Assembly: GCA_914767715.1 (NCBI GenBank) | Contig: OU612070.1 | Location: 11,551,501-11,615,500, forward strand | Direction: 5' to 3' | Origin: Membranipora membranacea | Lineage: Eukaryota; Bryozoa; Gymnolaemata; Cheilostomatida; Membraniporidae | DNA length: 64,000 nt | Part shown: positions 1 to 64,000 of the stretch, one piece after another | Layout of the letters: each line of letters begins with the position of its first letter | Numbering within the stretch: the stretch's first letter is position 1 | Program-made: the position numbers and the translations under genes | The notes under the pieces: generated by a model | The model's database searches: none | What the model was told of the DNA's origin: nothing | The model's input: only the letters and a program-made list of their open reading frames with translations

Positions 1-1049
1 CAGACCGTATTTAAATCAAAAACTATGATTAGTCTTTATTACGCATTTTCTACCTCAACTTATCTAGGGGATTGAGTTTTATGGACATACTGGAGATTGT
101 CATCTCAACCAAATCTACCTCCTCAAAAAAGCAGCTCTAAGAATGATCTTGAAAATTCCCCCCCAGGGTCATCTCTCTACATATTTTGGAGAGTTGCGAA
201 TAATACTTATCGATATGCTATTTAAATGCAGATTTATAATTTGTTTCTAAAAAATCCAATTACTATGAACTAGACGTTGAAAGAGCCTACAAAACTTGGA
301 CTCCCTCAAATAAATTATTCCAGACTAAGAGAACCACAAACTGCAGAGGGGAGCGGTCACTGCTTACGACTGGTGCTAACCTCTGGACTGCATACCTCAT
401 GGGTGAAGAGGCCACAGAGCCGTCTTGTATTTCGGGAGGGTCGGCTTCCGCTCTGTTGGGGTCTTACGTTCTAAGTCAGTGTGACTGGCCTCAGGCAAAC
501 TGTAGTTCCAAACTAGATTAATCGCATGGTTGCCATACTAGTCCCCGACCATATCGCTGAGCTTCTTAGTTGTTAAATTATGTCTGAATTTCAATTTTAA
601 CCGGATGCAAGAACCAACCAATTGAATAAAAAAAAACATGCCAACTCCAAATGTGAGTGCACCTGGTTACTAAACAAGCTCCTCTTGTGAAAATGAGAAG
701 TTACCACTAGCTGTCTCAGCAACCACTGATGACACGATTTACATACTACATACGAAATCCTTTACTTTCTTTACTTCATATCTGCATAAAAAAAGCAGAT
801 ATCTTTTGCAAAGCTGTTGCATCGCAAATGCTTCATTTCCTCTCTGATTGACTAATAAGCATGTAGCAGTACTTCTTTGTTACATAAGTGCTCAAAATAG
901 CAAAAAGTTGATTATGTTGATTGTGCAATATATATTATTTATATTCAATATATGATTTAATATAATATGTTGTAAATATAGTTGTAGATAAAATGGTTTT
1001 GTGTCTTGTTATTGCTCTCCTTTCCTTTTCTGATTACAGTACTCGTAAC
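1..1049. other. 3' flank of lectin gene, no gene seen
   Basis: No exon with family resemblance, no tRNA-like boxes and no clear inverted repeat were seen. The short open frame at 277-474 has no recognisable domain and no splice context. The part next to the lectin stop codon (about 600-1049) is AT-rich and may hold the lectin 3' UTR. Confidence 0.5.
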
Positions 1050-1456
1050 TTACTTTTCACATAGAAACTCAAGGGAACCCCCACAATCTCCGTCGTCCCA
1101 CTCATAGTTCCTACCCCGATCAAACAGAACAATGCAATCTTGGCTAGTGTGACTTGGTTCTCCCTGATGCCAGTTGAAATATCTTACTAATGACTCTCCA
1201 TTTGGACTCGTCCATTTCCACTGATTAGTGAAATCATCATGATATCCTCCTAACCATATTCTTATATTGCCCAATTCTGCATTTGCTTGTCTGTAGTTCA
1301 GAATCCATCGATCTTCTTCTTCAGTTTCAAACACAGCAAGATATCCTCCTAGAGATTGACATCGACTCATGGCTGCATGCCAGGATTTTTTTTCTCCTGT
1401 GACAAACTTGTAGCAGCTCTCATTATAACCTTTGATCCATCCAGCACCACAAGTAA
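1050..1456 (-). CDS. C-type lectin domain exon (terminal exon)
   Basis: The acceptor is the AG before 1456 (AAATTTAG/TTACTTG) and the stop is at 1050-1052. The domain starts with GWIKGYNESCYKF, the usual first half-cystine loop, and ends FLCEK. WLGGYHDD stands at the WIGL core position. The calcium/sugar site 1 motif reads EPS instead of the usual EPN (mannose type) or QPD (galactose type). The second ligand motif is WDDGDC, corresponding to WND. Cysteines at the expected C1-C4 positions are present. Calcium binding is plausible from the WDD motif, but the EPS variant makes sugar specificity unpredictable. Confidence 0.9.
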
Positions 1457-3637
1457 CTAAATTTTTGAAAGAAAAATAATTACGTTGACATAAGTTTTAT
1501 GTTGGAAATTGGCTGGTCAAGGAATGCGGGGTTGATGTATATTCCACAAATCAAAGCATAGTTGTAACCAGAATTGGTTGAAGCAAGATTTCAAAGAGAA
1601 TTGAAGATATCCTTGCACATATAGCTCATAAAGTTTTGATGCTCTGATTTGCTCACCTGGTGCTGGCTCACCAGGTTCTCCCTTAGCTCCAGATGGCCCA
1701 GGCTCTCCTCTAGACCCTTTTGGACCTTGCTGTCCAGGAGATGCAGGAGCTCCATCGTTTCCTGTTAACCCTGTTGCTCCTTTAGCACCTTGAATACCAG
1801 GCTCACCACTTGTTCCAGTAGATCCTTTTGTCCTGTTGTCACCAGGGTCTCCACTATCTCCTTTCGGACCACGTGGTCCATGTGATCCACCATTTCCTCT
1901 CAGAAGTTCAGCCAGGTCTGTAAATATATAAATATCATTTGATCAAGATTTAAGTCCAAATCTATTGGTGTGTTCCTTCATCCTATTGCAGTCATAGAGT
2001 ACGAGGTATCCCGATTCGAAAGTTGAAAACCAGTTAGCTAGCAATTGCCTGCGTTGTAAGTTGGTGTAAAAGGTAGTTGAATCAAGATCTAACTAAATGA
2101 GTCTGGTGCTTTCATTCTATATATCTGCCTTCATCATCAGAAATTGAGAAGGATAGCAGAATATTCAAATTCAAGTATATGATTTATGTATTTTTTCGAC
2201 CATTCCTAGTGCTTCTTCATAAATTCAGTCATTTCTATAGCTGGGCCAGCTAAGATTACCTTCAGAGCAGTCACTAGTTTTGCCAAAAAGTCGCCAGGGA
2301 TTTCTCCTCCTGCCTCAATTTGTTTGATATTCTCTGCAACAACATCATCAACCATCTTCTCTAGTTTTGCGATTCTAATATTCTCTTTATCTACAGAAAC
2401 ACCTGCCGCATTTGTGTCTCTGATTGTCAAGCTGCTCACAAGCCCAAGAAGGGCTATTCTATTAAAATAGGACATGTAATGATAAGGTGTCATGTCTACA
2501 AACAAATGCGCAATATACACTGAAAACATTAGGCGTAGGAAATTTCAGGCAAAGTGCAAGTAATAATAAATTTCTCTTTTGTGACTAAATTTCCAACATG
2601 CCAATATTAGTGATTCTAGTTTAAAGCAAAGTCAAAATAATGTCTAATAGAAATTCAATTTGTCAACTCAAGTCAACTCACAATCTTGCAGTAGCCAAGG
2701 AGCACATGTTTTCGAAGTCAGCTTTCGAACAGATATGATTTTTTGCCTGTTTAGTGTTGAGCTAACGCAATAGATCTTAGCGATATACAAGAGGGTGGAT
2801 GCATGAATACGAATGAAATGAAACCACCTGTCTCCATTTTTCTCATCAACACAGTTTCAACCGTTTGACTGATCTTATATTCCAATACTCAATTCTGTTT
2901 GGTATTCAAGACATCAAAAGACAGTCAGTTTGCACAACTCTATTGCATTACACAGTGGAACACAATATTCTTCAACTACACAGACAGAAAATTATAAATA
3001 GAAATTATTATAAATATTTTAGAAGCAGGTTGTAGCTTACTTCGAGAGCTGGACTTTCCTCTAACAATGCAGGAGTTGAAGGTTCTGGTTATGAATCTTA
3101 CTGCAGCTTACCAATTAGTGTGTTTTGCTGTTAGTTTGCTCTGACATGCTTGCAAACTGCCCTTATTTCTCCGCTTTCAGACAATGACATTTACTGGTGA
3201 TTTAAACCATCATTGGACTAAGAAAGATAATGATAATCTTTGTTCAGAATACAGAAACGACAGGTTCAATTCAGTTCGCCCATTGAAAATTTTTTTTTTC
3301 ATGAAGAGGATTTTATTCATTTTAAACCGATTTTCTGAGAAAATCACAACCACAAAACTCGTCTCTTCTATACAAAGTTGCACAATAAAACTCAAATTGA
3401 GAGAACTTAGAAGCAAGTCCATGCTTAACTGCTGCCTCATCTAAATGAAAGTTTTAATTTCAGACTTTTGAATAAAATACCATAATTTTCATAGAAAGTG
3501 ATAGTTGTCTTCTCCCAGATGTGAGGGGATAACTATAAAAGTACTTGGGTCATGCTGACGCAGTTACCTCTGCCCATTATGGCAAACAGTAAAAAAAACA
3601 CCGCTAGAATAAGGCCAGATATGGTCAACCAGATCAT
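1050..3637 (-). CDS. Collagen-like C-type lectin (collectin-like) gene, four visible exons
   Basis: Exons in transcript order are 3568-3637, 2260-2495, 1657-1917 and 1050-1456. They encode a hydrophobic N-terminal segment, a charged probably helical neck, about 28 Gly-X-Y triplets and a C-terminal C-type lectin domain, the architecture of collectins and membrane collectin-like lectins. The expected role is carbohydrate or particle recognition outside the cell by a trimer zipped by the collagen stalk. The 3568/2495 junction (phase 1) and the 1657/1456 junction (phase 1) both close in frame. The 2260/1917 junction does not: the upstream exon ends in phase 0 and the collagen exon needs phase 1. 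A micro-exon in 1918-2259 or another donor must be missing from this model. The lectin and collagen exons are secure; the N-terminal half is less so. Confidence 0.75.
1657..1917 (-). CDS. Collagen-like Gly-X-Y exon
   Basis: A 261-bp exon with acceptor ATTTACAG at 1918-1921 and donor GTGAGC at 1651-1656. It encodes 87 residues beginning DLAELLRGNGG and continuing as Gly-X-Y triplets such as GPRGPKGDSGDPG and GPSGAKGEPGEPAPG. The repeat has small interruptions (DNRTKG, DGAPASPG). It is phase 1 at both ends, so it can be shuffled as a unit. It would form the triple-helical stalk joining the neck to the lectin head. Confidence 0.9.
2260..2495 (-). CDS. Neck/coiled-coil exon of the lectin gene (tentative borders)
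   Basis: The open frame encodes MTPYHYMSYFNRIALLGLVS followed by a charged helical stretch containing KENIRIAKLEKMVDDVVAEN. This is the sort of segment that nucleates trimerisation next to a collagen domain. The acceptor TTTGTAG/ACATG joins the upstream exon in phase (G/AC). The donor chosen here, AAG/GTAATC, leaves phase 0, which conflicts with the next exon. If it is not spliced there, the frame runs to a stop at 2206-2208, which would make a separate short protein ending FMKKH. Confidence 0.45.
3568..3637 (-). CDS. First coding exon: signal peptide or signal anchor
   Basis: ATG at 3637-3635 opens MIWLTISGLILAVFFLLFAI, a strongly hydrophobic stretch of about 20 residues, then MGR and a donor GTAACT. 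It is preceded on the transcript strand by TATTTTACAG, so the ATG may lie just inside an exon that carries 5' UTR. The absence of an obvious cleavage motif (hydrophobic run, then G-R) favours a type II signal anchor over a cleaved peptide, but this is not decided by sequence alone. Confidence 0.55.
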
Positions 3638-4784
3638 CTGTAAAATACCTGAATCCTTAATAGTATAACTTGTACTGTACGTACATTGATTACTTACTCT
3701 GCCTGATCTAAATTAAATTCTTGCAAAATGTTTCTCTCTTACTGTATGACTGATGTTTATTTTAATAATGATATAGTTGCCAATAAAAGGTATCAGTATC
3801 AAGAACAGAAGACGCCTAGTATGCAAATCAGTAGCTAGCATTGTTAAACCCACTATGACTATGGCGTTACTGCTTCACTTAGTTATCAAATTGAGGTAAA
3901 AGTATTTTCTTGCTTTGTTTGAACACCATCTGATATTGAGCAGGCCCTATCTGTTTTTTTGCATTGGCTAGAAGGCACCATTTTGAAATGCGGATGCAAG
4001 TGATCAACTGCATTCCTCCTTCAAATCAAAAATAAATAAATTCTAAACTTGTTATTAGATTTTATAAGTCCTTCTATTTGACACATCCGCCATTAAAACC
4101 TATTAAACAATGTCTGCCTGGACAGGGCCCATTGGGCAGCTTTAAACCCTGGACAGGGCACCTTCAGCAGATTATAGTGGCCTGGGCGGAACACTGAGGG
4201 CAGCCTATTTGAGACCGACCCTCTACTGAATAGAGGTCCAAGACAGAGCCAAGGAAACCGGATTGTGTTGCATGTAAGAAGATAACTTGTCAGTTGCGTA
4301 ATTTATTAACAGAGTAGCCCGAAAATTACATTATATCATATTATGGATAGTTTTTCACCATCTTCCATTTACATTGCTACATGATGTAAATGCATTTCTG
4401 TATTCATGGATGAGGTCAACGTATCTGATTTCCAACAAGTACATGGCAATTTAGGTACAGTTCTAGTAATGCACTTCTGCTATTCGATAATTTGTCAAAA
4501 AGTTCGGTGATGCTACATGCCGCCAACCACTTGTAAAACTTTTATAAAACAAAATTGCTTTAGTTTTGTGTGGTTGTTACTGGCAGGTCAACCAATGCAT
4601 AATGTAAAAGCTGACAGATTTCTAGCAACGAACGTATTGATGGAACTTCATCACAAATCGTCACAATATATATTTTACCACCAATCCATGGATCCATATC
4701 ATTGTGCATATGTGTAGTGCTACAATCCTCTTAATTCAAATTCTATAATTCATTATTGCTGTATATTTGACCGAGAATGTTGGT

Positions 4785-4803
4785 CCCCCCCCCCCCCCCC
4801 CCC
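4785..4803. repeat. Poly-C homopolymer, 19 nt
   Basis: Nineteen consecutive C on the plus strand, flanked by TTGGT and GCATAAT. Length is likely variable and prone to sequencing error. Confidence 0.95.
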
Positions 4804-6989
4804 GCATAATATTGTCATGTCACTTCAAATTAAGCTAATATGAGCCATAATTCGTTCCGAGTGGAGCAGACTATAAACTATTCATAACACTGTTTTGGTC
4901 TGCCTGCATTGAACAGGTATCACATCCATCTAAAATCTTTCTATCGTCTGATGTTAACTGCTGCTGATAACACATGTCATTGAAGGGTCAAATCTGAGAT
5001 TTTAAACATAATTGAGCTTCTATTTCTGATTTTCCCACTCCATTATTCTCCGATCTCCTTCCAGTTGTCAAGGAAAAGTGAGAGAAAAATGTAATCCCGT
5101 AAACATATCAGACTTGCTAAGCTTATTTAAATAATAGGAAAAATAAGCAGTTAATGCCCAAGACTTTCTATCGAGCATGAAGAGAAAAGCTTCTGAAAAA
5201 TGGCCTTGAACGGAAGTGTCACTGGACAGATTAATCATGTCATAGTGAAGGGGGTGTATGTTCCTGTTTTGATTTCGCAGCGTGTGTGTAATGATGGAGC
5301 AGTTGTTTGTTGCCTGATTTTGAGACCACATCACTGTTATTGGTTATTGGTTAAGTTGGACATGACAGCAAAAATCTGTACCAGTCGTTTAAGTTGAAAA
5401 TCTTGGTAAGAATTACATAGCAAATATTCTGTTTTGTATATTTAGATTTGCTCAAATTTTGTGCTAATGAGATGACTAAGCATTGGGATTTCAATGATGA
5501 TATCGAGATTAAAAATAGCTGAACCTGACTACTATTTAGAAAAATTTGACCACAAGACAAAATATGTCTTTTGTCAATTTCAGGGCAGGATGTAAAAGTT
5601 AACATTATCCGGCTTTATTCTTGTGATTTATCAAATCATAATGTTTGGTTATATCAATCACCATAAATAAGCGACAACACAATATAAATAAGATGACATC
5701 ATCGAATTATGACCAATAAAGCCTCATCAATGATCAGTATTCATGAGACATCTTTTGCTGACAACTTGCAGAGGTTGTCCAGTTGACGCAAAAAAATCTG
5801 AAATATCTTGAAAGAGAAGGCTCCTGCAGCATAATACTAGGGCCGTTATTGCATCGTCACTAATCATATGTGAATCAGCGCTTTCCAGCAAACTACTTTC
5901 CTATGTCTTGTTCTTAAAAAATCTTCTGTCTTTGCTAGATTAAGAGTTCAGCTAAGTAATCCCTGTGTCACTTTGCTAATCCTACATGATGCCGCCTCTT
6001 TCACTGACACGAACAGATGCTGGCAAATCATTAGAACATTGGGTGGGACCCCCTCCTACCACATAGGAATGCTGGTTATTGTAAATGACAAGTCTGACTG
6101 GTAGGTCAGAGGGAGTATAATAGTTGCTCTGGTTGGATTATACTCTCGTGAGTTAAGAGGTTGTCAATTGGAGATAAAAACATCCCACTATATGACATTT
6201 CCAATTTTCCAATAAACATTCATCTAGTCGAGTATCAAACAGTACATATAGGGAATAATTCCCCAGAAAAAAACCAAGGCTAATGTCAAATTCAAGCCCT
6301 TAAACCTAGGATATCCATGCTATGACATTCAAGGTTGTTGTTTTGTCTACCATGCTCTATTTTTAGGAGTTTGATTGTATAGATTCAAAAGGTGGCCTCA
6401 GATCAATTAGATTCAACATCTGCTCCGCTTGTAACAATCACATGATAGAGGGAAGCCACCCTTAATGCAGGGAATTTTATTCTCGGGTGAACAAAGGTAT
6501 TCTATTTTGCTACCACCTGTGTTTATGATAATATTCAGCTACATACTTATTACAGTGAAGCTTTATAATCCAACCCTGCGTCTAGAAGATGGATCACATC
6601 TTTGTATGGATATTCATTAAACCAAAAATGAAGTTAAAATCTCTGTGATGAGCTCATATTCCTTCCCTTATTAAAGCATTACCATCCCGTTAATATTTCT
6701 TTGACTGCAAAATACAAAGGGAAGTTAAGCCAAAATCTAACAGGATGTGAAAGTGTATCGTTGCCTACAATCAACAATTACAGCAACAGGATGTTCTTAT
6801 AATATAACCCTATCACAGAGTAACACAACATAATATGGCAAGATAGATAAATCCTATGATAAATATATAATTGATTGTTGCTTCGGCAGGATAAATTGTG
6901 GCAAATGCACACCGTATGTCCATAAACCAGAAAATTATAATAAATGACTATTGCAGTGGCAGATTTAGATATTTAATAGGGGGTCATAA

Positions 6990-7140
6990 ATGATAACTGT
7001 AATAAATTGTAATATGTAATATGCATAAATGAATATGTTAAATATGATATGCATAAATAAATATAAATGTAAATACAAATAATGTATATAAATGTAAATA
7101 CGCATAAATGAATATGCGTAATATGATAAATTGTAATATG
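6990..7140. repeat. AT-rich degenerate tandem repeat
   Basis: Variants of ATGCATAAATGAATATG and TAAATGTAAATAC recur several times with short spacers, for example around 7020, 7045 and 7100. No coding potential; the frame on the minus strand here is repeat-driven. Confidence 0.7.
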
Positions 7141-8161
7141 CAAAGAGCTTGAGTGCTGTTATTAAAAGAATCAGGACAATCGGGGAGATAGATTGGGCTA
7201 GAGTTGATTATCTGGAACCACCACTGCCCCTCACTGAGTGGGCTCCAATATTGATAGAGTAGAGCATAGAGGTATGTTCCAGACGCTTCGAGACGATATA
7301 ATATCAATGATGATTTTAAACATGTGTGTCTACAAATATTTAACTTTGACAGTTGACAGTTGGTTTATAAGAAACTGATCGTTGTCAGAATGTGTATTAC
7401 ATCTAACAGACTTCGTAGCGAAGCTCATAGAAAACTGGCATAGAAGAAGCTTTATCAAGTTTTGAGACAAGTTTCGTAGCAATCGATTTTACTTTAAAAA
7501 CCAAAGGTGAACTGTTTCCGGTAATTCAGGACCAGATAGGGTGAGTGAAGCATAATATATTTATAACAAGGAGCGTTTTTCTTCTTCCATTTCAAAGATA
7601 TGATCAACATCAGCTCTCACATTGTGTGTATAAATATCCCAAGTGGATTGATTGTCACTGCATAACTAAACAACCAGCTTGGCTCAATGTTTGAAGGGCT
7701 AGTTTATATAAGCCACAATTTCTGCTGAAATCTTCAGAAAGTATTGCGATTGATTATCACTAATTCAATTCGCTTCAAAAACATTTTTGACTGATGGGGA
7801 TGCTCTAACATGCTGATTACTTCTGGTGATTGAAAAGATTTTGCAGGCAAGAAATTCTCAGACAATCAATTTGAAATGTTGAAAAACTGAACTGGTTTCG
7901 AAGATGTGTACATAGCAGTACCATGCTGGTAATTTACGTAGTGAAAACAATTCTAGTGCTTGTTTAAAGCACCCATATCCCTAAAGACACAATGCAAAGT
8001 GTTTCATACATACAATCAATTATCATAATCATAGATACAACAACATCAACTGCATCACTTTGTTTCTCTGTAGAACTTGGAAGAAGCAGCAAAAGTGACA
8101 GCATCTCGTGTTGAAACCATCTAAAAATAAAGGATAAACCGCACTTCTGCTCATCAGCGAG

Positions 8162-8280
8162 ATGAAGATGAGGAGGTTAATTGTATTGATATGCCTATTG
8201 ATCGTGCTGTTGCATACTTCTGAAGCACAAGATAGTTGCAACAGGTGCAAACGAAGTGTACTAAGTCGCAATCTTCTAGG
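8162..8280 (+). CDS. Candidate first exon of a small secreted protein (signal peptide plus CxxC/dibasic segment)
   Basis: ATG at 8162 opens a classic signal peptide: MKMRR, a hydrophobic core LIVLICLLIVLL, then HTSEAQ/DS, a good cleavage context. The mature start carries C-N-R-C-K-R and RSVLSRNLLG, so there is a CxxC pair and a dibasic site. A consensus donor GTAAGC follows at 8281 in phase 2. One possible partner exon begins after TTCTGCCTTCAG at 9427 and would read about nine residues to a stop, giving a protein of roughly 50 residues. That second exon is weak; more exons could follow further on. No family is recognised. The intron so defined contains the whole hAT element at 8391-9350. Confidence 0.5.
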
Positions 8281-8390
8281 GTAAGCAGTCTTCTCAGCCT
8301 CATTCGTTTAATGCTAGCAAACTAAAGCTGCAAACACAACGTAGAATCACAAGGTTTGAGATTAACCAATACACAAAAGTTATACAGTGC

Positions 8391-9350
8391 TAGGGGTGGG
8401 ACGACCTCTTGAGGTTGGAGTTGAATTTCGGATATTTCACCTCTGATCTAACCACAAACCGGGTCGGATATGTGTTATGTCTGATCCGAGATGATGCGTT
8501 TTTAATCAACACTTACTTAGCATCATTTATCTCACTGAAAATGACAAGGGAGGAGGTATGATAGTCATTAATTTGTAGTTCAGATAGGATAATTGAGTTT
8601 GGCTGAATGCACTCAGTGGTGATCAGTAGGCATTCAATACCTATCTCATTTTCATAGCTATCTATATTGTTGCTGATTAAATTTGATGGATGTGTTTTTT
8701 CTGCTGAAATTGATAGAAGCATCTGTACTCAGATCGTTGTGACATAAGACAAAATTTTGTCCAATGATGTTCCTTTGAAACAAAATGTCTAGGTTGATGA
8801 ACAAAGTAATTATCCTCATCTGCTTCTTCAAAGTAGGAGGACAATTCCTATCCCTAATCACAACAGAGAGTTTGGGACCAGGGAGGGTGGGATATACCTC
8901 CCTGTTGGGACATAGAAGCAGGGAGTTTGTTCAAACTCAGTGATTTTTAACATCGGGGTTTGAGTGATCCTGGCAAATTGAGTGCCTATGCACAAATTCT
9001 CGTTGTCAATAGATCTTAGAACTCATTAAATGATCTTTTCAAATAATTTGTTTGCGTGATCCTTGCGCTGTTTGAGTGATAAGTTGCTCCTGTAAAGAAC
9101 TATATCCAAGCTGATATGTGCGCATTTGAATTAGGGTAATGGTTCAGGGAAGAGATTGTTGACGGTGTTTATCCAAATATTCAATGACCTTAATTGTATA
9201 TTATGGTGCAAAAGAAGAGCTGCTGTGACTGGTAAATTTAGCGTTGCGTTTTTACGCGTTATCCGGGTCCGGATCCGATCCGAGGTTGAATTTATAGACC
9301 GATCCGATATCCGAACCGAGGTTGCCCAACCCTGATCTGTTCCACCCCTA
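8391..9350. mobile_element. Non-autonomous hAT-like element, 960 bp, with perfect 8-bp TSD
   Basis: The ends form terminal inverted repeats: left TAGGGGTGGGA, right complement TAGGGGTGGAA, with degenerate inverted similarity continuing inward (GAGGTT, CGGATAT, GATCCGA). The flanking 8 bp are identical, TACAGTGC at 8383-8390 and 9351-9358. An 8-bp duplication and a GGGGTGG-type end are diagnostic of the hAT superfamily. No transposase fragment is visible inside; the internal frames are short. The element is inserted between the lectin gene and the CATSPERG-like gene. Confidence 0.85.
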
Positions 9351-9359
9351 TACAGTGCC

Positions 9360-12086
9360 AACTGTTTTCAGCAGCACTATGTTGAATATTTTGTTCAGTT
9401 CAGCTGACTAAATTATTCTGCCTTCAGCAGCGATCCCATTGGTCTTACGAACATTTTATGATGGCTTCATGGTGAAATTGTTGGTGATTTATATTCTCAG
9501 CTCATTTCTTTTAAATAGATCGTAGTAAACAAGGTGGTCATAGACAGAGAATGCTGTGTGATATATCGCTCGGAAAGAAAGTACTGCCATGTGGAGATTG
9601 CCAACCATATTTTTACTGAACACCCATAATATTTATCTGGAAATTGATTTATTTTTTATACCATTTTTGTATTCGTGATAATATAGTACTCATATTTAGA
9701 AATCCTAACCAAATGCACTTTTCTCTATCCTTTGAACATGACTTGCAGTAAGCTTCATGACTGAACAGATCAGACATATTTGTCATTCATCCCGTGGTAA
9801 GATTTCCACATCATCAGCATCCTGCAAAATAAGAGACGAACAGACAGTGACTCACTTCAAAACCAGTGATTGGTTTGTAATATTTATTCCTCGACTGTTG
9901 TTTAGGCACCAACTCTCACTCTGCCCCTATATTATCATTGAGTTTAGGTGAAGCAAGGGTGAAGCATCCTAGCTATGTGTTACTTAGTATTCAGTGTGTA
10001 TGATGAAAGGCCCTTACTAACATCAGTTTAATAAGTATCTACCATGGCATTATAGTTTAACAATGATTTAATCCTTGTGCTATGATATCATGGTTTTCTT
10101 TGTAAGATTTATAACTGCATCAGCAGGATCTAGCATTAAAATTACAAAAATCAGGAATACAGCTGCTATAACAGGAAAAGTAGAGTGCAGTTATCCTCTT
10201 AAAAGCCCTGGCCTGACAGTTGGCAGCATTTTCAATAGATTGTGCCCAGATATGCACTTGCTAAAAAAGTAAAAAAGTAATAATTTGGTATTAACAAAGA
10301 TTTTGCAATATAGCCTCATCTGTCCTGGCTGCTTACCTCAGCAGGCAATTTGATCATACTGTGTTGTGGCTGATGAGTCTGCTCCAAGCGCAAGATATGG
10401 CAGCAAGTGTTTGCACAAAGGTGATTACCAAAATATTCTTTTCCAATTAAAATAATTTGAGCGCAACAACTCGCTTGAGTTAAAAAATTGGCAATGTAAA
10501 ATAGGCTTGCCATGGTCGTAAAAAACTAATCTACGTTCATTCTGCATGGTAAAGTGTTGCCTACTACAGCTCATGCACAATATTCATTCTAATACATGGA
10601 AGCAAGGGTAATGTGGCCTCATTAGCTTTTGGACGGAGAATAATAACAACGTTGTCTAAAATCATGATGAAGACAAGGATTCAAGTTTGGTAATCTATTA
10701 CATAGTGAGTATGAGGAAATTGAGAGCAACCTCAAAATTTTTGCAAAAGTCTGAATTATAGGATCACTTATGTGCATGCTCCCAACGGTCTCAGAGAAAG
10801 TGTCGCTGATGTAAGGCCGGCCTTTGTGATATATTAATCAACAAAGAAGGGTATTTTCCGAAAGAAAAAGAGCCACATGATCATGCATATTTTCACACAA
10901 AAAATCACTAAGAAATTCTATTAGGAGTCAATAAATGCCATGTGACAGTAACGATAAAATGATGATATATGTATACAGTGGCAGATTAAGCTGAAAGACA
11001 TACAGAGTCATTTTATTTTGGATGGAAGGTGCAACTAACTATTATTAGAATGATGTATCAAACCTGCGGCAACCAGTGGGCATCGAGAAAGCGGACAATA
11101 TATTTATCAATGATCTTTATTATGATCAACATATTTGTTTATCATAAACACCTAAAAGTTGACAGGTGGAAGAGGGTATAAAAAGACTGATTCATTGTCA
11201 AATTTGTTTTGGGCTAAACAAGGAACTTAAGTGCAGAGATCTCTTCCAAATGATGAGATGAGAATTGAACCTGTGATTTTACCTCATCATTTAACCATTC
11301 AGGCAGTTGAGCAGTTTTTACAAATTTTTTCTTGTTGATGACAAGTGTTTTGACTAATGGGCTATAATATGTGTAATTAAATACGGTATAAATAGGTATA
11401 CAGTATTCTCACATAATAAATTGATTTAAAATGAAAACCTGAAAAAAGAGACATAGGAGACAATTAGTTTATTTCTCAGTGAATGAGATGAATACAATGA
11501 CATACATAGAGGTTGCAGTGAAAGCCAGCAGCCTGCTGGGAAGTGCCATAAACCTGATATTAGAATCCAGACTTTATTGACTATTGACCTTGTATTGTAT
11601 TCGGTTATATCTTTCTTTGCTGGTTTTCATTTGTTCGATGTATTTGTATGATTTCTATTTCCCTTGTTAAATTCAATTTCGATTACTGGGTGATATTTAA
11701 TACAATTGGCAATGATTATAATTTGTCGACTTTGAACGTCCCTACTAGTCATGAAAAAATAAGGTCTCTAAATAATCAAGACTATCGCTATAGATATTGC
11801 AGACAATGAAAAAATTGGAGTGATAGAAAAAAAAATTAAATTTCTGCATTCATGTCAAAAACCAAAAGTGGCAAGATCACATTAATTTGTCAAAGCCAAC
11901 ACTATCTATGTACAAAGCATTATTTGCTACGTCAGCTAGTAAAACAATGAATCGACAGCAATACAAACATGAGGTTGGCCTATGTGCAACACGACGCAAT
12001 AGAGGCAGCGAAGATGAATTATTGTTATGTTCTCAAACACCATCAGCATCAGTAGAAGAGAATATCTAGACATTTAAGGCTTAATT
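9360..12086. other. Upstream region of the CATSPERG-like gene, no supported gene
   Basis: Apart from the possible second exon near 9427-9460, no exon is convincing. A hydrophobic frame on the minus strand at about 10075-10190 looks like a membrane segment but has no start codon. No TATA or other promoter element could be assigned with confidence to the start at 12087. Confidence 0.45.
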
Positions 12087-15000
12087 ATGGGAGCCGCTTA
12101 TGCTGTTTTGTGTGTCATGCTGGCAAATTATCACCTACCAACTGTTGCCTCTGTGCCCAGAGAGATTGCTGGAAAATGCTATTGGAACAAAGATATACTA
12201 AAGGTACTTGGACATGCTCAATATCTGATGTATTATTTATTGTCATCGACTCATGCTATTCTATCAGGCTAAACCAAGTACAAATCTATCAATTTTCCTC
12301 TTTGTGAGAAGACCTTTATAGTGTCATGTTAGATTCATTAATAGGATATGCCCTTATTCTGTTTTAATGCGCAATTTTTACGTACATTTGTTACCGGCAG
12401 AAAGCGTTAACGTATTATCCCGTCTTATCTATTTTGTCTTTCAGATTAACACAGATGGAACCATCGATCAAATTGACCATATTGATGTCCGGAATAGTAA
12501 AATCCTGATCAAACCATCTTCAAAGCTTCTCTCTAATGCTGCCTACAAATACTTCCATAAAAATGTATGTGTTCAGCGGTATTTAAATCAGTGTGTCTGT
12601 CAATACTTAAAGACGCCTGTCATCCATAGGGTACTTAAATCAAAAGTGGTGAAAAACTGTGGTGGTGTATTTTTTGGCAGCATTTTGCAAGGTGATAGAC
12701 TTATCTGTCAACATATTACCAGCGGAACGTCATTGTTATATCTTAGGCAGTATAGTCTTGTATCTTATACTCATTGAGTTTTTATCAACGTGATTTCATT
12801 TCTGCAGCCAATTTTCTGGATGGAAACTTAGAAGATTTAAAATTTAGCATCAAAATTGAACCACGAATGCGGCCCTCAAAACTATTTCAATGTCCCGAGC
12901 TTCATTTTTAGGCCTATTAAGTTGGGAGAGAAAAATTAACCTAGAGGGCATGGTAAATAAAAATTAGTGTGTGTATGCACATATAGTATTTCCACGTTAC
13001 CTTCATCAAGCGGATTTAAACTTCATTCAGCCTTGGAGGGCTATCCGTATTGTTATATCATAATTGTGGAAGTTGGTGTGGCTAACCTCATTCAGCCTGG
13101 CAAGACAAGCTTTTATGATAATAGAGATTGTGGTCGACACAGACAGGCGGCTTAAGCAACTTAGCAATTATTATTCAATCTTATCAAGTTAGGCCAAGCA
13201 GTTATCCTAAGTCTTTGTTGACATGGAGTATCTTGCACAATGTGAGTTAATTTTTGAGGACCATCTTTTGCTGTGTGACATAAATAGTAGGGGATTTAAG
13301 CTACAGAACTTTGAAGCTTGAAGCAATTAGTTCAGTTAACAATAGATACATTTTAATTACATGGCTACTAATTATAACTAAGTATTTATTTATAACTAGT
13401 ATTTAATTATAACTAGTAAATCATGGTATAAGGCAGTATTGTCTCTGTAATGAGGGGCCTAAGTCTGCACTTCGCAGCACAGGCCTCTGCTGCAGTCACT
13501 GGTCCACTCGACAGCTGGATTGCAACAGACCAGTGCTGTAGTAGGCTATATTGGAGATACACTAAACTTGCTGGTTGTAGCTTGTTTTAACAAACCTCAA
13601 TGTTCACAGAGCTGTATGATTATTGCAGGCAATCTTGATGGCATATCAGAACATGTTACGGCTGAGTGTTTACTGCAATGGAGTATATTCCCAATCAGCC
13701 AGTCTCACCGTCGCTCAGGAAGATTTCAGACTGTTTGTTCACATAACCAGCTCCCCTTTGACCAAAGGCGGCAACCAGACAGGTGAGAAGAAAGCAATAA
13801 ATTACTTGTTTGGTTTGATGTAGCTTTATCCCATGCTAATAATTCATGGGTTATATTTCGCGAATCAGGATGTAGGTTGATGGCACTGCCTCAATGGGTT
13901 GAGAATGCAAGATATCATCTGGATAATAGGATTAGGGTGTTTACATGTGACGCCAGAGGAGCCAGTATGGGCAAGCATGGTTCAGTTCCAGTTGGCATAA
14001 CAAAAATACCCACAGGTTTTTCAGTATCCTACTGTCAAAACAACCACCCATAGTCAGAAGGCAAAATTCACAGCATGGTGTAGACTAGTGGTTGTTATGT
14101 TACATATTGGTGTCACTTAACTTGAGTTGTACTCAGTATTTGGACAGGATGCACAGAATTTTCACTCTTGATCATTGATAGCGGATTTCCGTTGAATCCT
14201 CAATCGGGTATAAATTCCTCCAAATGATATGCAAGGAGTCTATTTCTGCTATATCTACATTTTAATTATCGCAATACTCACTACATTAATATTTGTTTAT
14301 GGAGTAATTAATAATCAATTAAACACTTAATGTGTCAATTTATAGTATTTGCGACTATTTGCGACTAGTACCTGATAATTTATTCACACTTGTTGCCAAA
14401 GGCTACTTCCTATTTATCACTGGTGCTTTTACAACAGTCAAGATCTGTAAGCTGGTGGGTGAATGACCAAAATTTTGTGGGTTTCCTTGTGTGTGGGTGT
14501 AGTGTAACTTGTTTTGTAATGTATACAATAATATGGTACCTGGCCATAATGCCATGGTCAAAATGCCATTGGGACAAAATGCCATTGCCATAATGTCATG
14601 GCCATAATGCCATAGGTGATAACACCACTGAACACTATACCAATGCCAAAATACCAGCTGTACAAAACGCCAGTTGTGTCAAAATACCAGTGGATATAAA
14701 GCCAGATTGGACATAATACCATTTGGGACAACATACCATATCCCAAAATACCGTTGCCATAATGCCAATTAAATGTAAATGTAAATCACTTTTTATTTAG
14801 CTGCTCTCCAGCAATCTTTACATGAATATAAGATAGATACATATACATATTCAATTTAGCGTACTCCTGTACAAGGTAGGAGTGGGCAAGCTAGGCTATT
14901 GTCCAGAGAGCTCACCTCCTTCAGCAGCATGGGTAGTGACCGGGATTCGAACCTGCAACTCTCAGATTGAGATGCTCGAATCCTAACCACTACGCCATCC

Positions 15001-18000
15001 TGCCTGCCAATATATGTAACCAGAGGTGATCAAGCCATGCTGTATTTTTTTGTTAGTCATATTACAGCTGCGAGTTGCTCGGTCAGGGTAGGATGTGGTT
15101 CAGCTGGTTAGACCCATCTCCTTCACTGTTCAAGTCTCAAAGTTTCTACGTTTGATTGTTTTTATCTGGGGTTTGTTGGGCCCCATTGTACTGAAGGCAA
15201 GTGTGTGCTGCAGAAATTGCAGCCAAATATTGCGCCATCAACTCTGTGGGTTATGGCAAATTGTTTGACTCTCTAAATTATGTCTTGGCTTGAAAGATTT
15301 TGACTGGTCTTGTCTGATGCTTTTACCGGTGTCATGAAGGTTAGCATGATTGAACATAGTGTAGGAAAATTCTGATCATGAGTATGCAGCTTAGCATGAA
15401 ATACAATCTTTTTCAGCGTCAAGACACTAAAAAATTGACAAATTTGACTTAACCTACACAAACATCTGAGGCAAGGCCATTTCTAGAAGAGTCATAATGA
15501 TTATCTTTGTATCTTGATACTTTTTTATATTATCTTGTTCATAGCTTTCATCCAGATACCGAGACATTTGGCAACACATTACATTGCCTAGTTTTTCTTT
15601 TTAAACGTAACATGTATAAACTTTTCTGATATTTTTATCCCTTAGTGCCCATTGTATCCGCTATGCACCGCTTGACCAGAGACGCCCCACCAACCCGACT
15701 GTGAGTTTGCACCCTGGCCCTGCCCGAACTCCGGAAATGAACAAAGACCTCTCTAATTGCTTGTTATTGGTTTTAATAAATTAAGTTTGTTTGATCACGC
15801 TTTGTATTCATGGTTTGTTATCATATTCAAAATATTTTGAATTGAGTATGATTTTAATAAAAGTTTCAAAATTCTGTATTCAAAAAGCTTTTGTAATGGC
15901 ATTATTTTTAGTTTTTCTAAATTTTTAGAAATGTGACCCCTGGTCTTATTCCCTTGATAACACGCAGAGCATTTTATTGTAGAGTCGTATCTGGCTATCA
16001 CAAGCGTCGCCCCAGAACTCTAATTCTAATGCTGGACTGAGTGCTTGTATCATCATCAGGGTGAAATTTAATTCCTTTTTCAGGCTTCTAAAATGTTCAT
16101 GGAAAGTTATGTTGGTTCTTTTTCTTCTAAAATAGTTCCTGAATACGAGCTTTTAATTTTCTGGTTAAAAATTTTGTTTGGGGTTTCAAAAAGATTTTCT
16201 CATAGGTTATCACAAGACAGTTGGTGATACACCGTTCATTTATCAGACTTAAATTTCTCTTCATAATGTCAGGTCCAGTACTAAAAATATTGGTATTTTC
16301 AGCAAAAAGTATTCAATTTAGATCAGGTGATGCATTTAAAAGGTCAATATTAGAAATTATAAATAGTGCTGTCCCGAGAACCGAACCCTGGGGAGCACCG
16401 ATCATGACAGGCAGTAAAGCCGACTTAATTACCAAGACAAACTGCTTTCTTTTCAAAAGATAATTTTCTAACAGTCGATGAGGGGGAAGAATATCTGAAA
16501 AAATATCTGTTCAACTTATAAGAATGCCGTGATTTATTGTATCAAAAGCTTTTGAAAGATCTAAAAACAAACCCTGGGTGATTCTTCTATCATAAAAATG
16601 GTTGTAAAGTTGTTCCATTATAATATTGATTGTCTCAGTTGTACTGCGCGTCCATCTCATGCCAAATTTATAGGTGTTTGGCAGTTGTCACTTTAGGTTT
16701 TATTTATCTTATCATCATATTCTCGCAACGCATGTTTTATGATAAACTTTAAATTATTCTATTTATTTCATCAACTAAAGTTTTCAATTTTAGTAATTTA
16801 TCACATGTACAATACTTGGAACTCATTATTTCTGAACAATAATTTCTAAACGTTTTATAAACAAACTTCATTATTATTGTTATTGAAGCTTTAATGACCA
16901 ATGAATATAAGTTGTGACACACTGGACTAAAAATTAGTAGTAACACGTTTGAAAAGAATAATTCTGCATAAAATGTGTTGTTGCGGAGTGAACACTACCA
17001 ATGAGCACAAGCAGGCTCAATCCCATCATAAAAACATGTTTTAATAGTTTCTGTTCTCCACTCAAAATCAAATGTGAAATCAAACAGAAAAAGCGGGGTG
17101 CTTGACCAAGGAGTTGGAGACAACTCTTAAAGTATAATTTAGTGTCCTGTACGCCGACCTGCGTGTCACAACACGGGTGGGTTTTATTTTGGCATACGTA
17201 TCGGTGTAGGAGAATTTTGTTCTACACTATTATAATCACACATTTTGTTAAATAAATCTAAGTTTAATTTACACAAGTTGTGTTAGTTTACAGTCCCGCG
17301 GGTAACAAAATAATTTGCCAATAATTCCAAATTTTGCGGCAAAGGCTCTGCAAAACAGTGTTCTTTGCTGTGTACTATTACAGCTTAGATGCTTGTGCTA
17401 TCTGAATGACTATTGTCAGATTTTCCATAGTAAATTAGATGTAATTTTGTTTCCTGTGCATTACCCGCAGTCTACAACAGGTGGAAGGCAATTTTGGTGG
17501 TTTATCATAATTAAACCAGTAAATTTTTGTGTTGGACATACAAAATTCTCAACATTCTCATTAAATGGAAACGAATGAAGTTTCGTTGCATATCTATTTA
17601 AGAAAAACAAAAACTTTGCCTAGTCACACCACATTTTGACGAAACAGCTCTGAAATTGGCTTTCATACCTTTGAGTATTGGAAAACAAATTTTGAAGTTG
17701 TGAAAAACCTATCTATATACTCATTATCATATACTAAATTTATAACATGGAGTTCAAGTTGTGAACGCCCTGTGTGTCACAAACCCTTATAAAATGACTT
17801 TGCTGCATACTATGGCCATGGCCTAACCGTGAAAGTTCATTTGGGTGAACAAATTTTTTCTTTTTGTAGTCTTATCAAGTCATTAGTGGCATGAGTCTCT
17901 AGGGCAGCAATGAGTCAAGACTTGGCTTTCAAAATAAAGTTGGTGGCAGAGCTGTGCTCAAGTACTTTTTTTCAGTTCAAATAGAGTAAGCGAGTACTCA

Positions 18001-21000
18001 AAACAAAATCGAGTACAAGTATACACATGTTTCTGCTTTCCGAGTACAAGTAGAGTATCACAACTTGATTCCGAGTACAAGTAGAGTTATCTCTCAAATT
18101 TCAAGTTCAAGTAGAGTTTTCCTTCTGAATTTCAAGTACAAGTATAGAGTACATTAATCAAATGTCAAGAACTTTTTATCAAATTAAAGTAAAACGAACA
18201 AACAAGTAAAACAGCCAAATTAACCAGTACAAGTAGGCCTATATATATAATATGATAATGATTAGGGTATGATAATAATATGATAAAATAATATGATAAT
18301 ATAATAGTATAATGTCCAACTATCCCCGGGTTCTAGTTTTCTTTATTTATACTAGGCCCTGCAGCCTGTTGCATTTGCAGAAAATGAGGTTCTCCAGAAC
18401 GGCATCGCTCATTGAGGCGCGTTGTGGCCTCATCAAGATGCCACCGTGAGAGAATATCCTCTCGACGGCAGCAGAACTTGCCGGCACACGCAACACTTTT
18501 TGGGCAAGAGGGTACAGCTTGAAGACTATTTCCCGCTTTCGGTGCCAGAACACCAACGAATCGCGTGCTGCCATGGGTGTTAATCTGGCGAGCTCCAGAT
18601 ACATAGTAAACTGGCCGCAGAATTATTATGCGTCAACAGGGAGTTGACAACTCCCTGGTGCAAGTAAGAGTAGAGTATATTTGATGTAGAGTAAAGTAGA
18701 GTAGAGTATTTAAGTTTGCAAGTAGATTCCGAGTACTTCTTCCCAAGGGAGTACAAGTAGAGTATATTTATCCCATATTATGGCCCCTTCGAGTAGAGTA
18801 GAGAGTAGTTGAAATCGGTACTCGAGTAGTACTTGTACTCGAATTTGTACTTGAGTAGCACAGCTCTGGTTGGTAGTAATCCAGAGTTATTGTCATTATT
18901 CTAGAGAATAGTTTGGAATTATTTGTTACAAGTCACTAGCCCAAATATCATCGAAATTGAACAAACGTTATGACTTGCAGCTGAGCCACCTCCTACTCTC
19001 AACGAGCAACTAGCAGCTGTAATACGACTAACACACAAAAAAATACAGTGTGGCTTGATGTCCTTTGGTTACATATTTTGGCATTATGGCAATGGTATTT
19101 TGGGATATGGTATGTTGTCCCAAATTATATTATGTCCAATCTGGCTTTACATCCACTGGTATTTTGACACAACTGGCGTTTTGTACAACTGGTATTTGGA
19201 CATTGGTATAGTGTTCAGTGGTGTTATCATCAATGGCATTATGGCAATGGCATTATGTCACTGGCAATTTGTCCCAATGGCATTTTGACCATGGCATTTT
19301 GACACGGAGTCCAATGATATTGATCGTTGCATGATAGAAATAGATCAATCAATAAATCTGTCAGTCTAATCCATTGGGCCATTCTCGAAATGACACTCTT
19401 TCATTTCCTGCTGGTCAGTTGCTACTGATCGCTTGTGTGTAGATCCTGCTGCTTCTTGACTTGAGATACAACAATTTGAACAAAACACACATCACAATAA
19501 TAACCATAAAAGCCAATAAGAAAGGCGGCGGTTGATTGATGATGATGATTGAAATATATCACTACTTGCTCACCCCTCCCTAGTGGCCAGACATCTATTT
19601 TTAAAGCATAGAACACAGGCCTATCATACGCAATTTCAGCAAGTCATGGCAAGGAGTCATGGCATCTTGACTTAGAACAAAGGTTTTTCTGATATTTCTT
19701 GCCTACATGATAATCATCCCATCTGATCAGGGATTCCTGACCATATTGCAATATCCCAACATGACCATGAAAGGCTGAATGACTTGCTTCACTCTAACGC
19801 TATATCCCTGGTTATGATTGTTTATTAATTAATTATTGATTAAATAGGATAAATGAGGTATGGGTTGTCCAAAGAATTTTGGGAATTCATGAGAATAGGG
19901 AATTCATGAAATAGGGAATTCATGAGAGGTAGGCCTATATATCATAGTTATTGGCTTACATTTGTACTGCATTCAATTGTAGGTTTGATACAGAACTCTT
20001 TTCAGGGCGCATTGACAGATAACAGTGTTCTCTCTAAATCGGAGGAGACAAAATGTAAAAAGCTGTTATGCAAGCCTGTGTGGCTGGTCCCTCTACCTAT
20101 TTATGATGATAGAATTCATATGAAGATAGCTATAGAAGAATCACCCAGGGTTCTCTACTCAGCTCCATTAAGGTAAGCTTTAAATAATTGTAGTTAAAAG
20201 CTTAGGCAACAAAGTTAGATGACATATTCATCCTGTTCGTTCTCATATATTGGTGTCCCATACTATGACCTCTGCAATGAGGCTGGCATAATTGAGTACA
20301 AAACTATGGTGTGAGAGCCTATGGATTACTTGCACGGAGCAACCTGACTAACGCATTTGCTAAGTTCATACCATAAATAGACCTTTGTGGAAAACATGAA
20401 CATTGATTTAAAGCAAACAGAAAAAAGTAGGGTACACTCTCTCTTTGGTGCAATTGCAATTTGAAGGCAAATTAGAATCAAGAATCTAAGATTCGTTATC
20501 AATTCACATGACACTTGTTCATTTTTGATCAACAGTTTAAAGTAAACCAAAGGCATCCCATTGTGGATATTTGGGTTTCAATTCTTTGCTAATTAAACTG
20601 ATGCCTTGAATATTAATTACAAGGAAATTCAGACATATACACTGCCCAAACCAACCTGCAGGTATAACTTTTTTTATACCCGCAAGTTGGTTTTGGCAGC
20701 GAGCATATCTTGATAGGGCTCATTTAATTGGTCTACCTATACATCTACAGATGATGGGATTTTCAACAATCATTATTTGAAAATTCAATGCTGTATTTTG
20801 TAGGGAATACCTCCTAATAAATCCGTTTTACAATGGAGCATATTTGTTTGGAAAGACTGTGGGCTTGAGTCAAGAGATTGCAAATCTTCTAACATCTAAA
20901 GGTGAGAGCAGTATTAAATGACCCAAAAGCAAAAGATGTTCCTAAATGATGCAGCTGACCAGGAATGTAATACTAATTGAGCAGATTGCCTCAGTTTCTA

Positions 21001-24000
21001 ATACAGTGATAAGTCTCTGATGCAAAACATAAAAACAGCCAAATACTTTAGTTTCTGCACAAATAGCCTCAATTATACCAGCACTGGCGCTGCCTGTTTT
21101 TAGATAGGTTCCTTATTATTAATATGATGATATGCTATGGGTGTAACCTTGGTTGTCACAAATTAAAGGTGGATAAATCCTCCGACCTTGGAACCGGAAT
21201 TAACATTTTTGGATATCTGTGGCAATCGATATGTCATTATAATCACATTTACAATTTACATCCAGGGTAGATTTGTTTGGTGTTGCTGTCTCTTCAGTTG
21301 ATCTGACCTCCCTGCACTGCTCCTTACAATATCCATTCATTTTTGTCAAAATCGTAAAAATAATGTAAATATAAAAAAAAACTAGACAAAACTGGACAGA
21401 ACACAATGTAGAGTGAGGCACATTGTGGTGACTTAACGAGATTGGATTTTGTTGTCGATTGAATTGTGTAGTAGCAACAGGTTTTACTCGTGGTTATCAT
21501 TAATACCCACCCCATAGTCCAGGTTTTTATCAATAATTTGGTCAGATCAGATCACATATTTTTGATCATTGACAATCTTCAATTTGATACTAATGAATTC
21601 TTAAGTACACAAATCAATTTGCATAATGGGTTACTATTTGCATACTCTGTTCAGTTCAGGCCTTAGATATGTAGTAAATGTATTAACTATGTGTATATAT
21701 GTAATATTTGATATACACATATCTTATTTTTACGTAAAATATTATTTTATTTGTGTATGGTACATAGCAATTTCAGGATCTCACCGAATAGCCTTGTGTT
21801 TTTACAGGGGCACAGACTATTGAGTCGACCACTGGGGTATCAGTAATGGATGTTTTAGTTGTCGGTAAGAATTATGTTCTTGTAAGCGATGATAGCTGGT
21901 CAACAGTAACACCAGTCCAGGTGAGTCGAATTTAGTTATTACTCAAACAAATTGACATATTTTATGTTATAATCATTCACTCACTTTTGTCATCAACGAT
22001 CAGGTTGTGAACTCTGTAGGAAAGCATTGAATGCTGCAGATTTCTTAACACAAAAAAAAGGAAGAAATGCTCTGTGGCATAGATTTAAATGTTAGCAGGT
22101 TCATAAGCCATCTCTATCTCCATGAAATTTGTTTGATGAAGTCTCAGTAGCAGGGTAACTTCTATTTGGCTATCCTAGTTTTTCCGTAACATTACAAAGC
22201 AGCCAACTAAACTTTGAACACATTGAGTTCCATTTTAGATATTTTTCTAAACATGAGTATAAGTTTTCTTATTTATTTAGTTTCTAGAAACCCTGCAATA
22301 ACAGCACAATTAATGTTTTCGAAAATTGCAAATGCAAATATATAGGCCTATTTTCACGAGGTTGACATTTCTTGAGTAAGACTCCTAAATTTAGTTTTAT
22401 GTGTGTTTGCATCCTGCAAAGTAAAATAGTATCATGTGATATCCTGTTTGATGACATTATACAAGCTCAAAGCCCGATGCCAACTCCTCTAAAAAAAGAA
22501 TGGTACAAAAATATTTGTATTTTTACGCATGGAAAATAACCTACACATCACAGTACCAAACTTAGTAGCAGGCCATATAAAAGTGATCTGATTGCTTCGA
22601 TGTCAACAGTTGCAAAATCAAAAATTATTTTTAAGGCTTTGATTACTGTGGGTTTCAACAACTATTCTGACTGAGTGTTAATATATTTTCTATTCACCCC
22701 TCCAGCCTCCACCAACAATCTGATATCACAGCAAATTTAGCAAATTGTATTGTCAGATTAAAATTGATATTCCCTGGAACCATTCCCCTATGATTTGGTA
22801 AATGTATATATTAAATTGAATTAGCGTCAATCAGTAAATATTTAGTATTAGTAAAGTATAATAGAGATAGTCATTGATTATTTTACCATTGGATTAAAAT
22901 ATTTGATGAAATTTTATGAATTTTTACACAACCAGGTGATTATCCCAGATTCTCTAGCTAAAGTTGCTGATGTGTGTGAGGACAGCAAAGCTCAAGATGT
23001 ATATGTCATTGCAACAGCTTCACCTGGAGTCCAAATATTCTTTGCAACAAATGTAAGAGCATCTAAAGTACCGTATTGTTTGTGTTGTATAAATTTCTCA
23101 ACTACCTGCATCATTGATAGCAGGGAATGATACTGCATGATTGGTTTAGGTGGAATTGTAAGGCGCCATTCACTAGGCGTTTATATTGATTTGCATCAGG
23201 TAAGACAGCCACATTGTATTAGGACGAAGTTGAGCTGTTTATACATGAAATAATTAATTTTCCATATATTTAAATATACATGTATTTTCTATTTTTAGGT
23301 GGGGTTGATCACAATGTCATTTGATCATAGGGGGAATATGAATACAAGATCAGCATTGCAGAAGTGTGTAAGAAAATTAGAAGTACCGAGTCCATATTCA
23401 GCCAGCAAGGAACTGTTACTGGTTTTTGTGGAGGATGGTCAAGGTCATATCAGCCTCTACTTTGCACGGCAAGATCGTCAAAATGGTACAGTGATAGTTT
23501 AATTTAACTGTATATAAACTGAATTTTCCGAATATCTTCAAATTAATCAAGTTCTCCCCAGCAAGTTTTATGCTGCAAATAACTATTGATAATAATATAT
23601 ATTAAAACGTGATACGAAACTGTAAACTAATTAAGTGTCCAACACATTGAAACGATATATTGTTATATGCTATATGTTATATTGCTACATGATATAAAAC
23701 ACAATTTAATTGATGTTTTCAGAGGGAAAATTAGGTGAGGACAGCATATTGGAGCTTATAGATTTGACTGGACATTGCGAACCTAAAGATGGTTGCACCA
23801 TAGTTGATGCAGAGTTTGATGGTAGTGAGAAAGATTGTATTATAATACTGACCAAAGAATCACAGGGCTCTCCAGGGGATTCAAAGTACAATGTTCTCAA
23901 ATACCACACGGGTAAGGAGTAGTGTTATTTAGCAATTGTCTCCTCTTGGGGTTTGTTGCGTTCCGTAGGCGGGAAGACATAAAAAGCAGTTAATCTAGGC

Positions 24001-27000
24001 TGGCCAAAAGACATGTTAATAAAGAATTGACAATTTGGGGATTCTCTGAGTAATCTTGCCAATGATTTGTTAAAAACGAGGTTGGAAATTTTTCTTGGAA
24101 GTGAGGAAAAATATTGCAGTGTGGTGATGTTGGCTAGAGGACTCATTCCCTAAGCTGAATAGAAACACACACTTCTCAACTCAAAAATTTGGAAGGAAGA
24201 AGATAAATACACCTTAGGGTGCTTGGGGCTATGACAATCATTCATGGAAGCTACCCAGTGAGACTCAAACCCATGACTCCTGCGGCACCAGTTGCCTGGC
24301 AGTGACTTGCAATAGCGCTAACCAAAAGCTCATCTCACTGTCCCCCGTCCCGCGATTCACTACTCGGAGTCCTTGCATCCAACAAGCTTATACTTCATCC
24401 CACCACTGCTACCATAGACACCACAGTGTCCATATTAGGGTTACTGACCTGATATGGCTCACTGCTGAGGCACCTGGTGGGTTTTAAACCGCCTCTCCTG
24501 TCTGTCCGCATATATTTCCTGCTGACTGACTTATGACAGTATGGGAGGAAATATTTGCAAGCTGGAAAGACACTAAAGTAACACTATTAGGGGTCACATG
24601 AATGGGCCATGTAAGATCCGACAACGAGCTTGTTGGATCAGAGGGCACGACTCCAATTAGTGATGAGTGGGCGTGCTTATAAGCACTACCAACACATAAT
24701 TTATTGATGGTGAGGCGGCACATTTGATTAGCGCTTGATATTCAGTGCCAGGCAATTTGTGACACAGGAGTCAAGGGTTCGAATTGATTTTTTCAGCCCA
24801 AAGTACTTCCCACCCAAGCCAGATTCAATTATAGTTTATTTTGCAATTACTACATCAATTGTAATATTTCTAGATGGGTCACTTTTTTGAGTTAGACATC
24901 TGTTTCTTGGATATGGGGGGGGGGGGGGGTCCAATGCGTTGGGCTAATCAGTCAAGATAGCTTATACTGAATGTAATTTCTTTCAAGCTCTATGAATCAT
25001 CCCTACAATAAAACTATGTTAGATATTTTTCGCAAGCGGATATAAGATTGAATTAGAAGAAATATGTTTGTAGCATTGAGTATCTTGGTCGCTTTCCAAC
25101 AGTCTACAAAATGTCAATATTTGCTGACCTCCTTGTCTCTACTTTAATCACCTTAGCCATTCTTGTGATTGTTGTTATATTCCTTTCTAGATGATCATGG
25201 AGGTAATGATTTCAAAGTGCTTATAAAGTTTGAAGGATATCTCATCAAATCACCATACAGTGCAGACTTCTACAGTCTTTTGACGACAGGTTTGTCTCAA
25301 ACTTAAATATTAGAGGGACCCGTTTGACCTCACAGACCGACTATGACCTCCATGGGACTATATTAGTAAAATTAGCACCAAATGTATACATATCTACACA
25401 GCAATAGTTTTGCTATGATATACACATCTATAGAAACATGAATATTTTTATATATTCAATGATATTTTGACATTTATCTGTAGAACTAAAGACGGAGATG
25501 GAGCTTTTTGAAGCGGGAAATTTGACTGCTGACTCAAGCCTCCCGTGTGATGAGTGCTATAGGAAGGTTGCTGTTAACATTGACAAGCTCATTTCTCATC
25601 CTCTCTCTAGCAACAACATTGTGCTTACTGGGTCTCATGTTCTTCAAGGGTAATTAATACATAGATTAAAGAATACCCAAAAACCAGTGCATGTTATAGT
25701 CAGGCAGTCACTTATGATAAAGTTTTGTAGGATTAGCATGGTAAAAAAAATTCAATGCATTGAATCTTTTTATTAAGCAAACCTTACAAAACTTTATCAT
25801 AAGTAACTGCCTGACTATAACACGCATTGTTCTTAGGATAGTCTTTCAGGCTGCTGGGCACATGCTTTTGAAGTGTTCTAATCTGTCCATCAATTTTGCC
25901 AGCATTCCAGCACATTCTAAAAAGTGTCTTTCTGGAACCCCTGCCCTCCACCCTGCTTTCACACCTCCCAAGGATATCAGCCATCGAAATGACTGGTCTA
26001 TTGTGCCCAATTATTCATACATGATTGATTTACAGTTTTCCCAGGTTAGGAACTTTGACTGGAGGGTCGGTTCAAAACTGCAGCTGCAGTAACTATCGTA
26101 AGCCCTGACAGTTTTTAGTAGACCAGTCAAGTGATATGACCAATTACTCGTATTTGTTTTGTTTTAGTGTTGTTGGTGGGAGGTTGCACTGCCTTTCAGA
26201 TGTAGCTGAGGATTATGATTTCCAGCTGGTAGCCACCGATCAGACCGGGCTCACTGTGGCTTACACCCCAAAACCAACCAAAGTAAATCAGACGTTGAAT
26301 GTTCACTTATTCTTGCATTGTTCTTTTGAAGCTTTCCATGGATGATGCTAAGCATAAGTAAAAGAGATGTTTGTGAGAACAAGAACAAACTTGTACACTT
26401 GTGGTTAAAATTGATTACATTTGGAGGAGAAAGTTGGTGCATCTGTCATAGAATATCAAAACATTTTCTTGACGAATATTTAAACCCCTTCATTGTCTAA
26501 AAAAACTAGCCAACTCGGAAGATGGAAATGTGAAACTTCCTCAACAACATTTGATAGACCTTACATTTTCTGCATTATTGGATCAACTATTTCCACACCA
26601 GAAATCCAATATCCAAACCTCTGGGGTCTGGTATTTAGGTTTTCTACACCATTCTAGCTTTTCAGGGTCAGCGGCAATCCTTGATGCAAAACAGTTCCTT
26701 ACTAAATTAGTTGATTTTATATTGTCGTTATAGAGGTTGTATTTATGGTTGTTGAATAGCCATAAGATGTACCAGCTGTACCCCAGTCATGGGTGGGATA
26801 TGGTGATAGAGAAGCATGATTCAGAATCTGGAGCTGTAGCTGACCCTATACCTGGCTCTGAAGTTATCAGTCTAAAGTTTGGTATTGATGGGACATTGAT
26901 TTTGGTGAGTGGAATTTGAGGCTTCAAAAGCCGTGCACTTAGTATATCCAGTCTGATCCCTCTTGTTAAGCGAGCTAACCTGGCCCAAGAGCCTGTATGA

Positions 27001-30000
27001 AACAATAATTCAGTTATAACTAAGAGCTATCATCTTATATTCAGAGATGGGAAAACTCCAAGCATTATAAATAATATATGATTGATCAGCTAGATATATA
27101 ATTCATGAAATGATTTTTTAAGTCAAAGGATGAGATATTTATTTTTGACATTTGACATCAACCATCTCGCCATAAGAAAGTTATTTTCATTGCAAACTCT
27201 GTACTTATGTTGCGGTGTGTATTACCCAACAAACAAAATTACCATTTCACATAATAAGTAAAGACGACTTGTCTGTTCAGTTATTTAGAATAATAGGAGC
27301 AAGAAAAACCGCGAACTGACAATATGAATAAATTAGCATAACACGCTATAAAGGTGCACCGTGGTACTAAATAATGTATGAGCCAAGATAAGATAACTAC
27401 AAAATATGAGGCTCAAAGGCCAGGCTTTAAATTAGTAAATTTTACAAGTACACAGTACTTTATTATTAAACAACTGAGCCTTGTCACATTGAACAAGAAA
27501 AAATGAGTTCTTTAGGTGTAAAAAAATCTGTATATCGTTATTCTGTTCCTTTAGCTTCTTGCTGAGGCCCATGTCTCAAAGCCCAATCAGACTTTGCTGA
27601 GAATGGTGATAGATGCTACTGCTGTCATTAAATTTGATCAGATGGATAAACACTCCGCTGATGGGTGAGACTAAGTCATCTTATTTCCAGGCACAAGTCT
27701 TTCCATTGATAAGCTGTTGAACAAGAGGTTTTTTCTAGAAGAAGCCTCTCATCTCTGTATTTGAGGAGTGTTATTGCATGAGTTGGTTATTTAGGCCCTC
27801 TGACTTGAATTGGTCCTTTTAAATATTCCTCTGCCTCCATGGAAGGAACAAAGTTTTTAAAGATGTTTCGGCAAATGTCTTATCTAATCGAAATCTCTTA
27901 CATCGATTAAGAAAGGTGAATCTTAGTCGTAGCCCTGGCACGTCAAATCCAATGAATTACCAAAGAAAAAATCCTACACATATCTGTACCACACAATAAC
28001 CTCCATCCTCTCCTTATTGATATTACCATCTTTGTACCTTGTAACCAATGAACTAACTTAGTTCATTGTTGTAACTGTTCCTTGATTTGTGAGCGATGAT
28101 TGTAGGTCTCTCACAGCTGGGGAATCTATTGGATCTGTATGCAACTATGATGTGAAGTTTGACAATGAACACCTTCTCGCACACACCAGTACACAGGTTT
28201 GATCTCATACATTTCAGAAACTAGGCTTGGTCGCTAAAATATGAAATATTTTATGAATTCTAAAACTTATGACTTGTGAGCGCCGCTATATATACATTTT
28301 ATCTGATACCAGTCAAAGAGCGACAACTTGTTGATAAAAAATCATCATCAAATCATTAACAGTATGTTCCAAGTCTAATAGCAGATAAAAGATACAGTGG
28401 TGGTGCGCATGCAACTGCACACAGTTCTCCAATTAGGACCATAAGTAAAGCTGTGTGTTTTTGCTTTTGCTGCTTGACTCTTCATTGTTTCACTGCAACA
28501 ATAGGTCCCCTCCTTTCCACCCTGCAATTCAGCACAGGGATTATTGCTTTCCCTTCACAACATCATTAACGATGCTGTTGTGCAACGCATCAATCATTAT
28601 CTATATGGTTACAGAATTATGACTGGCATATGTTCCCAATCGCTCGAGCGTCACACACCTACAGACACAGCCTATCCAACATCGTTACCAACCAACTGAT
28701 AGTATACAACTACATGACTGGTAGTATGAAGTGGATGGACACTAGTGAGAAAGGCAGTCTTGCAGTAAATAGCTCAGGTTCCTATAGCCATCCTGTGTCG
28801 GTAATCACTCAGAAGGATGACCAATTAGCTTACTCATTTGGTGTCAGGAGATCGCATAGCGGGGTAAGCTATACGGTGATTTGTCCCAAATCTGAATATT
28901 CCATATCGCTATACATTGTACGTTAGTATTCAGAACTACTTGTTGTTATTATACCCATTTGACAAATTTTCCATCTTACTGAGAAGAGATGTTGTAGCTT
29001 TTTTAATTTTTTATGACACACCGTGACAACAATTTTTATGTAAGCTGAAAGATTTTCAGTACCATTTTTACCCAGAGCACCCCGTGATCCATTATCATTA
29101 TCACATGGTAATATCGAATCTGTTAATATACTAAACTAAACTGTTTGATCCATGTTCTGTTCTATTTTGATTTTGAAGGAATCTCATCAAGTACATCAGC
29201 CACACATGAAGACTAATACTCTACCCAAACTGATATATTTAGACACTTACAGCTCAACTAACTTTACTGTATATATCAGTCTGCTGAATGACAAGGATGG
29301 AAAAACTGGTATGTGAAGTGAAGCACTGACTATATCAAATGTGATATTAGGGGTAGCTCAGCCGGTTATAGCATCTAGCCTCCAACAGGCAAGTTTTGAA
29401 GAACCTGGGAATGAATCCCATTGCAGTCTTAGGCAGACTGAGAGCAACTTGGTGCTGAACATGGCGGCTGCGCTCTAAAGGCACCGATTTTTCAGTAGTC
29501 TTACTGAGACAGACCATGTGATGTTAAAAACATATTTTCAATAGATATAAGTTCTGCGCTATCCTTTAAGTAGCCCAACTATTAACTTCCTAGTATATTG
29601 GAACATATATTGAAATCTAGAATTAGAGCGGTGTTACCATAACATTTTGCGGAGCTGCTTGAAAAAAACTGTATGAAAAATTACTTTAATCATTCCCTAT
29701 GTGAAATTTTAGGGTTATGCTTTCATTTTCCAGGAGCATCAGAGAGGAATAGCTCTCAGCGACTTGAACTTGACGATATAGATATTTCATTAGAATTCTC
29801 TTCACATTCCAATGAGCTAATTCTAGTAGAAGCAACCAAAAAGACAGATTATTACAAGAATACAGCAATGTTCGAGGTATGGATAGAAATTCTGGTTGTC
29901 TCAGTTATAAAGTTTGATATGAATATTTGCTCTGGCATCATTTTCTGTTTTGATTGAAGGAAGCGTGTCACAAATCTTAGCTATGTCATTATAAAGCATA

Positions 30001-32370
30001 ATCTCATACCTATTCACAATAAATCAATCCATCCGCCTGACTAAACTGGCTATGTTTCATAGTTCAGTGATTACTAGTGTATGACAATTTTGCCAATCAT
30101 GATGAAGTTTTCCAACCGAGATTCTTTCTAAATTTGCACGCCGTTGATCGATTGTTCAACCAACTTTTTTTATTATCTTCTATGATAGCATTGTGATTTT
30201 CAGGTTAATATGACTGCGAATAGAAATACGAGCCTAGAACAGGATTTACCCGGTCACAATCTACTACCTGTATCACTGACTATCAGAATACCTCATGCGA
30301 AACTACAGTGTGCTAAGCTACAACCCGAGGCGGGAGCTTATTCTCTAGATGTAAGCAAATTTTCTGTCACATCTCAAGCTAAATAATTGTAATGATAAAT
30401 GCTTGTGTGTTTGGTTATGTTATATCATTAGCCATGTTAAAGACAGTCTCGATGTGCCTTCAGATTTTATTCCCATTCCCATCAGCTCAGCCTATTATTT
30501 TACTATGTCCTTGTATATCTGGTGATGCCTAACTGGGACATGAGATTTTATCATCCAATTCAGTTCATGACTAAACTATCAATACTGCTGATATACTTAT
30601 ACTTACACAATCATCTTGATAGGGTTTACACAGCATGGAGATGATGATCGGTTGTCCACCACAACAAGTCCCCTACTTTGACCAGAACAGAACAATAATG
30701 GACCTGGAATTTCAGCAAGAGCGACATCTTAACTGTCTCTACCGTGATGGCCCTGAGTATACCAACTGCTTCTACTTCCAACACAGTGAGTAACTGTTTG
30801 TTCGGGTGAAACTTTCAGGTTGACTGACATACATCTTCTTTCAACACCAATAATGTAGTTGAGTGATGAGTAGGTGAGTAGTAATGAGTAGGAGGTGGCT
30901 CAGTGGTTAGAGCGCCGGTCCTTCAGCATGCAAGTGTTGAAGGTCGTGGGTTCGATTCCCATTGCAGTCCACTGACTACTGGGAGTTGTTTGACCCCCAG
31001 GTGTGCTCCAACCTGACTACAAACTGAGAGCAAATTGGCGCAGACATAGCAGCCTCGCCCTTAAGGCACACTGTTTTGCCGCCACGATGTGGTGAGTGAC
31101 TAACCGTTGGGATTTTAACCAGCATGATCATGTAATTGAGGCATCGCTTCACATTATAACTGTTAAGGTGTATCCTCTGAGCTGCAGATTAAAAATCTCC
31201 AACTCAAGTGTTGGAGCTTCTGTTGTGGATACAAATAAATGGTGTTGGTCTATAATGTTTGCGCATACTATAATCGACTTTCCGACAAATCTTGGTGATT
31301 GCGAATTATAAATCTCAACATTCTTTTTATAATATTTTCTTCCAGCATTCTACCCACACTTTAGCATTCTTGATACTGTCAGCGGAAAGAGTCGACCTTT
31401 CACAGGGAAGTACACTCTCAAAGTAATTGGAGGTGGCACTAGATTCTCAAAGATCAATCGATTCTCCGAGAGTCAGATCAGAATGTACAACACATTCAAT
31501 CAGAGGTTAGAAGTTCTAATTTTAAAAAGTGTCTATATAAGAAACAAATTGGAGGGCATGCTAAATTAAATGTAAAATCCATGCTTCATGTTCAGTTTAT
31601 CTGAACCAACTGAATGTAAAAACAGATTTGGAATGCTTTTAACCAGAAACTACAAATCATAAAGACATTCTAAATGTACAAATATCAATCCTGTGGAATC
31701 GGTGATAACTTTCTTCAAATGAACAACTTAATATCATATCGAGGCTTTAACACAAGGCTTTTCTTAAGAGATATGACTTTCTGATCTGTTTCGAAACAGT
31801 TATTTTCATGTTACAGTGCGCGGGAAATGGACTATATAATGATTGCTCCAGAGAAGTATTATCCACGTCAATCACACAATGGGTACCCAGTATACAGCGA
31901 TGAGGATAACGCCGTAATTTGGCACTGTGATACTAGAAGCCCCTGCGCTCATCCTCCACCGGCTGAATGGGGCATACCTGAATACTTCTTCTTATTAGAG
32001 TTCTCAAACAAGTACGTGAATTGGATCACAAAGTATTGTATTTGTAACGTAACGTTATGCAGTGTAATGGGATGTTCTGAAATTTTCGCAAAAAAATTTG
32101 AGATTTGATATAGTATGTTTGTCTATCAGGATGCTAAACTCCATATTCTTTTATTCAATGCGATACAACAAAATTAATATAATATCTTGCCTGTCAATTA
32201 ATTTACAATATATTCAGTATATTTATATGAAACTTGAGAAGATTAAGCTTGTGTGAATAATTTTTTTTCATAGGGATGTCGATGACACAACAAGCTGTAA
32301 ATTTGAACTGACTTTCTTGGTCACAGCCTTTGGTTACAAGATTGGTCAACAGGACTATGCAATATTGATG
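12087..32370 (+). CDS. CATSPERG: CATSPERG ectodomain, exons 1-23
   Basis: Exons: 12087-12203, 12445-12564, 13629-13782, 19983-20172, 20804-20901, 21808-21920, 22936-23052, 23299-23485, 23723-23911, 25191-25289, 25484-25649, 26168-26282, 26734-26904, 27555-27664, 28106-28196, 28615-28863, 29179-29308, 29734-29876, 30204-30350, 30623-30785, 31346-31505, 31817-32011, 32274-32370. Family landmarks: CKKLLCKPVWLVPLPI near residue 155 (the C-x4-C then P-M/L-P-I block of CATSPERG); propeller-type LYLWLLNSHKMYQLYPS; IGCPP near residue 912; FYPHFSILDTVSG with KYTLKVIGGG near residue 957; DTRSPCA; EYFFLLEFSNKDVD and LTFLVTAFG just before the membrane. Many NxS/T sites and paired cysteines suit a glycosylated extracellular domain that forms part of the canopy over the channel pore. 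Confidence 0.85.
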
Positions 32371-35300
32371 GTAAGCTCGACACGTTCGCATCATCAACAA
32401 CAGCTGCATCCTTAGATATGCCAAGCATGTCCTACATGTAGTGTGTGCTTTGAGTGAATAACAGGATGCCGTCAATTCATTGAAAAACAAACCCCAAACT
32501 TTGAGAGGAAAATCTCTATCTGCCAATTTAAATTGCTATGTTGTCTATGGTAATAGGATTGATCTTAAAACATTCTTTACATTTCAGGCTACTCTGATAG
32601 CATTGGTGACACACATAATCTGCTACTATTTTTGGAAGACTAGATATTACTGGCTTGCTAAACTCCATCAGAAAAAAGACAATGTTGCAGTAAAAAAACT
32701 CTTGTCACTTGGGAAATTGGCAACTATAGGTAAGTAAGCTTTAAGACAGTTAAGTAATCTAGGCATAGGCTTCCATTGTCTTTGAGTATTGCCTGCAAAC
32801 TACCAATCACTAACCATTGAGTAGCTAGCCCCAAAATATTAGGTTTAATATGGGAGTTATATGCACGTGTATGATCGGAGGGCAAAGCCAATATTTCAAA
32901 GAATAACCAATATATATTATAATTTATTTTCCACAGCCTCACAGGCCTCATTGAAAAAGCAGTTGCTGGAAGCAATATATAATGATGATACTCTGATGTT
33001 GTCTGATGCTTTGACTAAAGCTGAGACTGGTAAAAAAGATGACACAAGTCAAGATGAAGTCAATAAAATGGTTTTATCTATGGCTAAGGTATGTGACCCT
33101 TCCGCAAAAATTGTCAATCACTTAATGATTTAGCTGAATACTCTGCCTGATTACATTCGACGGATTTAAGTTCTACAACCAACAACAGAACGAGCTTCAC
33201 TGAAAGTGTACCATTAAAGTTAGGGAGAGTTTACATTTAAACAGAGCTGGAAAATCCTCTGTGAACCAGAGGCCTTCTACGGTTTGTGCTAGTTCAGAGG
33301 TTGTGCAGAATCACTCTACCTCTGGGGTACTCAACCGCTAGACTTGCACTAACTGCTTACTCTCTGTGCAATGATTACTCATCCAATGATGATTTTACTC
33401 TCTTCTTCTTAGGACAAACTTTTAGAAAATATGAGGAAAAGGCTGGAGAAGCAGATTGCTGATCATGACATCAAAGGACTAGGATTTACTCTTGGAGTGA
33501 GCTATAACATATTATTTTCCATTTTCCCTCATGTCTTACAGGGAAATAATTTGGACTTAGCCTCAACACTTGAGGCTTTTGAGCTCCATCCATAAAGTTA
33601 AGCGAAGTAAAGATATGTGTCACTAAATATATTCTAGTGCTTCTAAGGGCAAGGCCCCCTAGGCTGAGAGATAGAAAATTCACCGTTATAATAACCAGTA
33701 TTAATCCGAAAATATGGTGGGAAGTAGCGCTCTAACGGCCCTATACATTTTTGGAAAATCAAACACAGTATATATTTTTTGTTAAAGTTGTCTTTGAACT
33801 GTTCACCTGCTTTGAGAAAAAGTGTTAATTATAATTGAACTACTAAAAAATTGATGTGGTACCACCAATGATTTAATGTCTGGTGTATTTCTCAAAGGAA
33901 CTGAGCAGAATGAACTTTATAGGAGAAGTAGATCATGCTATGATGTCAAAGGCTAAGAAGATTCTATCTAAGAAGGCTAATGTGGTACTCAAGTTAATAG
34001 AGGCTATGCAAGGAGAGGTTAGTGTGGAGCAGGGCAACACAAATTTCAAATGGAAGCCATAGAAACCACTTTATAATGAATGCATTGTGATTGTCCTCCC
34101 TAATGTTCAAGTGCTAAAATGTTACTTTGGTTTATTGGTATTGCCATTTCATTATCAACCACATTTCCAGCAATAGAGTTTATAATGACATGTTACTACC
34201 TTCAACTTCGGCAAAGTTAGAGACCTAAAACTGGTCCTCCCCAAATGTACTGAAGAACAACATCAAGGCTTCTGAAGCCAAACTATCAAAACATCGATGT
34301 TGTGCTCACATCACAGTGTAATTTTGAATCATGATGGATATCCTTGTAGTGTTCGGTGGTGGATTGATAATGCAAAAGTCAAGTATCCAGGCTGTAGACA
34401 TGTTCTGAGTCTGAGAATAATTATAGTTATAACTGGGATGAGCGCTGGACCTGAACTCTCTGGGAGTCACAGTAAATTGTGCTGCTGGATTTTCTATCAG
34501 ATAAATGAATAATCTGTAATTTTCCTACTTGGTAGAGTTACATTGAGCTTGCGGAGTGTTTGACTCGCTATAAAGAGATGATGAGAGATGAAACGATGGA
34601 CAATAACTCTTTGATAAGACAGGCCACCGTACAACTCACATCTATTCTCACAAAACAACTTCTCAAGGTAAATAATCTAACAGTAAATAATCTAACAGCT
34701 CAATATGGAAAGTGTAAGATGCAAGTTTCAGCGTTGACTACCAATTAAAATTACGTTAGAAACGAAAGATCTTCGTATGATTATGGATGCTAGGTCAGGA
34801 ATGGTTTGAATGCTCACAATGATGAATCTTGTCTTACTCTAAATACGAACCATAGTAGGTTTGGCAGTTTGTTGCATTGGAGTAGTACCACTGTTCGTGT
34901 TTCATAGTTGTGTGCTTATTTTGCCTGTTTCTAGTCTTTGAAGAAAAAGGATACATGGGATATTCACTACGCAATAAAGGAATTTAAGAACCACAAAATT
35001 ATAGATAAATTTAATCTTCTTCCTAAGGCAGAGCAAGTAATTTACTGTGAGTGCACTCGAATCGTCTTCCATCACTCTAATGCTTCCCTTTTTAGCTAGA
35101 AACAACATAACCAAGTTTGTGAAAAACCCCTTTGAAGGGAAACCAACACTGTGTTTCTGGGTACTTGGGAAAATATTGTATAACCTCAGACAAAACAGCA
35201 AACAAAGCTTACGACCTTAAACTTCACTCAGCATGACGCTTCATTAATTTTTTTCATATTTATAGTCAGGCTGTCTCATAGAAAAAGCCATTCCGCCATA

Positions 35301-38300
35301 ACTGTTGACCACATTTACCTAAAATGAGAAATAATACAAATATAGTGTAACCCAATCTTATACATCTTATACAGTAAGGTTTTATGTTGGTATTTGTAGA
35401 TCGCCTGACAGGAAAGCTAAGGAAGGCAATCAAACAGGGAACACCACAGCTTCTGAGGGATGCTATTCTTTGCACTGAAAAAGATTTAGACTTTCACAAT
35501 ATAAAGGTGAGTGCCACCCAGCCATTCTCATGACACAGTTACCTACTAGACTCTTCAAGATTTGACCTCCCAGTAGTTCATAGATGATGAGTCCAAAAAC
35601 AAATGAATGCATTGAGTTGTTAATGACATACTGCCGAAGCTCAATGGTAGATCGGAACTTTTCCGACTGCGTTTAACTATAGTTTGCACATAACTCAATC
35701 TCCACTCTACTTTTTGATCAAAGTGCGACTGCTCGTTATATAAACTGCTAAAATAAGACCACAACTAAGTTCAAGATATTTGATAATTCGCCATAGTAGA
35801 TAAAAGAAATAAAAAGATGTCTCTGGCTGAATTTATTGACAGGATCGAGACGGAACCTTGAATGAAGCTAAAAGTTTGCTGTATAAGATTCTTAAAGATA
35901 AACTAGCTGAGGAGCTGAAAAGAAGAGACTCCATGAAGATTAGAAATGCAATCAACAGATTTGCTTTCTACGGAGTATCAGTAAGTAGTGGATATTGCCT
36001 TGTGGAAGGGAAACTCATTATACTAAGCAATTCAAGCACATGGTGAAATCGAGTACAAGCTGATCATAACAATTGGTTTAGCTGGCTTATGTTAAATCCA
36101 AAATCGGATTTAAATTCCCGGCGAGACTCTTCGTCTTTTCTGCAAAATTGCATGATAAGGAGTGAGTTTGAACATTTGTATCAAAAGCTTAATTTTAATG
36201 TAAAATACCGAAATAGATCTGACATGACCATTGAGACATCCTTTCCTAATTGCTGTAAATGTATATGTCATCAAACTACTTGCAGGACGCATCCGGATTT
36301 TTGGAGAAAGCAAACAAGAACCTGTACAACCTTGTCATACCACCGATAGCTAAAGCATTAGACACTGCTAAAACACCTGATGAGATCCATAAAGTAGTCA
36401 CAAGAATCAGGGCAGAACTGAACAGATATGGTCTACAAGATAAAGATAGTGTCGCTTCCAAAGCTGAGAAGGTGAGAATACATCATTTTAATTAGCTTTA
36501 TTCATATAACCAGGCCAGTCACCGCCTAATCATGCTTTCATCTTGTTGAATAATCATCATAACCGGATCAAACAGTTATTCTACGTCTTATAAGGTTGAG
36601 TTTTGCTTTCAACCACCCATAACGACAATGAGAACAGCAAAGAACAGATGATGATTTACCAAGACAAATGCCATTCCTTATATTTTAGATGTTATATGAT
36701 GCAATAGCTAAACAACTTCAGAACGCAATTAAAGTCAAGTCTCAGCCTAAAGACTTGGCCATTATCTTGTCAGCTTTCATAATGAGCAAAAAACAGTACA
36801 ATATCACCCAGGACCTAAGAAGTAAGTAATGTTACGAATAGCAACGAAAATCATTTAATTGGCATGGTGACCTTTCTCCTTATACATTCTTCCACCCTAC
36901 TATGCTCTCTTCAGATATGTCATATATTAAGCTCTCAACTTTATGGAGGTAGAATCGAGATAAAATTTATTGAGATTTTAACATCCATGTCATTGTCGTG
37001 AACAGTATTGCCCTCTAGACTTCTGTGTCAGTCCGCCTTTATCAATCTGATCAGCTTGTGCCACATTTTTATTGTATCTTTAATTGGCAAAATTGTGGCC
37101 TCTAAAAAGAGGAGAAGGTAATTAAACAAGGAGGTCATTATCCCTCACTGGTGTAAAACTTGCTACAAATTTGATTAGGTTTGGCTGTAAGAAAAGTAAA
37201 TAACAAGAATGCCATGCATATTTTATATTTACGATTGTATATTGCGGAGAGGGAGATAAGGGTAGGGCAATGGTAATCTGGTTATAACAATATACTGGGT
37301 TTAACAAAAGACAATTCTAGTTATGACCATTCTTTTGCCGTACTTATAGAGCTCGAAGAAACGGCCAAGACTCTTTTGTATCGACAATTGATACCTTTCA
37401 TGCTAAAGATTCTCAAAGGACCTCCTTACGACATCCAACAGCTGTCAGCATCTATTGTGGCAGCAAAGATTGAGTTCAGCAGAATAGGCATAGAAGACCC
37501 AGGAGACCTAATCCATATGGCAGAGGAGAAGCTTTATGACTTGACATTTGGGCCACTCAGGGAGGCCGTACAGTATTCCAGAGATAGCAAGGTGAGTAAA
37601 GAGCAGAGAGCTATGAATATATTTGACTTCAATGTTTTTAATATTGTGATTTGCTCATCTTGATCATACAATAACGAATCAAAGATTGTATAAAATATAA
37701 AACTATAATTCTCAAGCTGTGGTGGTTACTGTGCGCATTGAGCGGTGTTGCTCAGTAGCCTGTATTTTTAAAAGAATTGAGATTTCATGGTTGTTCTACT
37801 TTCCTATGAGTTACTATAGAGTTAGTATATTTTTTTCTATACTAGTATACTCATTACAGTATTTATATAGCTGTTTTTGATGATTGACTTTAGACATTAT
37901 GGAATAGAATGAAGAGTGCACAGACAGCACTCAGAGAACATGGGATTGTGGACAGAGAGAACCTGCTTCTGAGGGCTGAGTCACGATTCGCTGAGCTCAT
38001 ATCTATTGAGACTGATGAGGGAGCGCAGAGGAAGGATATTCAAACACTAAAAAAGTAAGCCTCCCCCCAAAACTCAGGGAGTTAAAATTTGTACAGCGTC
38101 TAATAATAAAGTTTCGGTTAGAAGCAATTTTGAATCGTTTAAAAAAAGGAGTTGTGTGCCCATGGCCCTGGGTACCCCGCCACCTAATAGCCAATCACCA
38201 TAACCAATATGATATTGAAAGTTGTTATTATGAAGTATACGGGACCTGATTGTACCACCTGTTTGGAAGATAAATTGCGGTAGGGGATTCATATTGTGAG

Positions 38301-41300
38301 CACTACCATCCTTCCTCTTTTAAATGAGGAATGCAAAATATGAAACCGATAAATTTATCGCTATTTATCTCCAATCCTTTGCAATTATTCTCTTTTAAGC
38401 ATGAGAGAGTTTTTAAAGTTGGTGTCACACCCTCATAAACTGGAGTTTCTAACGATGATTGATAAGAATATCAAGGATGTCTCTGCTAAACTCACCAATA
38501 TGAACAGTTTTCTACAAACTCACAGTAAGTGCTGAAGATGGTACAAACACATTCATGCACTGAATTAAACATCGTTGGGTGTTACCATAGTCTTCTTCTC
38601 ATACCTAAGAGATTTTTCACACCCACTACGCATGCCTTACCTTACCTGGTAAATCATATGACTACACCATCACTTAAGCTGAGTTTGTACAAAAGATACA
38701 ACAAGAAACCAGCAACTTCACATTTGTGGAAACTTTGGGAAAACTTTGCACAGGCAACAGAGTTCCTCTAATCTTTATACACAGGCATCTGTTGCTTACG
38801 TATTTTTGGTCAATCACAAAAGAGAAAAAATACTTTGGGCTCAGTTGCTAGCGATTGTTGTTTGAAATGCAACAGTTCTGCATTCTTTCAACTGGCGCTA
38901 CGATGAGTTGCCGATGCTGGATATCTCTAGCGATTTGTGTTTGCACAGCCGCAACTGTTGATAAACAATCGTTCAGCTATCAAATTGTCAAGAAATCTTC
39001 CCTGTATAAACTCAACTGTAGGATTGTGGATGACTTGCTTTAATTAATAGGAGAACACCAAACTCAACATTCACAATAATAGATATCTGTGATCAAAAGG
39101 CGTAACCATTTTCATTTAGCTACTGAATTTAAGAATCTGTGCGAGGAGCTGAAATACGCCACAGACGAGTTACAAGTCACCGGGGATATTCAAGCCATCA
39201 TGCCGGTCATAATCAAATTTGAGACCAGCGGCTTTCCTGATAATGTTGGCGTACAGAAAGCAGCCTTAGTCGCCGTAGCAGACATTGTCGATGCAGAATT
39301 TAAGAAGGTGAGTACCGATTGTGCAATAATATTATTAACTTTTTGTTGTTCAAAGTTTGAAGAGATTTCTCCACTTTGTATATACTGATCAATAGTGATC
39401 AAGCATTCTCAATTCCATTTCCTACAATTATTGGTGTGGGGGAAAGGTTTATGTCATAAACAAACAGATTGACCTGCTTGCCTTAAGCCAAAGCCTATAG
39501 GATTCAGTTTTTGTTAATGCAGTGGTCATAAATCTTTGCAATATATGATTAACGAATTATATACCATTGAATATATAGTATTTGCTGAAATAAGTCCTGA
39601 GTTAATTACCCACGTCAAGGGAACACCTCAGCGCATCATGAGCTGAAATCGGTATTTGATATTTGGCTTGTTGTAGTACATGACAGAACAAAACTATGCC
39701 AAGATTGCTCTGCTCAGAGATGTGGTAAATACGGCAGCAATGGAACCAAGAATAAAAGACCTGTATTACCTGCTGACAGTGATTTGTGGAAAGTTTATCA
39801 CAATACGAGCAGGTATGCTTTTACCAATAGTTACAGTTTATATTAAAGCTATCCAAACACTTACTGCAATAGAAAAGTCTGTTTTTGTTGCATTGCGATG
39901 GCAGATTCTTCACCATGATGTGATCCTTCTAGTATTGACAGACTACTTATATTTATCGCCGGTCGTTGATGATATAGAATAAATAAAACCATAACTACAA
40001 ACTAACATAACTAACAAAAATATGCAAGTTGAGCGCAAATATTAAAGGGAGACTAGAGTGCGAACATCCTTTGATTTTGAAATGTATTAAATCCATTCTG
40101 CTTTCAACAGATATTGAGATCGCCATCGCTGACAAGTCGTTAGAGCTGTCCAAGCATCTTCGAAGCCTTGATACTACACTGAAAAGTCTGAGATCACTGA
40201 AGCCAGCTTTACCTGCATACTACACTGCACCTGTACAGAAACTAGAAGATAAGATGAGAGAGCTGATGGCCAAAGCAGAAGAGAACGTAGCTTTCCTCAC
40301 TAGTATTGAGGAAATAAGAAGCGATGTAAGCATTGATTGTATACTAAATTGGTCTTAGATTCATAGCTGGAATGGTATGAGTTCATGAGTCCGAGCAGTG
40401 AAATGTGGGCTTGTAGGATTGCGCATTTGATATCTACTGATAAGGGATTGGAGCTGCAGGAGTAATGGTTTTCAGTCTCACTAGGGGAGTTTGCCAATCA
40501 CCCAAGCACCAATATGTATACACTTCCAGTTTTGTGCTTTTGCTGTATTGCTTGCTGTATTGACAATAGATGAGTCTTTTTGTTCGCCTTTTCACGCATT
40601 TAGTAGTGCAATTTTATGCAAACTAGTAAAAAGTGCCTCCCATAAGGGAAGGTAACTCCCATACTTTGCATTATGATGACACACTGTCCCGGAAGTGCTT
40701 GTTTCTTGTATCAAACTTGTATGTACCTTCCCTTATGGAAGGCACTTTTTCCACCATCAACAACTCATGCCAAGTTGAGCATTGAATTTTTTTACCATGC
40801 ATATCTGACAAAACTGTATCATAAGTAACTGCCTGACCATATATTTTATTTACTTTGGCAGCTGACTCATATGAATCCGGTAGACATCATTCAGTTGGAC
40901 AAGTACACCATTGTACCGGCGGCAGTGTTTGATATTCTTCGGGCTTTCCTTACTATACTTGGAAGACAGCGAACTGAAACTGAGGTCTGACCTTAGACAA
41001 TATATATTTAGGTTAAGTTTCTGGAGATCTTTAGATCAGTGCAATAAAATGCTATCCGGCTATAAAAAATATCCGGGGGCAGTCAGTGGGCAGCAAGAGT
41101 TTGAGTTACTCACACTAAATAAATTTTAGTTATGGGTTCTTAGTATGATAACATATATACAGATCGCATGTTGTCCTGCAGAGACAGCAATCTATAGGTG
41201 CAATGTGTTTGAACAATACATTTGAGAACAACCGCTAAGGTTTGATATATGTGGTAAAGTTCCATGTTCTCATAGAACATGCCTAGTGATGTTCAAACGA

Positions 41301-44300
41301 TACAAAGTTCCCAAGGACAGGCCTGTTTCATATTTTTTGTCTTTTTTCTCAAAATTACTGAAAATTCATATTCCAGAATTTGCGTTAATATAGACTTCCC
41401 ACACTGCATTTTATTAGACAACCTTTTGCTAACAAAAATCTGTAATGTTTTCTCAGAGATGGATGGATATAAGAGCAGAAATTTCAACATATACTCTCAT
41501 AGCAGGATTACTGAGTGAGGCTCAGAACTACACACTGGGATCAACAGACATGCTTGAGCTTCTGGATGCCAGAGATTATTGTGAACCTCACCTTGGTCAT
41601 ATCAATGTAACAGAAGAGAGCAGTGCTGAGCAGACAACTCTTGCTGTCTTACTCAAATGGGTAAACAATCACGCATCATTTTACATCGCCTAAAAAGCCT
41701 AAATGTTTGTTCAAAGTAATATGGTAAGCCAGCTAACCAGCCATCTAGACTGGTGCAGCTGATACATTCTCAGCAAAGAGTTTTTGTAGACTAATCTGCC
41801 GCCATGAGAGAGTTAGCACCACTCTCCCAAACTGATGATACAGCTCACATCAATATGAAACCACAATTTCTTCACTTCATGATTAACCAACTCTGTTTCT
41901 TAGGTGCTTCTGGTGATCAATGAGTCCACAATGCATTTCAATGAACTCAGAGGAGATTTGCACACTGTGGTTGCTCGTTTCAAGGTTTGTAGATATCTAA
42001 ATACGTCAAATACGGGTTGTTCTCTATTGATCATAAATGCCGAGTTCCAGAGTTGAACTGGCTCAATTATACAGATTGTAAAATTTGGGATCGACTATTT
42101 ATTTTATTTAATGTTACATAAGTTTCACCTTCAGAGCCCAACATGATCTAGGAAAACAAGCATAGACAGATTGTACATTGTCATGCTACCACAAACAAAC
42201 CTTTAGCAGGGACCACAGTTTATGACATGGACAGAGCAAGTTTCGGTCTGTTTCATACGCTCTGTGTCAAACAGTATTTTCAGGATTTTGGCTAGGGTAA
42301 CATCTCGCTTCAACAGTTGCATTTTCATAACCTGCTGTGAAATTCATCTTAAATTGTTTTTGAGCTTCATTTTCTGAATGTTTCTTTTATCACCATGTAC
42401 GACAAAGTTTATCCAACTGCTTCATCTAATTCGGAATTATCTCCACACAAGTAATTACTGTGAGAGTCAATAGCCTATTGCCACTCCATTAGGACGATTC
42501 ACGAAAGCTGATAGTTCGGTATAATATGAATAATCCGGGCTTAATCCAAATAATAATCATTGGTGGTCAATTTCATTATTATCTAGATCATTCTCTTTCT
42601 TAGAAACACAAAGCAGTGAGTAAGGAGCAGTCTGTGTCTGCAGAGGCAAAGAAAGATTCCATGGTACATGGTAAGCATATCAACGCCAAAGACGCGCTCC
42701 TGATCAAAGAACTAATCAGCTGTTGTCAAGATATACTGAGACCGGCATGGAAGGCTCCTTACTTAGCCAGATGGGTGCAAGGTATGTTGCGGCCCTGTAT
42801 ATGGGAGTTCAATGTTATGGGAGAGATGATTTAATCCATTTCATAGTGAGACTAAAAGTTGATGAAACCTAAGTATTTTTTGTGGATTAGTATAGGTTTT
42901 TAAATATTCAGTGTGTTGAATGATTCAAACAGTGGATAGGATATGACGGACATTATGTTGTTATTAGTTAGCTCACTTGCTTTTTACTGTCAAGTGATTG
43001 GAACTACCATGGATTAAAATCGGGAAATTTGGGAAAATTAATGGAAGGATTGTTTAAGGTCCAAATGGTCAAGGGTGCTTTCATTTCAAGATTTTCCTCG
43101 ATGTTTATTCAGGTCAGCTTTATCTTTGTTGTAGGATTCCCAGATGCAGGTGAATCGTGTATCCATCTAAGACATATGATAGAGTTTAAACAGTCATTGA
43201 AACTTTTCAATCTCTATTTCCGGTATGCTCCACAGGAGCCACTCATGAAGGTAAGATTGGTGTGAGAGTTTGGATGACAAAATGGTTGGCCTGATCTATC
43301 CGTCAAGTTTTAGATAGTCAGCTTTTAACTTTTGGGACACTCTTTGAGTGGTCAAGAGTCCTGCTACTAAATAATGCCTATCCTAATTAGGGACAAAACT
43401 ATGTTGTGATTTAGATATTTATGACCTTGAAACTACTACTAACTTTAAATCATTTGTATAAGTTACTGAATCATTGTTGGAATATTTTATGTTGGGACTT
43501 ATTTATGCCAATCAGGTTTTCAAAAATTTGGCATAAAAAAACAGCATACTACTTTGAAAACACAGAAACGTCTGCCACTGCCAGTTCTTACCGCCAATGA
43601 ATTTGGAGTGCCTTACTCTGCATGCACTCCCATCTCAATGTGGATTATCACCATCACCTGATTGGACTGCTTTGGAAATAATGTATGTTGATGGTCTGTA
43701 GCTTGATGACCATTAACCCAAACACTTGGAATCTAACACTAATCTGAAAATGCAAAGACTATGCTGGCATATAATTTTTTTTTTTCTAGTACGGGTCCAT
43801 CATTGAGTATACAGGAACAGATAAGAATGGCAAACCAGTCTTCCTCTGTCAGTTTGGTAATATAGACTTTGAGGGGATGGTGAAGAGTTTTCTCCCCTGT
43901 CAAGTCATTCTCCATTTCCTGTACCTGATGGAGATGGTTGAACATATATGCAAAGATGTAAGTTAGTGAGTGATGTCAATATAGTAAGGTAATAGGTAAG
44001 TCAAATAGGATGGTGATTGCATATAAAACTGAATGTATATGATAGGTATTGTGGATGGTTTGTATTCCAATATTACAGTGTTATGATGTCCAAACCCTAG
44101 AAAATTTCTATGCACATAAATCAAGGTTAACCAGACCCAAATCATACCCAATTCTGAACTTAGACGCCTTTTTTAATATCCTCAGCCTAATCTAGTGGCA
44201 TAGGGTCTCTATAACTTTTCCAAGGCACCGAGGCATTGTCTTCAGACCTTTTTAAGCACTTACACCCAACTTAGTAGGGTCCTAACTGGTAAAAATATAG

Positions 44301-46690
44301 GTTGCATTTGACAAAGCTTGCTCAAGGATTACCTCAAATAATATTTCACTTTTAATTTTATTACAGACTGGTTATGACTCGATACTGATCATAGATTGTG
44401 GTCCTCTACAACAAGTCGCTCCTTTACTAAAGTCTGAGGCTCTGAACTGGTTCCATACAATGCACACTATTATGAAGCGGATATATCCTGGTCTTTTTAA
44501 GATGGTTTATGTACTCCATGGTATGTATACTTTTATTTGTGAGACACAGGCTAGGATTGGAACACTGTACAACCCATTGCAACTGCCATAATTGTCTGAT
44601 GAGAGTTGAAAGTGCATTGTGTTCTTTGGCATAAACTGGTATTGAAAATATGAATTGGCAGTAGTTTTTTGGATTGTTATAGGACACTATGCAGCTGTTA
44701 GTTCAGGGACAGAGAAAGTGAAAAGACAAACTTTTTATGCTACAAAAAACACAAACAAGTTAGACGGTTAATAGGTTGTAATCGGCCTGAGTCCATGTTA
44801 ACTCGGCAAAACAATACTTGTATGATCAAAACAGAAATGACTGAATTCCCCTCTCTGATTTTCAGGCTCTAAATACAAGAAGGCCACAGATGCACATAAC
44901 ATTCCTCTGTTTGAGAGCAGCCCGGAATTTAAAAGTGTATTCCTGGAGGGAGACAATTGTAAGGAGAAAATCTACACTTTAGTTGATAAGCAGTACCTTC
45001 CTCAATCACTAGGAGGGTCATACAACATCAACGGTCATCTCAACAGTCCAGCAAAGATACCGACTAGCTATTACCTGTTGGTATGTATGAGCTTATCAAA
45101 ACAAATGTGACACACTGATCCTATGCACTTTTCAATCTCTATTTATCCCCGATCATCAATCAAGTTTGAAATCAATTTGCTTTTGGTGACATCCTCAAGT
45201 TTTTATAAAAACACAATTCGGGAATGCGCATAAGTTCTTAGAGTAGATTCAGGAGGTCAGAACAGTATTTTGTCAATGTACAGTGATTTTTTCCAGTGGC
45301 ATGTTATGGCATGTCAGCCTCGACATGTATGCCAAGTATTATCATAATTTTTTGCCTGAGAAAATAAGTCTTTTAATTCGAATGAGCGTCACACGATGGA
45401 GGGATAGTGATATTATACAAGAACCATCATTTGAATTTGACAGGAACAGGAGCGACACTCCCGAGATCACTGGTTATCTCTCACACTAGATGCAGGTCAA
45501 CCAAAGACATTAACCTATGTACAAGAGCATAAAACGGCTGATGCACTTCTGTTGTAAGTTCAATACAAAATAAATTCACATTTTGGTCTCAATTTTTCCA
45601 TTATTTATATGCATTGGCTTGTTCCTTGTTTTGATATTGAATCATATCCTTGACTTTGAACTCAGATAATGGTGTAAGTGGCTATTCTGAACATCTTACC
45701 TTTTTATTCATTGTGATTTGTCAAGTGTTAGCAAAAATTGAAAAGTTCTTTTATGCTTTACTGCCGTAAAAGATTCTGACTTTCAAGGCCTGGCTGATGT
45801 CACCACCTGATTTTGGCTCTACCGACATACGATTGATCAACTCCAACGTGATTTCGTTGACATACGCATAAGATGAACATTCATAACAGATCAGATTTTA
45901 TTCAATATGGATTCAGCTGAAACTGTTTTTCTTCTAGTGATAATGGAACTAGAGCATCACCGAATTCAGGCAAATTGGATGAAGCTTGATCAAATTATTG
46001 AATGTGTTAGGCCATTGATACTTTGAACATAGTATAAATGTTATTGCTCAGATTTATATCAATGTCATTGTTTCCTTGTTACAGCTGTGAATTTGAGCCC
46101 GACTGTGCTATAGATTTCGAGATTACCTTTACACCTCAAGGCCTGAAGAAGATTCTACCTACCAAAAAGACAATTGTACAGCTCACCAAGATTGATCACC
46201 TGTACTGTAATCACATAGATGCCTCACAGGCTGGAACATGTAAGTCTAGCCTTAGTGTCTAAACTATTCTGATGCTTTTTGTGCCACCCCTCCAGCATCC
46301 TAAGACATATTTTAGGTTCTTAGTCTAATTCAATATTGTGAGACGTGTGACAGGTGCTGTATGAGACATGTCCCACGCAACACCTATCACACGTCTTACG
46401 TCACGTCTGTTCTGAATGGGCACTAAAACAGGAGCTGGCAATACTGCTGTCTGCTGAATCCAGTCATGAGTTGTGGCAGGATACATTTGGGTTGATGGTT
46501 TTCTGTTATAGATCGGATAATATTCACGCATCACCAGTCCTGGTACAAACAGTCAGTTAGATATGAGGCAGGGCTTGCCAACACCGTGGCAGAAATCAGA
46601 GAATATGTGTTTAAGTTGGGAACAGATGAAGAAGGGAATCTCATAGATATTATCGGCCCCGCACTGACCCGTCCAACAGATCATAAATGA
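12087..46690 (+). CDS. CATSPERG: CATSPERG-like sperm calcium-channel subunit with giant cytoplasmic tail (helical repeats, dynein-stalk-like, Sec14-GOLD)
   Basis: Fifty exons were traced from the ATG at 12087 (A at -3, G at +4) to the TGA at 46688-46690. Every junction closes in phase and the total is 7377 nt, about 2458 residues. Order: signal peptide; ectodomain to residue ~1107; one membrane helix (~1104-1124); helical repeat tail (~1155-1898); dynein microtubule-binding-like segment (~1899-2034); Sec14 domain (~2035-2311); GOLD-like end (~2311-2458). The ectodomain and helix match CATSPERG, an accessory subunit of the CatSper channel of the sperm flagellum; known vertebrate CATSPERG is about 1160 residues and stops soon after the helix. 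The extra ~1300 residues are not part of the family as I know it. Alternative: two tandem genes split between 32737 and 32861. The CATSPERG call is firm, the single-gene model moderately so. Confidence 0.75.
14542..15105 (+). mobile_element. GCCATTATG-type repeat element, left inverted copy (interrupted)
   Basis: A run of degenerate units built on CCATAATGCCA, AAAATACCA and AAAATGCCA, then a non-repetitive part ending AGCTGCGAGTTGCTC and a SINE-like head GTAGGATGTGGTTCAGCTG. The same sequence, reverse-complemented, occurs at 18979-19302. A SINE has inserted into this copy (14769-15010). Confidence 0.8.
14769..15010 (-). mobile_element. tRNA-derived SINE inserted in the left GCCATTATG element
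   Basis: On the minus strand the 5' part is tRNA-like: A box TGGCGTAGTGGTTAG and B box GGTTCGAATCC at the usual spacing, then a non-tRNA body and a simple tail of ATTTACA units at 14769-14790. The matching element at 18979-19302 lacks it. TGCCAA at 14763-14768 and again at 15005-15010 looks like a short target duplication. Not a functional tRNA gene: no acceptor-stem pairing was found. Confidence 0.8.
15088..15240 (+). mobile_element. Diverged SINE-like sequence
   Basis: GTAGGATGTGGTTCAGCTGGTTAGA resembles the A-box head of the SINE family found at 30885. The B-box region (GTTCAAGTCTC) is degenerate and the downstream GTGTGTGCTGCAG and ATTGCGCCATC parts only loosely resemble the SINE body. 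It directly abuts the left GCCATTATG element. Confidence 0.4.
15795..16690 (-). mobile_element. Dead LINE reverse-transcriptase fragment
   Basis: Frames on the minus strand carry non-LTR reverse-transcriptase blocks in the correct order: RSTTETINIIMEQLYNHFYD, QGLFLDLSKAFDTINH (motif A), GAPQGSVLGTALF (motif 4/B) and then FAENTNIF where FADD should be. The two catalytic aspartates of the FADD box are therefore lost, and stops and frameshifts break the frame (for example right after KAFDTINHGILIS). The downstream part LKIMPLQKLFEYRILKL at about 15850-15920 is the C-terminal LINE segment. No endonuclease domain seen. Clade (CR1/L2/jockey-like) not resolved. Confidence 0.8.
17947..18868 (-). mobile_element. 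hAT deletion derivative, 922 bp, with TIRs and 8-bp TSD
   Basis: Left end CAGAGCTGTGCTCAAGTAC; the right end reads CAGAGCTGTGCTACTCAAG on the complement. Target duplication GTTGGTGG (17939-17946) and GTTGGTAG (18869-18876), one mismatch. Subterminal regions on both sides (17960-18150 and 18655-18850) are packed with variants of GAGTACAAGTAGAGTA. A simple ATATGATAAT tract lies at 18240-18310. The middle holds the C-terminal end of a transposase. Confidence 0.9.
18347..18604 (-). pseudogene. hAT transposase C-terminal dimerisation domain remnant
   Basis: An 85-codon frame with the hAT dimerisation signature: FWHRKREIVFKLYPLAQKVL, then VPASSAAVERIFSHGG and RPQRASMSDAVLENLIFCK. This is the last part of an hAT transposase; the BED finger and catalytic core are missing, so it cannot be active. 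The frame of this piece is intact, which suggests a fairly recent deletion derivative. Confidence 0.9.
18979..19302 (-). mobile_element. GCCATTATG-type repeat element, right inverted copy (uninterrupted)
   Basis: Reverse complement of 14542-15105 without the SINE insertion: the same order of units from the AGCTGC/GTTGCTC end through ATATTTTGGCATTATGGC, AACTGGCGTTTTGTACAACT and GTGTTCAGTGGTGTTATCAT to CATTTTGACCATGGCATTTT. It also retains the start of a SINE-like head (GAGCCACCTCCTACTC) at its outer end. Confidence 0.8.
20642..20699. repeat. 25-bp inverted repeat with 8-nt loop
   Basis: CTGCCCAAACCAACCTGCAG (20642 on) pairs with the region ending GCAAGTTGGTTTTGGCAG at 20699, separated by ACTTTTTT. 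A few mismatches. In intron 4 of the CATSPERG-like gene, where it would form a hairpin in the pre-mRNA. May be the core of a tiny MITE. Confidence 0.75.
24190..24345 (-). mobile_element. SINE-like copy, second family (minus)
   Basis: On the minus strand: TGGTTAGCGCTATTGCAAG, TGCCAGGCAACTGG, CAGGAGTCATGGGTTTGAGTC, then CACTGGGTAGCTTCC. The same order of blocks occurs on the plus strand at 24720-24830. The GGGTTTGAGTC stretch is B-box-like. Confidence 0.55.
24690..24830 (+). mobile_element. SINE-like copy, second family (plus)
   Basis: TTGATTAGCGCTTGATATTC, TGCCAGGCAATTTGTG and CAGGAGTCAAGGGTTCGAAT form a head with B box GGTTCGAAT. It lies about 400 bp from the inverted copy at 24190-24345, both in intron 9 of the CATSPERG-like gene, so the pair could fold together. 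Confidence 0.55.
24915..24929. repeat. Poly-G homopolymer, 15 nt
   Basis: Fifteen consecutive G flanked by GGATAT and TCCAATG, in intron 9 of the CATSPERG-like gene. Exact length is uncertain. Confidence 0.9.
25685..25829. mobile_element. Hairpin MITE, 47-bp arms
   Basis: Left arm 25685-25731 (CAGTGCATGTTATAGTCAGG...) and right arm 25783-25829 (...CCTGACTATAACACGCATTG) are nearly perfect inverted repeats, with a central palindrome TTCAATGCATTGAA at 25751-25764. No clear target duplication could be read. A partial copy of the same sequence is at 40781-40850. In intron 11 of the CATSPERG-like gene. Confidence 0.8.
29349..29515 (+). mobile_element. tRNA-derived SINE family 1, copy 1
   Basis: Head GGGGTAGCTCAGCCGGTTAT (A box), then a degenerate B region GAATGAATCCCATTGCAGTC, then the family body ACTGAGAGCAACTTGG and GCGGCTGCGCTCTAAAGGCA. 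Diverged compared with the copy at 30885. In intron 17 of the CATSPERG-like gene. Confidence 0.7.
30885..31095 (+). mobile_element. tRNA-derived SINE family 1, copy 2 (best copy)
   Basis: Starts GAGTAGGAGGTGGCTCAGTG (A box TGGCTCAGTGG), B box GGGTTCGATTCCC, then body blocks TGACTACTGGGAG, GTGTGCTCCAACCTG, CAAACTGAGAGCAAATTGG and CGCAGACATAGCAGCC. Same blocks in the same order as the minus-strand copies at 49245 and 51500. In intron 20 of the CATSPERG-like gene. Confidence 0.85.
32588..32729 (+). CDS. CATSPERG: Transmembrane exon (exon 24) and first cytoplasmic residues
   Basis: The preceding exon ends DYAILM; this exon continues ATLIALVTHIICYYFWK, giving one membrane helix, then a basic cytoplasmic stretch ending KKLLSLGKLATI. 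The donor ATAG/GTAAGT is a full consensus and leaves phase 1, matching the acceptor TTTTCCACAG/CC at 32937. If this intron is retained the frame reads two more codons (G, K) and stops at 32735-32737, giving a protein of about 1156 residues, nearly the length of mammalian CATSPERG. This exon is therefore the hinge between the fusion model and the two-gene model. Confidence 0.8.
32937..40325 (+). CDS. Cytoplasmic alpha-helical repeat region, exons 25-39
   Basis: Exons: 32937-33088, 33413-33496, 33898-34017, 34536-34667, 34935-35046, 35400-35506, 35843-35980, 36286-36471, 36689-36821, 37350-37591, 37894-38054, 38400-38524, 39120-39307, 39677-39812, 40111-40325. All junctions agree in phase. The protein is almost wholly helical and charged. 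A unit of roughly 60 residues recurs: an AE/AK-start helix (KAEKMLYDAIAKQLQNAI, MAEEKLYDLTFGPLREAV, RAESRFAELI), a loop, then a helix ending in a G-(I/L)-x-D turn (RYGLQDKD, RIGIEDPGD, EHGIVDREN). No transmembrane or catalytic motif. I do not recognise the family; armadillo-like or spectrin-like packing are both possible. The last exon, with LEDKMRELMAKAEENVAFL, may be the first strand of a coiled-coil stalk. Confidence 0.7.
40628..40750. repeat. Small MITE-like inverted repeat, 27-bp arms
   Basis: AAAAAGTGCCTCCCATAAGG (40628 on, continuing GAAGGTA) pairs with the arm 40724-40750 (TACCTTCCCTTATGG...GGCACTTTTT). Total 123 bp. In intron 39 of the CATSPERG-like gene. Confidence 0.8.
40781..40850. 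mobile_element. Partial copy of the 25685-25829 MITE
   Basis: GCATTGAATTTTTTTACCAT, then ACAAAACTGTATCATAAGTA and ACTGCCTGACCATA match, in order, the reverse complement of 25690-25760. Only one arm plus the centre is present, so this is half of the hairpin element. Confidence 0.75.
40862..41984 (+). CDS. Dynein heavy-chain stalk/microtubule-binding-domain-like segment, exons 40-42
   Basis: Exons 40862-40984, 41457-41660 and 41904-41984, in frame. The order of features follows dynein MTBDs: a coiled-coil-like helix before it, then NPVDIIQLDKYTIVPAAVFD (compare DI-x-E-L-x-S-x-x-x-P-P-x-x-V), ILRAFLTILGRQ (compare VMEAVCILLG), RWMDIRAEI, a variable loop TDMLELLDARDYCEPHLGHI (compare F-x-P-E-x-I/V), SSAEQTTLAVLLKWVLLVI (compare S-x-A-A-x-x-L-C-x-W-V-x-A), and a returning charged helix LRGDLHTVVARFKKHK. 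About 136 residues, the usual size. Identity is low, so this is a fold-level proposal. The AAA+ motor modules of a dynein are absent. Confidence 0.5.
42604..45080 (+). CDS. Sec14/CRAL-TRIO lipid-binding domain, exons 43-47
   Basis: Exons 42604-42781, 43135-43250, 43790-43957, 44367-44520, 44866-45080, all in phase. The N-terminal helical bundle has YLARWVQGFPDAG and HMIEFKQSLKLFNLYFRYAP, the place of the LLRFLRAR-type CRAL-TRIO N region. The core has IIEYTGTDKNGKPVFLCQFG, then DSILIIDCGPL (the I-x-D-x-x-G-L strand), MKRIYPGLFKMVYVLHG (the Y-P-E-x-x-x-x-x-x-I-V-N-A-P strand) and KQYLPQSLGGS (the hallmark L-P-x-x-Y-G-G, with L for Y). Sec14 domains bind phosphoinositides, tocopherol-type or other lipids and exchange them between membranes. 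Which ligand is bound cannot be told. Confidence 0.8.
45444..46690 (+). CDS. GOLD-like C-terminal domain following Sec14, exons 48-50
   Basis: Exons 45444-45553, 46085-46239 and 46512-46690, in frame, with stop TGA at 46688-46690. Sec14-GOLD proteins (SEC14L type) have a beta-sandwich after the lipid domain. Here CEFEPDCAIDFEITFTPQG supplies the first strands and RIIFTHHQSWYKQSVRYE supplies the F-x-N-x-x-S-W-x-x-x-K-x-V-x-Y pattern typical of the last strands of GOLD. The segment between (TKIDHLYCNHIDASQAGT) is the expected loop. The protein ends in a short polar tail after about 33 further residues. Confidence 0.65.
46341..46396. repeat. Hairpin in the last intron of the CATSPERG-like gene
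   Basis: AGACGTGTGACAGGTG (46341-46356) pairs with CACCTATCACACGTCT (46381-46396) with one mismatch, loop 24 nt. It lies between the donor at 46240 and the acceptor at 46511. Confidence 0.8.
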
Positions 46691-46966
46691 AGAGAAGAAC
46701 TCACTAAGGCCTGAGAACGAGTCACTATCCAGACAATCTTGTCAATAATATAGCCTATTTAATTTATCGCGGGTAAATGAACTGTCAATTGACCTCGTAA
46801 CAAATAAGACACCTTGACTGGTATCAAAGTAGTGGCCGCTGATTTGCATCTTGCACTAAACAAGATCAGCCATCACATGGCTTATTCCGTCTGAAACTTG
46901 GGCAAAATGCTAGACAGTTAGAGGAACTTGCTCCGCTTGCTAATTATATCTTGGCATCATGGTTTA

Positions 46967-46972
46967 AATAAA
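46967..46972 (+). terminator. Candidate polyadenylation signal AATAAA, CATSPERG-like gene
   Basis: First canonical AATAAA after the stop at 46690, about 277 nt downstream. No cleavage site evidence in the sequence itself. Confidence 0.45.
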
Positions 46973-47445
46973 GACAACTGCGCATGGTCACTGTCTGTTG
47001 CGAAAAAAGGCTTGTACATGTAGTGAACAGTTTGCTATGACTATGACAGTTGGAGAGACAAAAAGAATAGAGCCGTGCACACTAATGTGTATGACCTCAT
47101 AAGCTAATGCTTGTGATTTGTAAGCCCACACTGTTCCAGCCCACTGCTTGTGTCGTTTCATTTCGGTTTACACATTGGTTGTGATCAATAATGGAATACC
47201 ACTACCTGCCTAGGAATGAGGAGTATACTAGTCAGGCTATTTTATTTTCACCTTGTTATTTCTGGATTGCTACCCGAGTTTCACCTGGAATTTCCGCTCT
47301 GGCTATACCAAACTAGAGTTTACCCTGCTACTGAGAAAGCACAGCTCTAGTATCACAAGGCTTTACCACATTCTCTAGCACTATTCAGAAATATTACATA
47401 TTACAATATAATATTGCCAGGGGCTCTTTTACATTGCAGGAAATA

Positions 47446-47451
47446 TTTATT
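47446..47451 (-). terminator. Candidate polyadenylation signal AATAAA, phosphatase gene
   Basis: TTTATT on the plus strand reads AATAAA on the minus strand, about 485 nt beyond the phosphatase stop. Another occurrence is near 47241. Confidence 0.35.
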
Positions 47452-47934
47452 TCAAGAATTTGATAGTTTTTCTAGCTAAAAGATATGGCAATGGAAATAG
47501 AATATTTTTGTAGTAATCACAGGAAAGTTTGGCGGTAAAACACAGGAATTGATCGGAAAACTTATTGGACGAATATCAATAATAAAATAAAATGTGATTG
47601 TGATTGAAAAATTTGTTGATCTTTGTCTCAGTAAATAACCAGGATACAATACAAAAGATAATTTGAATGTCATATCCTACTCTAAGTTGTATGGCAACAT
47701 TAAAACTTTTTCTTACCCTATCTTACAGCATCAAAGCTAATTAAGACAGAATAAAATCCTCTGTAAGGGAATTCCTTTGCCCAAAACTCAAAAAGAAATA
47801 CCCCAATTTGTTTGCAGGCTCGTTTGACTTTCATGTGCTTATTATAATGTGCAAAAAAACAATGTTAAGGTACCACGGATTGTTTTCTTTATGTGGGGCA
47901 ACCACCTGTTGGTTACAGACGGGCTGATAGTGTA

Positions 47935-50900
47935 CTACTGAAAGTTACCATACTCAGCGTACTGCTCCACATATTCCTTCAGTACTTGGTAGATCAGTAC
48001 ATATTGAGCCTAAAATACAAAAAATGTAGTAAGATATAAAAAAGTCCAGATCAAGAAATATAATAGTGTGCTTTGATTGAACAGGGCAAATACTCATTTT
48101 CATAACACAAAAATAGTTCTGTTATGCAGATTTATTTTTTCAACTGAATGATCAGCCTTACACTTAACAGATAACAGATAACTAAGAAAAATAAACTTTA
48201 TGGGCGCTGATTGTAATTACATTAAGAAGTTGTTCCACTACGAAAAATATAGCCGTTGCGTATTGTGAAACAAATCCACAGATAATTTAATATCTATTGT
48301 GTACAATGAAGCAGAAATCACTCACAATGTTTGGAATAAACTGAGGCCTTCTCAGTTTTGTCTTCATAACAGGACAATAGACATCCACTTGCTGCTCTAG
48401 TTTCAGTTTATCCAGAGCGTTATAAGCACATAACATAAGTCCACATCTGGTACTTCCATCCCTAAACAAAGAAAAATTGGGTCAGTCATATATAGTAAAG
48501 TTACATCTGTCCAGTGCAGTGACGGGAGGGTGTACTTATATAGCCAATGTGTTGGCTCTGTTTGGTTAGGTGGAACCAATAAAGCTCAACACATTGGATT
48601 GCACTACCCTATGAATAAAATTATTCATCCGATAAAATTTAGCAAGCTGGCCAGGAATTGATGATTGAAAATTTGCACATGTTGCACCGTTAAGTATTTA
48701 AGAATTGTATTTGTCTTTGTTAGAAAATATCATCTGTGCCGGTAGGATCAATCAGGGCAACAATATTTAGTTTTATGCACTTTTATTAGTTGAGCATTAC
48801 AAGTGGCATGGGTAAGACCTGGTATACCTCTGTGTTTCGGAAATATTAATACATGCAAAATACACTTACAAACAAGTGAAGACTGTGGTGCGGTTCCCAC
48901 TGTGCTGTTCCAGCTTCTCAATCTGGTCATGAATCTGGACACACTCACTTGAGGTGGGTTCAGAACAACCGTCCCATGCTCTGCTCGCATCCACAACATA
49001 AACGTAGTGCTTGCCCTTGATAAAAGTAATTGTATCCAAACACTAAAAATTATTATTTACCAGAACATGGAACGAAAAAACAAAGATTTCTTAAGCAATA
49101 AATCCAAACACTCTCAGCATTCGCATAATGATGTGCTCCCCCAATTCTAGCATTTGCCACAGTAATCTCAATATAATTTTATAGTTTATTTAAATCAGAT
49201 GTCATATCACTCGCCACATCCCGAAGCATGGGCTGTGAAATTCAGTTGCCGTAAGGGAGAGGCCGCAATGTCTGCGCCAGTTTGCTCTCAGTTTGCAGGC
49301 AGGTTGAAACACACCTAAGGCTAACGAAACCCCAGTAGGCCATCGACTGCAGTGGGTTTCGAGCCAGCGACCTTTATCACTTGCATGCTGAAGTCAGGCG
49401 TTCTAACCAACTGAGCCATCTCCTACTCCTTGCTCCTTGGTATGGTCGAAAGTTGCATGTAGCCTGCTTGAAACTAGGAGAAACTTTTATTTCATTAATA
49501 TATGTAGATTTTGAACAGCTTTATTGATGTCTCACCTTCTTCGATGAAATCTCCAGGGAGATGGTGTTGGCCACATCGCCCTCCTGATCATCGTGTGGTC
49601 TGGCGATAGTGAACTTTCCAAAAACTAGATCCTCCTCATCTTTATCTTCCGGATAGAAAATCACCTACCAAAATGGAACGTCAGTAGAAAGATGCTTTGA
49701 CAAGATATTTTGCAAAGAAAGCAAGGCACTTCAAAGATCAGCATAGGAGCTGCACCAAATACTTTGTTTGCAAGGAATTCAAGGTTATGGTTGTGCCTAG
49801 AAAGTACTGGATTGTTTAAAAAGCTTGCATTCGTCAAAAATTTCCATGAAGGTCAAAAACTATATGAGAGACTTATATTTTCACTGATGTGAGAACACTG
49901 ACAAATCCAGAAAACCTTTTTGTAGGATCCTCTTGAGATATATTGTTTGAGTTGCCAGCACTTGTTGTCAGAATCTTTATAGGTAAGGTAAGAATGTTCC
50001 TTGTTTGGCGACCTTTTCAAGATATAATAGATCACCTTGTAGTGCTGGATTATGGCGATGCAAGAAACTTTTTAATCAATTAGACCTGGTGTTACTTCAC
50101 ATCTTGAAGATTCTTGCGATAAGATCACTGACTGTCCATACAAAATTGTGAACAACTCACCTCATCATTTGGGAGCTCTAGTTGTACAATTACTTTTATT
50201 CCTTGCTCAACAATCATATGCCAGAAATCCTCGATAGTATTCTGAAGCGGGAGCTGGGTTGCTATCCAGCGATTCTTCTCTTTATATGTCTGGTAAGTAA
50301 GGTATGACATGAGCGGCAAGTAAGTCTAAATGGATAATTCCCTCAAACGGAGAAAACAACAAGACAATTCTTGAACAATATTTAATCCAGAGCCTGAGCC
50401 ATCCAACCTTGCCTGCCAAAAAGCAGGCTGCTATATCTATTGAGGGGTAGATTTAAATATTTTTCTCTCTGATAGGTGTAAAAATTAATCTACCTAGGAT
50501 CAATGTCAAACTGCTTCCAAATCAGGAAACTAGAATCTAAAATTGTGCAATAACACCTCGTTTCCCTGATTCATTGGGTCACTTTGACTCCTCATTAATA
50601 TCTACTTACATCCATGAATACGGCATTGATATAATCACTGGAGCCTGATCCATTGATGAACACTCTGTGTCCATCAGCTGTTTGAATAAAACATTACCAA
50701 GTAAATAACTACATTGTAAAATCTTTGGTTACTTTGCAACGGAATGAACAAATACAAATCTCGTATAAGAAATATTTACAAGATACAATTTTCACGGTAG
50801 TTCAGATCCATCTCATATATTTCACATTGACCTGATCTCACTTGCATGGCAGAAGATGTTGATCAATAAATTTTTGGTCAGCGCTCCTTTTGATAAATAC

Positions 50901-51181
50901 AGTGCTGTGCATGGAGAAATTTATTTATTTTAGTACACATTACAAATGGTGTTGGCAGTGAAGCCTATAGCATGTCTATCTCAAAGAAAACAAGAATAAA
51001 TTAATTTACATCTAGAATAAACATAGATATCTAAGAAATGATATGTAAGCGGGACCAAACAAAAAGTTATAATCAAAAGCCTACCTGCTAGGATCCCACT
51101 AGGTCCATTCTTATCATGGTTTATTTGAAGCTTTGCATTACTGTACTGAAGCCGAACAGAGCTCACTCTCTGCTGAATCAG
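47935..51181 (-). CDS. Phosphatase domain D2, degenerate (predicted pseudophosphatase)
   Basis: Exons 51085-51181, 50610-50677, 50161-50289, 49536-49664, 48870-49015, 48326-48461 and 47935-48009. Fold landmarks are kept: SSDYINAVFMD, KNRWIATQLPLQNTIEDFW, HMIVEQGIKVIVQL. Catalytic ones are not: the pTyr loop reads DKNGPSG, no WPD is present (HYVYVVDASRAWDG stands in its place), and the signature loop reads TCLDGSTRCG instead of HCSAGVGRTG. The cysteine and the arginine of C-x5-R remain. C-terminus YVLIYQVLKEYVEQYAEYGN then Phe-Gln-stop. As in other tandem receptor phosphatases it probably serves in binding or regulation. Confidence 0.9.
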
Positions 51182-54100
51182 CTGGAATGGAAGATTAAAA
51201 TTTGGTATCAGTCTGCTAAATGTTTGCCTGTGTTGGTTAAAAAATACAAATTATTTGAACTTGAATGACATGAACATATTCATTCCAATTTCTGTTGGCT
51301 TGTTATTGGAGATTGTGTTTGTTCAAATATCTCATGCAGATGCAAGATTTGGGAGTGTTCTCATCATATTAAAAAAAAATTGTCATCAGGATCCGGCTAT
51401 AGAAGACATACAAGCAGTATCCATATTCTTGTTCACAATAATGTGGGTTGGGTTAAAATCGCAAGTCTGTCTCTGTTCGAAGACTTAGAAATGCATGTGT
51501 CTTAAGGGCGCAGCCGCCATATTTAGTGCCAAGTTGCTCTCGCTTGCAGGCAGGTCGGAGCACACATTGGGCAACAGTTGAGCCCAGTAGTCGGTAGACT
51601 GCAACAGGATTTGAACCTGAGGCCTCCAAAGCTTGAGCATTAGAGGGCAGGCGCTCTAACCAACTGAGCTACATCCTACTCCTTGAAACCTAACTCAGAC
51701 ATATCCAACTGATTAATCAGAAACCTGAGAGTCCATAAATTTGTATAATGGGGGCAACATATTAATCTTACCTCGTATTCTTTCTGGATGTTACTTGTGC
51801 CAACATTTGTCTCAAAGGCAGTCAGAAGAGAAGCGAGCTTATCTGGTGTGTAAGCAAAGCCCTTAGTTGAGAGATACTCGCAGACAACAATGTACAGAAA
51901 GTAGTACTGCTCCTAAAATCAAGAAAGCATTGCTGAAGTTTCATTCTCTGATCCATGTTGGATGTGCACCAGTCCTTATATAAGGAAGAGTGAGAAATCC
52001 TTTCTTTGAAGGACTGTTGAACCCCAACATATGAGGCCACTTTGAGAACCCAACTCCCGAAAATGTACTACAAACCAACTGAATGGTGCTTTGCTGAGAT
52101 GAATGCTGAATATTGGTTTATCTGTGTAAATAGTAGCGATGCAGGTGCCACAAAATTCTGTTACAAAGATAGCCACGATCTTAAATCATCTGATGGTTTA
52201 CCAAAAAGGGCAAAATCTTATTATGATTGTTGCCTACCCCTGTTTGTATCATACGTGGCCTTCTGAGTCTCATCTGCCTGACACACTCCAAGAACTGCAG
52301 TTTGTTAACATCAGCTGCCTGCTTTACCAAGTAATCCATAGCTATGAAAGTCCCAGTTCTGCCTACACCAGCACTGCATAAAAAACATCGATAATTGATC
52401 TCAATGATATCTATCAAGAAAGAAATCTGATGGAATCTCATGTATGTTTTCTTGGGGATACAGCAGGGGATATAATCACGATTCCATACAATACTATTTA
52501 GCCATCAGTGAATTATAGTTGTATGTTCTGTCATGATGCTTGGAGGGCAAGAGGTTGACTGTGTGGTAAAATACTCTCATCAATTAATACGAGTTAATTA
52601 TTTGATTCCCAGGTAGATCACCATTATCAGTAGCTAAGGCACAAAGGACATGGACAAAGTTCACCATGCGCTATAAACCAAGCCATAGCACAGACAGAGG
52701 TCAGTGCTGAATGAGTTTTTCAAATACCTGCAGTGCACAATGAGTGGAGTACTGAGTCTGGCAACACTGGTCTGAATCCTGTTATAGAATGATATGTAGG
52801 CACCTGTGTCATTAGGTACACCGTGATCAGGCCACGACAGGAAATAGAAATGCTTGATGGTTCTCATTTCTCCGTCCTATGAAATAGAAATATATTGCAT
52901 GTGCAAGTTCTCATACACACTATCTTTGCTGGCTTCCATCTGTATCCGCACAGCAGCTGTTAAAAATGTTGCATTGTGGGATCGATGGGTTTACTTGATC
53001 ATCTTACCTTATTATACTGAAGAGTTCTAACAGCATAGTCAGCCCAGTCCTCACAATTAGTCAGTGTTACAGTGATGTCTTTAAATTTCATTGATGTATT
53101 CAGAGTCTCTGGCCAGTACTGGACACACTTTTCCTACATTAAAAAGCAAATACAGCGTAATGAAATTTATTTTCCAAACATCATTAACAAAATATTCTGA
53201 AGAATTCCTAGAACCATGCATTGAAATCGGTATACAGCTACTCTTTGTTTTCTGAGGGAAAGTTGTTTTCTGAGGGGAAGTTGTTTTCCGAGAGACAGTT
53301 GTTTTCTGAGAGACAGTTAATTCCTTCGATCATAGCTTATTGGCTAACGGTGAAATCCAGTTATCATAGCTATCGAGGCTAGTAACCTATTGTCAACATT
53401 CTTTCTCTACCAATTGAAATAGGATGATACTCCAGTGAGAGTACTGACTGACTGAAAAACCCAGTGTCTTGTCTTCATAAGCAACTTACCTTGGTAAGCT
53501 CAAACACTTTAGTAACCATTACAATACCACTGGGGTTCTGCTCCCAAATCATCAACCAAAAGTCATTGACAGTTCTCTTCGTTGGACCTAAAACAGCAAA
53601 TAGAGGCACTGGTAGTGTCATCATCAATGCCGATGCTGCACAGGGTACCAGAGCTCCCAAAATACAGATTTCTCTGCTCAATTACGATGGGGAGATAACT
53701 CCTAATAAACAATCAGTGCATTTTGCCAAAAGAGATCATCTTATGCGGAAGTTTGATAGACATTATTCGCTTACTAGAGAGCACCAGGCTGTTGACACTT
53801 GCACAATAAAGGAGCCATAGGAAGAACCAAAATGGAACAAAGTTCTGATTAGTTACTTACCCATAGCTGCGATGTAACCTGCATGATTCTTATAACCCTG
53901 AAATTATAAATTAGTTACTCAGTTTATAAGGAACATAGATTTTGACTTGGACTTCTAAAATTTGTATCATTACAGCTTTGCCATGTTTCTGTTTTTATTT
54001 GCATTGACATACTAGTTTAAATTACTAGAAAGCTTTTTTATTGTCTCATAGTCGTAAAACACAAGGGCAACACATCATCATGTGGCAAAATGTTTGCTCA

Positions 54101-57100
54101 CCGCAATATGTGAAGCGTTGATATAATCTGTATCTGCCGCATTTCCGCTCAGCTTAACCCTCGACTCATCAGCTGTAACATTAAATAAAACTTGTGGTAC
54201 TCATATGAGACTAGGGTTCTCAAGTTAAAAGAACATACAATTCCATTAGCTGCGTTAAGGTTATATCTTAACGCAACAATTGCAATTATATGTCTAAAAC
54301 ATATTATGTCTAAAACTAAAAAAGTGAGGTGATTATTTTTTGCAAGTTAACTATTAACATTAAATTAACAAGATATAAGTACCGTAATACTCTAAAATTA
54401 TCACAGGATGTAATTCAAAAACAAAAGTTCATCTCAAGGAAAGTTTTATTGCAAAATAAATGACCTTGAAAGGACACAATCAATCATACCTGGGTACAGC
54501 TCCTTGTACCTACTCTTTCCATCATTAATCGGCAGCAGTGCAACAGTTCGAACAGGTAGGGGCATGTTATCCAACTCCTGCAAAAAAAGAGAATACATTT
54601 CATAGAATTGCTAGGTTTACTCCTCGCCATAGAAGGGGGAGGCCTTCCAAATAAAGCTGGTGATTTTGCTCAGTAATTTCTAAGTATTATCTAATAGTTA
54701 TTAGAGCAAGCATGATCAATCACAAAGCCTCTCCATGTAAGTTTCTAGATTCCATTCCTGCTCACATCATAATTTTAATACTTTGGGTATTTACAAACAA
54801 CACCAATTTAGTTGCACTGCCATATGAGGTCATGACCAACATAACAACAAACACAGCTCAGCGCTCAACGGAATCTCAAAAACTGCACAAATACAAGTTT
54901 ATAAGTTTTATAAGTTTATAAGTCAGATATCAATTCTAGATTCAGTGTAGTCCAACCACATAAAGTACCATAAAGTATCCATTTCCTTATGACAATGGAA
55001 CGGATGACAATTAGATGTGTGTTGAGACAATGGTCTTCATTCATCTCTTGATAAAGAGGAGCATCCAGGGCTCCCCTCCACTAACACCTTGATTAAGTAC
55101 CTGGATTCATTATCGCATCTTTTATTTAAAAAAAAAAGCTCAGCAAGCGGATTCAGATTTATACTGACCCTGAACTCTTCTTCAATCTTGTCTGGACTGC
55201 TTTGGATGAATGAAGACAGCTGCTTTGGATCGAGTCCTCCCACTACTGTCTCTTTCTTGTTGAGACCAGCATTGTTGATGTATGTGGTAGCTATTCCTGT
55301 GGGTTTAAGTGGTTTTTTAGGTGGATCTAGTAAAGAGAGGAAGGACCTTTTTGTTTTCACACTAATACTCAAGAATAATACAAACTAGTACATTTTTACT
55401 CGAAATATACCATACTTGCAATAATATTTGCAACTCACCGATACCACCCAGAGAGAGTTTTGTGGTGGTGGTGCAAAGGATTGTCATCATCTAAATTTAC
55501 CTTATCACGCACTTTACAACAACTTCTGTATTTCTTTTGGTGCCATTTGTGAAAAGGTATTGCGAAGTTCAACAAACAAAAATTCAACATCTATATTACA
55601 TGTAAATTCCTTTTAGCGACAAAGGAGTTTGTCCAAGGGTTGGCAGCAGGAGAGCACATCAAACTTACCTATAAAGCTACCCTAACATATCATACCTGGT
55701 TTTTTATTTGAAACTTGTGGTGGAACTTCCTCTGTTTCTGGCACAGGTTCTGACATAGTCACATTTTGAAGTGGAAGGTTATCAGGTTTCCTTTTGTTGC
55801 CATTCGAAGCATTTCTCCTTCTGCATTCAAGTTTAATAAAAAGAGGGAAATAAGTTAATTGAGCACAGCGCAACTTGTTTGTTATGATCATCAAACGCCA
55901 CCTCACATTGTCATATCTCATTTCAACTAAAATTTGAAGTAGGGAGAGATAATAAGGAAAGTTGGGGAGAAGTATAAGTCACTGAGCACGTTGTTTTCCT
56001 TTTGTGGTCAAGAAAATTAAAAACGATGCATGCTTAGTAGACTATTTTACCCTGGCTACAAGTAAAGAAAAACAATTGTAGGTGTTATTTAGCCACAACA
56101 GCATAACATTAAAACTGTTGTTGTCTGATTCATGGCTAAGAAAGTCACAGGAGTTCCGTAAAATCAATGGCATGTATCACACCATTAAAGAGTTGAAACG
56201 CTCAACAACATTATAACTTCGGATTTCAAAATAGGCTTTGGTTTGTTAAATAGCTGTTTGGAAAAAACTTATGTCAGGAGTTTTTAATAGAGAGGTCTTA
56301 CCTTTGTAAAAGGATTATGACCAAAACCACGACAACGACAATCACTACTATGGGGGCTGCGACATATGCGGCAATATGAGCAGGTGGTGTACCATCCACG
56401 TCGCCACCAATAACTGGCTTTTTAACTGTAAGAGCTAAAGATAAGAACAGATTGGTATATTTGTGATCAGATAACCGCTAACTTTAGAGTAAATAGCATT
56501 ACTTCATTATTAATACGTTTGTGCAGCCTACTTACTACGCATCGATATCACACTCTGGATATTTTCTGATTTTTAATTGCTGCAAGTACTATGATTATCT
56601 TTGTTTGCTTACATTCACAGGCCTGTGATGGGCTTTAGGGAAGAGAAACAACTAAAACTATTTCCTCAGCTGTCGTTATATATGCTCTGCCCTTCATTAA
56701 AACAAACACTCCTACCTCAGGTTTTGAGCATTCCAACAAATAATGAACACAGCACACAAGAAGTTAAATTTCTCAGTGATAGCAAACATACCCTTCTCTG
56801 TCACTTCTGGAAATGGTACTATGACATTGGTAACTCCGTCCTACCAAATAAATGACAAAACATGAATTGATTTCAGTCTTGTCAACACTTATTTAAATCA
56901 GTGTTGTGTTGATGAAGCATAACTGCGGACTGGGGGACTGTTGGGTAGGGGCAGGAGTCTGGAGGCTCACACAAAGTTAAGGGTATGTTCATCACCATTT
57001 GAATCATAATAAATGTTTGTCAAGTTTGAATGCTTGAGAGTGGAACTGAATGCTCTCACCTGCTCGAATTGGCAGTTGCAATTTTGTGCTGTAGGTTTCA

Positions 57101-60100
57101 CATGTCTTGACACTTACATGTTGAACGCAAAGTTTTTTGCCTCAAACAATTCAATCAGATCGTTAAAGGAACTTCCAAAAGATCTCTAAATGCTTCGACA
57201 AAGTTGTAAATCAACTTCAGACAGTAGTTTCTCACCTTGTACACCACAGTGACAGCTTGCTGCACAGTATACTTGCGACCTTCAGATAAAGGTAGGTTGG
57301 TGAACCCGCCATACATCTCTTTGTCACCAAGATAGAATTCTAATCCATCTGTCAGGACTTTGTTTGGGTGTATGCTAGCAGCTATGTAGCAGTTTTCAGG
57401 ATTTGAGGCTATATCTTCAGTGTTGTTCTTGAGACTTTGGTAGTTTAAATCACAATTTGCTAGAGTCCTTTTCCTTCTAGCTTCCGCCTGAGGCTGCATC
57501 TGGGCTATTACTAGATATGCACTAGAATAAAATAGTTATTTTGATACAGATAGTGAATTTTTTTGATAAAATGTTTTGTATATTTTAGTGTAACTCTCCT
57601 ACAATGAGTGGGCTTTTCTCAGAACACAGACAAAGGTGCGAAAATATTGCTGACACTAACTCTTGATTCTGATTGGCAAGCAGCAACATTTATCACTGTT
57701 TTACAAAAGTAGTGGTTGGCTTCCTTTATTTTTTCCTGCCTCTGATCATGTGGTAACCAAGTTCAAAATATTAAAAAAAATCCCTTTATTGTACCTGAAG
57801 TCTATTTAAAATTTGTGCAAATCGCTATTTAGGATGAACTATTGAAGCTTAAACCTGTTGCCGATAGTTTTTAAGTTGACATTGGATAAAAGCACATTAC
57901 ATGATTATATCCACTGGGCTCATCGAGGATTATATTACTACAGCGTATATACTACCATATCTTACCTTGGTTTGTTGTTAGGGACAGATACTGGGGAAAG
58001 TTTCATGTAAATACTCGGGAAGTTTTTGGGTTCTGTTACCTTCTGTACTTTCATAACCTCAGTGAAGTTGTCTGAAACATAAACCAAATAATGGATATCT
58101 GTCATTCACTAGGTTGCCATATTTCAAATGATTGGTCCACTCCAATTTCGAATAATGAATGCTAACGATTTCTGTGATGAAAATAACATGAAAAGACATC
58201 TGCTATCTGATATATGCAAAACTAAGTTGACTTAAATGCTATTCCCATATATCGATTGGGCCAAAAACTGATGTGGAGTTGACAAATGGAAACATAGTGA
58301 TAATAGTCAGGGAAAGTGTATGGTAGGCAATCTGATGATGACCTTAATCAAGCCTTGGCAATTCTTGTCATCGTTCCAAAATTTACTTTATCACATGTTT
58401 CTAGAGGTTTTGGTGTGAAGTTGACAAAATTCAAGCAGTGGTGATGCAGCCGTGCCCAGCATTGAAATAAACTATTTTTTAAATTGGTCATCTATACGAT
58501 GAATAAGTGAATAAGCTCTCAGACGTGTCGACTGCTGTTCAACAGAAGGTATTGATTGACAAAGAGACAAATGCAAAGAGTAAGTGGGTTTAATTACAAT
58601 TCGCATCTGTATAGAAAGTCTCCTCAATGCTAGAACTGGCTCCCTCCTCATTTTGTAGCATTATTTTACAAACATATTTAGTTGCCGAAAGTAGATCGCA
58701 CACAGCTGCTACTTGGGTTAGGTTAGCAGTCATGGAACCATTGCTGTTTCCTTTACTTGCCTCACATATCACCTGGTGAATAATGAAATTTTACAAACAA
58801 CGATGAAAAAGGGATTCCTGTTGGCATAAATAGTTGTATTTGAATTTCCTGAGTCACGCTAATCAAGAGTTTAGCAAAGTCATTAACACATAGATTGTCT
58901 GCTGAGGGCAGGATATTAGGTTATTTTCACTAGAATCATAAAAATTCAATTTTGGCAATCATCCCTGAATATTGGTACCCACATACCTTAAAACGATATT
59001 CATTGCTTGGACTGTTGAACCGTTTAGGCTTTGTTAGTGTGATGTTGATGCAATGCTTGCTCTTTCGGCTCTGTTTAATGACTGGTAGTTCATCAGGTTC
59101 TGTGAAAAATAAAAGACAGAAGTACATTGTTCAAAGACATCACTGATGTAATACTATTGGACCTCCAATGCTTCGATTGAACATATTGATGGTTCTTGCT
59201 ACCTACTCAAGGTATAGTAAAAATTTTTTTTTGTATAAGCAATAGTTTCAAATCACCTATCAGACCATAAAGGTATTATGAAAATTCACCGACACTGTTA
59301 CTATACCTTAATGCTGAAATCAAAAATCACTTATGAGTAATTCATATGATATATATACATTATAATAATTATTATTATGTCAACTAGTAAGATCCTAGTT
59401 GCCCTCTCTTTAGTCATGAAACCACAACTCCTAAAATCCTTGAAGTTCTCTTGTTTAACATGGTTATCATGGTTGCCTACACAGCGCCACATAGACAACA
59501 ATGATTGACAGCAATTATAGTCGACAACAGTCCCATCTAGAAAACAATGAACTTTGTGTAACTTCAGGTCTTGCCGAGATCACTACTTACTTGCGGTAAA
59601 AGTTAATCTGCAGATAGTGTTGACACTGGTTTTCACAAGGTTTTTTGCTTCGACTGTGACACAAGTGTTGGTAAATGGATAGAGGTTGTCGAATTCAGCT
59701 TTCCCACCAACATCATGGTGATCAAATGACTTGTTTGACATATCTTTGTTGTCCTGGGAGACTTTGGAAGTGTATGTCACGCTTCCGTTACAGTTAGGGT
59801 CCGAGTTCTGCAATAAACAATAGACATCTCTCATACAGGAAGCTCGATCATAGATTAGCCATCTTAAACTATCCAGTCATTTTTCTCTGTAGGTTATTCT
59901 GGTGAATATGGTCTTTAAAATATTATTCTCAACTCTAAACTAAGATTAGATTAGTTTGTAATAATATTATCTAACATTTGAACACGAAAAGAACCCACAA
60001 TATTAAGCCATGTTTTACAGAACTGGTCTGTAGAAGATGATGAAAAGATACCACATAATGCTTTTATATAGAACAACATGATGCTGTACAGAAATTCACA

Positions 60101-63100
60101 CTGATGCCTATCCAGATTTAGGCCCAAAAAGCAATCACAGGTAAGTTTTTTGCTTAGGGGCCATGGCTTGAGAAACTGAATATTGGACTCAGTTCTCCTG
60201 CATTTGGGGAAGGCAGTCATTCAGCTCCTGAGTTAACTCTACCCCTAAGTGTCAGTCTATATTATCCAGCATTTACCACCCTCTCACTGACGGCTTAGAT
60301 CATGACAGGGGTTCTTGTGAGTTAACAATATGATTTTTATTTGCACAGTATCTAAATTTTGGCAATAAAAACTGATTGAAAAGGAAGTGTCAGAGGGACA
60401 ATAGAAGGATTTTGTAGCTTACCTTTGTAATGGTCACAGTCATATTTACTCTCTGTTTCCCACTCCCATCCTCATAAGTGATGTTGCTAGTAATTTCAAA
60501 CTTGGGCTGTGAAGGAGCTGTGAAAGAAATTGAATAAAATAAAATTTGAAGTTTCCCAAATAATAAACTATCTTTGGATTTAATGGCACCTAATGGTCGG
60601 ATGAAAGGAGTTAGCAACAAATTGCTTTCTTTGATTTGTTTTGCTTTATCATGCATCGAACAATTAAATCTCAATGCTATCCTGTGGTCAAAGATCAAAG
60701 ATAAAAAAATGACAATGTACAAATATGAGTGTGACAAATGATGGAATATAGTACATAGCAAGAATAGGTTATCCCATAATTAAAAATGATTTTACCTGAC
60801 TATTAAAAGATGTAGAAGGAAAACAATTATAGCAGTTTGGTATACCTATGCAAAGAGTTTGAGCAGTCATATTGGCTGGTGGACCACATCCAACAACAGT
60901 GCAAGCCCTGACACTGCATTGTGCTTGTTTCCCATGTGATAATCCGCATACACTTCCTGAAGAGACAGCAGATCCTGAAGTTTCATTCTTCCACTGACTA
61001 TTGTTTTTTGATCCAGATGTACTACATCGGTACTAAAAACAAGGAGTCAAGCTTTTTTCTGATCACTTATCTTTTGAAGAGGTGAGTGAGGTTTGCGGCA
61101 TACATGTTTCCAATTTGCTGTTATAAATTCAGCATAGGAATACTAAAGAATAGTGTTCTATAGAATATGTAGTTATAGGAAAAAATTATTGTTTATAGAA
61201 GGAAAGTTCAAATCCATTGGGCCTAGTATTAATTGAAACAAGGGAAATAAATGTTCTGCGGACAAGGGATAAATTTATCGTTGGCAAATCAGTTGCATAA
61301 AGCACGATAAGCTCTATATCACAAGCGATTCCTACTCCTTAAACTCATATAGATAATTCATTAGATCTCCCCCTATTGTAGTGAACTAATATAAGGCAAC
61401 ACACACTACTTATATATGTAGACTTTGTCTAGTCAATATCTTGAAGAAAGCTCAAGTAGTTTTCTTGATAACTTTAAGGTTTGTTTCATGGATGCTTTAA
61501 GTTTAAAATCAAGCTTTTATATCTCACAAACCTGATAGTATGTGATAATCCCATTTTGTTGCTCAACTTTCGGTTTGTTCCAGGTTAAACTTAGACATCC
61601 AGCTTGAGCTTGTTCAAGTTTTAAACTCTGTGGAAAACCATCCGGAGCTGAAATGATAAAGTATCATGATCATAAAATTTCAAACTTTAGCGAGAGCCAT
61701 TTCCCTAATCGTGGAAGAGTGGGAGGATGAAATAGGCGGAGAGTTGGCTCGATTTGGATTATAGACTACTAGGCATGCTTGAGATATTTATGAAACTTCC
61801 TAACTTGACCAAAATCATGATAAGAAATCCAATATCCAAGTACGTATAGTGAAGTATGTTTATATTATATATAAAAAAATATTATTTTTCACCCCGTTTT
61901 TTGTTGGCACTTAGCACTGTTGTATTTTTTTAAATGGGAGAAATTGCTTAGCTCGCACAAGCCATCTGTCTATCAACTTTTGCTACAATTTGTCTGATAC
62001 TGATTGCCTTTTGATCAATCTGAGATTACTATTCTGTTTCCACTTTCATCTTGATACCAAACTTACCAGCTTGGAAAGAAGTGAATAACGTTTCAAATTT
62101 GGATGTGTTCCCTTCATTATTTGTTGCTGTAACCATAACAGTGGTATTTGTGTACGGTTTTAAGTTCTCAATATAAAAAATGCCTGGAGTTTTGAGTTCT
62201 CTTGAGTCCAGACAACTATCCTGACAAACTTTGGTTATGTAGTTTGCCATGCTATCGCAATTAGGTTCGGTTTCCTGTAAAGAAACAGGAAAGTTCAGCT
62301 ACGCACAATTTCTCTCTGAAGTATTAGATAATGAGTAAATAATGGAATTTTAAAATTTCAAAAAAACAGCAAATGGAGGGTGGACCTTGAACCTACTTCA
62401 GCTTGAATCCAACAAGGATTGTTCCAAAAAAATAATATTTTAAAACATTGTATTGCAAGTAGAATTATGAGCCAATCAGCTTGGGGCTACATCGATGAAC
62501 TGATTCATCAATAACTATTGGTGATGAATAGTGCCACGTCACTCAGAACAGAAGAGATCAGGGTAAAAATGGTTTTACAAAGCGCAAGCCGAATCAAGCA
62601 GTCTGGATGCAGGGATGGCTAAACTGTGTATTGCATCTCAGTATGTCATATTTACCTTGATATGAACTGTGAGCTTGATCCTATTCAGGTTGTTATCCAG
62701 TGTTTGGGATAGGTTAACTGCCGGCTTATTGGGAACTGAAAGAGGAACCATACATTTAATGTAACAGCTAAGACAACAAGGAAAAAATCGAGTTTGTCAA
62801 AATTAGTCCTGCATTTTTGGGAGGTTGCACAGTTGTGATCAGTATTTTCAAGTCGCTTGCACAACTCCCAATGGGAAATTATCGCAATATTAGGTCAGGG
62901 AAATTTGGGATTTGAACTCGGACCTTCTGTTCGGCCACAAAATTCGATTGCCAAAAGCAAATGAAGAAACGCTATTTCCATGTTTCGATGTTTCCTGAAA
63001 TTGTTGTCACATCAATGTATGAGAACTGTTGTGAGAGCGTAAAAATTTAAATTTAATGATGGGTGGTTCAACAGAACATGATCGTCTCCAAGCATATGTG

Positions 63101-63974
63101 ATTGCCTAGTCGTAGGTCGAACATTTAAAATATCTAATACTCACCACCACATAGAGTTCTGATGGTTTTTAGGTCAGACAGCTGTCCACTACCAACTGAA
63201 GTTAACGCTCTTATTTTACAAGACACATATTTTCCAATGGAGAGATGACACACTCTTTGAGATGTTGGAGAGCTGGTATTCCTCCATGAGCTCAGAGAAG
63301 AGTTGCACAAATACTTAAAATTGAAAGACAATATAAACATAAAATTGGTTTCTCCATCGGTTAGCAGAGTTTAGTACTTTATCTCCTGAGTGAATGACTG
63401 ACTCGTTTTATTTCATTATTTATTATTATTATTTATTTCATCTATATTCCCATATCATTTCAGCAGGGATAATCTGCTCTGGCCTCTTCACATGCTCGAT
63501 ATGAGCCTATTTCATGACCGATGTAATTGTGTAACTGAAGTTTACCAACAACTTCAGGCAACTTAACAACTTAACAACTTAACAACTTAGGCAACTTAAC
63601 AACAGACTTCAGGGGTCATTTCCATCCATTGATTTTTCAACGTGAACAAGCTCTCACCTGGTAATAAGGTGTCACACCATTTTCTGATCCAATATCATCC
63701 CAGGTGAAATCAATACATCTTGTGTTCACCACAGAAGCTCTGGGGATTGCAGGTCTCCCAGGCACTACAGAAACAGCAGAAAAAGGTTCTATCTACATTA
63801 ACTAAATAGATTGCATGCAAGCGCGCTCTGCCACCCGGTATATACATATATATAATTATATCTTCTTATTCTTCTTGTGTATAGGTGCAGATGCCAGTAT
63901 AATATTTGTTTAACACTGTTGATTACCTGCTAGACATGAATAGCTTTCTGTCATGGGACAGGGTGGGTGAGACA
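47935..63974 (-). CDS. Receptor-type protein tyrosine phosphatase with FN3 repeats (5' end outside window)
   Basis: Thirty-one exons from 63764 down to 47935 join in phase throughout (about 1315 residues visible), plus a tentative 48-bp exon at 63927-63974. Order: at least five FN3 modules, membrane-proximal domain with RRKR, transmembrane helix, juxtamembrane linker, phosphatase D1 and D2, stop TAG at 47935-47937. This is the architecture of LAR- or RPTP-mu/kappa-type receptors that combine adhesion-like ectodomains with intracellular tyrosine dephosphorylation. D1 keeps its catalytic motifs; D2 does not. The D2 loop CLDGSTRCG is closer to the CLNGGGRSG of the R2B (mu/kappa/rho/lambda) group than to LAR, but no MAM or Ig domain is visible in the window and orthology is not assigned. 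Upstream exons and the signal peptide lie beyond position 64000. Confidence 0.93.
49245..49429 (-). mobile_element. tRNA-derived SINE family 1, copy 3
   Basis: On the minus strand: GTAGGAGATGGCTCAGTTGG, GGTCGCTGGCTCGAAACCC (degenerate B box), CTACTGGGGTTTCG, GTGTGTTTCAACCTGCCTGC, AAACTGAGAGCAAACTGG, CGCAGACATTGCGGCC. Same block order as the copy at 30885. Inside an intron of the phosphatase gene, same orientation as that gene. Confidence 0.85.
51500..51684 (-). mobile_element. tRNA-derived SINE family 1, copy 4
   Basis: On the minus strand: GGAGTAGGATGTAGCTCAGT, B box GGTTCAAATCC, GACTACTGGGCTC, GTGTGCTCCGACCTGCCTGC, AGCGAGAGCAACTTGG, ATGGCGGCTGCGCCCTTAAG. In the phosphatase intron between the last D1 exon and the first D2 exon. 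Confidence 0.85.
51772..55820 (-). CDS. Juxtamembrane linker and phosphatase domain D1 (predicted active)
   Basis: Exons 55696-55820 (linker, charged and proline-rich), 55169-55326, 54490-54577, 54102-54172, 53861-53897, 53490-53587, 53008-53133, 52728-52876, 52238-52373, 51772-51912. Motifs in order: DGKSRYKELYP (pTyr loop, K-S-R-Y for K-N-R-Y), DTDYINASHI, GPTKRTVNDFWLMIWEQ, KCVQYWPE, LSWPDHGVP (general acid loop), VHC/SAGVGRTGTF (catalytic C-x5-R loop, split by a phase-2 intron after HC) and QTGEQYYFLY (Q loop, E for D). YIAAMGP replaces the usual YIATQGP. All catalytic residues are present. Confidence 0.92.
53245..53316. repeat. Tandem repeat, 18 bp x 4
   Basis: Four units of TTGTTTTCTGAGGGAAAG and variants (GGGGAAG, CCGAGAGACAG, CTGAGAGACAG endings), exactly 18 bp each. 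The last two units share the AGACAG ending, so the array grew by at least two duplication steps. In an intron of the phosphatase gene. Confidence 0.9.
56302..56434 (-). CDS. Transmembrane exon of the phosphatase
   Basis: After a short linker (KKPVIGGDVDGTPPAHIAAY) the exon encodes VAAPIVVIVVVVVLVIILL followed by Q-R and the next exon's RRRN, i.e. a single helix with a basic stop-transfer. The extracellular side is to the N-terminus (type I). Confidence 0.92.
56792..58071 (-). CDS. Membrane-proximal domain with furin-like site RRKR
   Basis: Exons 57966-58071, 57236-57521 and 56792-56840. SIYMKLSPVSVPNNKP and AYLVIAQMQPQAEARRKRTL lead to a longer FN3-like fold ending YTVQQAVTVVYK and VIVPFPEVTEK. 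Type IIa and IIb receptor phosphatases are cut by furin-like proteases in exactly this place, leaving two non-covalently joined chains; the site R-R-K-R/T fits R-x-K/R-R. Cleavage is inferred, not shown. Confidence 0.75.
58598..63974 (-). CDS. FN3 repeat array of the phosphatase ectodomain
   Basis: Exon pairs, each pair about one FN3 module: 63658-63764 with 63145-63313; 62656-62735 with 62067-62274; 61532-61647 with 60846-61032; 60423-60517 with 59591-59807; 58987-59099 with 58598-58772. Modules start with the usual P-x-x-P (VPGRPAIP, VPNKPAV, APDGFPQSL, APSQPKF, KPDELPV), the first strand often ends in W or LTW, and the second exon holds the L-x-P-x-T/Y-x-V-x-A-x-N-x-x-G pattern (LKPYTNTTVMVTATNNEG, LYPFTNTCVTVEAKN). 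Every module starts and ends in phase 1 and is split by a phase-0 intron. Unusually many cysteines for FN3. The exon 63927-63974 (SHPPCPMTESYSCLA) is tentative. Confidence 0.88.
63559..63602. repeat. Short tandem repeat, 9-bp unit
   Basis: Repeats of AACTTAACA with one interrupting AACTTAGGC, in the phosphatase intron between the two exons of the first complete FN3 module. Confidence 0.85.
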
Positions 63975-64000
63975 CTATTAAAAATTTGATGATCTTGTTA

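Follow-up and report, generated by a model that had tools for sequence, protein, structure and literature searches.

The locus analysed here raises the question of whether a single gene can join CATSPERG, a subunit of the sperm calcium channel CatSper, to a large cytoplasmic tail, or whether two neighbouring genes have been run together. We refer to the whole stretch of Membranipora membranacea DNA that was analysed, 64,000 nucleotides in length, as the window. Gene structure was predicted with our own semi-Markov splice-and-codon program, and the following chain was assembled from its runs:

12087..46690 (+), whole gene model: 50 exons encoding 2457 residues plus the stop
12087..12203 (+), exon 1: start codon and, by translation, a hydrophobic N terminus that may represent a signal peptide
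46967..46972 (+), AATAAA, a possible polyadenylation signal 277 bases 3' of the stop

The final chain comprises 7374 coding bases, with GT-AG boundaries at all introns (49/49) and the terminal stop as its only one, in agreement with a preliminary description of this locus as 50 exons joined at consensus splice sites without a phase break; the length of 2458 given there agrees as well, if the stop is counted. The start, end, junction and exon count of that earlier model were already known when the chain was built, and the comparison covers totals, ends and junction only. Since predictions from the window itself served to train the codon table, the coding scores do not constitute independent evidence. 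With the start left free on the plus strand, the gene finder threaded 44 exons of this chain; fixing the start at 12087 gave 48, 48 and 43 of the 50 at three exon penalties (49 in their union), each run finishing at 46690. Exon 2 in the form that ends at 12564 was the sole exon proposed by no run, this end having been set by hand; the longer ends that the program chose at all three penalties (12648 or 12691) were omitted by eye, as were, again against its choice, two exons wanted at every penalty (13478-13782 and 14346-14454). The gene model is therefore uncertain between 12.4 and 20 kb. Exons called in the loosest run only were likewise omitted (12912-12952, 15068-15087, 15646-15700, 26045-26065 and 31001-31091, the last with an alternative exon 21 start at 31365); one further exon from this run, 44683-44766, was dropped because it has no counterpart in the Watersipora protein described below. 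An alternative exon 16 start at 28665, from the strictest run, was not used.

The introns and flanks of the gene contain further features. The large intron 2 harbours degenerate minisatellites at 14541-14691 and 19231-19301, about 4.5 kb apart, with related-looking units (AATGCCATTGG and TGGCATTTTGTC). In intron 20, a tRNA-like element at 30895-30975 (+) combines an A-box-like part, which matches once in the window, with a B-box-like GGTTCGATTCC; no tRNA gene was called there, and we presume that the element is perhaps a tRNA-derived SINE. Downstream of the CATSPERG gene, the opposite strand encodes, at about 52000-63600 (-), a receptor-type protein tyrosine phosphatase in which FN3 domains accompany two phosphatase stretches (Y_phosphatase, E 9.7e-103). 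Collagen-plus-C-type-lectin (collectin-like) exons lie at 1050-1942 (-) (Lectin_C 7.1e-16, Collagen 3.1e-15).

In the N-terminal half of the encoded protein, we assigned the following features:

20006..28863 (+), N-terminal CATSPERG ectodomain (exons 3-16, residues 80-761), aligning to mouse CATSPERG from about residue 504, the earlier part being unmatched
29218..30634 (+), CATSPERG Ig-like domain (residues 775-905; PF22851, E 1.4e-10, over cut-off)
30728..32629 (+), CATSPERG C-terminal domain (residues 937-1120; PF22846, CATSPERG_C, E 9e-28, over cut-off)
32359..32641 (+), transmembrane helix by hydropathy (residues ~1103-1124), interrupted by intron 23

Beyond the two Pfam matches, mouse CATSPERG from the solved CatSper complex (PDB 7eeb chain F) aligned to residues 504-1118 (phmmer, E 2.5e-34). 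The hydropathy maximum of 2.05 falls at residue 1103, towards the end of the mouse alignment, and the lesser peaks at residues 598 (1.57) and 1913 (1.73) both lie within stretches read as globular. These results bear out the CATSPERG-like ectodomain and membrane helix of the preliminary description, and we conclude that the N-terminal half of the predicted protein is CATSPERG. No Pfam family model matched the first ~500 residues, including the N-terminal CATSPERG domains PF15064 and PF22840 (as listed for P0002), for which there was no match at E up to 10, and the exons in this part are uncertain. The Membranipora protein thus resembles mouse CATSPERG in its Ig-like and C-terminal ectodomains and in the membrane helix near residue 1103. 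However, while the mouse protein has 1145 residues and its alignment stops at its residue 1082, with little following the helix, about 1330 residues and three kinds of module follow here.

The transition between the two halves is marked by two features:

32730..32936 (+), intron 24, the CATSPERG-tail junction, phase 1, 207 bases
32937..33088 (+), exon 25, the first tail exon, with its first 19 residues 89.5% identical to Watersipora

The fused chain scored 197.0 on the window DNA, against 63.6 for CATSPERG read to the intron-24 stop and 130.4 for the best separate tail gene, starting at ATG 32861, which sum to 194.0 without a penalty for a second start. By itself, the window DNA hardly separates one gene from two; this score being nearly neutral, the decision for one gene rests on a protein from another bryozoan, Watersipora subatra. 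This protein (P0001), listed at NCBI as uncharacterized and 1437 residues long, contains both PF22846 (CATSPERG_C) and PF00650 (CRAL_TRIO) in one predicted product, and its alignment to the Membranipora protein, at 53% identity, begins within the CATSPERG C-terminal domain and extends without a break across the membrane helix and all of the tail to its end. It was the single match in a length-limited search of long proteins (7990 candidates scored), and a search with the tail only again returned P0001 alone, among the 7990 best-word candidates scored. P0001 differs from the Membranipora protein in that its annotation begins at an internal Met and omits the remainder of the ectodomain, and for this reason it does not itself show a full ectodomain on the same product. 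It also has three additional residues (YIT, 137-139) at precisely the point where CATSPERG and tail are spliced, which would fit the use of a second acceptor nine bases upstream. Although it is a predicted protein without a functional name, a fusion in a second bryozoan is supported by it. In a broader survey for fused or ordinary CATSPERG, the one protein to pass out of 232 candidates came from the echidna Tachyglossus (1156 aa); as mouse CATSPERG, a known relative, was not among the matches, absence of the fusion outside Bryozoa cannot be concluded from this survey.

Alternatively, two adjacent genes could have been misjoined in both species, namely a short CATSPERG ending at 32737 and a cytosolic gene for the repeats, the dynein-like module and Sec14-GOLD, starting at 32861 or 32996. 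If exon 24 is left unspliced, translation indeed meets a stop within three codons of the donor, which would give a protein about as long as mouse CATSPERG; exon 25 can be entered in frame from an ATG at 32861, and the almost neutral window score accommodates this arrangement. Yet stop and start would be separated by just 123 bases (32861) or 258 bases (32996), none of the hexamers AATAAA, ATTAAA, AGTAAA and TATAAA was found in intron 24, and the junction is built from a strong donor (TAG/gtaagt, in the top 0.5% of GTs in the window) and a strong acceptor (in the top 1.6% of AGs). Moreover, a leader read from 32861 would have no counterpart in P0001, whereas a start at 32996, the first in-frame ATG inside exon 25, would exclude the conserved first 19 residues upstream of it, the best conserved stretch of this exon. 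Peptide sequence is conserved before the splice as well as after it; P0001, which crosses it as one product, is 57.9% identical over the final 19 aligned residues of exon 24. We therefore regard two separate genes as very improbable and a single fused gene, with CATSPERG running on into the tail, as highly probable. It is also conceivable, if unlikely, that this one gene gives rise to two products, either a short CATSPERG through retention of intron 24, which would place the stop at 32735-32737, alongside the long fused form, or a form with the membrane helix and tail that lacks most of the ectodomain. The presence of this stop in the intron would be in line with such products, as would the internal Met at which P0001 begins, since it matches a Met in exon 22 of the window; on the other hand, the start of P0001 may simply reflect an annotation gap, and the lack of the four polyadenylation hexamers in intron 24 weighs against this reading as well.

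For the single fused gene, the tail then comprises the following parts:

34596..38054 (+), helical repeats with units of ~46-51 residues (residues ~1293-1676), from a self-match
38400..40325 (+), long-helix or coiled-coil stretch (residues ~1677-1897), from a model with mean pLDDT 56
40300..41984 (+), dynein microtubule-binding-domain (MTBD)-like module (residues ~1890-2033), from a profile score and a low-confidence model
42730..45503 (+), SEC14L-type Sec14 (CRAL-TRIO) domain (residues ~2076-2330; PF00650, E 6.7e-7; SEC14L4, PDB 4tlg, E 6.4e-14)
45504..46690 (+), probable GOLD domain and stop (residues ~2331-2457), from its position after a SEC14L-like linker and a weak match in P0001

The helical repeats proposed earlier were recovered as a self-match (best 40-column score 60.0, compared to maxima of 18.5-32.2 in 10 column shuffles). 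They had no match in Pfam and were assigned to no family, and on visual inspection several exon edges occupy similar positions within the units. Residues 1317-1676 are 66.6% identical to P0001, the highest value among the eight tail segments compared. Three alignments (A2, A3 and A5) were not folded, as short exon rows were misplaced in them.

At its end, the tail almost certainly adopts a Sec14 fold, with PF00650 also matching P0001 (E 6.9e-8) and the SEC14L4 match obtained with a two-sequence profile. The module resembles the SEC14L family (SEC14-like 2, 3 and 4, with CRAL-TRIO and GOLD) in that a linker follows the Sec14 domain; unlike in this family, it sits at the end of a membrane protein and its GOLD part is too diverged for a significant match. 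SEC14L profile matches extend no further than column 269-285 of 418, and the sole direct sign of GOLD was EMP24_GP25L in P0001, at an E of 0.025 and thus below cut-off. Hence, of the Sec14-GOLD ending claimed in the preliminary description, the Sec14 part stands, while GOLD, judged from these sequence relationships, is probably present.

The module between the long-helix stretch and Sec14, previously described as dynein-stalk-like, scored 29.67 in a profile-profile comparison with the dynein MTBD, above all 100 of 100 shuffles (at most 25.29) and above other tail segments, at a probability of at most 30%; the sequence likeness rests mainly on the first half of the module. It shares with the stalk and MTBD of dynein heavy chains (PDB 3err, 5ayh and 6rzb) a VP/PP motif and two Trp anchors in near register, and when its model (pLDDT 50) was compared to known folds, dynein MTBDs came first in VIA and had the best Foldseek probabilities, in nearly the same register. 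The encoded protein is not a dynein: of the three Pfam lines that the tail returned at E up to 10, none belonged to an AAA family, so that no AAA+ motor ring was found; the sequence likeness is one at the profile level only. Even with a real fusion, the helices that follow the repeats could form a plain coiled coil or helical bundle unrelated to the dynein MTBD, leaving the tail as a structural or lipid-transfer scaffold only. Neither the window protein nor P0001 has a significant Pfam or PDB sequence match to a dynein MTBD, and the model of a longer stretch (A4, pLDDT 56) gave no usable match and missed the MTBD; this, the low model confidence and the restriction of the likeness mainly to the first half all suit an ordinary helical region. 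It would, however, have to account for a profile score exceeding every shuffle and the other tail segments, as well as for the lead of dynein MTBDs among the fold matches, and we consider it rather unlikely. An MTBD-like fold for residues ~1890-2033 is, on these profiles and models, the likely assignment, so that the earlier proposal is probable at the level of profile and fold and lacks a significant sequence match.

Taken together, the predicted protein represents a new CATSPERG architecture, with an arm of helical repeats, a dynein-MTBD-like module and Sec14-GOLD, that is seen in two species in the same order from CATSPERG_C onward. Within open-licence PMC articles, we found no relevant paper linking CATSPERG with Sec14 or GOLD, or CatSper with bryozoans, none in which dynein stalk and Sec14 occur together, and, among the matches listed, no title on a tethered CATSPERG; the statement that no CATSPERG with such a tail has been described thus holds for this literature. 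A comparative CatSper survey lists Brachiopoda with CatSper and, in the portion of its text available to us, does not mention Bryozoa (PMC6660944). Mammalian CatSper forms regular rows along the sperm flagellum, which in mouse sperm are arranged in a zigzag with diagonal intracellular bars, and its intracellular density is only partly assigned; EFCAB9-CATSPERzeta, C2CD6 and TRIM69 are the intracellular parts named, a direct tie to microtubules not being mentioned in the accessible sections of that account (PMC9205950).

In bryozoans, a CATSPERG subunit whose C terminus is extended by a large cytoplasmic arm, encoded by one gene and with an anchoring role of some kind, is the reading towards which we lean slightly. 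The ectodomain would seat the putative subunit in the CatSper complex, as in mammals, with the repeats acting as a rigid spacer and/or dimerising scaffold beneath the flagellar membrane. The MTBD-like tip could contact doublet microtubules or another axonemal surface, whereas Sec14-GOLD may fold back to the inner leaflet and sense or hold lipid, and the arm would thereby fix CatSper rows at set places along the flagellum. Zigzag rows like those of mouse sperm (PMC9205950) could be held directly by an arm that forms part of the channel itself. For a lipid role of the tail, we judge the chances to be evenly balanced; microtubule or axoneme anchoring is possible, if a little doubtful. The full proposal is that a bryozoan CatSper subunit has both a stalk tip that binds microtubules and a Sec14-GOLD head that binds lipid; the channel would then be attached directly to the axonemal doublets, and bending and membrane lipid could influence where it sits or how it gates. 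We put this proposal forward as a tentative one that may well not hold.

If it is true, other animals would make such a link between channel, axoneme and lipid with separate proteins, or would lack it. A subunit with its own candidate microtubule and lipid contacts would also offer a single molecule on which to test channel placement and the sensing of bending or lipid. The predicted arm would further mean that the domain composition of this protein has changed markedly, its mouse counterpart ending shortly past the membrane.
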